NCBI GenBank assembly: GCA_949152475.1
Contig: OX424563.1
Coordinates: 19,875,001-19,939,000 of the forward strand
Length of the DNA: 64,000 nt
Reading direction: 5' to 3'
Origin: Terebella lapidaria
Lineage: Eukaryota; Annelida; Polychaeta; Terebellida; Terebellidae
A model generated the notes under the pieces. The model was not told where the DNA came from. It made no database searches and saw only the letters and a program-made list of their open reading frames with translations. How positions within the stretch are numbered: the first letter of the stretch is position 1; every line of letters begins with the position of its first letter. Positions 1 through 64,000 of the stretch are shown piece after piece. Both the position numbers and the translations under genes were made by a program.

Positions 1-1135
1 ATTTCGAAATTTGGATAATTGAGCGGGTTCCGCATGTACGAATGAAGAAAAGTGAATCATTCATATTATGACTTCTCCAGGTAAGCAAGTGTTTATTGTC
101 TACTTCGATTAGTTAAAGAGTTATTCCAGACGATTTTATTTATACGATGTGCCCTTGAATAAAAAGAAAAAAACATTAAACATCATAAATTTGAAAATTT
201 GTGTTTATACATTTGTGTTGTGAAGGCCTATAGCGCAAATATACAAGTATATCGACAATCGGAGAAATTTCTTTCACGCGTCTCCAACTTCTCAAATCAG
301 AGTTGGAACTATTATCATCAGAACACTACAAAGACTACATGCAAATTTCAATTCGTTCAGAAATTGGACACGCTTTCTCATTTTAGTTTTGTTCTTGGAT
401 CATCTCATCGGATCAACTTGGAATTCTGTGCGTCCTAGTTCGGTATCAAGCCACAAATTTTCACCAAGTTTTAGAAATCTATCTTAAAAAACAAATAAAA
501 ATATATGGTTATATACCCACAATGTTACATTTCATCCCCAACTTCCAGTCCGTACAAAAGAAATATTTTATTAGATGAGATATATTGCTTCAATATATAT
601 TCACTTAATATATACACCATTTATGCCTTCCGACTCTAAATCAACGCAATAGGTTCATTCTGTACGGGCATAAACCTAATAAAACATCCTGAATTTATTG
701 AAATTTATTTGATATCATGTTGGACTTCAATTTAACTGAAACTTTTCATTTTTGAAATGTGGAAAATTTCGGCTTTAAACCAAATAAGGACATATCAAAT
801 TTCAAATTGAACCAAATCAAAACTACAGTCAAAAAGCGTGTCCTATTTTAAACGACATTTGAGTATCCTAGTAAACAATCTTATACATTTTTCGAGGGAT
901 ATTTTAATGTAAAAACTATATTTATTTCGATTTTTTAAGAATTTGATTTGTCTATTCGCATAGATTGAAAACATTCTTCAAGTTTTTAGCCAAAATGTCA
1001 TTATTTTTCGGGTGTATTCTAGCCAATCATACTCGATGGATGCACCAAATCATGTTCGGAACTAAATCTAACACGGAATGAATGACATGGTTATTGAGGT
1101 AGATATATGTACAAGTAGCCAACATGTAATATATC
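1..1135. other. AT-rich non-coding stretch
   Basis: No splice-supported exon, recognisable protein or RNA gene was seen. The short open frames lack similarity to anything I know and have AT-rich, random-looking composition. Confidence 0.5.
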
Positions 1136-1442
1136 ATTCCATCAGGTGTACAGTAGAAACAACTACATTTCACACACTGTCTGCCCCTGAAGGCGCAAGT
1201 GTGTCTTTGGATAAACTAATTGATCGGGCTTTGTTTCTGTTGCAAAATGTTGTATTTCATGTTTGTTACTATTATAATCTAAATCTAGTTGGATTGGTGG
1301 TAATAGATTGGTACTTACATGCATAGCACTGAGCCGGTGTCACTGCTGGTGGACGTTAAATCTGTCCCCGAGGATACCATAAAGTCAGTAGCCTTTCCGT
1401 CTTGTGATTAGGTACTTATGAACTTGTCATGTATCTATTTCA
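1136..1442 (+). repeat. dispersed repeat family, copy 1
   Basis: A unit containing a GGTGTACAGTAGAAACAAC block, a CTGTCTGCCCCTG block and, from about 1327, a block beginning ACTGAGCCGGTGTCACTG. The same order recurs at 1922-2282 and, shortened, at 2283-2520. Diverged single copies lie near 11640-11830 and 41765-41870. The short open frames here repeat between copies and look non-coding. No terminal repeats or reverse transcriptase are visible, so the class is unknown. Confidence 0.75.
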
Positions 1443-1921
1443 TACGGAGCCGCTGAAAGGACATGGAAGAAATATTTTTTGACATACAGTTATTGCGTTC
1501 CCTCGCAATAATATTGCGTTCCCTCGCAATATTATCGCGTTCCCTCGCAATCCGGATCGCGTTCCCTCGCGATCTTATTGCGTTCCCTCGCAATCCAGAT
1601 CGCGTTCCCTCGCGATATTATCGCGTTCCCTCGCATTCCGGATCGCGTTCCCTCGCGATCTTGTAGAATAACCTTCTCAGAAGTCATTGGCGGCAGCACA
1701 ATGCGAGGGAACGCGATCCAGAATGCGAGGGAACGCGATAATATCGCGAGGGAACGCGATCTGGATTGCGAGGGAACGCGATCCGGATTGCGAGGGAACG
1801 CAATAAGATCGCGAGGGAACGCGATCCGGAATGCGAGGGAACGCGATAATATTGCGAGGGAACGCAATAACAATGTGCTAAAAATATTTCTTCCATGTCC
1901 TCTCAGAGGTCCGTAATTTCA
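1437..1921. mobile_element. Foldback element A with 6 bp target duplication
   Basis: The element is 1443-1915 (473 bp). It starts TACGGAG and ends TCCGTA, and is flanked by ATTTCA on both sides (1437-1442 and 1916-1921). The outer ends are imperfect inverted repeats sharing AGGACATGGAAGAAATATTT. Each arm is an array of a 12-mer GCGTTCCCTCGC (its complement on the right) spaced every 21 bp: starts at 1495, 1516, 1537 and onward on the left. A short unique loop lies around 1667-1700. The neighbouring repeat junction at about 2282 shows the uninterrupted site. There is no coding capacity; open frames on both strands are by-products of the repeat. Mobilisation in trans is inferred. Confidence 0.85.
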
Positions 1922-2520
1922 TGGGGTCTGTTTCGGATTTCTAAATTAGCTTCATATGTTGTTGGGCAGTTATATACTAATTCCGTCAGGTGTACAGTAG
2001 AAACAACTACATTTCACACCCTGTCCGCCCCTGGTGACGCCAGTGAGTCCTTGGATGAACTAATTGATCGGGCTTTGTTTCTACTGCAAAATGTTGTATT
2101 TTATGTTTGTTATTGTTATGATCAAAATCTAGTTGGATTGGTGGTAATAGATTGGTACTTACATTCATAACACTGAGCCGGTGTCACTGCTGGTGGACGT
2201 TAAATCTGTCCCCGAGGATACCATGAAGTCACTAGCCTTTGTCTCGTGATTAGCTACTTATGTACTTGTCATGTATCTATTTCTTGGGGTTTGTTTCGGA
2301 TTTCTAAAATAGTTTCATATGTTGTTGGGCAGTTGTGTACTAATTCCATCAGGTGTACAATAGAAACAACTACATTTCACACACTGTCTACCCCTGGTGA
2401 TGCCAGTGTGTCCTTTGATAAACTAATTGGTCTGGCTTTGTTTCTATTGCAAAATGTATTTTATGTTTGTTAATGTCATAATCAAAATTTAGTTGGATTG
2501 GTGGTAATAGATTGTTACTT
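1922..2520 (+). repeat. dispersed repeat family, copies 2 and 3 in tandem
   Basis: Two further head-to-tail copies of the unit at 1136-1442. The first (about 1922-2282) includes the ACTGAGCCGGTGTCACTG block; the second (about 2283-2520) lacks it. The junction between them, CTATTTCTTGGGGTTTG, corresponds to the empty target of foldback element A. The copies differ by scattered substitutions, so they are not recent. Confidence 0.75.
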
Positions 2521-5500
2521 ACATGACAGAACAAACGTTTAGATTGTGGAAGCTACAACACATGTACAACGTAATCACATCGATTTGAGCACATTTCCAA
2601 TAAGATGCAGTTCGTCCTATAACAGATAAAGCCAATGGCTTAATATCATCTGCATTTCCATCTTCATTTCTGAAAAAAAACTATACTGTTTAGATTTCGA
2701 ATTTATGTAATTTTTAACTTGGATAATCTCGTCATACAGAGGGATACGATTCATCTACAGTTCGTTGCTTCGACTATGGCACTGAGCTAAGACAATAATC
2801 TGTCGCTTGGCATATACATTAACCAAAGGGTTTCGAAGTGATTCAAATATAGTAGCTATAATCTAAACTTAGCACGCCATAATTAGACAATTTGACTGGA
2901 ATTACGCTATAATTAGACAATTTGACTGGAATTAGATACAGACAATGCGAATTCTTGGTACTGTGCTCACACTTCTGCTAATAGGGCAAGTACATCGTCT
3001 ATTGTCTGTTATCTGTACCGACATTTTTGCAATCCTCGAACGTGGACAAGGCCTTCACCCTTGCTATTTCATTATTGGAGGGCTGGAGAGTTTTCTATCA
3101 CCATATGACATCAGAAGTTAAAGCCCCTATTTGTATTGACGAACAAAAAAGAACAACAGATTTATAAACGGCCATTCGCGATCTATATAAATACGCGGGA
3201 AATCCTTGGTGACCCATTTGTCTTACTCATTAAACTTAATCACTTTCACTGATACCTGCTTCGTTCGAGACACAACGATGAACAGTTTTTTTCTCTTGTG
3301 AATGGTAACAATTGATAATATGAAGATTCACAATGTTATCCAGATAGATCGATAATCCCGGGCCGTATTTCCTGGAAAACGGCTGACGCGCCCCGACTGA
3401 TAAAAGAGCAATTGACGCTTGCCATTCTAACAGCTGATTGTCCCCTACATGCTGGATGAATAGGTTAACATTCGAATGTAAACAAATGGCAAGCAGATAG
3501 GGACTAGGTAGACGTTAACGGCCAAGTGGTGTGCTTCATTTCGACCCGGAGTCAAATATGTCAAGGCCCGATATGGTATGAACTGCTAGAATTTATATGC
3601 CTCTTTGCGTCACTGTAAAACACGCACGTTTAAGGATTAAGTTCACTGCTCCAAAGGTAGGTTTCCTTTTGTGTCCTTCAGAATAATATAAAGAAAACGT
3701 CCATCGGAACCTGGTGGTCAAATTTTGACGTCAGTAAAAATAGAAAAAAAAAATTTGCTGACGCAGTTTCGAATACCTATTTTTGCATTATTCGTAAAGT
3801 CTTCGAAAAATCAAGCGAGCGTTCAGCAGTGTATCGTTTATCATGTGTTTCACGATTCGATTCTCTACATGTCCTACAAATACAAAGAAAGCACATGTTC
3901 AGTGCAGGTTTACTAGTATATCGCTGAAACATTAGTTTTGGCCTGTCACAAGTCAAGTTGGACTGAACTTCGTTGCATGCCAAGGAGTATAAAATCATGA
4001 TCTACTGCAAAGATAAATATTCAAAGGTCTGCAGAACATTTTATCGCTTGATGAAAAAAAAAAAACATTGCACTGCAAAGCCGTTGGACGCCTCTACGAC
4101 AATTCGGTACGCAATGCGTTCTTACCATTCATGAAATTTACCTATCGGATCAGTGCTTCAGCATTGAACCGGTCCGGTCATCGCTATTATCACGTATTCG
4201 GTAATGGTTCTCTGGAACCACTCGGGGTGAAATAATCAAAGTACCCGAAATGTCTTGCGAGGTTATTAAACATAATTAAAATGTAAAACGTCTCGCAAAA
4301 TATCAAATTATTTTCGGGGGAATTGCTTCGATTTCATATTCAATAAGCAGTATTGTTCATAACAAATACACGCTGCTGTCAGAGAGTTAGACCAGAGCCA
4401 CCCATGGACTTCTATGTCACACCTAAAACAAATTCAAGGTTCGCTCTTGTCATCATTCAAATCTGATTGTATTGCTCGTAATAGGTTGACAGTTACACCC
4501 TTATACTTCTGCCCTCTTTGCCGTCACCAACAACGAAAACGACATAGTGCACTCGTTCGTTATAACGACCTTCAAAGCTGGACGGAAGTACATAAATTTC
4601 TCCAATATCAACTGAAGTGTACAGAATGCATGCCCAAATGTCATATCGTCATCAATTATGTCAATCTATCCTTCTCCTAGACATATCGCTATCGGGTTGT
4701 TTCTTGGAAATCCTCCATGCTTAATGCCTTTCGGATGGGGCTTCTTCCAGTTGCGTGCATGCATTTTAATGGGAAACAGTCCTCTCCTATATGTACTTGC
4801 TATATATTTATATATATCCCAGGGACCTGAATGTTTTTTTTTTAAAAAACAAAAACAGAATTCATACTCATATACATATATATGTTGGAATTTGTTACCC
4901 ATAGGCTTTCGGTTTCGCTTCGAAAGAAATGACTTGTTTCGTCGAAGCCATGGTTGCTTTTCGTATGGAGATGTAAATCGATATCAGACAAAGCTGCTAT
5001 TTACAGACACTTTTGATTATGTTCCTACACACAGGGGACTTTTACATTCATATTTATATATTTTACGCTGTCGGTTAATATTCAATTTTAAAGCTCGTAA
5101 AAAGGATCTTCGTTTAAGTCTAGATGGCGTCACATTTAATTACAAAGATAAAATAAAATTCCAGCCTTTCTGGAACTGATGCCACGGAAAGACTACAACA
5201 CACACACCTGAGTCAAATGTCTATATTTGGAGAGTCGGTTGCAAACCCTGGCCACATCAATTGATCCAATAAAGATCGGGCACCTGTCTCCAGAATACGC
5301 TAAATGCATACGTCGAGTACATATCAAGCTGGGGGATGGGAGGGGGGTGTCAGTGCTCTCAATATTGACCAAGTTAAAGACCACATAAAACCACATTTAC
5401 CATTGTTTATCATTTGCCGGGTTGACACAATGTCACACGCGTGTGCATTTCCCCGCCAACGCACGTGCCAGCTCGACCAATCAGAATCCTGCAAATACGT

Positions 5501-5660
5501 GTCGTTTGGTGACACGGGATTACAGGCTAGACTAATATATGGTATCAATTGCCCAGGTAAGAACACCCTCAGCTATCACCAACCTGTTGCCCCAACCCCC
5601 CTCCACCCTTACATCTGCCCCAGACACGCGTAAGCGTCATAATTTGACCTTGAATATTGA
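2521..5660. other. Gene-poor stretch upstream of the micro-exon gene
   Basis: No recognisable gene. It contains a short direct duplication at about 2878-2935 (ATTAGACAATTTGACTGGAA twice) and a TATATAAA at 3184-3191 followed about 90 bp later by an ATG in a fair context (3278) whose frame closes after seven codons. The 173-residue open frame at 4658-5179 is rich in Phe and Tyr from AT-rich DNA and resembles no family I know. Confidence 0.45.
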
Positions 5661-5671
5661 TACTAAACCAC

Positions 5672-5679
5672 TATATAAG
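5672..5679 (+). promoter_or_regulatory. TATA box of the micro-exon gene
   Basis: TATATAAG lies 265 bp upstream of the ATG at 5937, implying a start of transcription near 5700 and a 5' leader of about 235 nt without an intervening gene. No transcript evidence is available. Confidence 0.5.
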
Positions 5680-5936
5680 CACGCATTACCTTGATATGTG
5701 AAACTTGAACTTCACATTCGAACATTTGATCACATAGAGACTTTGTCTTTTCAACTGGAAATTTTGTTTCGACTGGACAATCTCAATGCAAATCGGTGCA
5801 AATACTAACAACAAACAGCTCCTCCAAACAACGACGAAATAACAAAAGCAAACTTTGTTGTGTCATCAAACGCCATACTCTCAAAGACGTAGCTGTGATA
5901 TACTCTCAAAACTGACAAACAAAAAACCCTTAAAAC

Positions 5937-8900
5937 ATGCCTTCTCTGTGGGACCACCTAGCTGGAGCCTGTCTGGTGATCGGGATAGTTCTGCTGACGG
6001 TCGTGGCTGGATCTAACGGGACTAGGTGTCATCGCTGGAACTGTCCGTGTTCAGGATCCGGCCGCTACAGCAAGCGAGGGGGCGAGGAGAGTAAGCGCTG
6101 GTACCAGCACTACCACGTCGACGCGGAGAACGCCAGGAGACAGACCAAACAGATCCTGGACAGACTGGTAGGTCGATCTACTTACTTTTCTTCACTGAAA
6201 CTGAAAATTTGCAATTACTATCAATGCAATATAAACATTTGTTTATTTTTCAGTAAAATGCCACCATTCTTATTTAAACGCTTGTATTGTATGTATTACG
6301 CCCACAGTCATGTGTGCACCTCTTAAATATATTTGCATACCAATAAATGTATACTGATGCAAGTAATTTAGGCAGAAAATACATAATCAATTTATTCCCA
6401 AATGTAGACTTGAAAATTACCAATATACTCAGAAACTACTGAGGGACTATCCAATCAATTTGTAGTGCTGTACATTACAATACAATACGGCCTACTAAAA
6501 AAAGATTTTTGTGAAATATGAACGGCTGATGATACTTAAAAGCAAAAAGACGCGGTTATGAGTAGAATTTGGAAGTGAGCCTTTTTATAGTACTACGTGT
6601 TTAGCGATTTATCCCATGGTAGATTGATAAGGTAGTTTTCTCAGGAATTGTCCCTGAAGATATCACGCTGTATGTATCGACATACTACATCATAAAATTT
6701 TGATGATGAAAAATGCAAAATCTGAATAAAATACGTTGGGACAGAAAACGAAATCTTATCAGATCTTTTTTTTATCCAGATAAGGTCGATTTATAAATGA
6801 CTTATGAAGCACATTGTCCACTTTATTTCTTGACCAGATAACCTTTCTTCTAGCACGCAGTGGAGACCATTATTGTCCCCACCATAATAAATACATTTTA
6901 CAGTGTAATGATACGATAATCTTCAATGCCTGTGCTTAGGATTGAGTGAATGATTGAGCCAAACAATTATCACCAGTAATTGTAATTCTAGTGTCAATAG
7001 CTGAATGTTCATCCAGCATATATTACACTACAATTAAAATATCGGTGTCCAACGATCCAACACAAAACAAAATTGAATATATTTTTTCTCTAATCATAAT
7101 ACTTATTCTATTAGTATATATATTATAACACATATAATATATGTGCACGCTAATGTCATAACTAAAAATTTTCCTCTCATCCATCTAACCATAATCATAT
7201 AGGCTACTGCACAGTAGGTGTACTGTCAAAGATCATGATGACGTTAATAATATTTTCTTTTCTTTACCTTTTCAATCTTATATGAACAGATGAATATTTT
7301 CAGTTTCTGTGCACAAGTCGGTGAAGCCATTCGGATGAGAATGTTTGAAATAAATATACAAGAAGGACAGTGGTCAAACTGGAAGTTTTTTTCCCATGAA
7401 CTAGATGATTCAAACGATTTGTGGTAATTTTTTAATATGTTTATATGAGTATTATGACCAATGCATTCATTGTTGATCTTTTACGTATGTTTCTTTGTCT
7501 GAACGACTTAGGTTAGACAAGAACATCAAAGCAACTTTTGATTTGAGAATCAGTGGTGATAGAAAAAACAAAACTCAACCGCAATTTTCTTACGACAAAT
7601 TTGGAAAATTATGCTATTCTAAAATATTCGCCATAAACATGCGCAAAAAAATGCATCCATGAAGTCGACATATCGAAAACACAATTTAGATAATAATTCC
7701 TGTACACTACTTACTTATATGAGAATTTATATCGGGAATACTAACACCAACACCGTAAATCATACTAAACACTAACTTCCAGATTAACGAGCGTTTCCAT
7801 GACGACGATCACACCACGTTGCTGCGGGACTGTAGCGACCACCGTGATCCACACTGTACCAACACGCACCTGCAGGCCGACTGCTCCATGTCCGGCCTGC
7901 CCGCCCTGCCGACCATCCACCGGCTAGGCCAACATGACTTCACCGGACACCCGGCCGGGGTAAGTAGTAGCTAGGTGATACATAAGTGATGACAGGTCAA
8001 CTCCTATCAACTAGAGAAATAGTTTTGTGAGTTACTTAATTTCAAGTGTCCTGAAGATGTTACGATAGTTTAAAAAACGATTTATGATATGGTATATCAA
8101 AATACAAAGATAATTATGTGAGATTCCTTATGTCAAAACTATTTAAAAAAACATACTGTATAGCATTGAAATGTAGTTAGTGTAATATATTTATTTCAAG
8201 TTTTCGAGTACAACCAATAGCCTCGGGATATTGTTATTCAAATATCCACGATCTAGACAAATGCATTCTGAAAACTGACACTCTAAATATATGCTAAGTT
8301 TGGAGGCTATTGGTCATACTCTCGTCATTTGAAGAGGTATACATATTCTCATATTATTTTTGTTTTCACTATCATATTGTATTCACTAGCGTGTTCTATA
8401 TTGTGTTGTAACTGCCTCATCCAGTTTTATATTTATTCATCATCGTATTCTTCCAGCTCATATTAAAATATGAAACATTCCGAAAAAAAATAAATAAAAA
8501 TTAAAATCCTATGCTACCTATAGTATTTTCAGAGCCACCCATGGGAATCTGAATTAATTTGGGAATATTTAGATATCTTCAAATTTGACATTTTCCACAG
8601 AAGAGACTTTCTGAAACTTAACGAAGATTTTTGCTGCATGTGAATCAGAATGTTCTCCTCTTTCTATCCGTATATCATAATTGGAAGTGCTACAAATATT
8701 GGCGAAGATGTGAACAATGCAATGACAAATACACACATCTCGAAAACACAAACAAAAGGCAACTCTAGATGACCAGAGGTAGTAACAAAACGCAACTCTA
8801 GGTGGCATATGGTTAAGAAGCGACGTATTCGTCGAAAGAAAAGGCACTGGTAACGAAAGTATTCGTGATATGAACCGTTTAAGAAAAGAATAAAAAGAAT

Positions 8901-11900
8901 TTTTATAATCGAATCCATTCTAGGTTAAATACAACATCCTTTTTAAAAAAAAACTGCTATGTGTATACTGGTGGAATACACTGTCCTACATGTATCTTTG
9001 TCAAAAACGGTGGATGCGAACGACAACCTCAGGAACAAATCAAGTTGTACATTAAAGACGCCAGTTGCAATAATTATCGTGGACATTCCTAGATAATCCC
9101 ATTTTCCGAATAGTGGTCGGGTATTACACCAATCGAACACTTTAACCTATTATTCCTATAAACTGCTTTCTACTTACCAGCATGATTTGGAATTGGATAC
9201 AACGACAGAGAAAGTAAGTTCATTGGATTATTATTTCAAATTTATACTAAGGGATTATATGAAGGGCATCAATACGATATGTTCATCCTATAAAATGAAT
9301 TTTTTTTTTTTATTCTACACCAGTACGAATTAGACTGGGACACAACCACAGAGCATGTGAGTGTCTTCACGTACTTCTTTCCTCAAATCAGTCCAAACAA
9401 TACATGATAAATGAATAGACAAAATAATATTCATGTATGTTTTGATTATTTGTCATGTTTATGCTGATACGTACGTTAGGTAAACTATTTTTTTTCAACC
9501 AGATCCAGTCAAATTTTACATGATGATTGTTTGATTAGTAATAATAGTTATTTGAATTTGTACGGAAATTTTATTAATTCTCATGCAGTGTAATTCTGTT
9601 TTGTGGGTGATTCAAACGGTAAATCTATATTCGTCATGGCTGGATTTGACACGAATGAATTTTTAAATCACTTGTTTACTAATGAAAATTCAGTTGATAA
9701 GCTTCTAAGAGTATTTTAATAAATTTTTACGATGTAAAATATACATGTAAATGGAACCAGAGGATTATGAGTAAGTTACAAAATTAAACATTCGATCATG
9801 CAGTTAAAAGGCAAGTGAGGTTTTTTTTCGTTTTATGTGCATAATATATACGGATCTTAACATATGGTATAGCATTTTCATAGTATATGTAACGTTACAT
9901 TGACAGCCGGTAACAGAGGAAAACATGGAGAATAGGATTCGGCGTAACATTCACAATAACAATGTGAGTAATCAGCGCGCGGATCGCATCACTTCTCAAA
10001 ACTGCTTTCTTTGGTGAAATGCTTAATACAATTACCCACATATGAACAAGATATAAGGCGGTAGTTCGTTTTATATGTTCACGATTTCAATATTCTTAGC
10101 ACATGAACAAAAACCATCGGATTACTTTGGAACAGCTTTCTTTTGAGTTTTAAAACTAGACTAACAACACTACGAATAATTCAAAAATAACTTCTGTTCT
10201 GATAGCTTCTTCAAACCTCATCTCGTAGGTCAAGAAAACTCGTAAGTTACTAGTAAACTATCGGTATTTTGTTGCTGGCTTCAGTCATTGGGTAATTCCA
10301 GACATTCAAAGTATACAAGTTGCCTATGTGTCACATATTAGAAAATATACATATGAACACGTTGTAAAGTATGACAATAAATTGTACTTTTTATTTGTAT
10401 TGAATGGGAATTATTGTGAACAAATGTGCAATAAAATATGCCTGATGCATACTTGCTGTTGGTGATTTACTAACTGTTTTTTAAGGGCCGACTTCGGTAT
10501 CGCCGAAAATCTCGTAAAAACGTGAGTTTTCGGAACAAGAATTGTGTTTAGAAATTGTCTGTATGTAGTGATTCCTCATGGAACTGATGAACCATCGTAT
10601 GGACCAACGTTTAAGCATGAGTTTCAGTTGTGAAATTTCAGCGAAATACCCCTTTAGTGAAACGACATTCAATTTTATAAGAATCTGTCTTCCGTGAATC
10701 CATGCTTTTTTGGCTAGTCACAATGCTCATGCTTGGGTTCCTACAATGGTGCTGGGACGTTCTATACCGCTATTGTTATCGGAAATTCTTGGAGAAATTC
10801 TTCGAAGCTCGACCACCTTGTGTCTAGTCCAAACTTTGTCACGCAAAGTGTGCCAATAAAAAATAAAAGTAATATCATGAGAACTTTATTTTTGATTCGA
10901 CTCGGTGGATTATACCCATGTGTACCATTGCTGATCTACGAACAAAAACGTTGGTTAATAAAACAGATACATGCACATATACAACAAATCGTTTCAACCG
11001 AGACTGATCGATGGATGTTTATATGCTATATTCGTATAATGTTGAAGACTGTTACATGTCCAGCAAATCAAAACTCACGGAACAAGATGCATGTTAATTT
11101 TTATTGTTGGAGTAATAATTTGATGGAGAATAAGATTTTGATGAAGTCAATGGTATACCTAAAAACGTCGAATGAAAAGAACGGCCGACCAATCATAACA
11201 TCCGAATCCACATAAACAGACAGTGTGCGAAATATATTCGTTCCTACTTGGAACTAGTAACACTTGTATACAGCTGGTGTGGAATTGTAGGTATTACAGC
11301 TGAAGGTCTAAGAGATTACGTAATATACTAGACTTTTAATCAAGTTGTCTGACATTTGTTGAAAAATGTGGCATTTGTAGGATCTGTACAGTAATTATAT
11401 TGGTATACAATTCAGAAAATTTGAATACATATATGGCTTTTGAAGCAAATCATGGTTCCATATATTTGTTGTTGTTTTTTCTGGAAAAAAAATGGAGTAT
11501 TGTTTTGTGTTTATTGCAAACTAATCGCCATCCTCTCCTATTGACATCATCTGACTGTGGTGATGTATCGATATTCGATAAATTGTATCTATTTTGTGAA
11601 AATAAAAATACCTTCTATTCAGTAGCCTTCACGCTCTCGATTGAGTACTAGGTTTGCTTTGGATTTCTGAATTGTTATAAAAAGTTGTTATTCAGTGGTA
11701 CCAATTCCGTCAGATATACAGTGAAAACAAAAACATTTTACACACTGTCTGCCTCTGATGACACTAGTGTGTCTTGGATCTGAGTGTTTGGTCGGGCTTA
11801 ATTATTCCCCCAAAAGTTTCATTCTAGGTTTTTTTATATAGGTTTTCTTCATCTAGGTTTTGTCCATCGTGATCATATGGTGCTGGTGGTGATCATGGGA

Positions 11901-13395
11901 TACATGCTTAAGTAACTCTGGAAGTATGCCAAAAATACATGATTTTCTCAATTCATGTAGATGTTAACGATAATAACAACATTCTAGGAACCAAATTATT
12001 GTTGCCCAAATGGAGTGTACTTTCTACGTTTCAAATCAAAATGTATCAGGCTAATATGTCTGTTTGAATAGGTATATGTTGTTCCAATCGCAGTTTCACC
12101 TTTCATACGTGAAATCAGGTGTACAGATTCTGTACAGTCAATTGTGGATTGGAATGTAGAAGTTAATTATTCAGTAGCATCTACAATAATCATTTGGTAC
12201 GTACTCATATGATAATGTAGGATAAAGTTTTATGTATTATTAGCGTGTTCAATGAAAAAGAGATAGTGTATGTAAATGTATCAGAAATTACAAAAACTGA
12301 CTTAATGCTCAGATCAAAACTCAGATATCACATTTTCTCATATGTTTTAATTGTGGGCAATTTTTTTTTTATTCAATTTATGTTTTATTAACAATTCAGC
12401 GAACCCATGGACGATGGAGTCTATTGGCGAACGTAAGTGAATTTCCAAGGATAATTTCACACAAATGTTCTAGAGTAACGATTCCCGTTTCTCACGTGGT
12501 ATTACATATATTCGATACCTCAAAGTTAACCCGAGATTTGTACATTTTGCAGATGCTAAGTTTAGAAGACAAAATTAACAACACCAAAAATGTAAGATAT
12601 TCAGCACCACGACAGATGTATAAATGTTCAATGATCACAGATATCTGGATTACATATTTCAGTGCATTTAAATCATTACCTCTGGTATAACAAAATAGAT
12701 CGTATATTATGTGTACGGTCATGGCGTGATTTTATTGCATTATAGGAATCCGATCACGACCCCTTGAATTTGAACGTGAGTTAACTGTCGGTTTGTCCGT
12801 TGGTATAATATGCAAAAATAGTATGTTATATAGCATGTAAATATAGCGTATAATATATCCGACTGTATACAATTTGCAGGATGGATACCAATTTGGCTCA
12901 TCATCCACGCCAGTAAGTGTAATAACATGTAGCATGTATTTGTCCAACTTTACAATATCAAATCTGAACAAAGTAAAAAAGGGTTCGCGTGTTCATTTTA
13001 CTGTTTTGCACGACGGACGTCTTTATTCTATAATTTAATCTCTAATTTTATTGAAGAAAATGAGGACGGAGTCTTTGGACGGAGTCAAATGAAGAAGAAA
13101 TATTGCTCTCTGGACTATATCTATCTCGCCTGTGTATAGAATATCCAGATTTCATTGTAGTATGATAATGGTGCTTTCTAATGAGGTTTTGTATTTATAA
13201 CTGTTTTACATTTTGTTGTTTTCCCTCTGCAGAGTCCCATAGATACTAGTAGATCTAGGGAAGGCTGTGGTCCAACCCAAGTGAGTTCAGTTCTAAGGCA
13301 CCAAGTTAGATGTTATCCCATGTTATCATATAATTACAATAGATAATGTATGTACCAGTACTAGTACTTATCTGGCACATTGTCATATACAAATA

Positions 13396-13451
<56 letters not shown>

Positions 13452-14939
13452 AACCTATTATTCCAAACTACTGTACAAATGTATTTCCTCAGACCTTTTG
13501 TAGTAAAACTAGTCTGTGACTAGTGAAATTCATCAAAATTGGCAATGCAAAATGACGGGAATTATTTTTGGGTACCGCATTCTGAATTATTGCTATATTC
13601 TTTGTCATATGATAACGATAAATACTATTTCATTTTTTCACAATGAAAGTTATTGTTCAATAGATAAATAGCAGATGGACAATTCCAAGTCCCGTAGCTG
13701 CCAATATTACATGTACTGCACTGTTTCCAGAATTGAATATAGTTATTAGTTCATCGGGTCAAACTTCTGTCTATTAATTTTCACATTGTCTATTGTTCAA
13801 CAGAAAAGCCAACCGCAGACGGATCACACAGAAGAGGACGTATGTTCAACAATCAAACATAATCCCTATTGATGTTGTCTTCATCCATACAATCAACCGA
13901 TGAAAACGATATTGAGCATAATGATGCATCTTGTGAATATCGTTTATACTCCAGCCATCTTTGATTGATGTATATATGTTTCATAAGAGTGAGCGTGGAG
14001 GTGTTATACAAAGTTCGAGAATTTCAGTCGAATTGAAGCTTGTTGATTGAACAATGAATATGCATGTGTTGATCAATGGTTCCTTGATGTTTGAATAGTT
14101 TACTATGTTGTTGTTGATTTGAAATGGTTCATCTCAATTATGGATTAAACGTCTAGGATTTAATTTTACAGGAGCATCCAGTAGGCATAGATCTCTAAAT
14201 AAAGCAACACATTACATTATAATTATACAACAAATAGAATGAAAAAAAAAACATATTTTGTCATAATTCGATCACTGATACATTCTCTGTGTTCATATTG
14301 AATTGCTGTTGTTGTTGTTTTTGCTGTTCTTGTTTTTGCGCTTCGATTTGTTATGATTTATCAGCGTTAGGTAAGTTGTCATTGTAAAGTATTATTGTTT
14401 AATATTATTTATTTATTTACACTTTAAAAAGTGTTCAATATCTTACAGCACTGACCGCCACATGTCTCTAAAGCGTCGATCCCACGCTTCTGCCGTTGCA
14501 GGTGGTCAGTTTCGCGAGTCAGGCGCGCGGTCTCCTCTCCAAGCTCGCGGTGTTCGTGGACCAAGCCCGCCGCGACGAGGAACGATACGTCAGCAACAGA
14601 CACCAGTCCTTGGCAGACGACATCCGCTTGCTAGAGGAAGAGCACCTCTACCACATCCTCTGCAACCTGCACGTGGATTTCACGCGCAAGCGCATTCGCT
14701 GGACCACGGATATCACGCGCGATCTGATGGAACTCGGTTGTCGTCTGCTGGACAACCAGGCACCGACTGACAATCGCAACTTCATGATCTTTTACACGCT
14801 CGAGCGGCTCCTGCAAAACATGGCCACCCAGTTCCAACGCGTCATAAAACGCGGAATGATGGACCCGGACTCCGGCCCAGACGAGTCTAGACTGATCCAG
14901 GCCATCGCGTACGATAGGGACCCGGATCAGCTAGGCTAA
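5937..14939 (+). CDS. Unrecognised secreted or membrane-anchored protein with a micro-exon-coded middle (14 exons)
   Basis: Coding exons as read: 5937-6167, 7783-7959, 9181-9213, 9324-9356, 9907-9963, 10206-10241, 10486-10521, 12400-12432, 12553-12591, 12746-12775, 12880-12912, 13233-13280, 13804-13839 and 14502-14939 (TAA). All have AG/GT borders, most donors being GTAAGT or GTGAGT. Every exon is a whole number of codons and every intron is phase 0, giving 419 residues. Residues 1-25 are a hydrophobic signal peptide or anchor (LVIGIVLLTVVAG core), followed by NGT (possible N-glycan) and Cys 31, 36 and 38. Exon 2 (78-136) adds Cys 94, 102 and 111 and many His and Asp. Residues 137-274 come from eleven exons of 30-57 nt: acidic HDLELDTTTEK and YELDWDTTTEH, then basic ones such as GRLRYRRKSRKN. 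Residues 275-419 look helical and amphipathic, with two Cys. The first, second and last exons are GC-richer than the micro-exons. I do not recognise the family; a secreted precursor or helical ligand is only a guess. The exon chain is well supported, though individual micro-exons could be missed or alternative. Confidence 0.72.
9589..9618 (+). other. Candidate additional micro-exon (30 nt)
   Basis: The acceptor TTCTCATGCAG and a donor GTAAAT bracket 30 nt that are open in phase 0 (CNSVLWVIQT). Its hydrophobic composition differs from the other micro-exons and the donor is weaker, so it was left out of the main model. Confidence 0.25.
11640..11830 (+). repeat. diverged copy of the 1136-type dispersed repeat
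   Basis: It contains ATTCCGTCAG, a diverged TATACAGTGAAAACAAAAAC and CACACTGTCTGCC in the same order as the copies at 1136-2520. It lies in the long intron between the exons ending at 10521 and starting at 12400. Confidence 0.55.
13398..13450. repeat. (AT)n microsatellite
   Basis: About 50 bp of uninterrupted AT dinucleotides in the intron between the exons 13233-13280 and 13804-13839. Confidence 0.95.
14172..14198 (+). other. Candidate alternative terminal exon or 9 nt micro-exon
   Basis: A strong acceptor (TTTAATTTTACAG) precedes GAG CAT CCA GTA GGC ATA GAT CTC TAA in phase 0, and AAATAAAG follows the stop immediately. Used as a last exon, it would make a short form lacking the helical C-terminal domain. 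Alternatively, the GTAGGC after the third codon could act as a donor and make a 9 nt exon (EHP). Neither is proven. Confidence 0.3.
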
Positions 14940-17900
14940 AGGCGTGTCGTGGTGTTAGTAGGCCCACCGGCGGCCACGTGGTCATCAACCTGCTCAAGCA
15001 TACATGATGGGGGCAGGACTGTGCATTTTTTACTCTGATAATTGACGAATATTTGTGATACCAACGGTACTGCTGCATCTCGCTTGACATGTTTAGAAAA
15101 TGTAGCCTAGTTATTCACGTATAGATAGGTCTGAACCATGTAAAAATTGTCAGTCATGGTGCAAAGTTAATCATTCAAGTTAACAATTCTAAGAAAATGG
15201 GAAATATACTTTTTTTGTTTGTACACGGCATTAATTTCGATGTTTTTGTCGAATAAACACCTCACTACACTAAATTTTGACGTAGTTTTTTCACCATATG
15301 TCATGCAACCTTTAATACATTCCAAAGTTAATGTATTATAAAATTCTGAGAAAGGTGAGAGGACTTTAGTGGACGTAACATCAACAAAAACATGAAAACT
15401 TAAGGCATTCGACATTATTTTACATGAATATTTTGAACATTTAGAATTAATAGAATGAAAACCTGAAACATGAAAACTTAAGCTATTCGACATTGTTTTA
15501 CATGAATATTATGAACATATAGAATTAATAATAGAATAGACAGAAACTAACACCAATCATATAATATTCCGAGCTATCAAAGCCCTCTCCGTTAGTTCTA
15601 CTAAATGGATATGAATCCCAATAATAATGAAAACAAGTTCAATCTCATGTCTGCATATTTGCCATAGAATTTATGTAGCCTTCTCATCAACCAGGCCATG
15701 ATCTAACGTACATGAAACCCTTCTGGCCTTCTTGTCTGCAGAGAACATGACACATTTCGGTCCAGGTACCTTGTACTGCTCCTTAATTATTACTACTCAT
15801 CCAACGAAAACATATCATTTAATCCGCCTCGCACCTTTTCAATCCTTAGTGAATATAGGGGAACAAACAGCACGAACTACTTGGGCTCATATGGCGGTTC
15901 AGGCGTAGTTTATCACACGAATGTCTCTAAGAGCAAGTTGAAGGTCACCAAATGATTTTCCAAATGCATGTATAATATGTTCTTGGACTCTATCGGCAAG
16001 ATGCACAAAGGCAAATTCAGTATGTTCATGTAAGAATGATGTAACCCCGAGGCTTAGCACTTACATATGTAAGGTCGTTTAAATCCGATCCAAAAAAATC
16101 ACCATTATATATGACTACTCATAAGCTCATAATATATTCTTAATCTATATCTTCAAGCGTATTGTCTGTTTGGACCGTTTTACACTTTTCGAGTAAGACG
16201 GGACCTTGAGTTCACCAACCAAGGTCGTCTGAGTTTAAATTCAGTCACAAAAAGATCCACCATGTGTTCAAAATACATTTTTGACCTCTATCTACAAGTA
16301 CTGTCCACAGAGACCAACTTGAATACTGTATGTCTAGTGTGAACTTGAGACTAACTACAGAAGGTCGTATGAGAATAAGCACAAAGTGTCCAGCATACAG
16401 GACTTCGTTCTCATTCTCAGAAGCATAGATTTACCTTAACATCATCAAATCAACTATTGTCACTCACTATTCCAAAATTCAGGCTTACTCAAAATGAAAC
16501 CATACCACACGGCTCCAGAGTATCATCTCAGAATATATTGTGTTCATTTTGTGAAATAAATCCTCGGGCCAAAAGAAAAGACAAACGACGACTGATAGAA
16601 AATCACGACAATAAATTTAAGGTATCGGCCCGAAGGGACAATACAATTAAAAACCCGACTGCAGTAGGTTGGGGTATGCATTTACTTCAACAAGGACATT
16701 GGATAACATTGCATGAACAATAAATGGCATACTTCTATATTACATGTAGTTATCAGCCTCCAGGGTCTTCATACTCGTGAAACTGTAAAGTATCTACACA
16801 GTCAAGCACATTAACGGACGAAGCTAGTAGGTATATTATACTACATGTATATAAACAAATAAAACACATATTCCAGCTATGTTTTCTTTATCATCTTATA
16901 CATAAATTCCAGGATTGTTCCGGGCGTCCGGCCCATGTATACGTGGTATAAATGGAAGAATGTTGTTAACACACAAACTCAGCAACACTTGCACACATGT
17001 CGTTTGAACAAAATATTATTTTAAAACCTTAGCCCAAGGAGTATGAAGGTCACCGGAGAAATGTTATGTCACAACATATCCCCCCATTAATAAGACCGTT
17101 TGATCTCTCAATGTCAAGGTCACCACCGAAATCGTCATATAACTTTACATTTGGATGTGTGAACATCTAGCTCGTTCTAAGAGTAGTACAGTTCCTACAA
17201 CTGAAGGAAAATATGACAGAACTTCAGAAACTTTTAGAAAGGGTGGCAATGTGGAGTTCAATGCATCAATTCACACAAGAACAAATTTACCTGATGTTGG
17301 AATATTTGCGTGGTCGTTTTCGAATTTTGAAAGCGTCATTGTCTGAACTCTATCTTGAAGCTTTATGGAGGTACCGATACATACACACTTTGAGGAAAAT
17401 GTCGAAAACGACCGCTATTCTAGTAGAACCCTCCTACCCCCCCCCCCCCCCCCCCCCCACCAAAATCAAAAATATTTCTCTTGAATTAATCGTTTTAGGT
17501 ATTTTGCGCAAAGGTTAGACTTTAAAGTTTCAAGACAGAAATGTGGACGTGGGGAACGACGGACGATGGACGCAGCACCAAGGCAAAAACTACATGTCAA
17601 CCGCAATAATAAATTATCATTTTTGAAGGTGAAAGCGCGCCAAATTTTAACTTAAGAGTGTTGCAGGGTTATGCCACTCAGAAAAAAGTCCTCTCTCGCT
17701 CTCAAAATATTCTCATACATAAGTGAAATGGCCGTGTTTCGAGATACAACTTTCCCAAGGTATGTGTTTACAAATTCCTAAAACAACAGTCATAACGGAT
17801 TACTATTTTTCCACTTCTTCTAACAGCTTACTATCATGCATATATGTACAATAATATACAGGGTGATCAGCATTTATCCTAAATCTAATATTATGTCACG

Positions 17901-18278
17901 AATACCTAACAAATAAGCACATATTTAAATATATATATATATACATTATTATAGTGTTATGTAGAATCTACATGGATCTCCATGTTGAACAATACTTGTT
18001 TATAAATGTGAAATACACGGCTCAAATTTGTTCACTGACTAGAAACCATAGCAGTCATACGAAACTACGAATAAAACAAAGCCTATAAATTAATACTATT
18101 TTACAACAAGAAACTCAGGCTTGAAATGACACAATCATCAAGCTGTTCTACATATCATCTGTACAACCACCGAGCTGTTCTACATAACATCTGTACAACT
18201 ATCGTGAAATTCACAGCTTGCGACTCCTATATTGTACATCACAGCAAATGACTGGTGTTTGTCTAAAAGTAGCTGGCG
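14940..18278. other. Intergenic or UTR stretch between convergent genes
   Basis: It lies between the stop of the plus-strand micro-exon gene and the stop of the minus-strand transporter, so it must hold both 3' UTRs. It contains a poly-C run at about 17438-17458. Diverged AAGGTCGT-containing blocks recur near 16071, 16222 and 16359. No coding exon was recognised. Confidence 0.5.
15252..15257 (+). terminator. Possible poly(A) signal of the micro-exon gene
   Basis: AATAAA 313 bp after the stop at 14939, the first canonical hexamer I saw downstream. No clear GU-rich element follows, so the assignment is weak. Confidence 0.35.
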
Positions 18279-21200
18279 TTAATAGGTTCCGTAGAAATCA
18301 TCATCCGGCGTCGTATCCCCATCGTTCTGGTAGGTTTCATACCGTACCGTCGTTTTCTCACTCATTTTCAGTGCCTGCACGCACACAATGACCAAATAAC
18401 CGATTTGTGAGTTTCAAAGTGTAGTATTAAAATTCTCCATCATACATCATTATCATCTCTTATAAATTCGACTGTATTGTGTAATGGTGGTATACTGTAA
18501 CATGATTATTATCTATAGCAACAACAAAAATTATCCCAAGGGCCAGGAAAGGTTACCGGAGAAATATTTACGGTTAAACCCCAATTTTTTTTGCCTTTCC
18601 GCCGTTTTGACCCTTAAAGGTCATTAAAGGTCAAATTCAAGGTCACCTGTAAAGTTAAAAAAATGTTCAAAAGGGCAAAAAAACTTGATTTGGGACGAAA
18701 AACTTTTTCTTTGCCGACCTGTCGAAAAAATCAAAATGGCCGCCATGCGAGGATCCGCTATTCGAGGGCAACAAAACTTATACATGACGCGAAGGTACAT
18801 AAGGGGAATCTTCTGGAACAAAAATCTCAAAAATGGTCAGTTAAAAAAATGGCCGCGAAAGTAAATTGGCCATTTTTCGTCAAAAATGGCCGCCATTTTG
18901 AAAAAAATTGCGAAAATAAAAAAAAACTACGAAAAACCTCCCTCCTGAAATATTTTTAGGTATTTTGGTGCAAAGAAAGAATCAGAAAAATTAGAACGTA
19001 AACTTTAAAACTAAAAATGTAGACGGACGACGACGACCTCGACGCACGCAACGCCACGCCAATAGGTTATCGGAACAAAGGGTCGTTAAGCTAAAAATTT
19101 TCGTGCACTCACCGTTTTTTCGTCCTTGTTCGGTGGCTGCCGTAGGAAATACAACAGCGGTGCATACAAAACGTTCGCTATTCCTATAATTGTCAACATC
19201 CTGGGGGAATAAAATAATGACAGAACGTTACGAATTGTACACATAATTCAAGAAAAATAACATCAACTCAATCGGGTCAATTTTGTTCCACTGAGAAAAA
19301 TACCTTTGAAATATTATTCTTTGTTTATCATGTACTGCGAATTTTCAATGTGTTTTTACATTTTCAATTTTTGTGGCAGTTCGTTAGGAGGCACTTACCA
19401 TTTAAAGCCAATTGCTTTAATTATGGGACCACTTAGTGCTGGGCCTGTTAAATGTAGAATCGTATTGAAGATGTAATAGACGTATTAAAGCTCTTTCAGG
19501 TGAATAAACGCATACATGGTGGGAATCAAACAGGACATATCGAGCAATTCAATGGTGAGGGATAAATTTTCTCTAGATACGGACCTATAGCATATCCAAC
19601 GCAGAATGCGACGTCCCCTATGGCATAGACACTGCCATAGACCGGGACATGTCTCAGATCCACGATATACCCCAGTATCGGCATCATAGAAGAGTCAACC
19701 ATTCCTGTAGAAATATACAGACATGTTAAGTTAGTAAATTCACATCTTATGAATCAAGCATATAAATTATGCCAAAATGTACTAGTATACATGTGACACA
19801 CGTGTTGTTTGACTTAATATTGGGTATATTTCTGCTGTGATTTTGATCATTGCATAAAATGTGATAACTTCAGTATTTTACATATAATCAATGTCAGTAT
19901 TTGGGCAGTTTTTTACTCACCAATAGAAAATCCCAGACCAAAATTAGGAGGTATTAGATGCCCAACTTTTGTTGCGAGTGGAATCTGTCAAGATACAGAA
20001 CGAATTTAACGATTTGTGATTGAACAAGGGCAGCTACTGCACACAAATCCATTCAGAATGTGTCATCGGCTGAACATATATTGAACAAAATGTATCAAAT
20101 TGGCCATGATCAATATCCAACAGAAAAGGTGTGTAACTTGCAAATTCCGATTGCAAGATACGATTTGACCTCCTAGCTATCCAATTATTTGCTCGATTGA
20201 CATAATTTCTCTCCATTTCACTTCTTTAGTGACTAGTCCATCTTCGCATTTTGCCAGAACATTGCAAGTTGAAGTTTTGCATGTGTTTGCAATGTATTGC
20301 AAATAGTTTATAACCACGAAGACCGTATTTAATACTTACACACAGGAGACAAACTCCCACAATAATCATTCCTATCATTGACGACAACCATCTGGAAAAC
20401 GGGTGTGGTGATATACGTAATATAATGTAAGTATATTATTATTATTATATTATTATGGTTATATATAATTATAAATGCAAATGGGACGTTCATTGATTTG
20501 CGGAAGTATTCTAATCTCAAACGTACCTGCCGAGTTTATGTCCCAAAGGACCGAATAGATTCGTTCCTAATAAATAGGATATACTGGCGGGTAGGAAGGC
20601 AGCACCTAGAGAATCAGGAATAGGCTTCTTCGAATTCACAAAATTCTCCAGGATAGGATGACAACGTTGAATCCCATAGAATGTTGTATATGCAACTATT
20701 AGCAGTCTGAACCCTGACTACCGTAATGCACGTTACGGTAACTGGTTACGGTAGTCAGGGTTCGGGCGGTGATAATTTCGTATGTGAGGTTAAGTCAGTG
20801 GAATGCTTAGGTTCAGCTTACCTTGCTGCCATTTCGCTGCGTCCATGTGTTCCCACATCCACAGAGGCAGGGTCGGCTCCAACATCGCTATACCCATGTT
20901 GGCAAACGTGATCGAGCCTGATAAAAACGGAATCTTCCATATATTATATTAAGCATACATTTAAACATCAATGCATGATAAACGTTAAAGTCATAGTAGC
21001 AAGGTACCATTATATGGTTTTATTCCTGTTCACATAAAGACATTGTGGACATTTGGTGATAAAAAAAGGTGTTCGTGTTAATCGGTAACTAATAACAGCG
21101 ACATGTAATGGAGTATATTGAGCCAGTATTGCAATCGCCTTCTCCTGCCGATGAAAGAAATAGCTTCGGCAATTTCCGTAATCGTGACGTCAGTTGAGGC

Positions 21201-24200
21201 AGAATGTGCTTTGATGGCTCGCCAAAAACGTAAAATACGTAATTTGGTGGCCAGCTCAACGACGGAAAATCACTACAAAATGCATGCGATTCAACAGAAA
21301 ACACACAAAAACCAACAAATACGGGACCTCTCGCAGTTCAACAAACCTCCGTTCTGGGGGAATAAATAGTACTAATTCTAAATATCAAGACAAGAAATGC
21401 CCCAATGCCACCATCTCACCCGTTCACTTGAATTGTCAAACATACATCAGGGGAATGAATATGCGACGTGCAGTTTACCTTGCTGGCTACATGTACTTTC
21501 AGTTCTGCCTCAAATGACGTTACCAACCACGTGACCCACACTAAAATCAGGATCAAAATCTTCGGCAATTTACGGAAGGAGTGCCTATTTGATTCAATAT
21601 CTCGAAACCCATTGATTTCATCTGTAAAATTCGTTCGAATTTATTGAAAACTATTCATAATAGACTAAATGAAAAACACTTTCATCGGCATGCTACTAGG
21701 TCTTTAATAATTTTACTTTTCTCTTGAATCTCAATGATTGTTTCGTTTCTCTTGAAGGAATAGCAACATACCAATTTAGTTACAAATGACATATGGATAT
21801 GGGCTATAATTGCACGTCTAGACCAAGTATTTATTGTGAGTACCAGCCAGTGGCTAATAGTTCAATTAGACTGCTTTGACTACGATCAATAGCTGAAGGT
21901 AGCTTTAGGAAATTATTCTTTCCACAATAACGATAGTTTCCATCACAATCCTTTGAGTAATAACATGTATGACACGTTGGTTAACCTGCAGACAGGGTCC
22001 ATTGATTGCTTTGGGACTTGTTTGACTGCCGTAGAACTAGGGCAGTGAAACCGTGGGATGGGATTGAACTTGTCTAGTAATAACCCCCAAAGCTTTGATT
22101 ATTCATTTATTTTTTATTGTTAACAAATGTGCTAATGTAACAATTAATATTTGTGGCATTGTTTTCACAAACTTTCAAACAAATTTATAGATGAAGTTCC
22201 ACAACGCGGTGATTTGCACGTCATGATTATAAACATGATACAGCTCAGTGCCAACTTGTTGTCATCGCGAACCATCATACCTCACAACGGCACCGATATT
22301 CCAAGCGGATAGAAGCAATACAATAACCTACAGTGGAGATAATTATTTTTGTGGCCAGCGTAAATATGTTGGGTTGGGAAAGTTTATGTGATTATTAACC
22401 TTAACTTATTGATTAAATTGCTCAGTATTCTCCATATAATAAACAAAAAAGAACATATCTATAGATGTATATCAGGGCACAGACATTCAATGATTCAATG
22501 TTTTGGATCGAATTGATAGTTTATGCGTCTATTTTGGCGTAAAAAAATATTTTTCATCACATTTTATCACTTTTATATCGTAAACTATAAAAGTTGGCAA
22601 CCTTTGGCAATTGTTCTGTCATCATCAGAAATTCAGCTCAATATTTTTGTTGCGCTACGGTATGCGTATGTATTACGGTAATTCAACAAATATCGCAAAG
22701 CTCTCATAGTATTTGCGTTTACTCACAAGATTAAAATGTAAAACCTCATGGAAACAACCAGAGATATTATTTTTGAAAGTGCTGTGATCCTTTGTTGAGA
22801 TTACTATATTTAACAAATGATAGCAGGACCGGGCCGACTCATATCTACCCTCCGTGGGTCTCATTTTAGGCAAACTTAGAAGACCAGCACGCGCTGGCCA
22901 ATAAGATTGACAAGGATGGCACGGTTATACACCCCACCAAAACTATATCGTCATATTTATCAACGATTGATAATCGTGACTACAATTGATGATCAGACAA
23001 TGAAGTTCTATGCAGCCGATTATCGTTGATTGAAATCAGTATTCTCCCTAACAATTCAGTATTCTCCCTAGAGTTTTCACGATTTTTATATATCTTGATA
23101 AATATCTCCTATGTTGGTCTTTCCTTAATCGGTCTTAACATATATTTATACCGTATGTAATACATGTTCACTCATTAGGAGCACAATATCTGCTGCATCA
23201 GTCACTCGCTGGCACATTATAACTTTGATGAGATATCACGATCCAATATTTTGTTGAGTGATGATGAAACCTATCACCATATGAGGATGTATGACAAGTA
23301 CACATAAGTACCTGATCACAAGACAAAGGGTTACTGAGTTGATGCCATCGAGATGCAAGAACCGAAAGTTCTGTTGAATGGAGGTGAGGTGTAGTAGCAG
23401 ATATGATAAGAAATTCAACAACCGAATCTTTTGTCGAGTTATAATGAAACCTACTGGCAAATATGAAGAGGAATACAACAGCCGAAACTTTTGTCAAGCG
23501 GCAAGGAACCTATCTAACAATTATAAGGAGAAATACAACATCCAAATGTCCTGTTGTTAGTTGATAAAACCTACCAGCAGCTATGAGGATGTACGGGTCT
23601 TTCAGCAGCTCAAACAGAGACGACCCAGGGATGTTCTCTGGGGCGACCTTAGGCTGCAGCACCAGCAACTGTAATACTGTCATTCCATACACATGTATAC
23701 TTCTTTGAGAAAATAATACTAGTATTTCTATACCGTTTTTATTCTGTACACTGTGATTATAAAATAAAAATAAAACTTTTTCGACACTTTATTTGTTATC
23801 AGTCTCGTACTAGTTATATGTTAGAACGTAAAATTTTCAATTTATTGTTGTAAGAATATCTACATGTATGTTGATATCATTTGGATGTAATAAAAATGGT
23901 AAAATCTCCAAACAAATCTGATATAAAATAGTGTACTTCATATACTAGTGTGTATCGTATTTATATGTATTTTTTTTCTGCTGGCAGTAATACCCCACAT
24001 GTCTCACATGTACACTTACAGCCGTCGAGTACAGCCAGGCCCGCCAAGATGAGGAATGGTATCTCTTTGCCCACAAACTGATACATCACTCCACCAAACG
24101 GCGGTCCAACTGAAAACATCCATCACAATGTTTGGCTCATATACGACAGCATGGCCTCAGACATGGGATTTTGGTCGGGCTTTGTTCCAAAACCAAAAGT

Positions 24201-27200
24201 CTTCAATCGCACTTTTTTTTCATAGCGATTATCGAAATCCCGTGTTTGCGATAATTGGTAATAAATATGCATACAGACACGGAAATCAACTCGTTTAGGC
24301 AGTATATTCTCATGAAAAACACGTGTTGGTTCCATACCAGATGCTGGCGAATGTACTAGTAATGGACTGTAATGGCGAGAGTACTAGTAATGGACTCTAT
24401 TGACTGTAGTAATCACACCCAGAGATCCTGACTTTACATGTAACTCACTGAGAACTCCAAGGGCGAGGCCGCCGAGGGCTATAGCCATGGCATTGCCTCT
24501 CTCCTGGTCATCCGTGTATCGGTCAGCTAGCATCCCCATCCCTGCAACACAATAACGTCATACCGGGTAATGATGGCTAGTTTGTCAATAACGTTCTTGT
24601 ATATACTGGTAGATTCAACAATATCAGGATTAAACTCAAAGACATCCGTGCAGTAGATCTACTGCCACATGAAAAAGCTAAGAGTATGGGTACGGTGGAT
24701 TCCGAAGCTGAACAAGCCCGGATATCTTGTGTTGCTTGTTCTTGTATATTCGACAATGATTAGAAAGGTGCCAGACGAATTTAAATGGTATGCTTTCAGT
24801 CGACGAGTAGCATGAATTAGATTGCAGCTCATCCTATTACTACCTGGGCCGTTGAACGCAGGACATATGTCTGAATTATAAGAGCATGCAATTATGCAAC
24901 CTAATTTAGCAGCTTCCTTACCGGAGACGCTCGAGCATGCTGAGCCGATACCTTGGAGGGCCCTGGCCACGAACAGAACTGTGTAGGACTGGCCAAACGC
25001 GAAAACTGTAACAAAACACGTAAAATGTACATGGTTAAATCATTTACTACATGTACACAGGGGCAACAAATATTTGCAACAGGTTGTGATAAATGTAGGA
25101 GCGTGTTGTTGCCGTGTTCTTCGTATATCTTGTACTCTGAATGTTGTCAATTACATGTTTGTTATTGATAATAAATAAATGGTTGCGGTGGTTGAACTTC
25201 ACGAAGTTCAATTCAATTCCAAGCTTTTTTTTCTGCCGATTCTGTTTCTTTTCTCTCCAAATCATCTCTCAAAATTAACTCATTTCTGTCTATAGTTCAC
25301 ATTCGGACATATACAATTAAGAAATGTCTCTTCCACAATATTGCAGTGTTTTAACCTGCTCAATAACTGTAATTTGCTCTATATCAGTCTATTTCAGATG
25401 ACATGAAACAACTACATTTGAACACGGTCCACCTATGAATAGAATAGGCCCCACGCCTAATAGGGCTTAATTTCGTCTCAGGTTTTCTATTGCCGTCATC
25501 ATAATCTTCTGAACACTAGCTCGATATAAGTATGCATGTATACCGGATAACTGCAGTATTCTACTCCTGCAAATACATGTAATATCGAGAGCGGTTCCCA
25601 CTTTTTGCCGGGTTGCCCACAACTTTTCCTCCCCCACAATCCTCTTGTAGCTAAAATAACGCGATATTCATTCCGTGTCGTTCGGTTACCGTCGTAAATT
25701 CATCGTCATTATGAAAGTGTCGTCCTCGAAGAAATCTTTGACACCAGGATCCACAGATAGGGAATCATAACTCTCCCCCTCTTCCCTACCCACACAACCC
25801 TCCACGATTCATTCACCAGCCCAGGGGACCAAGACTCTGACACCCAGCAGACGGGATAGAAACACAGAAATCGCTGTCAAATCCCACTGACTCCTGTGAC
25901 ATGATTCCGCAATCACGCCGGGGGAATCCGCTATACGACTATAAATACATGGGGGATAGAGGGCTTGCGGGTGATATTGATCCGAGTTTTTAGATGGAGA
26001 GTGTCCCCTATCACCCTCGAGAGGCGAACAAATGAACGGAATTGGCGACAGGAGGTTTCCAAGACTCCACGCGCTGCATGTCGGTAGCAGACGACCGCGG
26101 AACGCGGGAAATCTCGGACGCGTTTCATTTATTTATTTACTTTTTTTTACAGTAGGCCTACGGGGTAATTTCTTGATGTACAGAGCTTGTGAGGTTAAAA
26201 TTGGGAATAATATTTGTGGTCAAAAATCCCGTTTCTTTTTCAAGTAGCCTGCCACGTATGGGAGGTAGTGAAATTATAAATTGATAAATTGATCGTTGTA
26301 GCTAAATACAAGCTGGTCTGATATTGAGGGAAAAACGGAATGAGAATAATAATACTCACTGATCGTAGAGAGAAACATGATTATGAACCCGGTGAACATC
26401 GGAATGCTGTACCCAATTCTGCAAAAAGAAATGTAAACCGTGTCAGCATCGAACAATGATATCAAAGTAGAAAATTTAGGTTGTGCAAATAAATGTCGCA
26501 ATAAATTACTGCAATAAAGTCTCGAAGTCATGTTTTCATTACACTCTCATTTGTGGGAAAGTCATTCGGGCGCAGAAGAGATACAACCAACGTATGTTAT
26601 TGTATGTTATTAATTCGCAGTAATGTTCAACCTCAAATAAAACAGGGGGGGGGGGGCTGATATTGTGTACCGGCGTGAGTTGTCAAAATGACCGAATATA
26701 TTCGACTGTATTAAAGACAGGAAGCTTTTTTCTTAGAGGTTCCATTGGGATAGAGGATTGTCCTGGGATAGCAGTGTCAATTTTGGCAAAATGCGACCAT
26801 TACCTCAAGTGTGTGCATATGTTAGGCGTGTATCTCTGTATCACTATCGAATGTATAATAAAACTGAAATGTGAAAATGAAACTAAAATTAAATTTCATC
26901 CCAAAAAGATCTCACGAATCTGAGTAAACTTGCTTGTGGGCGTTTACATGTATGTCAATGAAACGATTTATTTGCTTGATTCCGAAGTTAAGAGTTTCAA
27001 ATTTAGATGATAAAATCTTTCTGCTGACCTAAGGGTCAAATTGTGTGTAAACTGGTGGAAAAGAATCAAGTATGGGATTACAGTTAGTCTTGGATATATG
27101 TACACAAAATAATGTTGGAATTTTGCTTGGTCGTGTGGTTCACTTCTGTTCTTATACCATTAAAGTCATTTTCGATACATAAATTCGATACTTCCCATCA

Positions 27201-30200
27201 TTGCTGAACTGAACATACATTATATGTACAGATATACGTATGTTGAAAAATCATGCATATCCAGTTAGAAGATAACGTATAAATCTAGCACAATTGTGCT
27301 AATTAAGTGAAGACTTATTTATTCCTTAGTAGACCATGCTAGGTATGAAGACTTATTTATTCCTTAGTAGACCATGCCTGGTATGGACTGCACTTCAATG
27401 TTCGTCTTTTAGGTGGTTCTACCCCCATGCTTTTTGGTTCTACCTGTGCCAAGTCAGGTATTACCGGCGACTTTCAGCCGGCAAACGATCAAAGCAAACG
27501 TCTCTCTTTAGTTAAAACCTGGCCCCATGCTGATCATCAGACAACTGACAAAAGACCGTCTGAATGCAACCAAACAGCATGGCACCAACAATACAGACGT
27601 GCCCAATGTCCCGATTGCGTGCTAGAGATACAATCAATAACACTTATGATACACTATAATGCGGTGCTCTTTTTTTCTTTCTACCCGACTTGCAAACTCC
27701 AAGGTATGCTGAATGTTTAGAATGAGTGTCGACTTGAATGTCCCCAATCTCTCTCGCGGTGTTTTTGCGAGGGGATGAGGCAAACTGGGCAAAAATATTT
27801 GAAAGAAGCATTGCTATTTCGAGTGAGAGTTTGCAGGGGGGGAAAAAGTCGATGATGACGTTATTTTGCCTCATTCAAACGAGTAACCCAAAATAATAGT
27901 CTCTTCAATTTTGATTGCAGAGGGCCGGGGATTAGCATGAAAGAGAAATAACATGGTGTTGTAGTGTGCTCTTGTTTTTGCTCCATGAGGGATTTTTTTA
28001 AAGATAATTTTGCTTTTAGCGGCATATTTGATGACAAAAATAGTTTGATGTTACAATAACACTTTTTATTGCTTGAATGTGACACGCGTGCATTCGTAAT
28101 TTGCTGGAATTGTATGAATTTTCAGAGGTGATAAGACTGGCAAATACGTAATTGAATTTCACTGTGGATATAGACACCATTGGCGAATTAATTGACTTTT
28201 AGTGGCGATGTTGACACCACTGGCGAATACTTAATTCACTTCTACTGGATATATAGATACCACTGGCGAATACGTAATTGACTTCTACTTGGCGAATACG
28301 TAATTTACTTCTACTTGAGATATAGATCTCTGGTGAATACGTAATTGACTTCTACTGTAGATATTGATACCACTGGCAAATACGTAATTTACTTCTACTG
28401 TAGATATAGATACCTCTGGCGAATACATAATTTACTTCTACTGTAGATATAGATACCTCTGGCGAATACATAATTTACTTCTACTGGATATATAGATACC
28501 ACTGGCGAATACGTAATTGACTTCTACTTGGCGAATACGTGATTTACTTCTACTGGAGATATAGATACCACTGGCAAATACGTAATTGACTTCTACTGTA
28601 GATATTGATACCACTGGCGAATACGTAATTTACTTCTACTGTAGATATAGATACCTCTGGCGAATACATAATTTACTTCTACTGGATATATAGATACCAC
28701 TGGCGAATACGTTGGTCTTTTAGTGGAGATATTGATACCGCAGGTGACTACATCATTTCCTGGACAAGAAAATGAGGTTGATCATGGAAAGCTAAGACTT
28801 ATGTTATCTGTCGATATTCATAGGAGCTCACTATGTTTGGTGCTGACCAGTAAGGTCACCGACTATGTGTCAACATCATCAATTTCGCTATGCATGATTG
28901 AATTCCCTTGAAGATGGCATTAAATGAAAACTATTCTTCACAGAATTACTTTTCAATCGATTAGCGGCTACATATACCACATTGAGCCTTCCAATATCTG
29001 GGAACAATATTTTATATACCTAGAACATTTTTTTTCATTCGCTAATGCATCCTATTTAAACTTGCTGTCGATGAAGATATTATTGGTATGCATTCAGTGT
29101 AATCAAAAGGACTGTGTTATAGGTTATGAGAGGACAAGTGGGTTCAGTTTCGTCTCTAAACAGCATTGTAATAAAAATTTATCGTGTTCCAACAATGAAC
29201 ATTCCTGATATTCCATCAAGATTCCCATTTCTCGGGAATGTTTCTGTGCGGTCTTGCAAATGGAATGCTTATGAGTTGACTAATTTGATTTAACGGAACT
29301 TAGATGCAAGCTAAGATACGTGTACAATATGTATCAGCAGAGTTAACACCATTATTTCTGGCATTCCAGCATTGATATATCATACATGTCTCGGATTGCT
29401 GAAATGTACCTTTGCTGGTGTCCAACAAAGGGACGTTTCTTTACATTTCAGGAGTGTTCCTTCAAACTGACCTGATTCTTGGGAAGGATTGTGTTGAATG
29501 CAGTCGCGAGCACGTTTTGTTACAATGCTTTGTGTGGCCAATACGTACATTTTCTGCATATACACATTAACAAATACTAACCTGTTTGTCAGGGGTCCGA
29601 CAAAAGGGTTAGCTATGAGTTGGACCATAGCTTTCGAGGCGAACATCAACCCCACGGCGATATTCTCGTCTGAAATCGCCTCATGTCGCTTGGCTTTCCT
29701 CAGTAGTTCCTCTTCCGGTGAGAACGTGGCGTTGGGGTTAGTCAGTGCAGTGACGTTGTACGATCCTATTGGCTCTTCGCCGGAACCCTCCCACGCCCAC
29801 TCATCGGCGGGCGCTGATTGGTTGGTGACTGTCTCGCACTTGTAGGAGATGACCCAGCCGACGGCCGGGACCCAGACCTGCAGGATGCTGGATGAGTGGT
29901 CGATGGTATCCTGTCGCCGACACGTCGTGTTGTAGTAGTAGATCGTGGTCTTGTTGGTGACGGGAGGACGCGTGGCCAAGTCATCCTTGTGCTCCAAGCC
30001 GTACAGGAAGTGTGGAAGGATTGGAACTGTAGTGGGACACGATATAAATTGTACATAGAGTAGCTAGTGAGTTATCAAACATTGTTATATCTTCAAAAAA
30101 CAAAAATATAAAAAGGACGAAAGGATATTCTTGAAGATAGGGTCTACCATGTGAGAATATTGAAGCATTGTATCGATATCGTTTTGGCAATAAATTTGAT

Positions 30201-33074
30201 ATTTACAAAACCGAACTGTTTTGATTCGTTCCTGAGATGCATACATCTTCAATGCATGAAACCCAGATGAATGTTGTCCCTTCATAAAATGTGATAATAA
30301 ATTTCCATTACCTCACAAATGGATGTTGTTCCAATGAGTTATCCAGAATCACGATTACCACAACTTATATCAATATCAAATGACAATATTAGGGATAACT
30401 GTCTCGATAATGCAAATATAACTATCGCGATACCAGCAACCAACCCTTTAATAATGCAACTAAAGCTGATCTAGCTATATTTTTCCCATGAACTTCACTC
30501 AGTTCTACCAATACATGGTTGACAATCAATCCTATAACCCAGTGTCAGGCTATTTCCTTCCCGTTGTTCTGCCAAAAGCAACGTGGTTGCTTGAGGCCAC
30601 GTTGCGACTCGCTTATCAAGTTGATTCTAGGTTGGTCTAACATATTCAGTAGCTCGAAAGATTTAATTTCATAGATGGTATTAGAAACAACAATATACAG
30701 TTTTAATTGGTAATTAAAATAATTTCGCTGGTTGACATCAGGGATAATAATTATATAATTAGTATTTCATCAGGGGCAAGTTCTCTTGAAAACTCATTTA
30801 AGACATTGATTCAGAAACGTGTAAGCACATATCTGTACACAAGTATAATGATAACGATAATTCAACTCTGTAAAAGCGAAAAAAATTATCAAGCGATCTT
30901 CATATTCATATGTATATTTCGGTCAATCATCCGAATTCCGAAATTAGAGCACTAATTCACTTTGATACACGTACATTTTCAAGACCATTCGTTAGTATTC
31001 ATACGATTGTAAAAACAATCTTGAACGATTTATACTGGTCGAATTCCAACGCACGAGTGACAGTTTGCATTATGTCCAGGGTGTTAAAACAAGCCCACAT
31101 TGACAGGACATTGCCGAACTTTACTTGGCACCAACCGATTGACGGACCCACTCTGGACGACGGTCATTCTCCAAATCAAAGAATTAGGAGAGACAGACCA
31201 TCGAAGCTCATTTGCACATGAATTGAAAAGTCAATCACGGTCAAAGCTCAATGTTCTTCACATGAAACCCGACGCTTTGTGGGGGAAAGAAACGGACCAT
31301 CGTAAGGTATCGACTGTGCTTCGCGTGTATCTTCGTTCCCTATGTCCCCAAATGTTACGAGAATACCACCCATTTCCACCCCCTATTTATATATTCATGA
31401 CATGTTTAACGGCTTGTTGGATTACCCGAAGCTATTACGTTAGGGCCCCCATCAACCCTCGACACTACTAGTAGTCGGTAATTATGGATGCCATGTGCCC
31501 TTTGGCTTTGTCTTAATTGTAGTGGGCATATTCGTTTACGTTTATGCCACATTCATATTTCATAATATGTCTTCTACCACATTAATTCCCCGATACCAGG
31601 CAGATGTCCATTGCATTCATTGCATGTGGTGGCATATTTCGGGAGTTATTCCAATGGATTGACGATTGACAATTATGAATAAAAATATCATCGAATCCAC
31701 GGACTGCTGAATAAAAATTTTGAGAAATAAAAAATTTGAGAAATTTCCGGTTGAAGCATGCCAGTTGAATTTATGTCAATACGTGTTCAGCAATAAACAT
31801 ATTATGGCTAGCGAGAACGTGCATGCCGGACTTTTTTTTATCATTTCGAGATATTTTTTTATCAAATATCTTTTTATACATGTATACAATAGCTTAACTT
31901 TTTGTTTATGATGCTGTGACCATATGCCTACTTGAGCCCAGAGTGGATACCCATTAGAGTCGCAAGTTTTAGAGTACCTGCGAAATATCTCGGACTACCC
32001 GCTTTGTTTATGCAGCCCTCGTGGGAACATACAACCTCCGTTCTATCGCGACCACGTCCACGCAAAGTGGGCCCACTTTGTGATGTAAATCGGGACAGCG
32101 AAGTCCAACTCCGCGACTTTGCGGACCCCATTGCCCTGTCATACCTGGATAGCAGCCCGTGGAAAGCAAACACCGATAATTATGGCCCAAATTCTAGGCA
32201 TGTTGTGCCAACATCGTCCCCAGCCATCCGTGTTATTCTTGCGCACTTCCGTTTTCCTCTTGGCACATGTCCGCCTACTCAGGGCCGTCAGCGCCCGATC
32301 CCAGTGTGCGACGGTAATTTTTATTATTCCTCCGCCATATCAAATAGTTCCCGTGACTTGAGAGCTGGGATAAATAAAAAGTTGCGTTTTATGCGAATTA
32401 AGACCGAAAGCGCGGAATCAATACCAATTTCCTTTATGGATTCTCCCTCTAGATGGCGCTGGCAAACGTGACGTCACTATCCTTTCACGTGCGATAATTT
32501 GGGATTATGAGGCTTTATTGACACGTGAAAGGTAACGTCTATACGCTAATGTAGTCATAAATGACGTCCCCTAAAACATTCTTCTGCCTCACTTGTATCA
32601 AAGAGAGGGAGATTCCAGTGGCTTTAACAGTATAGGACCTACTGATTTTGCAGGTATGCACGTATATGGGAAAGTGTTGGTGGATTTGTTCAAAATAACT
32701 ACATTCTGATTCGAGATATCATACATGTAGGCTATATGTAACGATGAACATGTATTCACACCCTGGATTCAATATACAATTCCAATATTCAATTTTATAA
32801 TACGAATTTACAATGAACCTTTCGACCCGAAGTACTTGTAATTTATAGTAACATCGTGAACACGTACCCGCGAGATTTTGTGATAAAATAATTTTAGGTA
32901 CTGTACATTTTTAGTTGACAACTCACCAACTGTAGTGAGCAGCATGTTGTCTAGGAACAGAGCCACGAAGACGATAAACAGGACGAGTTTCCGAGATTTC
33001 CGGCACGACGCTAGACAATCCGTCAGCGTCATGCTTGTGAAATAACTGTTAAAATAGGATTTCATCATTGTCAT
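18279..33074 (-). CDS. SLC18A2: Vesicular monoamine transporter (SLC18A1/2 type), 15 exons, complete
   Basis: A proton antiporter that loads monoamines into synaptic or secretory vesicles (MFS, normally 12 membrane helices). Coding exons in transcript order: 33074-32927, 30026-29582, 26418-26360, 25005-24922, 24541-24449, 24109-24020, 23676-23575, 20917-20822, 20605-20527, 20391-20340, 19984-19921, 19704-19585, 19444-19399, 19200-19113 and 18374-18279 (TAA). The lengths sum to 1662 nt, i.e. 553 residues, and every junction keeps frame. Helix 1 has LFLDNMLLT with Asp42. A long lumenal loop (about 55-160) carries several NxT sites (NKTT, NTTC, NATF). Other signatures are [52 protein letters not shown] and [10 protein letters not shown]. 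The C-terminus is acidic and Tyr-rich. VMAT rather than VAChT because most helices match the amine type and the gene is not nested in a ChAT locus. The start is the first in-frame ATG (33074); ATGs two and three codons later are alternatives. The symbol denotes the family, not strict orthology to SLC18A2 versus SLC18A1. Confidence 0.93.
18560..18960. repeat. Low-complexity repeat in the last VMAT intron
   Basis: This intronic block holds repeated AAGGTCA words (18610-18650) and several copies of AAAATGGCCGCCAT in both orientations (about 18732-18900). The open frame here consists of these words and is not taken as coding. Confidence 0.5.
20709..20763. repeat. Perfect 18 bp inverted repeat in VMAT intron 8
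   Basis: GAACCCTGACTACCGTAA at 20709-20726 is matched by its exact complement at 20746-20763, with a 19 nt loop that itself contains CGTTACGGTAAC. It lies between the exons 20917-20822 and 20605-20527, about 60 bp from the donor at 20821. It could be the remains of a tiny inverted-repeat element or a pre-mRNA hairpin. Confidence 0.85.
20985..21660 (-). repeat. 676 bp dispersed repeat, copy 1 (VMAT intron 7)
   Basis: Reverse-complementary over its full length to 57985-58661 in RNF103 intron 2. Shared landmarks include GACGTCAGTTGAGGCAGAA, CTTCGGCAATTTACGGAAG and TACATGTACTTTCAGTTCTG. The ends match at base level (TTATGAATAG at one end, CTATGACTTTAA at the other, read in the 58 kb orientation). 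No terminal inverted repeats or coding frame were seen. Probably a non-autonomous dispersed element. Confidence 0.85.
23221..23600 (-). repeat. 60 bp tandem repeat overlapping the end of VMAT exon 7
   Basis: Six or seven diverged units with a period of exactly 60 bp. Aligned words are CCGAAAGTTCTGTTGAATG (23362), CCGAATCTTTTGTCGAGTT (23422) and CCGAAACTTTTGTCAAGCG (23482), and the AACCTAC-like donor region at 23266, 23446, 23506 and 23567. The unit nearest the gene contains the last bases of exon 7 and its GTAGGT donor, so the other units carry decayed copies of an exon end plus splice donor. Confidence 0.8.
26645..26656. repeat. poly-G tract
   Basis: A run of about 11 G in the second intron of the transporter gene. 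Confidence 0.9.
27311..27386. repeat. 38 bp tandem duplication
   Basis: Two adjacent copies of a unit beginning GAAGACTTATTTATTCCTTA and ending in ACCATGC(T/C)(A/T)GGTAT, nearly identical, within VMAT intron 2. Confidence 0.8.
28135..28735. repeat. 43 bp minisatellite in VMAT intron 2
   Basis: About 13 tandem units with consensus words CTGGCGAATACGTAATTTAC and TTCTACTGTAGATATAGATA. The unit is 43 bp, with a few shortened units around 28270-28350 and 28525. It lies between the exons 30026-29582 and 26418-26360. It has no coding potential. Confidence 0.9.
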
Positions 33075-33162
33075 GGTTACTGCTGGCGTCCGGCAGTCCA
33101 AACCGAAAGTGATACTGTTATCCGAAACCGGATGTTGGCCCGCGCACGGTAGAATCCAGACG

Positions 33163-33170
33163 TGACGTCA
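33163..33170. promoter_or_regulatory. Palindromic CRE upstream of the monoamine transporter
   Basis: TGACGTCA, the full cAMP-response element, lies 89 bp upstream of the predicted ATG at 33074. A CACGTG E-box follows at 33181-33186. CRE-dependent control is known for mammalian VMAT2; function here is inferred from position only. Confidence 0.5.
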
Positions 33171-33488
33171 CTTGTCTGGTCACGTGGTCTGCCGAAGTGC
33201 CATGGAGGTGTTTTCTAGTTCGCCGTTTTGGTTCCCCCCGACTGTTGCTGGAAAGTGATACAATGAATACGATATAATGATGAATTGAGTCGGTGGGTGT
33301 AGAATGTATATGGTGCGAATAGAGCATTGTTGTTGTTATGGGTTAGCGAAGTGAATACAAAAAAATGTTAACGCGTTTGACCAATTAAAGAACATTGACT
33401 TTTTTTCATTTCAAAAATACATGTAATATTGTTCTGGGAGTTTTTTCATTCGCGGAATATAACAGATGTATCTTATACGTACATACAT

Positions 33489-33490
<2 letters not shown>

Positions 33491-33542
<52 letters not shown>
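33491..33542. repeat. (TC)n microsatellite
   Basis: About 50 bp of TC dinucleotides upstream of the transporter gene. The Arg-Glu repeat open frame on the minus strand is a product of this tract. Confidence 0.95.
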
Positions 33543-33545
<3 letters not shown>

Positions 33546-36500
33546 ATACACTTGACCCCCAGAAACACAGAGCCATAAAATATGCACACATCTATAATTC
33601 AGGCGTGTGTAACATGACAAGCTACAAACGCCGAGAAGTCTATAGACAGTACCAATTAGTGACTAGGATTGCGTCAATTGACAAGTAACAAACAACATGC
33701 CTATATCAGAGGTAATTTATCTGTTTGCATTTGATACTAGTATCTGCAGAAGATTGTAAAAATGTGTATATTTTAATGGGGTTCTCTGGTTTCAGAGGTT
33801 CAAATGAATAACCTGTGTATATTATGGTGAGTTATCCCATAATCAAAGGTGCAATAACTGGTGGAAATTAGGAAATTATGAAATGCATAAATCTCAATGG
33901 AAGTGTGTTACGTCATACTGATCAACAGATGGCAGCACATCTGTGATCAAGCAGACGTATCTACATCTAGCCACGTATACATGGGCGCTCGGTGCTACTT
34001 AGGCGTTTGATGACCGCAAATCCCGCGACTTTAGATCTCGTTTAAACGGCTCTCAAGCGGACGCGTGCGGCGCGGACCCTCCGTGTTTTACCCATCACGG
34101 TATTTATCCTGGATTTACATAGGATTGCTGTCGACGAGTCCCCTTGCCATTGCCCTGTCACAAGTCCCCTTATCTCCCCCGAATTGCGGGGCTTGGAAGC
34201 GACGGCGCCGAAACCAGGCAGCTAGACCCTGTGAATTTCACGTACGTTCCGTGTGATTTCGTCGTCATTCCGTGGAAATTCACTGGGACAGCCAATATAA
34301 ATTACCATTTTGGAGGGAGCAGCAATAGTCGGTAGTTTTCCGGACAAATCTCCACAAAAAGATAGAGCAGATATTCGTCACGGCATGAATAAATTCATCG
34401 ATGGAACGAGGCAAACTATGGGGATACGATTGGGCTTGGAAGGCTTGGAAGTTGCTTGAATTCAACATCTCAACAATTTTCTCCTTCTATTACAAAAGTA
34501 TTTGACATGTTTTTGTTATTTATATCGTCCAATAATGTTACATGATAAAAAATTACCAATCGCTTGCGTATCTGTCACCAACTAAAACCTCAGATAATAT
34601 ATAATGATCCCATAGGAATCATACACCCACACATGTTGATATCATCACAGCAGAGTTTTGCGTTTGACAGTATTTCTAGGATTTCGGTCTTTGTTCTTTT
34701 TGCGTCTTCGCAATACGACAAAAATGACCGGCTGATTATAAATAGCTGAATGAACTGGAAAGTGGCCTCGGTTGATCGCAACGTATCGGTTATATCCATC
34801 ACAAACAAATGCGCAATCGGCGCTCATTGTGAATAAAATCGAACCTAACGTCCCAAAATGACCGGGCACAAAGGCGAAAACATTGCGCTCGCGTTTGATA
34901 CAGGTGATGTCGTAAGAGGCTTTCCATACTGAGTCAAGGGCCAAACCAATATTGAACGGGGAAACCCGCATCGATCATTTGTTGCAATTGTTCGACATTA
35001 ACCCAATCGGAGAACCAATGCAAATGGTTCTCGGACTTTTGTATTCGGATACGGGGGAAAGTCGACTTTTTTTGTGGGACCCCTTGGCAGAAATACACAA
35101 ATGTCACCTTTTCAATATAATTGAAGGGTATACGTGTACATACTAGTATATATGGGGATTCTGGAATTACCACATATACATGTATACATACTATTCAATA
35201 CACAAGCAATAAATGCATCAAAACGGGTGTCCCGAATATGGCAAATAACTTGTTGAATAACGCTAGCGTTAGGTCTCTTTATGGTTGATGATTTTCGTGT
35301 TGTGCTTTTGTCTTTAAAGATTATACTTTGTTGCCTTTCTGTGGAATGTATTCAAATTACTTTAGTGTTCTTTTGACTCAATGTAATGTTATTTTGATTA
35401 TAAATGTTGGAAAAGATTTCCAAATGAAGCAATACTCCAATCTGTATTCCGTTTCTATACCGGTAATTTCCTCTTCAAAGAACCGCATAATCATTGTGGA
35501 TAATTAGGATACACTTTTGTGTTCACCACTTTAGCTGGTCCACAAACAATGGGATATTGTCATCAATCAAACGTGGTCAGGTCAGGCGGACTTGTCTCGT
35601 TTTGAAGCAAATCATTCCGTATGGTAGCGGCACGACAGCTACAGGAAGAATTTACGAGACCGGAAGTCATGAGCTTGGATCCGGATGCGTGCTTGGCTGC
35701 TGATAAACCTGGGTACGGCCACGCTGTCGTTCGGGCATATTAATGGATGGACCAATTTCAATAAATGGGTACTCTGTATGGATTTTTGTTTTCTCCATTG
35801 CATTTCATATGTCATATTATAGGGCTAATTTGGAAAAGTTGGGTATATTTTCCCCTGGTAAGAGCGGACGAATAGTGAACTAAGAATTCTTAACACTGCT
35901 TTTTCCTCGTTTAGTTTCCTGGAGAAATCATCATTATGGTCATCATCGTCATTTCTTCAGGTTATATTCTAATCAAACCTTATGGTTTTTGTATTTATAA
36001 CAACTTTGTCCTGCCATTTCATCTACGATGACCACGTCACCTCGTTGTAATTGGTAATTGCACGTGAGGATTTGTATTATCTGTTCCACATTCAAATAGG
36101 CCAACATATATGGGGCCTACTGTACGCATAGCTAGGAGTTAGGTTTGCACAATTATCACAACCCCATTCTATCAAATGTCAAAATTGATAAATGTTAAAA
36201 TTGAGGTTGGTGTATCATATACATTTGTAAATGCTAGAATGCTACCTGTTTCAAGACACAAAACACCTATCGTAGAAGACGAGCTCATACATGCAAACTT
36301 GTGTACGTTTCAGATCAGAAGATAAAGCGACCGGGACACATCATTCTTGAATTATTACATCTAGAAATAAAATGCACCAACCTTCAAATTGGAATCTTAA
36401 CTCCACATGAAATAGTTGATCATCAAATCCTCATAAAAACACTTCGTGAAAACTAAAAATCCTTCTATATTATTTCTCCAATCAAACCGCTGATTTCCTT

Positions 36501-36761
36501 GGAAAGTTTCCAGTTGCAAGGTGAGACTATCCAATACAGTAAAGGTGTTGGGCTCTGACTTGAGGCCCGGGGTGTGGACAGGAGGGACTTGAGCCTTGGG
36601 GCCGGTTAGCTTGTGACTTTGGTGACCGGACGTTTTTCCCCTTGTCGCCTCGCGGGCAGTCTTCAGTGGTCGCCGCCGGGAGGTTCCAATATCGGGGTCT
36701 CCTCACTCAAGTCGACGCCGCCGGTAGACGTCAGAGATCGATCACACACTTGAAAGCGGAG

Positions 36762-36803
36762 GGGGGGGGGGGGGCGTGTGAGTGTGGGGGGGGGGGGGGG
36801 TGG
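36762..36803. repeat. poly-G / G-rich tract
   Basis: Two G runs of about 13 bases separated by a short GTGTGAGTGT spacer, then a third G run. It could form a G-quadruplex; nothing else marks it as functional. Confidence 0.8.
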
Positions 36804-38970
36804 GGGCTGCGAGATGTGTGAATTGGAATTGAGGGAAGAGAGGATGTGACACTGGAAATCAGTCATGAATATTAATCATCCCGTCAATCTGTATGCACTC
36901 GAGAATAAATATGGTACATCTACTTGTAAATGTAGGTATATGTTGACCATTTCCCCTTCACTGTTTTATAAGTGCGTTATCAATAACTTGCGTTTTGATA
37001 AGGCGTCATTCAGATCTTAGGCCTACGTCTTACTATTGCAATCTATCCATGTATCACTTTGAAAAACAAATACACTCAATAACAAACCTCAGCTATGTGC
37101 CATGTTATTTTTTTCTAATAAATCTAGTTGATCTAAACTTATGATTTCAATAATGCATTAAACTGAAAATATCGTACTTTATACATGTAGATCCTTATCC
37201 GCTCATATGTAGGCATTAGATACAACCAAAAAGTCGAGAGTGGTAAACAGTTGGAACCCAGCATTGACAGTATTCAAAGATTTCCTTTGATATTTCCAGG
37301 TGTAGAAATACAGAAGACTTTTTGGCAGTTCTGCATGATATGCCTGCCGTCATTGCACGAAATCGATCGCAAGTTTCAATGGACCGTGTAGACGCATTGA
37401 TACGCCTCTCAATGGAGGATTTGCTGGGGATATTGAACTTCCCATAGAGTCAGTAACGCTGGAATGCGAATGGGATTTTTTTTCCCGAATTTATTCTGAG
37501 ACCGGACTGGAGGAATACGCCGTAGTCTTTTGATAAAGCTATAGATGAAGTCTATGTAAACCACAGACGGGATCGGTAGATTGACTGAAAATGTCTTCCT
37601 TCTGTGGTGTTCGGTGGTTTTCATTTTCATTCCGAAAAATAAAAACGATAATCGGTTTAAGTTTTAGGCTCAACATCATGAAAACAACTTTCTTTGGATC
37701 ATCATTACTAGCGTAAGAAATCAAACAAGGGTGCGATACTGCCAGCTCACAGATTGATCAAGTCCGAGTGTGTATCTGACAAGGGCTGGGGTCCGCGGCC
37801 ATGTGGTGCTGACAATTTGGCTCAAGAGCTCCGTGATCTGGCGATTAGATTTAACTATTCTTGGCGCTCGAAGGCTCGCAATGTGAGGCTCGTGCCAATA
37901 CCAGCGGTGTGCACAACACTCGAACGGCACCGGCTTCCTAGAACCAGCTAGAAAACCGACAAATAGAGTTATGCAACGCCATGAATTATTTTCTGATCAT
38001 CATCATCCGAATTCATTTGCCTGTTGAAAATTGTACAACAGGGCACGACAAAATTATGGCCGAATATTTCATTCAGGCTAGGAGTTGAAATGTAAAACCA
38101 CATGTTCCATTATGGATTTCGATTCACGTTCATTTCTCGTGACAACTTACACCATATCCCCTAGAAGACAGAAGAAGTATTCGTTGCAATTATATACTAT
38201 GGAACATGGATTAACAAGATCACGAGTTCAAATGTTTTTCAGTAATTGATTCGCCTCTAGGAACTTGAAAAAAGTATTTTATCCCACCCTACAGAGACAT
38301 ATATTTCATTTATTTTTATTGGAAATCCATGCTGGGTGTAGGCTACTTCTACATCCGTACACGAAGTTATTGTTTTCTGTGGTGCCAGTATTTTCCATGA
38401 GTTGGATTTCTGCTTGCTGTCAGCTGTTGACCCTTCCCGTCTCTGAGTGCGAACTGCAGTACCCTTGGACGAGCTGGAGTGGTGTGCCATCACCGGCTCC
38501 GCGGTAACGGACAAGGGCGACACAAGACAAATATTGCAAGGGGATATTTAATAGGTGTCGGACTTGGACGCAACGTGGACATTAAACAAGTGTTAGGCGT
38601 GAGATATTATTGGATATTTTCGAGTGGTGTGGGGGAAAAGAATAGAAAATAACGAAAGTATTGTTCAGTTGAGTCTAAGATGGTCATAATTTCGTCACAA
38701 AAAATCATAATGAATATCCAGGCCGAAATATTTGACAAGTTATCAACATCACGTGGAAATTATATTCAAATTATTATGCATGATAGTAACGTTACATCGT
38801 AATAATATTTATTGTTTGTATCGAACTAGATTCAATCAGGTACACAAGTTCTAGTGATCGGCCCACTCAGAGGGGCTAAAATGTGAAATTCTTTTGATTA
38901 TTTTAAGACTTTCAATCAGTATGACAATCATCAATATGACATCGTGCATTTGAAAACAGAAAGTCTGGGT

Positions 38971-39786
38971 CATAGCTACGGAAGAGGATTAGGGCCACCA
39001 AACTAAAAGTTTTTTTCTCTATTTGTCGACTTACGTAACTCGATAAATCGACTTACGTTTCTCGATAAATCGAATTACGTATCTCGATAAATCGACTTAC
39101 GTATCTCGATAAATAGACTTATGGCTCAGACATTTAAAGTACAAGTAAAATGAATATACATCGACCGTAATATAGGCAAGCCATACACCATTTCATTGGT
39201 TACCATGGCAACGATAGGACGAAGAAAATATATACAGATCACTCATATTGAAAATTATATGGAGTTTAACAGTCATTACACTAATCACTGAAATAATACC
39301 AAACTATCCAATTGTAGAAGCCGTTCCAGATAACGTTACGAATATACATCATTCTATGTTTAATAGCTAAATAAATAAATAAAAAACTCAAACAATTATA
39401 CCAATTTCATTCATAAACATATTGCATTGTTTGAAAAGATATGATATAATAACTTCAGTATATTTTTATTTCGGTAGTTTGTTCTGTATTACTCGATTTA
39501 TCGAGATAATAAGTCGATTTAACGAGATAATTAACTCGATTTTATCGAGATAAATATCTCGATTTATCGAGATAATAAGTCGATTTATCGTGATAGTATC
39601 TCGATTTATCGAGATAATTAACTCGATTTATCGAGATGAATAAGTCGATTTATCGAGATAATATCTCGATTTATCGAGATAATCTCTCGATTTATCGAGA
39701 TAGTAAGTCGATTTATCAAGATACGTAAGTCGACAAATAAAAAAAAAAGTTTAGTTGCTTGGCCCTAATCCTCTTCCGTACATAGC
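38971..39786. mobile_element. Foldback element B with 6 bp target duplication
   Basis: The element is 38977-39780 (804 bp). It starts TACGGAAGAGGATTAGGGCC, ends with the exact complement of that 20-mer, and is flanked by CATAGC on both sides (38971-38976 and 39781-39786). Inside the ends are short tandem arrays in opposite orientation: about five units of CTCGATAAATCGACTTACGT on the left (39029-39122) and about eleven 21-22 bp units of the type CTCGATTTATCGAGATAA on the right (39490-39735). A unique centre lies between. There is no open reading frame of note. The arms have different unit numbers, consistent with repeat expansion after formation. Confidence 0.88.
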
Positions 39787-41764
39787 AGATCAGACATGAT
39801 GGTTTGTGAGACTTATGGGGCAATCCACAATTCTTTTGGTGGCGATTCCTCAGAGAATTTGATGTGGAAATCTTGACCCTGCAGGTTGATGCATTTGCTG
39901 ATTCCAGCAATATCTGTCAATTTCCACAGGAAAAGCTTCGTCTTTATTGGTTTAGTTCTCTTGTGTTGCAGTCAGAACTGCATTGTGGTCGCCTGAACTT
40001 GGTAGAGTTGGAATGGCGATTTCCTGATAGTCTATGTGGAGTCCATTATTTCCAGAGTTGGATCTCGTGAGGGATTCCATTGTTTGCTCTGAGACTTATA
40101 AGATGACCTTAATATATATCCTGTGTATTGGGGACTTTCCACCACCAATGTTAACCAGCTTACATATGGGAGGTTAAAGTCACCGACCACCGACAATATC
40201 CATCACCTGGGTTCATGTGAGAGAGCCCATATTGTCGATGGTACCAAATTTGACGGATGTCCAAACAAATAGTGAGTTAGCCAAATTTGCAGGCCTACTT
40301 TTATGTAAGATTTTGCATTTTTGGGGTTTGCATCTGACCATACTTGTAGTTTTCTCGGATTTGTGCGCTAGTAGGCTTGTTTTTCAGGGCTGCGAATACA
40401 CGGGAAGATGACGCCAATGTAGCGAGCGTAAACAACACAATTTCTATATATAGTCTAGATGTTCGCAAGTCACAGATTCACACATTCTTCCATGACCCGA
40501 CGATATACACAAGGATCGTACCACAATCCTTGATATACATGTGTCGGGTTGTGACGCTCCGCGTTCTATGTTGTCTGATTCAGTATCAGTTGTACAGCGT
40601 TTTTGCTCAGAAGTGCTGTATAAATCCTTAAGTCATTATGTTGATATGCGAGGATGATGAAGATGACATAAATTTCAACCAGCAGCCTCTCGCATATAAA
40701 ATAACTTTTATAAAGCATTTCAGAAGGACTGTTTCTCATTATGATGATGGTTACAACGACACGGTCCGACAGTTGTTACTGAGTCAGGACTCCCATGAAT
40801 GACCGCAGAGTGCTTCAAATGATGCTCGTGCCTTTTTAGTCTGTCTTGAACTGTTTTATTTTCTTTTAAGCGTTTATTGTAATGCCATATACCATTGATG
40901 TATTTTCTTTATGTATGGAGGCAAAAAATAAATCAAAATCAAATCATCACTTTATCACTCTTATTCACCGAACCAATCTTCATTCACTAAAAAGCGATTT
41001 TGTGTAAAGTTTCCTACTGCCAGACAGTTTTCATACTGTCCATAAAAATTGCAATTTCAGGAATGTTGTTGTCTATATCATGGTGGCTAGGCGTTACGCG
41101 TTATTCAGGGAGTGCCGCGTAAAATCATGAGTATTACGCGTTATTCGTGAGGAAATGTCAGCCTCTGAGTGACCGTTAGCAGTAAATACATACAATTTCG
41201 CTAATTTTACCGTTTTGAAAAGTCGGATTTGGGTTTGCACGGAACATTGCACATATTCATGATTGTTGTTGACAGTTTAAATTGAAGAATTATATGTTGG
41301 AGGATATTGTTCATGGTGCAAACCTGTAAGAAGCACGGGTTGGGATTTGCAATGGGTAGTATTGCAGCGGGAAGGCGTCAACTGACAACCCATTCTCATC
41401 ATAATATCGGCCCGGATAATTTATGCTGCTTGTTTTTAAAAGGATTGAAAGCTGCCAGACAGTTTTAATGGCATCTTATCAGCAGAGCAGTGGTATTAGG
41501 GACACCCGATTTTTTTCCTACCTTGGACCTGATTTTTGTGGTCAATGAGCCGTGGTGATTCACAGCCAGCCATTCATTCGACCTCATTCTGTCAGAGATG
41601 CTACAGCGGAGAAATATGACCGACAAATACCGAAATCATGACCACAATTATAATTTTCTATTGTTCAGCCGGTCACTGTTCGCGTGGAAGTTGAATCAAC
41701 CCAATGAGGATTCCATCAATTGATTTTTAATTGGTAAATCTGCCATTACGAATTATTTCAATTG

Positions 41765-41870
41765 GGATTTGGCAGCTGTATGGTAGAAACGAATACATTT
41801 GATACACTGACTGCCCCTGATGTTACTCTCCTGTGTGGCTTGGATTTGGTTTAACTGGGATTTGTTTCCA
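41765..41870 (+). repeat. diverged copy of the 1136-type dispersed repeat
   Basis: ATGGTAGAAACGAATACATT, ACACTGACTGCCCCTGATG and a TGTGTGGCTTGGAT block recur in the same order as in the copies at 1136-2520 and 11640-11830. Confidence 0.5.
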
Positions 41871-44695
41871 TGCGACTAATGTTAATTACTTAAGATTTTT
41901 TTACTGGCCTCTTCAATAACTAATAAATGTTATTGGTAATGATAACACAAAACTACACAAAACAGTAAATTAAAATTGATGTTAAAATAAATCTTACAAG
42001 ATAGAAGGATCCGCATATGGCACAGGCCACGCTGTCACTGAAATCTCAATTACATCACAAGTGTAAAAAATCTACTCATCAAAAATTAGAAATGAAGTTT
42101 GGGTGAAAGCTTTCATGTTGTGTGTTAGTGCCTTATCCATAGCATTGAATCACAGAAGGAAATGTTCTTCCTGTGAAAGCAAATGGAAGACATTGCTGAA
42201 ATACTGCTCCCAAAGTGTGATGTAATGAGACACCAAAACCAAATTTTGAACGCGTCAAACTGGGTGCTTTCCAGTTGAATGAGCAAATCAAAGTCATGCT
42301 CTAGATACTATGTCATTTTGCTACTCAATGGTGTTATTGAATTTTGAAATACTCAGCATAAAACATAGAATTTGCACCCAAATTATCTTAACATGTAACT
42401 GGACAACAAGGTGTAAACATACAGGGCCTAAACTACGATAAAAAAAATGAAAATTTCAATAATACGCAGGAAATTAGATACTCATAGTCTTGAGCATTTT
42501 TTTGAAACATTCAACCAACATAATGGATTCATAATTGTGGAAGAGAATGTCGCTTGAAATATTTTGTGTCCATGTTACATCACAAACCATTGTATATCAG
42601 TTCGGGATATTCAGATGTTGCCTAAAAAATATCAAAAATTAACGTTGTGGAAGGTATCTGTGGGAAGAAAGTAAACGTATGTTTGATTCTCAGTTACAGT
42701 TGACACCATGATGGGTTTGCAAGTATGACAAAAGAACCTGATATGACGCAATGTTGATCAACTCTCACCTTTTTATATATTTCGTTTGTGTGAAAATTAC
42801 GAGTAACAAGTTCTGTTATTCACAATTTGTAACCTGATAGAAAAGCATTCACAATGCATTCAGCAGAAATCTTTATTTAAATCAGAATGTAAAGTTTCAC
42901 TCCACTCATTACCAGAGGAATGAAAATTTTCTGGAAAATTGCAAAATAGTAATACCCATACTTTGGGAACATCGTCTCATGTTTGAAACACACCAATGAA
43001 TAATTCACCAGATCACGCTAAGAAAAACTTGTGCCAGCTATTCATTGAGGAAACAGTTCAAGAATTTAGAAAATGACATTCTGGGATGTACAAGAGTAGA
43101 CCATGTGAGATCCCCATTACATGTAATATTTAAGAATATGTACATGCATGGTAGAATGTACACATCTTCAAAGCAGACGAATATGTCTAGGTCGTGACTT
43201 CAGGAAAGGGTAAATTATATTTAAGTATTTTATTTTAATTTTGGGAAACCAATCTGTTGGACTTGGATAAGTTTATTCATTCGTTTTCGTTATAATTTGC
43301 CCTTATCATAACTCCTAGTTCATCATGAAGGAGCTTGGACATTAGCACATTCAAATGGGAAGTCATAATGGTGATTTGAGTGGTGACCTTGAATTAGACT
43401 CTCGATGACCTTGAAAGGTCAAAACGGCCATTTTTTGACTTTGTGGCTCAACACTGTACATTCTCCGATAACATTCCTTAGCCCTTGAGCTATTTTTTTG
43501 TAATAACGTCTCCACTTTAAACTTGGTCTTAGTACTAGTTATTTTCCACATTGGACATTATTTCTCAGTTCTCACATTTTTTACATTTTATATATTATTC
43601 ATAATGATATCATATATTTTATGTCGATGTATGTCTATGGAAATTCCAAGATATTGTATAATTTGGTACTTACTCTAAAACATCAATCTGGGCATTTCAT
43701 GCTGAATGTTGAAAATAATTTCAAACTTTCAACGCTGGAAATTCCAAGACAATTTCACACTAAAGCTGTATATGATTCGTTTCATTTGTTTCCTCATATC
43801 GAAAGCATTATTCCTATGCAATGCCTACCATGTTGATGCTTTTATGTTGGCTCGAAATCACAAGAGCTTAAGAACTTATAGACACTTTTAACTTTATCTC
43901 TCCTGAGTTTTTACGAGATAAGTTGTAATGACGATTCGGTCCATCCTTTGACCGGCCAAGCCTGGTAACCGTTCCACCCACACAGCCTTGCCTACCCATC
44001 ATTTATTCTCAGCTGGCCCTCAGAGCGCTCTCAACGGCTCGATACGACGGTGAGTGGCCGGATATTGGGGGCTACTCGCTGCGAATGATGGGATCTTGCT
44101 CACGACACGCGGGTCAGTGGACAATATTGGCTCAGCCATCGAACATCGAACACGCTGCCAATTGCAGAGCGATTAATCATCGAAGATCACCAAATTCGGG
44201 AGCCGTTTGCAATACGCGGACGTCACCTCTTTGTGTTATCAGCGTCCGAGCGTGATCTAATACATATTCATTATCCCGGTTATTGCTTGGGTATCTGTAA
44301 GGACGTCTTGTGATTTCTGGCGTCCCGTGAATGCAGATGACACTGGCAGGAGCAGGCACATGATGTAAACTACAATACATGACCATAAACATCCCGTCGT
44401 TTGATGATTACAGTATGGCATTGGTGTAATTATGGAACAGAGTGTGATGAGTCAAATCACATCAGCTATACACGTAACAAAGTTTAACGTCAAGCTGATA
44501 TACGATTTGATTTCCTCTTGGCCAATTGACGTGGAAAATTACATTTTTATCTTCAAACTTTCGAGACAAATTTTCCTGAATTTTTTTAACAATTATAGCT
44601 TCAAGCATTTTTGTTTATGTAATGGTGGCCATTTTCGATGAGAAACAGCCAATTTCGCACTTTGAAAGTCGTTTGGTCGGAATCTTCAAGCTGAT

Positions 44696-44743
44696 GTCAC
44701 ACTATGCGAGTCAGTCGCACGTCCGGTTGCATAGTGTGACATG
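44696..44743. repeat. Short inverted repeat
   Basis: TGTCACACTATGC is followed about 20 bp later by its exact complement GCATAGTGTGACA. The loop contains further GTCGCAC/GTCC words. Its meaning is unknown. Confidence 0.7.
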
Positions 44744-45167
44744 GGTATGTGACTGCACTCAGCCGCATGTAACAAACAGGTTCAATGTCTTGTGACTCCG
44801 TAGCATGGGGTTCCAATAGCAAATGTTGAGTGGAATTTTAGACATACTGAGCACATGCGGACAGTTTGTAGCTTGATGACAACATGCAAGACAAGGATGG
44901 AGTGGTCACATGAGGCGGAAGATGTTCTTCTGGATACATGTAGGAACATATGGTCCGGGCTTGTATAGAACTATAATACTGGCAGGTTGAGATGAAGGTC
45001 CTAGACGCACATTGAATATGACTCTCATATAGTCACATTGAAATTGATGTCATATATTATATAAGGCTATTCATATATCACACCACTAAAAATTGTTAGT
45101 AACGAGTTTGGAATTATAGCACTGGTTTCCACATCGGTACTCTTTTCAAATGTATATTTTTGTTTTT

Positions 45168-45517
45168 GATCTTGAATCACTGGTTTGCACGCGGCGTCCA
45201 TTTTGTTGTTTCGCCGATCATCTACTAGAATTAAATATACCATAATTTGAAAACTCCTGCGTTATGAGTGGAGTATTATCACTGTAGATAAGCGGTGGCG
45301 CGGTAAAATAATTTCGAACAGGCTTGGTGATCAATTTCGAACGATCTTGAATCACTGGTTTGCACGCGGCGTCCATTTTGTTGTTTCGCCGATCATCTAC
45401 TAGAATTAAATATACCATAATTTGAAAACTCCTGCGTTATGAGTGGAGTATTATCACTGTAGATAAGCGGTGGCGCGGTAAAATAATTTCGAACAGGCTT
45501 GGTGATCAATTTCGAAC
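45168..45517. repeat. 175 bp tandem duplication spanning the left end of element D
   Basis: 45168-45342 is repeated at 45343-45517, apparently without mismatch. Each copy contains about 112 bp of flank followed by the first 63 bp of the inverted-repeat element (CACTG at 45280 and again at 45455). The near identity implies a recent duplication after the element had inserted. Confidence 0.85.
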
Positions 45518-48261
45518 GATTGATGGTCAATTTCGAACGGTTGGCGATCTATTTTGAACGGTCCACATAATAAAGTATGTGAAAAGTATATTTGTCTGAT
45601 GTTTATGTCACAAATATTTATATTTACCACCTCGGTGAAACCTTACTGACCGTTGGAATTCTTTTGAAGCATATTCGGGAGTTTTTATGATTATTTATTA
45701 TTTATTTTTGAATGGCGAGAAGCAGTATACATGTCATTAATATGTAATATCGTTATTAGTGTGTGCAAATGTTTGACGAGTCCGTTAAATTGAACTTGTA
45801 CCTAGACATAGCTAAATGGAATCACGTTATGCTGTTTGATTGATGCATATTCCTCAAAACGAGCCCGAATCGAGTAGAAAAGAAAAATTTAAATGTGGTC
45901 AATTTCGAACGCTCATAAATGACAGGCGAGTAATTTCGAACGGTTTGTTGATAGCTCTGCTGAACTATTTCACCGTGAAAATTGTGTTTGTGTTGTGATT
46001 TCTTTTGATTTCTGTTTCTTGGGTGGGGGTTGGGGGGTTTGGGGGTTACAAATATCAGTAGGTTAGTCATTATTACTTTTCATTACTTTTTATCTCTCGG
46101 ATAAGCCTATGACAAGCCAACATTCTATTTGGTGTTTAGCATTGAAAGGATTATATACATACACTGTACACTGTAAAATTGATTAAATGCATATATGTTG
46201 AGCATCTAGCCACCTCCCCTTCTCCCTCTCCTCTCCAAGTACATGAGGTGCTTAGTCTAGTAGTACGGGTGGGTATAAAATATGTCTGGAAAACGCATAA
46301 TCGGTATACATATACAATGTGAAAAGTATCAAATTCTGGCTCAGTATTGTCCAAAATGGAGATGTGAAAAGGACAAAAAAATGCAATGTATAATATATTG
46401 AAAGTTTACGAGGAAAACGGATGTAAAAGACTGGGTAACTGATGTTCGCATGATATTGTCTCACGGGTTTGGGGATGTGTGGTATTTATAAAGAATACAG
46501 AACTATTTGTGAATACATTTCGGCAGAGGGTAACAGATTTTGCACACAAAATTGGTATTCAAAATTGTCTGTAAAAAGTCAAACTACTACCGAAATTACA
46601 AAACAGAACTGACTCTAGAAAAGTGTTTGTTCATTAATTTGTATATTGGAAACACATAATATCTGTGGCCAGATTTAGATGTTCAAATCATAAACTTGGT
46701 ATAGAGAAGAACAGGCACAACAAAACAAAACAAGATGCTCGCTTTTGCCAGTATTGTAAATCAGTAAATAATATCAATTTAATAGAAGATGAATGTCATT
46801 TTGTCCTAATTTGCCCACTACATGTATATAATAATTTAAGCCAGAAATACTTAAACAAATTCATTGTACCAAACTGTAGCACAGTAGCATGCTTTCAATT
46901 TAGCATGTCACACAAGAAAGATGAATGTTTCAGAAGTTTAGCTGCCTTTATATATATAACGCTGAAATTACTCGTGATAAATACCATTACTTGTGATGTA
47001 CGCTGTATTTTATTTGTCTCAAACCACGATATATTGTATGTTTCTACGCATATATGGGCCCGTTGGCCTTTGTGAATAAAGCATTATCATAATCGGTATC
47101 CGCAAGCATGGACATACCATCCAGTAGTAAAATGTATGCATGAATAATATATGTGCACATACAAGTCAACATCCCAAAAAGTTACATAGGCTAGGGTGTA
47201 TGGTATCCCGGCGTGGCGGGCCAGCTCATTTCGGTCCTTCATATGAACACTGATAGTATATATATGAAGGCTCTATCAATGAATGTGATACTATATCTAA
47301 TGAACATTAAACTGTTAAAAAAAATCGCCTTCAACCAGCATAAAATATCTTTGAATGGACGATAATGTCACATCTGATCCCACAAAGTCGTAGTCATCGC
47401 CATTTTCATCCATTGGCAGTGGTACATCTTCAACCACCAGTTTCTTAGACATATCTGACATTTCTAGGGGTTGACAAATACCTTTGCTCAGGTATTTTTT
47501 TCAACGGGCTTCCTGTGTCTTAAGTCTTTTGTCTGAATATCAGTCAACCCTCTTCAACCCTGCAAACATCGCTTGGCATATCCTTTGCCATACATTTGTA
47601 GTGCAAGGCTTATAACCTTTATTATCTTTGCACAATTATGCTGATTCTCATTTCCGCGTGTTCTGTGTCATCATAAGGAATCTTACAGTGGTATCACCAA
47701 AAACTGACCATGATGACGCCGATAGGAACCCATAGAAAACATTATACAGGAGTTTTTAATGTTCGAAATTGATCGCCTATGAAAAATAACCGTTCGAAAT
47801 CAACACCGCCCGTTCGAAATTGATCGCTTATCAATATTATTCTTATCACGGTGTTAGCGTGTTTATCCTTTGATCTCCATACTTCAATTTTTAGATATAG
47901 GTTGTGAGCCATATTTTCATTGAAAGTCATCAATATACGATAATAAAATTGGTCTATATATTACGCAAATTGTCATCGAAATGGAATCATCAGGAAATAC
48001 AAGATGACTTGTGTTTCCACGTCTACCTGGAAACCCTCAACTGCTTACAAACGACATACGATCATTTCTTTGTCCCCAATATGAAAGTTTATGTCTATAA
48101 ATCTGAAATTACTTCACAATTTACACACTTTTCACCCTGTTTCAGTGTGCGGACCGTTCGAAATTATCACTAACCGTTCGAAATTGATCACCAACCGTTC
48201 GAAATTGATCACCAAGCCCGTTCAAAATTATTTTACCGCGCCACCGCTTGTCTATACAGTG
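45280..48261. mobile_element. Large inverted-repeat element D with TTCGAA arm repeats
   Basis: The left end CACTGTAGATAAGCGG and right end CCGCTTGTCTATACAGTG are inverted repeats that continue through GGTGGCGCGGTAAAATAATT. Inside are 20-21 bp tandem units of the type GATCAATTTCGAACGGT in opposite orientation on the two sides (45310-45565 and 48150-48225), with extra scattered units at 45897-45940 and 47757-47830. The duplicated left end makes the boundary either 45280 or 45455. The target duplication is ambiguous (ATTAT or TATT). The element encloses a decayed LINE fragment. The arm design resembles foldback elements A-C but the ends differ. Confidence 0.7.
46500..47090 (+). pseudogene. Decayed LINE reverse-transcriptase C-terminus
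   Basis: In one plus frame, ARFRCSNHKLGIEKNRH is followed by ARFCQYC and EDECHFVLICPL. This is the arrangement seen at the C-terminal end of the ORF2 protein of many animal non-LTR retrotransposons (a CxxC...DExHFllxC zinc-finger-like segment). Continuing upstream, the frame is interrupted by TAA codons (for example in NCL*KVK), and no polymerase catalytic motif is visible. It is therefore a truncated, dead copy. It sits within element D. Confidence 0.65.
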
Positions 48262-48934
48262 ATTATTGTAAGCGAAGCATAACACTGACCAATGCCTGAG
48301 CGCAGAAGCCGGACACTTTACACCCTTTGATTGAGCTAGAACAAATTGCGGACAGATGGAATCATTTCCCGAGTTCAGTTGTATGTAGACGAGATTTTCA
48401 GATGTTTCCTGTCCGATTCGACTGATTGCTCGAAGTTGTGCTCCTGCTCTTTATGGTCGGTCACGATAATAGAGCAAACATTCGATATAAACTTCGATGT
48501 GTAATTGTATTGATTGCCTCCAGTACATCCTACATCTGTACAAGAGTCTTGACATATATACAGGCCACACTACATGACCATGAGGTAAGTCGCCCGGATC
48601 AAAATACAAAGATCACAATGTACAAAAACATGATATGGACCATGTCAATAAATATACCACATACCGGAGAGACAAATAGGCGTACTTCAACTGTTGCTGT
48701 AAGTTTCACAATTATTTGAAGTGTTAAATCAATCTAATAAATATATTTAAATGTCGAATATTGGAAACTATTATCTAAAATCATGTCCTGCTTGAGGATA
48801 ACCCAGGGAGACGTACGACACTTTGAATAATCATGGAATGATCATGGAATATATCATTCAAATTTCCATGCCTGATTTAACTCGCCAGTTTGTATGCCTT
48901 CTCCACAGGAGTATTATTAACACACGGCCGGGCC

Positions 48935-51282
48935 ATGTTCCAACGAGATATCTACCGCTCGATATACGAATATTTCGGTGGCGACCACGCCAAGATCAGC
49001 ATGATAGGTTTGTAATATAGGGGAGAAAAGCATATTGTTCACAAAATTGTCTCTTCATCACGAACGTGACTTACAGGTATAAAAACCATTGACATTTTAC
49101 ACAAGCATAGTGATAACATAACGGAGTACATAAATAAATCTATCAAACAAAGTTCATAGAGCATATAAATCTATCATTTACAAATTGTGCTTCGAGTATT
49201 TTATGAAGTAGCTGCTATACTGACATCGCTATATTTGGCAGGCAGCAATGTGATCATGATTGGGGTGTTCTGGCTTGTGGGCGGTCTGTTCCTCTTTGTG
49301 GACGTGTGCCAGTGGCCACGGTGGATGTTCAACTACAAAGTTCAACAGGACAAGAATGTTCCCGTGCGGTTTTTTTCTCCCATTCACACGTTGGGTTCAC
49401 TTGTATAGTTATTTCAGTTGTAGCAAGTATTCATAGATGCTCCTCAATGAGTGTCCATTTGATATCAAAATTACGAGCTTTGGTGTTGACAAAAAAAAAA
49501 ATTTTTGGCGAGTAAATATTTTTAGGAACCATGTAAATTGGAACCATTGCAAACAAGGCCATCCACACAATTCTAAAACTCCATTTCTATTTTTTGTCGC
49601 TATCCAAATTGCCAGCCAACTACTAATTTTGCATATGATATATACCTAGCTTTGTATGCCTTACTGCAGTAATCCCACTAAAACAAGTAGAGATATTTCA
49701 AGTAGACCTACATTGAATGATACCGGTTAACAAAGAAGTCGATTGTCACAGATTGACCGAGCCAAACTCTGGAAGTGTATAAAGGTAGTAGCATTTAACA
49801 ATCTGGTAGTGAACACGCTCGTCGCGACTTACCCAATGTACGCCACTCAGAGCCTTCGGGGCTGTAGCTTCGAGGTGGCTGATGTCCCCACGTGGCCCAG
49901 GATCGCTTTAGACCTCTTCGTCTCCGGACTTGTCCAGGAGGTCATCTTCTACTACTCGCACAGGTTGGGTACTGACTAGATCCAGTATGTATAAGTTATA
50001 GTGTTCTGTTTAATTGGCTGATTGGCATCCCGCCCTGATTCTTTCCTTCTTGTTCTTCTTGCTCTTTTTGTTCCATAAGTCCAATTATTCTTCCCCCTGA
50101 CTTCTTCTCTTTATATATTTTCCATTGGTCCACTTTTTCTCTCTGACTCCTGTCTTCGTTATAACATGTTCAAATTTTGCTTGCTCAATTCAATTAATTC
50201 AGATACCGATAGGTTTTATTTTATGGGTCTCTCCAGAAACCCAGATCTCTCTTATGGGTTTCTCATGGTTTTCTGGTCTCATCTATTACTCCCAGCATTT
50301 AGCCTGTTTCAAATAGACTACCCTCCATATTTTAGACTGTTTCACGTGCCATGGGTTTACAAGAGAATTCACAAACAGCACCACCAGTGGACTGCACCTA
50401 TCGGTATTGTGGCGATCTACACACATCCCGTGGAATACCTGACAGGCAATGGGGCATCGGTAACTAGAGTTAGGCATTTCCACTTGTTGCAGTCTCTAGA
50501 ATACTACAATATTGCAGGCGTACACGTTTTTACCCCCAAATATTCTCTTTATTTACAACAAAAAGGTATGCTATTATAGAAATAACACGATGTCCTACAA
50601 ATGTTTGAGTTGCTTTCTTTCTTTTAGGTTCTGCTGGGACCTGTGCTGATGAAGTCCCACATTTTCACGTTTTTCGTGTGGTATATATTGGCCAATGTTG
50701 TCACGATTGTACATCACAGCGGTTACCACCTGCCTTTCTTACCTTCCCCGGAGTTCCACGATTATCACCACGCGACGTAGGACAGTGCTGTCTCAATAAA
50801 ATATCATATAATTTAAACACCATTTTTGGAACATTGAAGAAGTGTGTTCTGTGGAGTGGTTCACATCTATTTGACACAATTCATTATTTGAAACAAATAA
50901 CTATTTGATTATTATTCATACAATGCAAGCCTATAGTGCAGTTTTTCAAATAATATTAATTCTAAATGTTCACTTCTCCCATTTATTCAAAACAAATTGA
51001 ATAAGAAGTTGAACATACTTTTTACAAGAGGAACGATTACCAATTAAAAAAATTATCAGGTTGCTCCAGCTTTAAACTATGAATCGTTTATTTTCCAGAT
51101 ACAACTGGAACTTCGGAACTCTAGGTTTCCTGGATAAGTGGCATGGGACCGATAAGAAGTTCCAGCAGAGCATAGAGTATGAGCGACACCAGACGATCTG
51201 GGGATTACACACAATTAGGGATCAGTTTCCGGATCCGCCAAAACAGTCGTCTGCTTCGACACGCGCCGGACCTGGCGGTTAA
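48935..51282 (+). CDS. FAXDC2: FAXDC2-like fatty acid hydroxylase/sterol desaturase family protein
   Basis: A membrane di-iron oxygenase family whose relatives act on sterols and fatty acids at the ER; the substrate is not predictable here. Coding exons: 48935-49007 (the exon itself begins at 48909), 49242-49363, 49752-49963, 50336-50459, 50628-50776 and 51099-51282 (TAA). This gives 864 nt and 287 residues, with all junctions in frame. Visible motifs are FYYSHRLFH (HxxxH box split across an intron), KRIHKQHHQWTAPIG (HxxHH) and GYHLPFLPSPEFHDYHH (second HxxHH). The C-terminal block LGFLDKWHGTDKKF matches the LGVLDxxHGTDxxF of vertebrate FAXDC2. The start at 48935 is the first ATG in the exon. 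The splice acceptor at 48908 implies a further 5' exon. The donor at 48584 would join in a frame stopped just upstream, so that exon would be 5' UTR. Human FAXDC2 is about 45 residues longer at the N-terminus, so an unseen coding exon is possible. Confidence 0.88.
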
Positions 51283-51917
51283 AGTCCTAATGAAGGGATT
51301 CACTAGAACTATAGTAGATTGCATCCTGCATTTTGTATTCGTTGTACTAGTCGTTTGAAATGGTGATCATATTGATAGGTCCAATATATGTCCATGGAAA
51401 ATACTGATCGGTTATGAATTGTAAAATTGTTTGTCATACAGAAAACTGATTGTAATTATTAATAAGCGTTGTATTGAGATTGTAAATTTGTAACATATAA
51501 TATACCGATAACGTGCGCATGTGTCTGTATCAATCAATAATGTACTGTAATCAGCTTTACAAAAACATTTTACCATGTTCTATTGTTTATGCGCATGATA
51601 ATACCACAATTACGATCATTGTTGTAAGTATTCGTGAAAGTTAATTGTTCCTTTTTCTAATTTCATGTTTAGTAAGTTATTCAACTCGGCCTTTTTCGAA
51701 CAAAGTTGAATCTCAATCTGGGACGTATGGGATATATTGGCAATAATTTTTGCGATAGAAGTCTTAAATTTGATAGAAAATTACCGTTTGATTCTAAGGT
51801 GAAGTATACTAAGTGATAAGACGATATCATTTATTTTCGTAATATATGAGCAAAAAACAATAGTTAACAGTGTGAACGATTTAGAAAAATCAGAGTACAT
51901 ATATAATACTTAGTCCA
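51283..51917. other. 3' flank of the FAXDC2-like gene
   Basis: An AT-rich stretch that presumably contains the 3' UTR. No canonical AATAAA was noticed close to the stop, and no other feature was seen. Confidence 0.4.
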
Positions 51918-53494
51918 CACCAGTACGGCGGCCCAATGCTACCATTATTCATGCCTGAGTTAAGAGTAGTTTCGAAATCAGTTTCATAGTTAGTGAACAG
52001 TTATTATCAGTTATGAAACTAGTTTCTAGCAAGGCAAAAACCCTTTACACCTGGCACAAACCTTTCTAGCAGGGCACAAACGTTTTTAGCAGGGTGCAAA
52101 CCTTTCTAGCATGGCGCAAACCTTTTTAGCACGGCACAAAGCTTTATAACAGGGCAGAAACCTTTATAACACGGCACAGACGTTTTTTAACATGGCGCAA
52201 ACCTTTTTATCACGGGACAAACCTTTATAACAGGGCATAAATCTCTGAAACACGGCACAAACCTTTTTAACATGGCGCAAACCTTTTTAACAGGGTAAAA
52301 ACCTTTCCAACACGGCACAAACCTTTTTAACATGGCACAAACCTTCATAACAGGGCACAAACCTTTATAGCAGGGCGCAAACCTTTATAGCAAGGCACAA
52401 ATCTTTATAGCAGGGCGCAAACTTATATAACTGGGAACAAAATTTTTTAACATGGCGCAAACCTTTATAGCAGGGCACAAACCACGGCACAAACTTTTAT
52501 AGCAGGACATAAACCTTTAAAACGGGGCGCAAACCTTTTTAGCACGGTACAAACCTTCATAACAGGGCATAAACCTTTATAACACGGCACAAACCTTTCT
52601 AACATGGCCTAAACCTTTATAGCAGGGCATAAAACTTTATAACAGGGCATAAACGTTTTTAACACGGCACAAACCTTTCTAACATGGCCTAAACCTTTAT
52701 AGCAGGGTATAAACCTTTATAACAGGGCATAAACCTTTTTAACAGGGCACAAACCTTTATAGCAGGGTATAAACCTTTTTAACACGGCACAAACCTTTAT
52801 AACACGGCACAACCCTTTCTAACACGGCACAAACCTTTATAGCAGGGCACAAACGTTCCTAACAGGGTGCGAACCTTTCTAGCATGGCGGTTCGTGCCGT
52901 GCTATGAAGGTTTGCGCCCAGCTAAACAAATTTGTGCCCTGTTATAAAGGTTTGTGCCATGTTAAAAAGGTTTGTGCCCTGTTAGGAAGGTTTGTGCCCT
53001 GTTATAAAGGTTTGTGCCGTGTTAAAAGGGTTTGTGCCATGTTATGAAGGTTTGCGCCCTGCTATGAAGGTTTGTGCCGTGCTATAAAGGTTTGCGCCGA
53101 GCTAAAAAGGTTTGTGCCCTGTTTTAAAGGTTTGTGCCATGTTAGAAAGGTTTGTGCCGTGTTAGAAAGGTTTGTGCCCTGCTATAAAGGTTTGTGCTCT
53201 GTTAAAAAGTTTTTGCGCCATTATAAAAACGTTTGTGCCGTGTTATAAAGGTTCATGCCCTGTTATAAAGCTTTGTGCCGTGATAAAAAGGTTTGCGCCA
53301 TGCTAGAAAGGTTTGCACCCTGCTAAAAACGTTTGTGCCCTGCTAGAAAGGTTTGTGCCGGGTGTAAAGGGTTTGTGCCTTACTAGAAACTAGTTTCATA
53401 ACTGAAAATAACTGTTTACTAACTATGAAACTGATTTCAAAACTACTCTTAACTCAGGCATGAATAATGGCAGCATTGGGCCGCCGTACACCAG
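51918..53494. mobile_element. Foldback element C with 6 bp target duplication (1.57 kb)
   Basis: The element is 51924-53488 (1565 bp). It starts TACGGCGGCCCAATGCTACC and ends in a near-exact complement finishing GGGCCGCCGTA, flanked by CACCAG on both sides (51918-51923 and 53489-53494). About 100 bp of unique inverted-repeat end (ACTCTTAACTCAGGCATGAA and ACTGATTTC...AACTATGAAAC words on the right) leads into arrays of a 20 bp unit, ACCTTTATAGCAGGGCACAA and variants. There are about 40 units in one orientation (52030-52885) and about 25 in the opposite orientation (52886-53390), meeting almost head to head. There is no coding frame. Transcribed, the arms would form a hairpin of several hundred bp. 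Confidence 0.9.
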
Positions 53495-55093
53495 CATGCA
53501 AAGTTAGTCTGAAATTGGATTTTGGCTAAAATTTTCTATACGAAGGCGATATTTTCCCCCTTTTTTTTAAATTCTCAACCTCAGTTTTCATATACGGAGA
53601 TCCTTGTAAAACGTTTTGAAAAAATTCTTCTATAGGCTACGGAGAAGATACATTCTCTTTTTACCAAAAAAAATCCAAACAAATTTTTTTAACGGAGAGA
53701 TAATTCTTTTCGCAAAAAAAAATGTTGCAAAATGTTTTGATGATATTTATTTTTAGGAAAAAATTGCCTGCTGCTCATGATTATAAGCGGGGAAATAACT
53801 TTTTTTATAGCAGGCGATCGCACACCAACTTTATTAATTGAAAGCAGGAGCAAGACCCATTTAAATATAAATGTTTTATGGCCATATTTCAGCGACACGG
53901 CCACTGCATACTTCCAAAACCAATTCCCAGTTTAGCCATTGTAATATTTTGACAGAGTATATATTATTGTTCTAGGCATCACGCACCTATTTGTATTTCC
54001 AGCCCCTCAAACCGTAGGCCCTATATCATTGTATATCCCGGGCGTAGATCCTTTTCAACATAATGTCAGCAAGATTGCTTTGTAGGCTAAACCCGGCCCT
54101 ATATCATCTCAAGGCCCATGAAGACTGTAGGAGAATACCTATTCAACTGGACATTTCAAACCAAACAATACACGATCCGTTGTGTCACGCGGCCGAATTT
54201 CAAAGATATATGGCTCAGGTGCAGAGTGAAGTGAACGTTGCCTTATGGCTTATCATAGCGATCGTGAAATAGATCATAACGTTACCAACATACAGCAGTT
54301 CAGAATGTAATGTGGTCCTGCAGCGCCCTCTTGCGAATGATGATGTCATAAAACAGGAACAGGAAGATGACGGAATCTGTCGGCCATGTTTGTTTTGTTT
54401 GACAGCTGTCAAAACACAAAACAGGCCACCGAGGCAGCCAAAACAGAGGTATTTTCACAGTAAGCGGCGTATTGATTACCACGTATTGTACTTCACTACC
54501 TTAGTCGCATCATTCATGTTTAGAAGTTTCCATCGCCCGCTAACGATTGACAGTAATGACAGTCAGTGGAAATTTATATTTTTATCTGCTCAAAATACAA
54601 AAACGAAGACTGAGTCTCGACATGTTGACCCAATTAACACTCATCCAAGTGATTTAACAGTGTTCAAGTAGGCCTACCCAGGCTACACCATAGGCCTAGA
54701 CTATCGAAAATATCATCTAGTAGATCCAAACATGCTAGATCTAGTTGAACTCGCAGTGCAAGATACATTATTATCGATATTGTGTAACAGGCATTGCCAG
54801 CCCCTCTTTAAGACTTAAGCTCCACGGGTGAACCTGCATTTTCGATCGATGTTTTAACAGTATTCCCTGCCTTTGGGAGAATGGAATACGCTTGCCAGAG
54901 TTAAGCCCCTCTCAGGGCCATAGCATATTTAGACATTGTGTGGCAACCGGCAAGTACAGATTGACAATTGTCATTGTGGTGTTGTAATTCTCTTGGCAGG
55001 AAGCAGATCTGATGGTTCGCATTTCGATTGTTGGAAACTCAAAGTAACGTACGCCGGCGTGTGCACGCAGCAAGCACACGACAAGCAGCCACG
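53495..55093. other. 5' flank of RNF103
   Basis: Between the foldback element and the RNF103 start codon. No recognisable gene was seen. CpG and GC content rise towards 55050, as expected near a promoter, but no TATA box or initiator could be assigned. Confidence 0.45.
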
Positions 55094-58000
55094 ATGTGGT
55101 TGAAGGTCGTTGTCTTCATGATCTTCCTCTGCCTTCTGTTCATCCTGTCGCGACTACGAGAAGCGATTGCGTACTATGAGGGTGGATACCTGGCCAGTCG
55201 ACTTTTGGACCCGGTAGCACTCAGCGCTCGCAAACTCAAGCTTCTGCTGGACCAGCGCGGGATCAGTTACGCTGGTATCATTGAGAAACGCGAGCTGAAG
55301 GAACTTGTCGAAACCACAGGTTGGAAATTGTTCTCTCTGTTAGTGCGAGGTTTTGCAGTTTCCTTTTCTTTTTGAAAATATAAGTATACCGCGTATATTT
55401 TATTAAAAACCATTGATTTGATTTATGATTGACATAAACATAGAATTCTTGTGGTGTTACGTCATGAATAGCTCATACAAAAAGCATATCTTAAATTCAA
55501 ATACTATAAGATGACTGAATTTAAGTTGGACTAAGGGTGATGCATGCTTAATATAACCTCCCCCCCCCTCCCCCCCCCCCCCCCCCCCTTCCCCTTCAGG
55601 CGATGCGAGTGAGGGGGAGCTGGAGTCAGCCTCCCAGGAGGAGAAGCCATCCAAGTATACAGAGTTCAAGGGCGGGAGTCACTTCTATGAAGAGGTGGAG
55701 GATTGTAAGGACAGTGTCTGGGTGGTACAGGTGGTACACAGCCCGCACAGCTTCATGACCACACAGGAGTGGACCACCTTCGTACACAAGGTCTCGCGCT
55801 TTGGAGTTCACACTGGCTACTTTGACTGCTCCTTGGATGAAAAGTGAGTGTCCAAACAACAAGGTAAAGGGCAGTTCATATTTTGAATAATTCATTTGGT
55901 GGCAACCATTACTAAGTATACATTGATGAAATAAATGGTGTTAAAGACCTAGTAGCATGCTGATGAAAGTACTTTTCATTTAGTTTATTAAGGCATTTCA
56001 GCAGAAATGCCTTTATGGTTTTGTCAAAAAAAAATTTTTTCTTTTTCTTTTTTTTTTTTTCTTTTTTTTTCACTTTTTGGTTTCCGCACGATAACTTCAG
56101 TTTGCCTCGATGTATCTTCGCCAAATTTTCACTGCTGGTCAGAAATGTTGTGTGGAAGAAGCCTATTGTTTTTGAGCCGGCTCCGGGGTCCGTGAGGTCC
56201 GTGAGGATGAAGTCAATGTTTCTGGTTTCCGCACGATAACTCAAAAAGTGTTATGGCAATGACTGTGGAACTTTGCATGGAGGTTCATATATCACCAGGG
56301 AAGAAGCCTATTGATTTTGAGGCCGATTCGTCAAACGACCTTTGACCTAGGGCTCGAAATAATTTTAGCTGAGTCATCCTTGAGGCTCTCATGCATATCT
56401 CGGAAACGGTGCGTCGTAGAGCGAAACAGACGTTATTTTCAGACTCGTCATCCCAGACAAACATGTCTAAGGGGTATTATGGATGACCTTTGACCTTGAC
56501 CTTAAATTTTTTCGCTGAGTCGGCATTTTTCGTTTTCGTCGATATCTCGGAAACGGTGCGTCGTAGAGCGAAACAGACGTTATTTTCGGACTCGTCGCCC
56601 TAGACAAACATGTCTTAGGAGTATTATGGATGACCTTCGACCTTGACCTTAATTTTTTTTGCTGAGTCGGCATTTTTCGTATTCGTCGATATCTCGGAAA
56701 CGGTGCGTCGTAGAGCGAAACGGACGTTATTTTCGGACTCGTCGCCCTAGACAAACATGTCTTAAGGGTATTATGAATGACCTTTGACCTTGACCTTAAA
56801 TTTTTTCCCTGAGTCGGCATTTTTCGTTTTCGTCGATATCTCGGAAACGGTGCGTCGTAGAGCGAAACGGACGTTATTTTCAGACTCGTCGCCCTAGACA
56901 AACATGTCTTAGGGGTATTATGGATGACCTTTGACCTTGACCTTAAATTTTTTCGCTGAGTCGGCATTTTTCGTTTTCGTCGATATCTCGGAAACGGTGC
57001 GTCGTAGAGCGAAACGGACGTTATTTTCGGACTCGTCGCCCTAGACAAACATGTCTAATGGGTATTATGGATGACCTTTGACCTTGACTTTAAATTTTTT
57101 CGCTGAGTCAGCATTTTTCGTTTTCGTCGATATCTCGGAAATGGTACGTCGTACAGCGAAACGGATGTTATTTTTGGACTCGTCGCCCCAGACAAACATG
57201 TACAATGGTCCCCCTCAGATAAGACCTACCCTCTGCCACAAAATTAAGGTCTTATCTAAGGGGATGTCTTATTAGAGGGGTTCATTTACATGTTAAAGTC
57301 ATTCTAGCACCACAAGAAAAAGTCTTTACAGAGGGGGAAGTCTTCCTTGAGGGGGTCTTATCTGAGGGGGACCACTGTATATAGGGTATTATGGATGACC
57401 TTTGACCTTCAATTTTTTTCGCTGAGTCGGCATTTTTCGTTTTCGTCGATATCTCGGAAACGGTGCGTCGTAGAGCGAAACGGACGTTATTTTCAGACTC
57501 GTCGCCCTAGACAAACATGTCTTAGGGGTATTATGGATGACCTTTGACCTTGACCTTAAATTTTTTCGCTGAGTCGGCATTTTTCGTTTTCGTCGATATC
57601 TCGGAAACGGTGCGTCGTAGAGCGAAACGGACGTTATTTTCGGACTCGTCGCCCTAGACAAACATGTCTTAGGGGTATTATGGATGACCTTTGACCTTGA
57701 CTTTAAATTTTTTCGCTGAGTCGGCATTTTTCGTTTTCGTCGATATCTCGGAAATGGTGCGTCGTAGAGCGAAACGGATGTTATTTTCGGACTCGTCGCC
57801 CTAGACAAACATGTACATAGGGTATGATGGATGACCTTTGACCTTGACCTTAAATTTTTTCGCTGAGTCGGTATTTTTCGTTTCTGTCGATATCTCGGAA
57901 ACGGTCTCATTGGGAACTTATCATGTCAGCATTTTGTTTTTTTCATGCTTCACCCTGAAATGCCTCCAAGGCCTTGACGTCTGGTTATGAATAGTTTTCA

Positions 58001-60564
58001 ATAAATTCGAAAGAATTTTGCAAATACAATCAATTGATTTCGAGATATTGAATCAAATAGACACTCCTTCCGTAAATTGCCGAAGATTTTGATCCAGATT
58101 TTAGTGTGGGTCACGTGGTTGGTGACGTCAGTTGAGGCAGAACTGAAAGTACATGTAGCCAGCAAGGTAAACTTCATGTCGCCTATTCATTCCCCTAGTA
58201 TATGCTTGACAATTCAAGTGAACGGGTGAGATAGTCGGGGAATACGGCATTTCTTGTCTTGATATTTAGAATCAGTACTATTTATTCACCCAGAACGGAG
58301 GTTTGTTGAACTGCAAGATGTCCAGTATTTGCTGGTTTTAACGTGTTTTTTGTTGAATCACATGCATTTTAATGAGATTTTCAATCTTTGAGCTGACCGC
58401 CCAAATTACGTATTTTACGTTTTTGGCGAGCCATAGAGGCACATTTTGCCTCAACTGACGTCACGATTACGGAAACTGCCGAAGCTACTTTTTTCATGGG
58501 CATGAGAAGGCGATTGTAATACTGGCTCAATATACTCGATTACATGCGCAGTTATTAGTTACCAATTAACGCGAACATCTTTTTTATCACCAAATGTCCA
58601 CAATAGCTTCTTCTGAACAAGAATAAAACCATATATTGGTACCTTGCTACTATGACTTTAAGATATCGTGTATTTTGGACTTCTGTGCATTTTGATGAAG
58701 AATAAATGATGATACCCTAGAAGTAAAGTAATATTTTTGTTGTATTTTGTTTCATTATTCAGACACGAATAATGTGTTTTGTTTGTACCCTAGACTGTGC
58801 GAGCGCAAGGGATGGTTCAGCCCTCGCCTAGTACTGGCTCTGCCACAGGGACAGAAGGCAAAGGACAACGTTACGCTGAAAAACTACGTTGGTTCATCAC
58901 GGACACAAGCTGTACTCGACTGGGTCAATTACAACTTAGCATCTAGAATCAAAGAAATCCAGAGCATAGATGAACTTGAGAATGACTGGCTAAAATTTGA
59001 CGGCGAAAAGCAGAAACAAAAGTTACGAGTGATTTTGATATCAACGCTACAAATTCCACCGATGTTCTACTCCGTGCTTAGTGTCAAGTTCACAGGGCGA
59101 GCACGTTTTGGGACCATAAATACAGCCACAGCCTCGGGTCAGCTCATCACAGATGCCAAAAACTGGACAACAAGTCCATCATACATCGTGCTAATGCCAG
59201 AACAGGTGTACCAGTTTGGAAAGTCCCCCGGGGAATACCCAAACTTCAGCTCAATGGCTCTCTTCCTAAAGACATTGCAGCCTGAAGTCAATGATATATT
59301 CCTCCTCCTGCTCATCACGGTCAACTTGATGTGTTACTTTGAGATGGTGCTGTCACACGGCAACCTATTCAAGAGACTGGGTTCCGTTCTATGGCACATC
59401 TGCAAGTGGAATTGTCTCCTAATCTTGCTGTGTTTCCCTGTGCTCGGCCTGTTCCAGCTGCCTTGTATGGAGATGGTGCTAGAAGGTGCTCTGAAGGTAC
59501 TGCGTGTTGTCGGTACATCGTACCTGGCATCCCTCATGCGCGCTGACTGGCTAGCATACTACGCCAACACCGTCCCGTTTGTCTGTCTAATCTTTGCAGC
59601 ATATGCATGCATCGTGGGACTGATCCACTACAAGTACCGAGGACCCGAGTCTGAGACTACAACCTCCTCAACGCTCTCACAGGCCCTGAGACCCACGATC
59701 AGTTGGGACACGTACGCCAGCTTCCTCTTCCAGCCGATCTCCGGAGCGTCCCCTTTCGGCCCCAGTCCTCGCGAGATGGAGATTGATGCCGGAGTGGAGA
59801 TGCTCATTGAGCAGCTCTCACTCCCCAACCTCTGGCTGGGACCGATGATTTCCAACGACTATCTAAAGGAGCTTCCGGTTTGGAAATACACAGGCCCGAG
59901 CATCGAGTCCGATATCGGCAGCGACTATGACAGCCCGTCCCCAAGGGTGGATTCCGAGGGTGAGGACTGTCTCAGTCGACCAGATTCCCCGATCCCCAGC
60001 ATAGACAGTGATTCCAGTTACAGCCCGACAATGTTTATGTGTGAGAAATGTCGTGCCTTGCAAGAAGACGGACCTCTCTCTGATGAAACTAGGGAAGAAC
60101 GAGCGCAAGCCCAGATGGAGTCCGAGTCGGCCTGTGCGAAGTACCTGATGGATAGCAACTACAAATGCAAGTGTCCACACAACGCAGAGACTAAAACATT
60201 CGACCAATCACTGCACCGAACGTCGTCCCAGAAACCATCCTGCAGCAGAACCAAGCAACCAAATCGCTCGTCTCCGAGGAAATCCGGCAACAAATCCGAC
60301 TTAGACGAAGAGAGCAACCGGCCCGAGACCTCGACCCCCGCAGACTCCTACCATCCGCCGCCCGGCATGCTACCGACACTTGACTGCTCCATCTGTCTGG
60401 AAGGCCTCAAGTACGGTGTAAGTCTCTGTGGCCTCCCGTGCAAGCATTCCTTCCACCATGAGTGCATCATGCTCTGGCTCCAGCAGTACAACCATCTGTG
60501 TCCGCTCTGTCGATGGCCGGCGTACAAAGCTAAACCCTGCAGTCTTCACCAGCACTCTGACTGA
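55094..60564 (+). CDS. RNF103: RNF103 (KF-1) RING-H2 E3 ubiquitin ligase, 3 exons
   Basis: A membrane-bound E3 ubiquitin ligase; the mammalian protein sits in the ER and takes part in ER-associated degradation. Coding exons: 55094-55319, 55600-55843 and 58794-60564 (TGA). This gives 2241 nt and 746 residues (human about 685). Residues 1-20 are a hydrophobic N-terminus (MWLKVVVFMIFLCLLFI) as in RNF103, followed by YYEGGYLASRLLDPVALS and GDASEGELESA, which match vertebrate spacing across the exon 1/2 join. Later hydrophobic segments (VNDIFLLLLITVNLM, CLLILLCFPVLGLFQLP, FVCLIFAAYACIVGLIHY) are candidate membrane helices. An acidic Ser-rich linker leads to a C-terminal RING-H2 from Cys688 (CSICLEG, then PCKHSFHHEC and CPLCRWP) with all eight ligands visible. 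The large third exon holds most of the protein. Intron 2 contains a satellite, a small transposon and a dispersed repeat. Identification is firm. Confidence 0.95.
55558..55590. repeat. poly-C tract at the acceptor of RNF103 exon 2
   Basis: A C run of about 30 bases interrupted by single T forms the polypyrimidine tract immediately before the acceptor at 55598-55599. Confidence 0.85.
56330..57925. repeat. 147 bp satellite array in RNF103 intron 2
   Basis: About ten tandem units, marked by ATCTCGGAAACGGTGCGTCG near 56396, 56542, 56690, 56836, 56983, 57130, 57449, 57596, 57743 and 57890. The usual spacing is 147 bp. Units also share TTTGACCTTGACCTTAAATT and CTAGACAAACATGTCTTAGG. The period is divisible by three, which is why long minus-strand open frames (56467-57048 and 57389-57910) encode a 49-residue repeat; these are not genes. 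The last unit is truncated at about 57905 and the first is diverged. Confidence 0.92.
57201..57379. mobile_element. 175 bp TA-flanked MITE inside the satellite
   Basis: The element is 57203-57377. It begins CAATGGTCCCCCTCAGATAA and ends in the complement of CAGTGGTCCCCCTCAGATAA, giving about 23 bp terminal repeats with one mismatch, and is flanked by TA on both sides. It sits where other satellite units read ATGTACATAGGGTA. TA duplication with CAGT-like ends fits the Tc1/mariner/pogo superfamily (known for the superfamily; assignment here is inferred). The interior carries further GTCTTATCT and GAGGGGG words and no coding frame. Confidence 0.85.
57985..58661 (+). repeat. 677 bp dispersed repeat, copy 2 (RNF103 intron 2)
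   Basis: An inverted copy of 20985-21660. Both copies lie within introns and start and end at matching bases. It ends about 130 bp before the acceptor of RNF103 exon 3. It shows no terminal inverted repeat and no open frame. Confidence 0.85.
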
Positions 60565-63290
60565 TTAATATTAGCAGCCTGTCTACGCCTTTTCCTTAGT
60601 TTTGTCTTGTTTTAGCAGTGAGCTGTTAACATATTGTTAGAGAATGAATAGCCAGATTTATTGTCGTGATTGGGTTTCTCAGTGGACTTGTTAATGTATT
60701 AATACAGTAATTCCTGAGGGATTCACATGGTGAAATTTCCAAAATTTTGTTTGATTATTCGAGATGGTGGTTTAGTTGATGCATTTAAAAACAGTGTTTA
60801 CTTGAATTCCAAAGTTTGAAATGTGATTGCAATTACAGAATGGCGCAGCAATAACCTTGTGTATCCAACAAATTAATCAATAATATAACATGAATAAATA
60901 ACAATCATACATATAATGCCGCTATAAAATATACCTTTTGTTCTTTCGGTTGTGGTTCTTTACACTGTGCATTGACAAGTAATTCATGTGTGTATTAACT
61001 TCACCAAACTCGCTGAGATAACACAGGTCTTTTGAACCTACTTTTATGTAGCCAGTGGCAATGCAAGTTATCACACATAATGTACCAGTATTTCCATATT
61101 CAGTTCAGTCCCAGCCGATGTATTTCGAGATGTATTTTGTGTGCTTCTCAAAGGATGATATCCAGAATGTATATTTTCAACATACAAATCATGCCAGTAA
61201 CTGGGCAAAACTCGCGAGAACAGTTTGGTTTGCTTGCGGTTTTCGCATTGATATTGTACCTTGACTAACATATTGCCAGTAAGCTGTCTGTGGCATTTTT
61301 GTTGTTGGTTCGTCACAAATTGTTTAATGGTTTGCTGCCATGAAGAAATAAAAAGTTGGCAAAAGATCAGTGCTGTGTTGTTATTTTGTCAGATACATGT
61401 ACAATGTTGGTATAAACAGAACTTACTGGTATTATGTCAGTGTAGATGCATAGGATTAATGTTTGGGGAATCAAAAACCTAAAACAGTACACATGATCCT
61501 GAGCCTAGTCTTGGGCACTGAAGACTACCTGATGACAAATTCAAGGTCACGAAAAGAACAACTCGATAAAAACCTAAGCTTTACATGCGTTTGTTCCCAA
61601 AGGCTAATCTCTGCATCTCGGCCCATATTCCCAGTGATTCGGAGTCCACGCTTTATCATTCACTTTAAAACATATCACCAAAAATGTCATGTTTGTGGAG
61701 AATTATGACCAGGAGAAAAAATTGTGGCAAGGTTTTGGAGAACATTTGATTTCTATGGCCAGTTCAGCATTACATGTCAATCAAACGAGATATTCAAGAA
61801 ACTTTTTTAGATATTGGGCCGAGGTATACATGGTCTAGGAGCCGACTAACGAAAAGTGAAGTCCGGTCATCTGGAAATTCACTTGCTCAAAAAAAGTCTC
61901 TGATCCTAAATAGATTGGTTTGTGGGGACTGTCCCAGAGTATCGCCATACAACATGTACAAAGCCTCAACATGTTCAAAGGATTCTATTATGTGGTCTGA
62001 CGAGAGAAATGATATTGATAGCGGATGACGACAAAGCTGACGCCACATTCTGCAATCACCCAACAGCATATGGCCGGTGGTCCAAGAATAGACATGTTGA
62101 AGTGGGTTTTGTCCAGTAATATCCTTTGAAACGACTTCTGTCTCTGTCTCATATCATTTAATTGAATGTCAGATCTTCCTCTGACATGAACTTGGAGAAG
62201 AAAAGGATTCACAAAAAGGATTCAAGAAAGTTTAATGAATGAACCTCCCAAACAACAGTCCCACAATCATTTGAATGTTGGTGTATAGTCATATACACAT
62301 GGTACCATAAATAATGGCTTTTATACACAGGATACATGGATAACATGACTTTACATCCACTCAACTGAAATGATGCAGCTTCCAAATTAAAGTATTTTTT
62401 TACAATACACAGCAGGCACATTACAGTCTGCTAATTGAATAATGGATGAATTGCTAACATATATGTAGCATTTTACAAACAGAGCAACATTAACGAAATC
62501 ACAGATAAAATCTGACCACAAATCAATATTGACAAATCACATCAGAATAATCAGCTGATAGACCAAAGAGCAGCATGTGTTGCTTTCTATAAACATGATA
62601 AACAATAGAGTGCAGCAGTTATTGGTAAATGTATTTTGTCAGCATCAACATGATCAATACTAATATTGCACACGGAATACTAGTAATACATGTAGCTCTA
62701 CATGTAACATGTGTAAACATACCTAAATAAGATATGATCTTGACTTGAGATTTCAATTATAATTTCTATTTAATCATGCTGATACAAGCAGCAAATAAAA
62801 TAAATACTTGTATGCACTTGTATATAATGCTAGTATGAAGAGAATGAATATTGTATGAGTACTTGTCCTAAATCGTTGTTACCACGATGACTTGACAATT
62901 GGGATGTACACGACTATACGTACCAGTTCACACAAACACATTTACCGTTACCGTAAACAGCGCACGTATGTACTGACATGACGTGGGGAAATTTCATAAA
63001 ACATCAAACAGAATCTCAGCATCCATGGCCGATCATTATCATGATTATATGAATAATACATTTCCATCGATATATGTCCCTGTAATATGTGTAATAACAT
63101 TTGAACATGCATGTATCATGTATGGATGTAACGTGTACACCTACATAAAGCCTGGTTGTGTTTAATCATGTCTATACACAGCTGCCTTCTACACACACCA
63201 AGAAGTCGTGACTTAGACATAATAAAGCTCCCAAAATCAGCTGTCATCAATAAGATACATGTGGGAAAACATGTAATCCACGGCAGATAG
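60565..63290. other. Shared 3' region of convergent RNF103 and NRBF2
   Basis: It lies between two stop codons on opposite strands, so it should contain the 3' UTRs of both genes. No other exon or RNA gene was recognised. Confidence 0.55.
61347..61352 (+). terminator. Probable poly(A) signal of RNF103
   Basis: AATAAA followed about 20 bp later by a GT-rich stretch (GTGCTGTGTTGTTATTTTGT), 783 bp after the stop codon. An earlier AATAAA at 60893-60898 is an alternative. Confidence 0.5.
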
Positions 63291-64000
63291 TCATAATGAA
63301 GGCGCCGCATCCTCCTCTGTGTTGGATTTCAACCAGTCAAAATCAAACTTTGGCATTTCCAGCGGCGGCAGCTCCAGAGATGGCATTTTGTCGAGGTTAA
63401 GAGCCATCGGCATCGAGTAAATCGTCTCCATGGGGCCAGTCTTCTGCCCGGGGGACCCATGAACTGTTGGGTTCTCGACCTTCGACAGCCGATCCTTGAG
63501 ATCTCTGGTCTCCTTTCGAGAGTAGTCCAGCTCTCGCCGATAGTACTCGATTTGTCTCTGGTGTTCCTCCTGTTCCCTAAGGAATTGTAGAATGTGGCTC
63601 CGGAGGGCATCGTTGTGAATACGCAGTTCTTCGATTACATGTTTGTCTTCTTTTGGTGACTTTTTGCCATTTTCAATTGGGGATTTCTCCACTCTTGGAA
63701 GACTGTAAGGTTCTTTGCTTCCAGCCGCTCGATTATTTAGAAACTGCAGCAAAGAATCACACTCGTCCAAAGTCCTGGAAACGACAGTATCATCTGTATT
63801 TTCCTGTGGCATCCCTGTACCCGATGCTTGAGCCATTGCTGCCCCATCTACTTTGTCAGCTATTGTAGTTAATTTTGTTGCCTGTAGGGCACGCCTCTGT
63901 TTCTCACGGATAATCGCCTGCTGTCGGATATGGTTCTCCCTCTGAAGACTCAAGGATTCCAGGGCCTGTTGTATTGTTGTCGATGTCATGGCCTTCGTCA
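63291..64000 (-). CDS. NRBF2: NRBF2 (nuclear receptor-binding factor 2), C-terminal part; 5' end outside the window
   Basis: NRBF2 is a subunit of the autophagy PI3-kinase complex I (with ATG14, Beclin 1, VPS15 and VPS34) and modulates VPS34 activity. The frame is open from the window edge to TGA at 63291-63293, about 236 visible residues. Matches to the vertebrate protein, in order: ALESLSLQRENHIRQQ (end of the N-terminal MIT helices), REKQRRALQ, DECDSLLQFLN, then PKEDKHVIEELRIHNDALR and a coiled coil, and a C-terminal LPPLEMPKFDF. The codons before the ATG at 63989 (TKA) continue the vertebrate-like EAM-type motif, so that Met is internal. The MIT domain start is off the edge. The gene converges on RNF103. 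Confidence 0.88.
   Translation of the reverse strand, partial: TKAMTSTTIQQALESLSLQRENHIRQQAIIREKQRRALQATKLTTIADKVDGAAMAQASGTGMPQENTDDTVVSRTLDECDSLLQFLNNRAAGSKEPYSLPRVEKSPIENGKKSPKEDKHVIEELRIHNDALRSHILQFLREQEEHQRQIEYYRRELDYSRKETRDLKDRLSKVENPTVHGSPGQKTGPMETIYSMPMALNLDKMPSLELPPLEMPKFDFDWLKSNTEEDAAPSL

Follow-up and report, generated by a model that had tools for sequence, protein, structure and literature searches.

Three elements with long inverted tandem-repeat arms lie in the window, which is the whole 64,000-nucleotide stretch of Terebella lapidaria DNA analysed here. The question is to which kind of transposon they belong, and whether one transposase could move all of them. The elements are called E1, E2 and E3, as shown in Table 1. 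All three have TACGG at the start and CCGTA at the end, and lie between the two copies of a perfect 6-bp target duplication. On re-inspection, the coordinates, ends and duplications were exactly as claimed in the original prediction. In E1 and E3, the flanks agree one base beyond the 6-bp duplication, and no such extra match is present in E2. The flanks by themselves would formally also allow a 7-bp duplication with asymmetric ends in E1 (ATTTCAT) and E3 (ACACCAG), but not in E2. We favour 6 bp as the true length for all three elements, because the ends are then symmetric and E2 allows no 7-bp reading.

Table 1. Positions of E1, E2 and E3, their parts and their flanking sites in the window
Feature	Position	Strand	Remark
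E1 left 6-bp target duplication ATTTCA	1437..1442	.	
E1, 473-bp foldback element, TACGG..CCGTA	1443..1915	.	8 + 8 arm units
E1 non-repetitive left terminal segment	1443..1489	+	segment length set by analyst
E1 left arm array	1490..1662	+	
E1 right arm array, inverted	1700..1870	-	
E1 right 6-bp target duplication ATTTCA	1916..1921	.	
Paralogous E1 empty site ATTTCT, next ~363-bp repeat copy	2279..2284	.	alignment
E2 left target duplication CATAGC	38971..38976	.	
E2, 804-bp foldback element, TACGG..CCGTA	38977..39780	.	short left array, longer right array
E2 left arm array, 22-bp units, 4.4 copies	39026..39121	+	TRF
E2 right arm array, 21-22 bp units	39491..39733	-	10.9 copies (21 bp; TRF, to 39723)
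E2 right target duplication CATAGC	39781..39786	.	
E3 left target duplication CACCAG	51918..51923	.	
E3, 1565-bp foldback element, TACGG..CCGTA	51924..53488	.	
E3 left arm array, 20-bp units, 41.7 copies	52053..52878	+	TRF
E3 right arm array, 20-bp units, 24.5 copies	52889..53379	-	TRF
E3 right target duplication CACCAG	53489..53494	.	

All three elements have long inverted tandem-repeat arms around a middle domain, which is the anatomy of the foldback structural class. The non-repetitive outer segment of each element is an inverted copy of its opposite end. Over terminal segments whose lengths were chosen by the analyst, the end-to-end comparison gave 39 identities, 7 mismatches and 2 gap positions for E1, 39/48 identities for E2, and 103/108 identities for E3. 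In E3, the outermost inverted pair of 265 nt (51923-52187 and 53225-53489) is 96% complementary and extends one base past each end, and a 560-column inverted pair is 89% identical. The middle of E2 contains no ORF of at least 110 aa. Folded as single-strand DNA, E1 forms one long hairpin of -249.7 kcal/mol (z -40 against 100 shuffles).

When an exact 12-base core is used to count the E1 arm units, they follow each other at steps of 21 or 22 bp in 14 of 14 cases, and a 43-bp period is stronger. The steps are mostly 21-22 bp in E2 and mostly 20 bp in E3. Across the three elements, the arms are inverted arrays of short tandem units of 20-22 bp, as had been predicted. The name "two-helical-turn" design, given to these repeats at the same time, is a fair description, although the periods are unequal (20 bp against about 21.5 bp). 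Perfect outer triplets are present in 10 of the 16 E1 units of the arrays. The self-complementarity of typed unit variants was compared with 1000 shuffles. The value was reached by one shuffle for E1 and by none for the E2 right-arm unit, and the units of E2-left and E3 were not self-complementary beyond the 1000 shuffles; the E1 result carries no weight, the variant typed being a fully palindromic one. Another tandem array in the window, at 28136-28739, has a unit of about 43 bp and higher-order periods.

The host sequence around E1 (1126-2525) is a tandem repeat of about 363 bp per copy, the copies being 88-91% identical, and one of them holds the element. The left flank of E1 (1126-1441) is 91% identical to 1969-2283, and the sequence on its right (1916-2164) is 90% identical to 2279-2524. 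When E1 and one ATTTCA were deleted in silico, the remaining sequence was aligned without gaps to the adjacent repeat copy across the junction. Therefore, E1 was inserted, with the ends listed in Table 1, into a repeat copy that already existed. The 6-mer of the empty site, ATTTCT, differs from the E1 duplication at one base. A diverged relative of the host repeat (71-78% identity) is located at 11651-11834.

IS3EU is a eukaryotic DDD/E superfamily that has been in Repbase since 2013. Its complete families are described as always having TA..TA termini, with duplications usually of 6 bp, and GingerRoot, treated jointly with IS3EU, is given 6-bp duplications and termini mostly of TA..TA, occasionally of TG..CA (PMC10045372). 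The TET-bearing IS3EU families of rust fungi are described with TAYGG..CCRTA ends, inverted repeats of more than 30 bp and 6-bp duplications (PMC12730594). The ends TACGG..CCGTA are one spelling of TAYGG..CCRTA, a signature that comes from fungal families and was compared by description. The TA..TA termini and the perfect 6-bp duplications are found in 3/3 elements here, and the duplication of E1 was also checked against the empty site. According to the end comparisons, the terminal inverted repeats of E1, E2 and E3 are like those of the rust-fungus set, both in length (more than 30 bp) and in the terminal signature. Among the literature matches listed, TAYGG was found only in PMC12730594; TACGG in a wheat paper is an unrelated microsatellite in the text matched (PMC4440537).

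From these features of the sequence, we regard E1, E2 and E3 as probable non-autonomous foldback derivatives of IS3EU/GingerRoot-type cut-and-paste transposons, with a probability of roughly 0.8. This membership is judged from the termini and the duplications, and the signature shared by the elements is short. The protein that marks IS3EU/GingerRoot is a DDD/E transposase without an HHCC motif upstream of the core. Among the 30 ORFs that run from stop to stop within the window over at least 110 aa, none was found to contain a transposase or integrase domain, as would be expected if the elements are non-autonomous. The original prediction of foldback DNA transposons with common termini and 6-bp duplications is supported, and E1 is proven by its internal empty site. 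Its further statement that no described superfamily has exactly this set was not borne out as regards the termini and the 6-bp length, which are already those described for IS3EU (PMC10045372, PMC12730594).

E1-E3 resemble the IS3EU/GingerRoot elements, as far as the descriptions cited here go, in the TA..TA termini, the TAYGG..CCRTA signature of one set, the 6-bp duplications and the terminal inverted repeats. They differ in that no coding sequence was seen in E1-E3, and in that GingerRoot termini are occasionally TG..CA. Long tandem-repeat arms like those of E1-E3 are not mentioned in the parts of the IS3EU/GingerRoot descriptions consulted (PMC10045372, PMC12730594). Styx of Zymoseptoria, described as sharing its origin with IS3EU, likewise has 6-bp duplications and inverted terminal repeats; unlike E1-E3, it is a coding element of about 7.9 kb with 36-bp inverted repeats, and foldback arms are not mentioned in the part of its description consulted (PMC10853768). 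Among the literature matches listed, foldback IS3EU elements were not described, Repbase and the GingerRoot paper being outside the search. In one of these matches, IS3EU is found only in a satellite-similarity table and foldback only in a reference title (PMC8268682).

The next question is the number of transposases. Beyond TACGG, 10 of the 12 cross-element end comparisons showed no similarity. In the other two, E1-left agrees in register with each E2 end at 18/40 positions (uncorrected p of 0.01 and 0.005), whereas local alignments of the same ends are not significant (p 0.35 and 0.17). Thus, the prediction that the sequences just inside the ends are unrelated stands for the 10 comparisons and is less clear for E1-left and E2. 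The arm-unit sequences, typed from the arrays by the analyst, are unrelated as had been claimed, with no similarity in 3/3 comparisons.

These results bear on the idea of the original prediction that one transposase moves all three elements; it would need only TACGG and periodic arms and would tolerate unrelated units. Such an enzyme agrees with what the three have in common, namely TACGG, the duplication length of 6 bp and a unit spacing of 20-22 bp, and with the in-register similarity of E1-left and E2. However, this similarity is found in only 2 of 12 uncorrected comparisons and is lost in the local alignments, the units are unrelated, the arm period differs (20 bp against about 21.5 bp), and the distance from the element ends to the arrays is about 50 bp in E1 and E2 against more than 100 bp in E3. 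In Galileo, moreover, the transposase binding site is described as lying in family-specific inverted-repeat sequence, and the cross-binding as slight (PMC3688188). We therefore consider a single transposase unlikely. The stricter proposal, that one IS3EU-type transposase needs only TACGG and a site repeated about two helical turns apart and in this way mobilises unrelated elements, seems to us less likely still. Because little beyond TACGG is common to E1-E3, it is likelier that two or three IS3EU families have each given rise to a foldback derivative than that one promiscuous enzyme moves them all.

Another identity for E1-E3 is that of Mutator-type (MULE) foldbacks. Most foldbacks seem to be Mutator according to the description of Tetris (PMC4079207), Tm1 of root-knot nematodes is a Mutator-like foldback with arm units of 13-15 bp (PMC3169594), and the duplications of the IS256/MuDR group are quoted as 4-10 bp, with which 6 bp alone would be compatible (PMC10045372). 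The duplications of these two foldbacks, however, are given as 8-10 bp for Tetris (PMC4079207) and 9 bp for Tm1 (PMC3169594), against 6 bp together with TACGG in 3/3 elements here, and we consider a Mutator origin improbable. Tm1 is like E1-E3 in its short tandem arm units and in having some short MITE-like members, and is unlike them in its 9-bp duplications, asymmetric outer motifs and Mutator-type (Phantom-like) transposase (PMC3169594). Tetris is also a foldback with arm repeats and apparently non-autonomous, and it differs from E1-E3 in its longer duplications and 220-bp repeats (PMC4079207). Galileo, a P superfamily element that has been compared with Foldback elements, shares long inverted ends and internal tandem repeats with E1-E3; it belongs to another superfamily, and its inverted repeat of about 1.2 kb and four long direct repeats are unlike those found here (PMC3688188).

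The absence of a transposase from the 30 ORFs examined would also suit a superfamily not yet described that has TACGG..CCGTA at its ends and makes 6-bp duplications, but the termini and the duplication length already fit IS3EU, and we give such a superfamily very little weight. Dada, proposed earlier as a comparison point for its duplications of 6-7 bp, is rejected. Dada elements are described as having no terminal inverted repeats, only subterminal ones, and as targeting snRNA/tRNA (small RNA) genes (PMC3706591), whereas E1-E3 have clear terminal inverted repeats and no small RNA gene was detected as their target. In the window, no Rfam family was detected at the gathering threshold and no tRNA was detected, although a small RNA gene split by an insertion could escape this search; the intact empty copy of the E1 site likewise gave no Rfam or tRNA match.

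The frequency of matching flanks was also examined. In the window, 88 pairs of TACGG and CCGTA are located no more than 10 kb apart. A perfect 6-bp duplication is found in three of them, namely E1, E2 and E3, and none of the other 85 pairs has flanking 6-mers with 0 or 1 mismatch. For the 53 pairs no more than 5 kb apart, 0.022 exact 6-mer matches are expected from random position pairs, and the probability of at least three is about 2e-6, uncorrected for the choice of the 5-mer. At least three exact 6-bp pairs are reached by 22 5-mers of the window, TACGG with its three being necessarily among them, and the best 12 of these 22 are mostly A/T-rich or present in arrays. The pair count alone is no proof; the proof is carried by the inverted ends and the E1 empty site. 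That the elements are chance inverted repeats of satellite-like arrays has a negligible probability: the arms do consist of tandem arrays, and 6-bp matches arise by coincidence with other 5-mers as well, mainly in arrays or A/T-rich stretches, but the terminal segments outside the arrays are inverted copies of each other, and for E1 the empty site rules a chance origin out.

Further copies were sought in the window. With TAYGG..CCRTA pairs no more than 15 kb apart, 19 of 1830 have 6-mers with 0 or 1 mismatch. Five of these 19 are exact, consisting of E1, E2, E3 and two A/T-rich pairs, 19422-20327 (TTTAAT) and 20454-20941 (TATTAT), whose ends match over the next 17 bases at only 2 and 5 positions, respectively. 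The ungapped 17-base test scores E1 itself 4/17, as the E1 ends need a gap, and elements with gapped ends can escape it. No further convincing element was found in the window among TA..TA pairs no more than 12 kb apart with exact 6-bp duplications and at least 12/20 ungapped end matches, a screen that skips the true E1 ends for the same reason. No second copy of E1, E2 or E3 was detected by blastn against the rest of the window (E 1e-3), and the E2 terminus and the E1 unit pair each gave 0 matches against viral_contigs.

A second type of inverted element is observed at 45280-48261 (or 45455-48261), with CACTGTA..TACAGTG ends, ATTAT flanks, 141-column arms that are 84% identical, and a few 21-bp repeats. 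A 5-bp duplication together with CAC-type ends would be reminiscent of Transib/RAG-like elements. This element could be due to chance, since it lies at an A/T-rich site and its inverted similarity seemingly continues past the ends. A perfect (100%) 175-bp tandem duplication at 45168-45520 covers its outer left arm, and either arose very recently or is an artefact of the assembly.

A RING-finger ORF is located at 58732-60564. Together with an ORF at 55013, it resembles RNF103, which points to an animal genome. We tentatively take the ORF at 55013, which lies about 1.5 kb beyond the end of E3, as exon 1 of this RNF103-like gene. Apparently within one of its introns, a 147-bp unit is repeated about ten times (56395-57905); two reverse-strand ORFs here show a weak Pfam DUF6793 match below the cut-off.

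On the IS3EU assignment, movement of E1-E3 would be supplied in trans. A DDD/E integrase-like transposase encoded elsewhere would recognise TACGG together with a family-specific inner terminal sequence, excise the element and insert it at a target whose two strands are cut with a 6-bp stagger. Repair of this stagger would leave the 6-bp duplication. The tandem arms have probably grown by slippage or unequal exchange in the hairpin-forming ends, and they may act as repeated secondary binding sites. A precedent for the last role, which was also put forward in the original prediction, may be seen in Galileo, where sites in the first two of four arm direct repeats are described as binding the transposase THAP domain (PMC3688188). 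The foldback structure has been suggested to arise independently in different lineages, through loss of the transposase and elongation of the arms (PMC4079207).

If a single geometry-reading transposase did act on E1-E3, its substrates would be defined by geometry and not by sequence, and the arm sequence would be free to turn over while the periodicity is conserved. If the IS3EU assignment is true, the foldback architecture reaches a superfamily without such a report among the literature matches listed, and the view that foldback structures evolve repeatedly in unrelated transposon lineages gains a further case. The window of 64 kb would then hold three apparently independent cases with a period of 20-22 bp. 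Three such cases would make it testable whether the periodicity is selected through transposase binding or is a by-product of hairpin-prone repeat growth.
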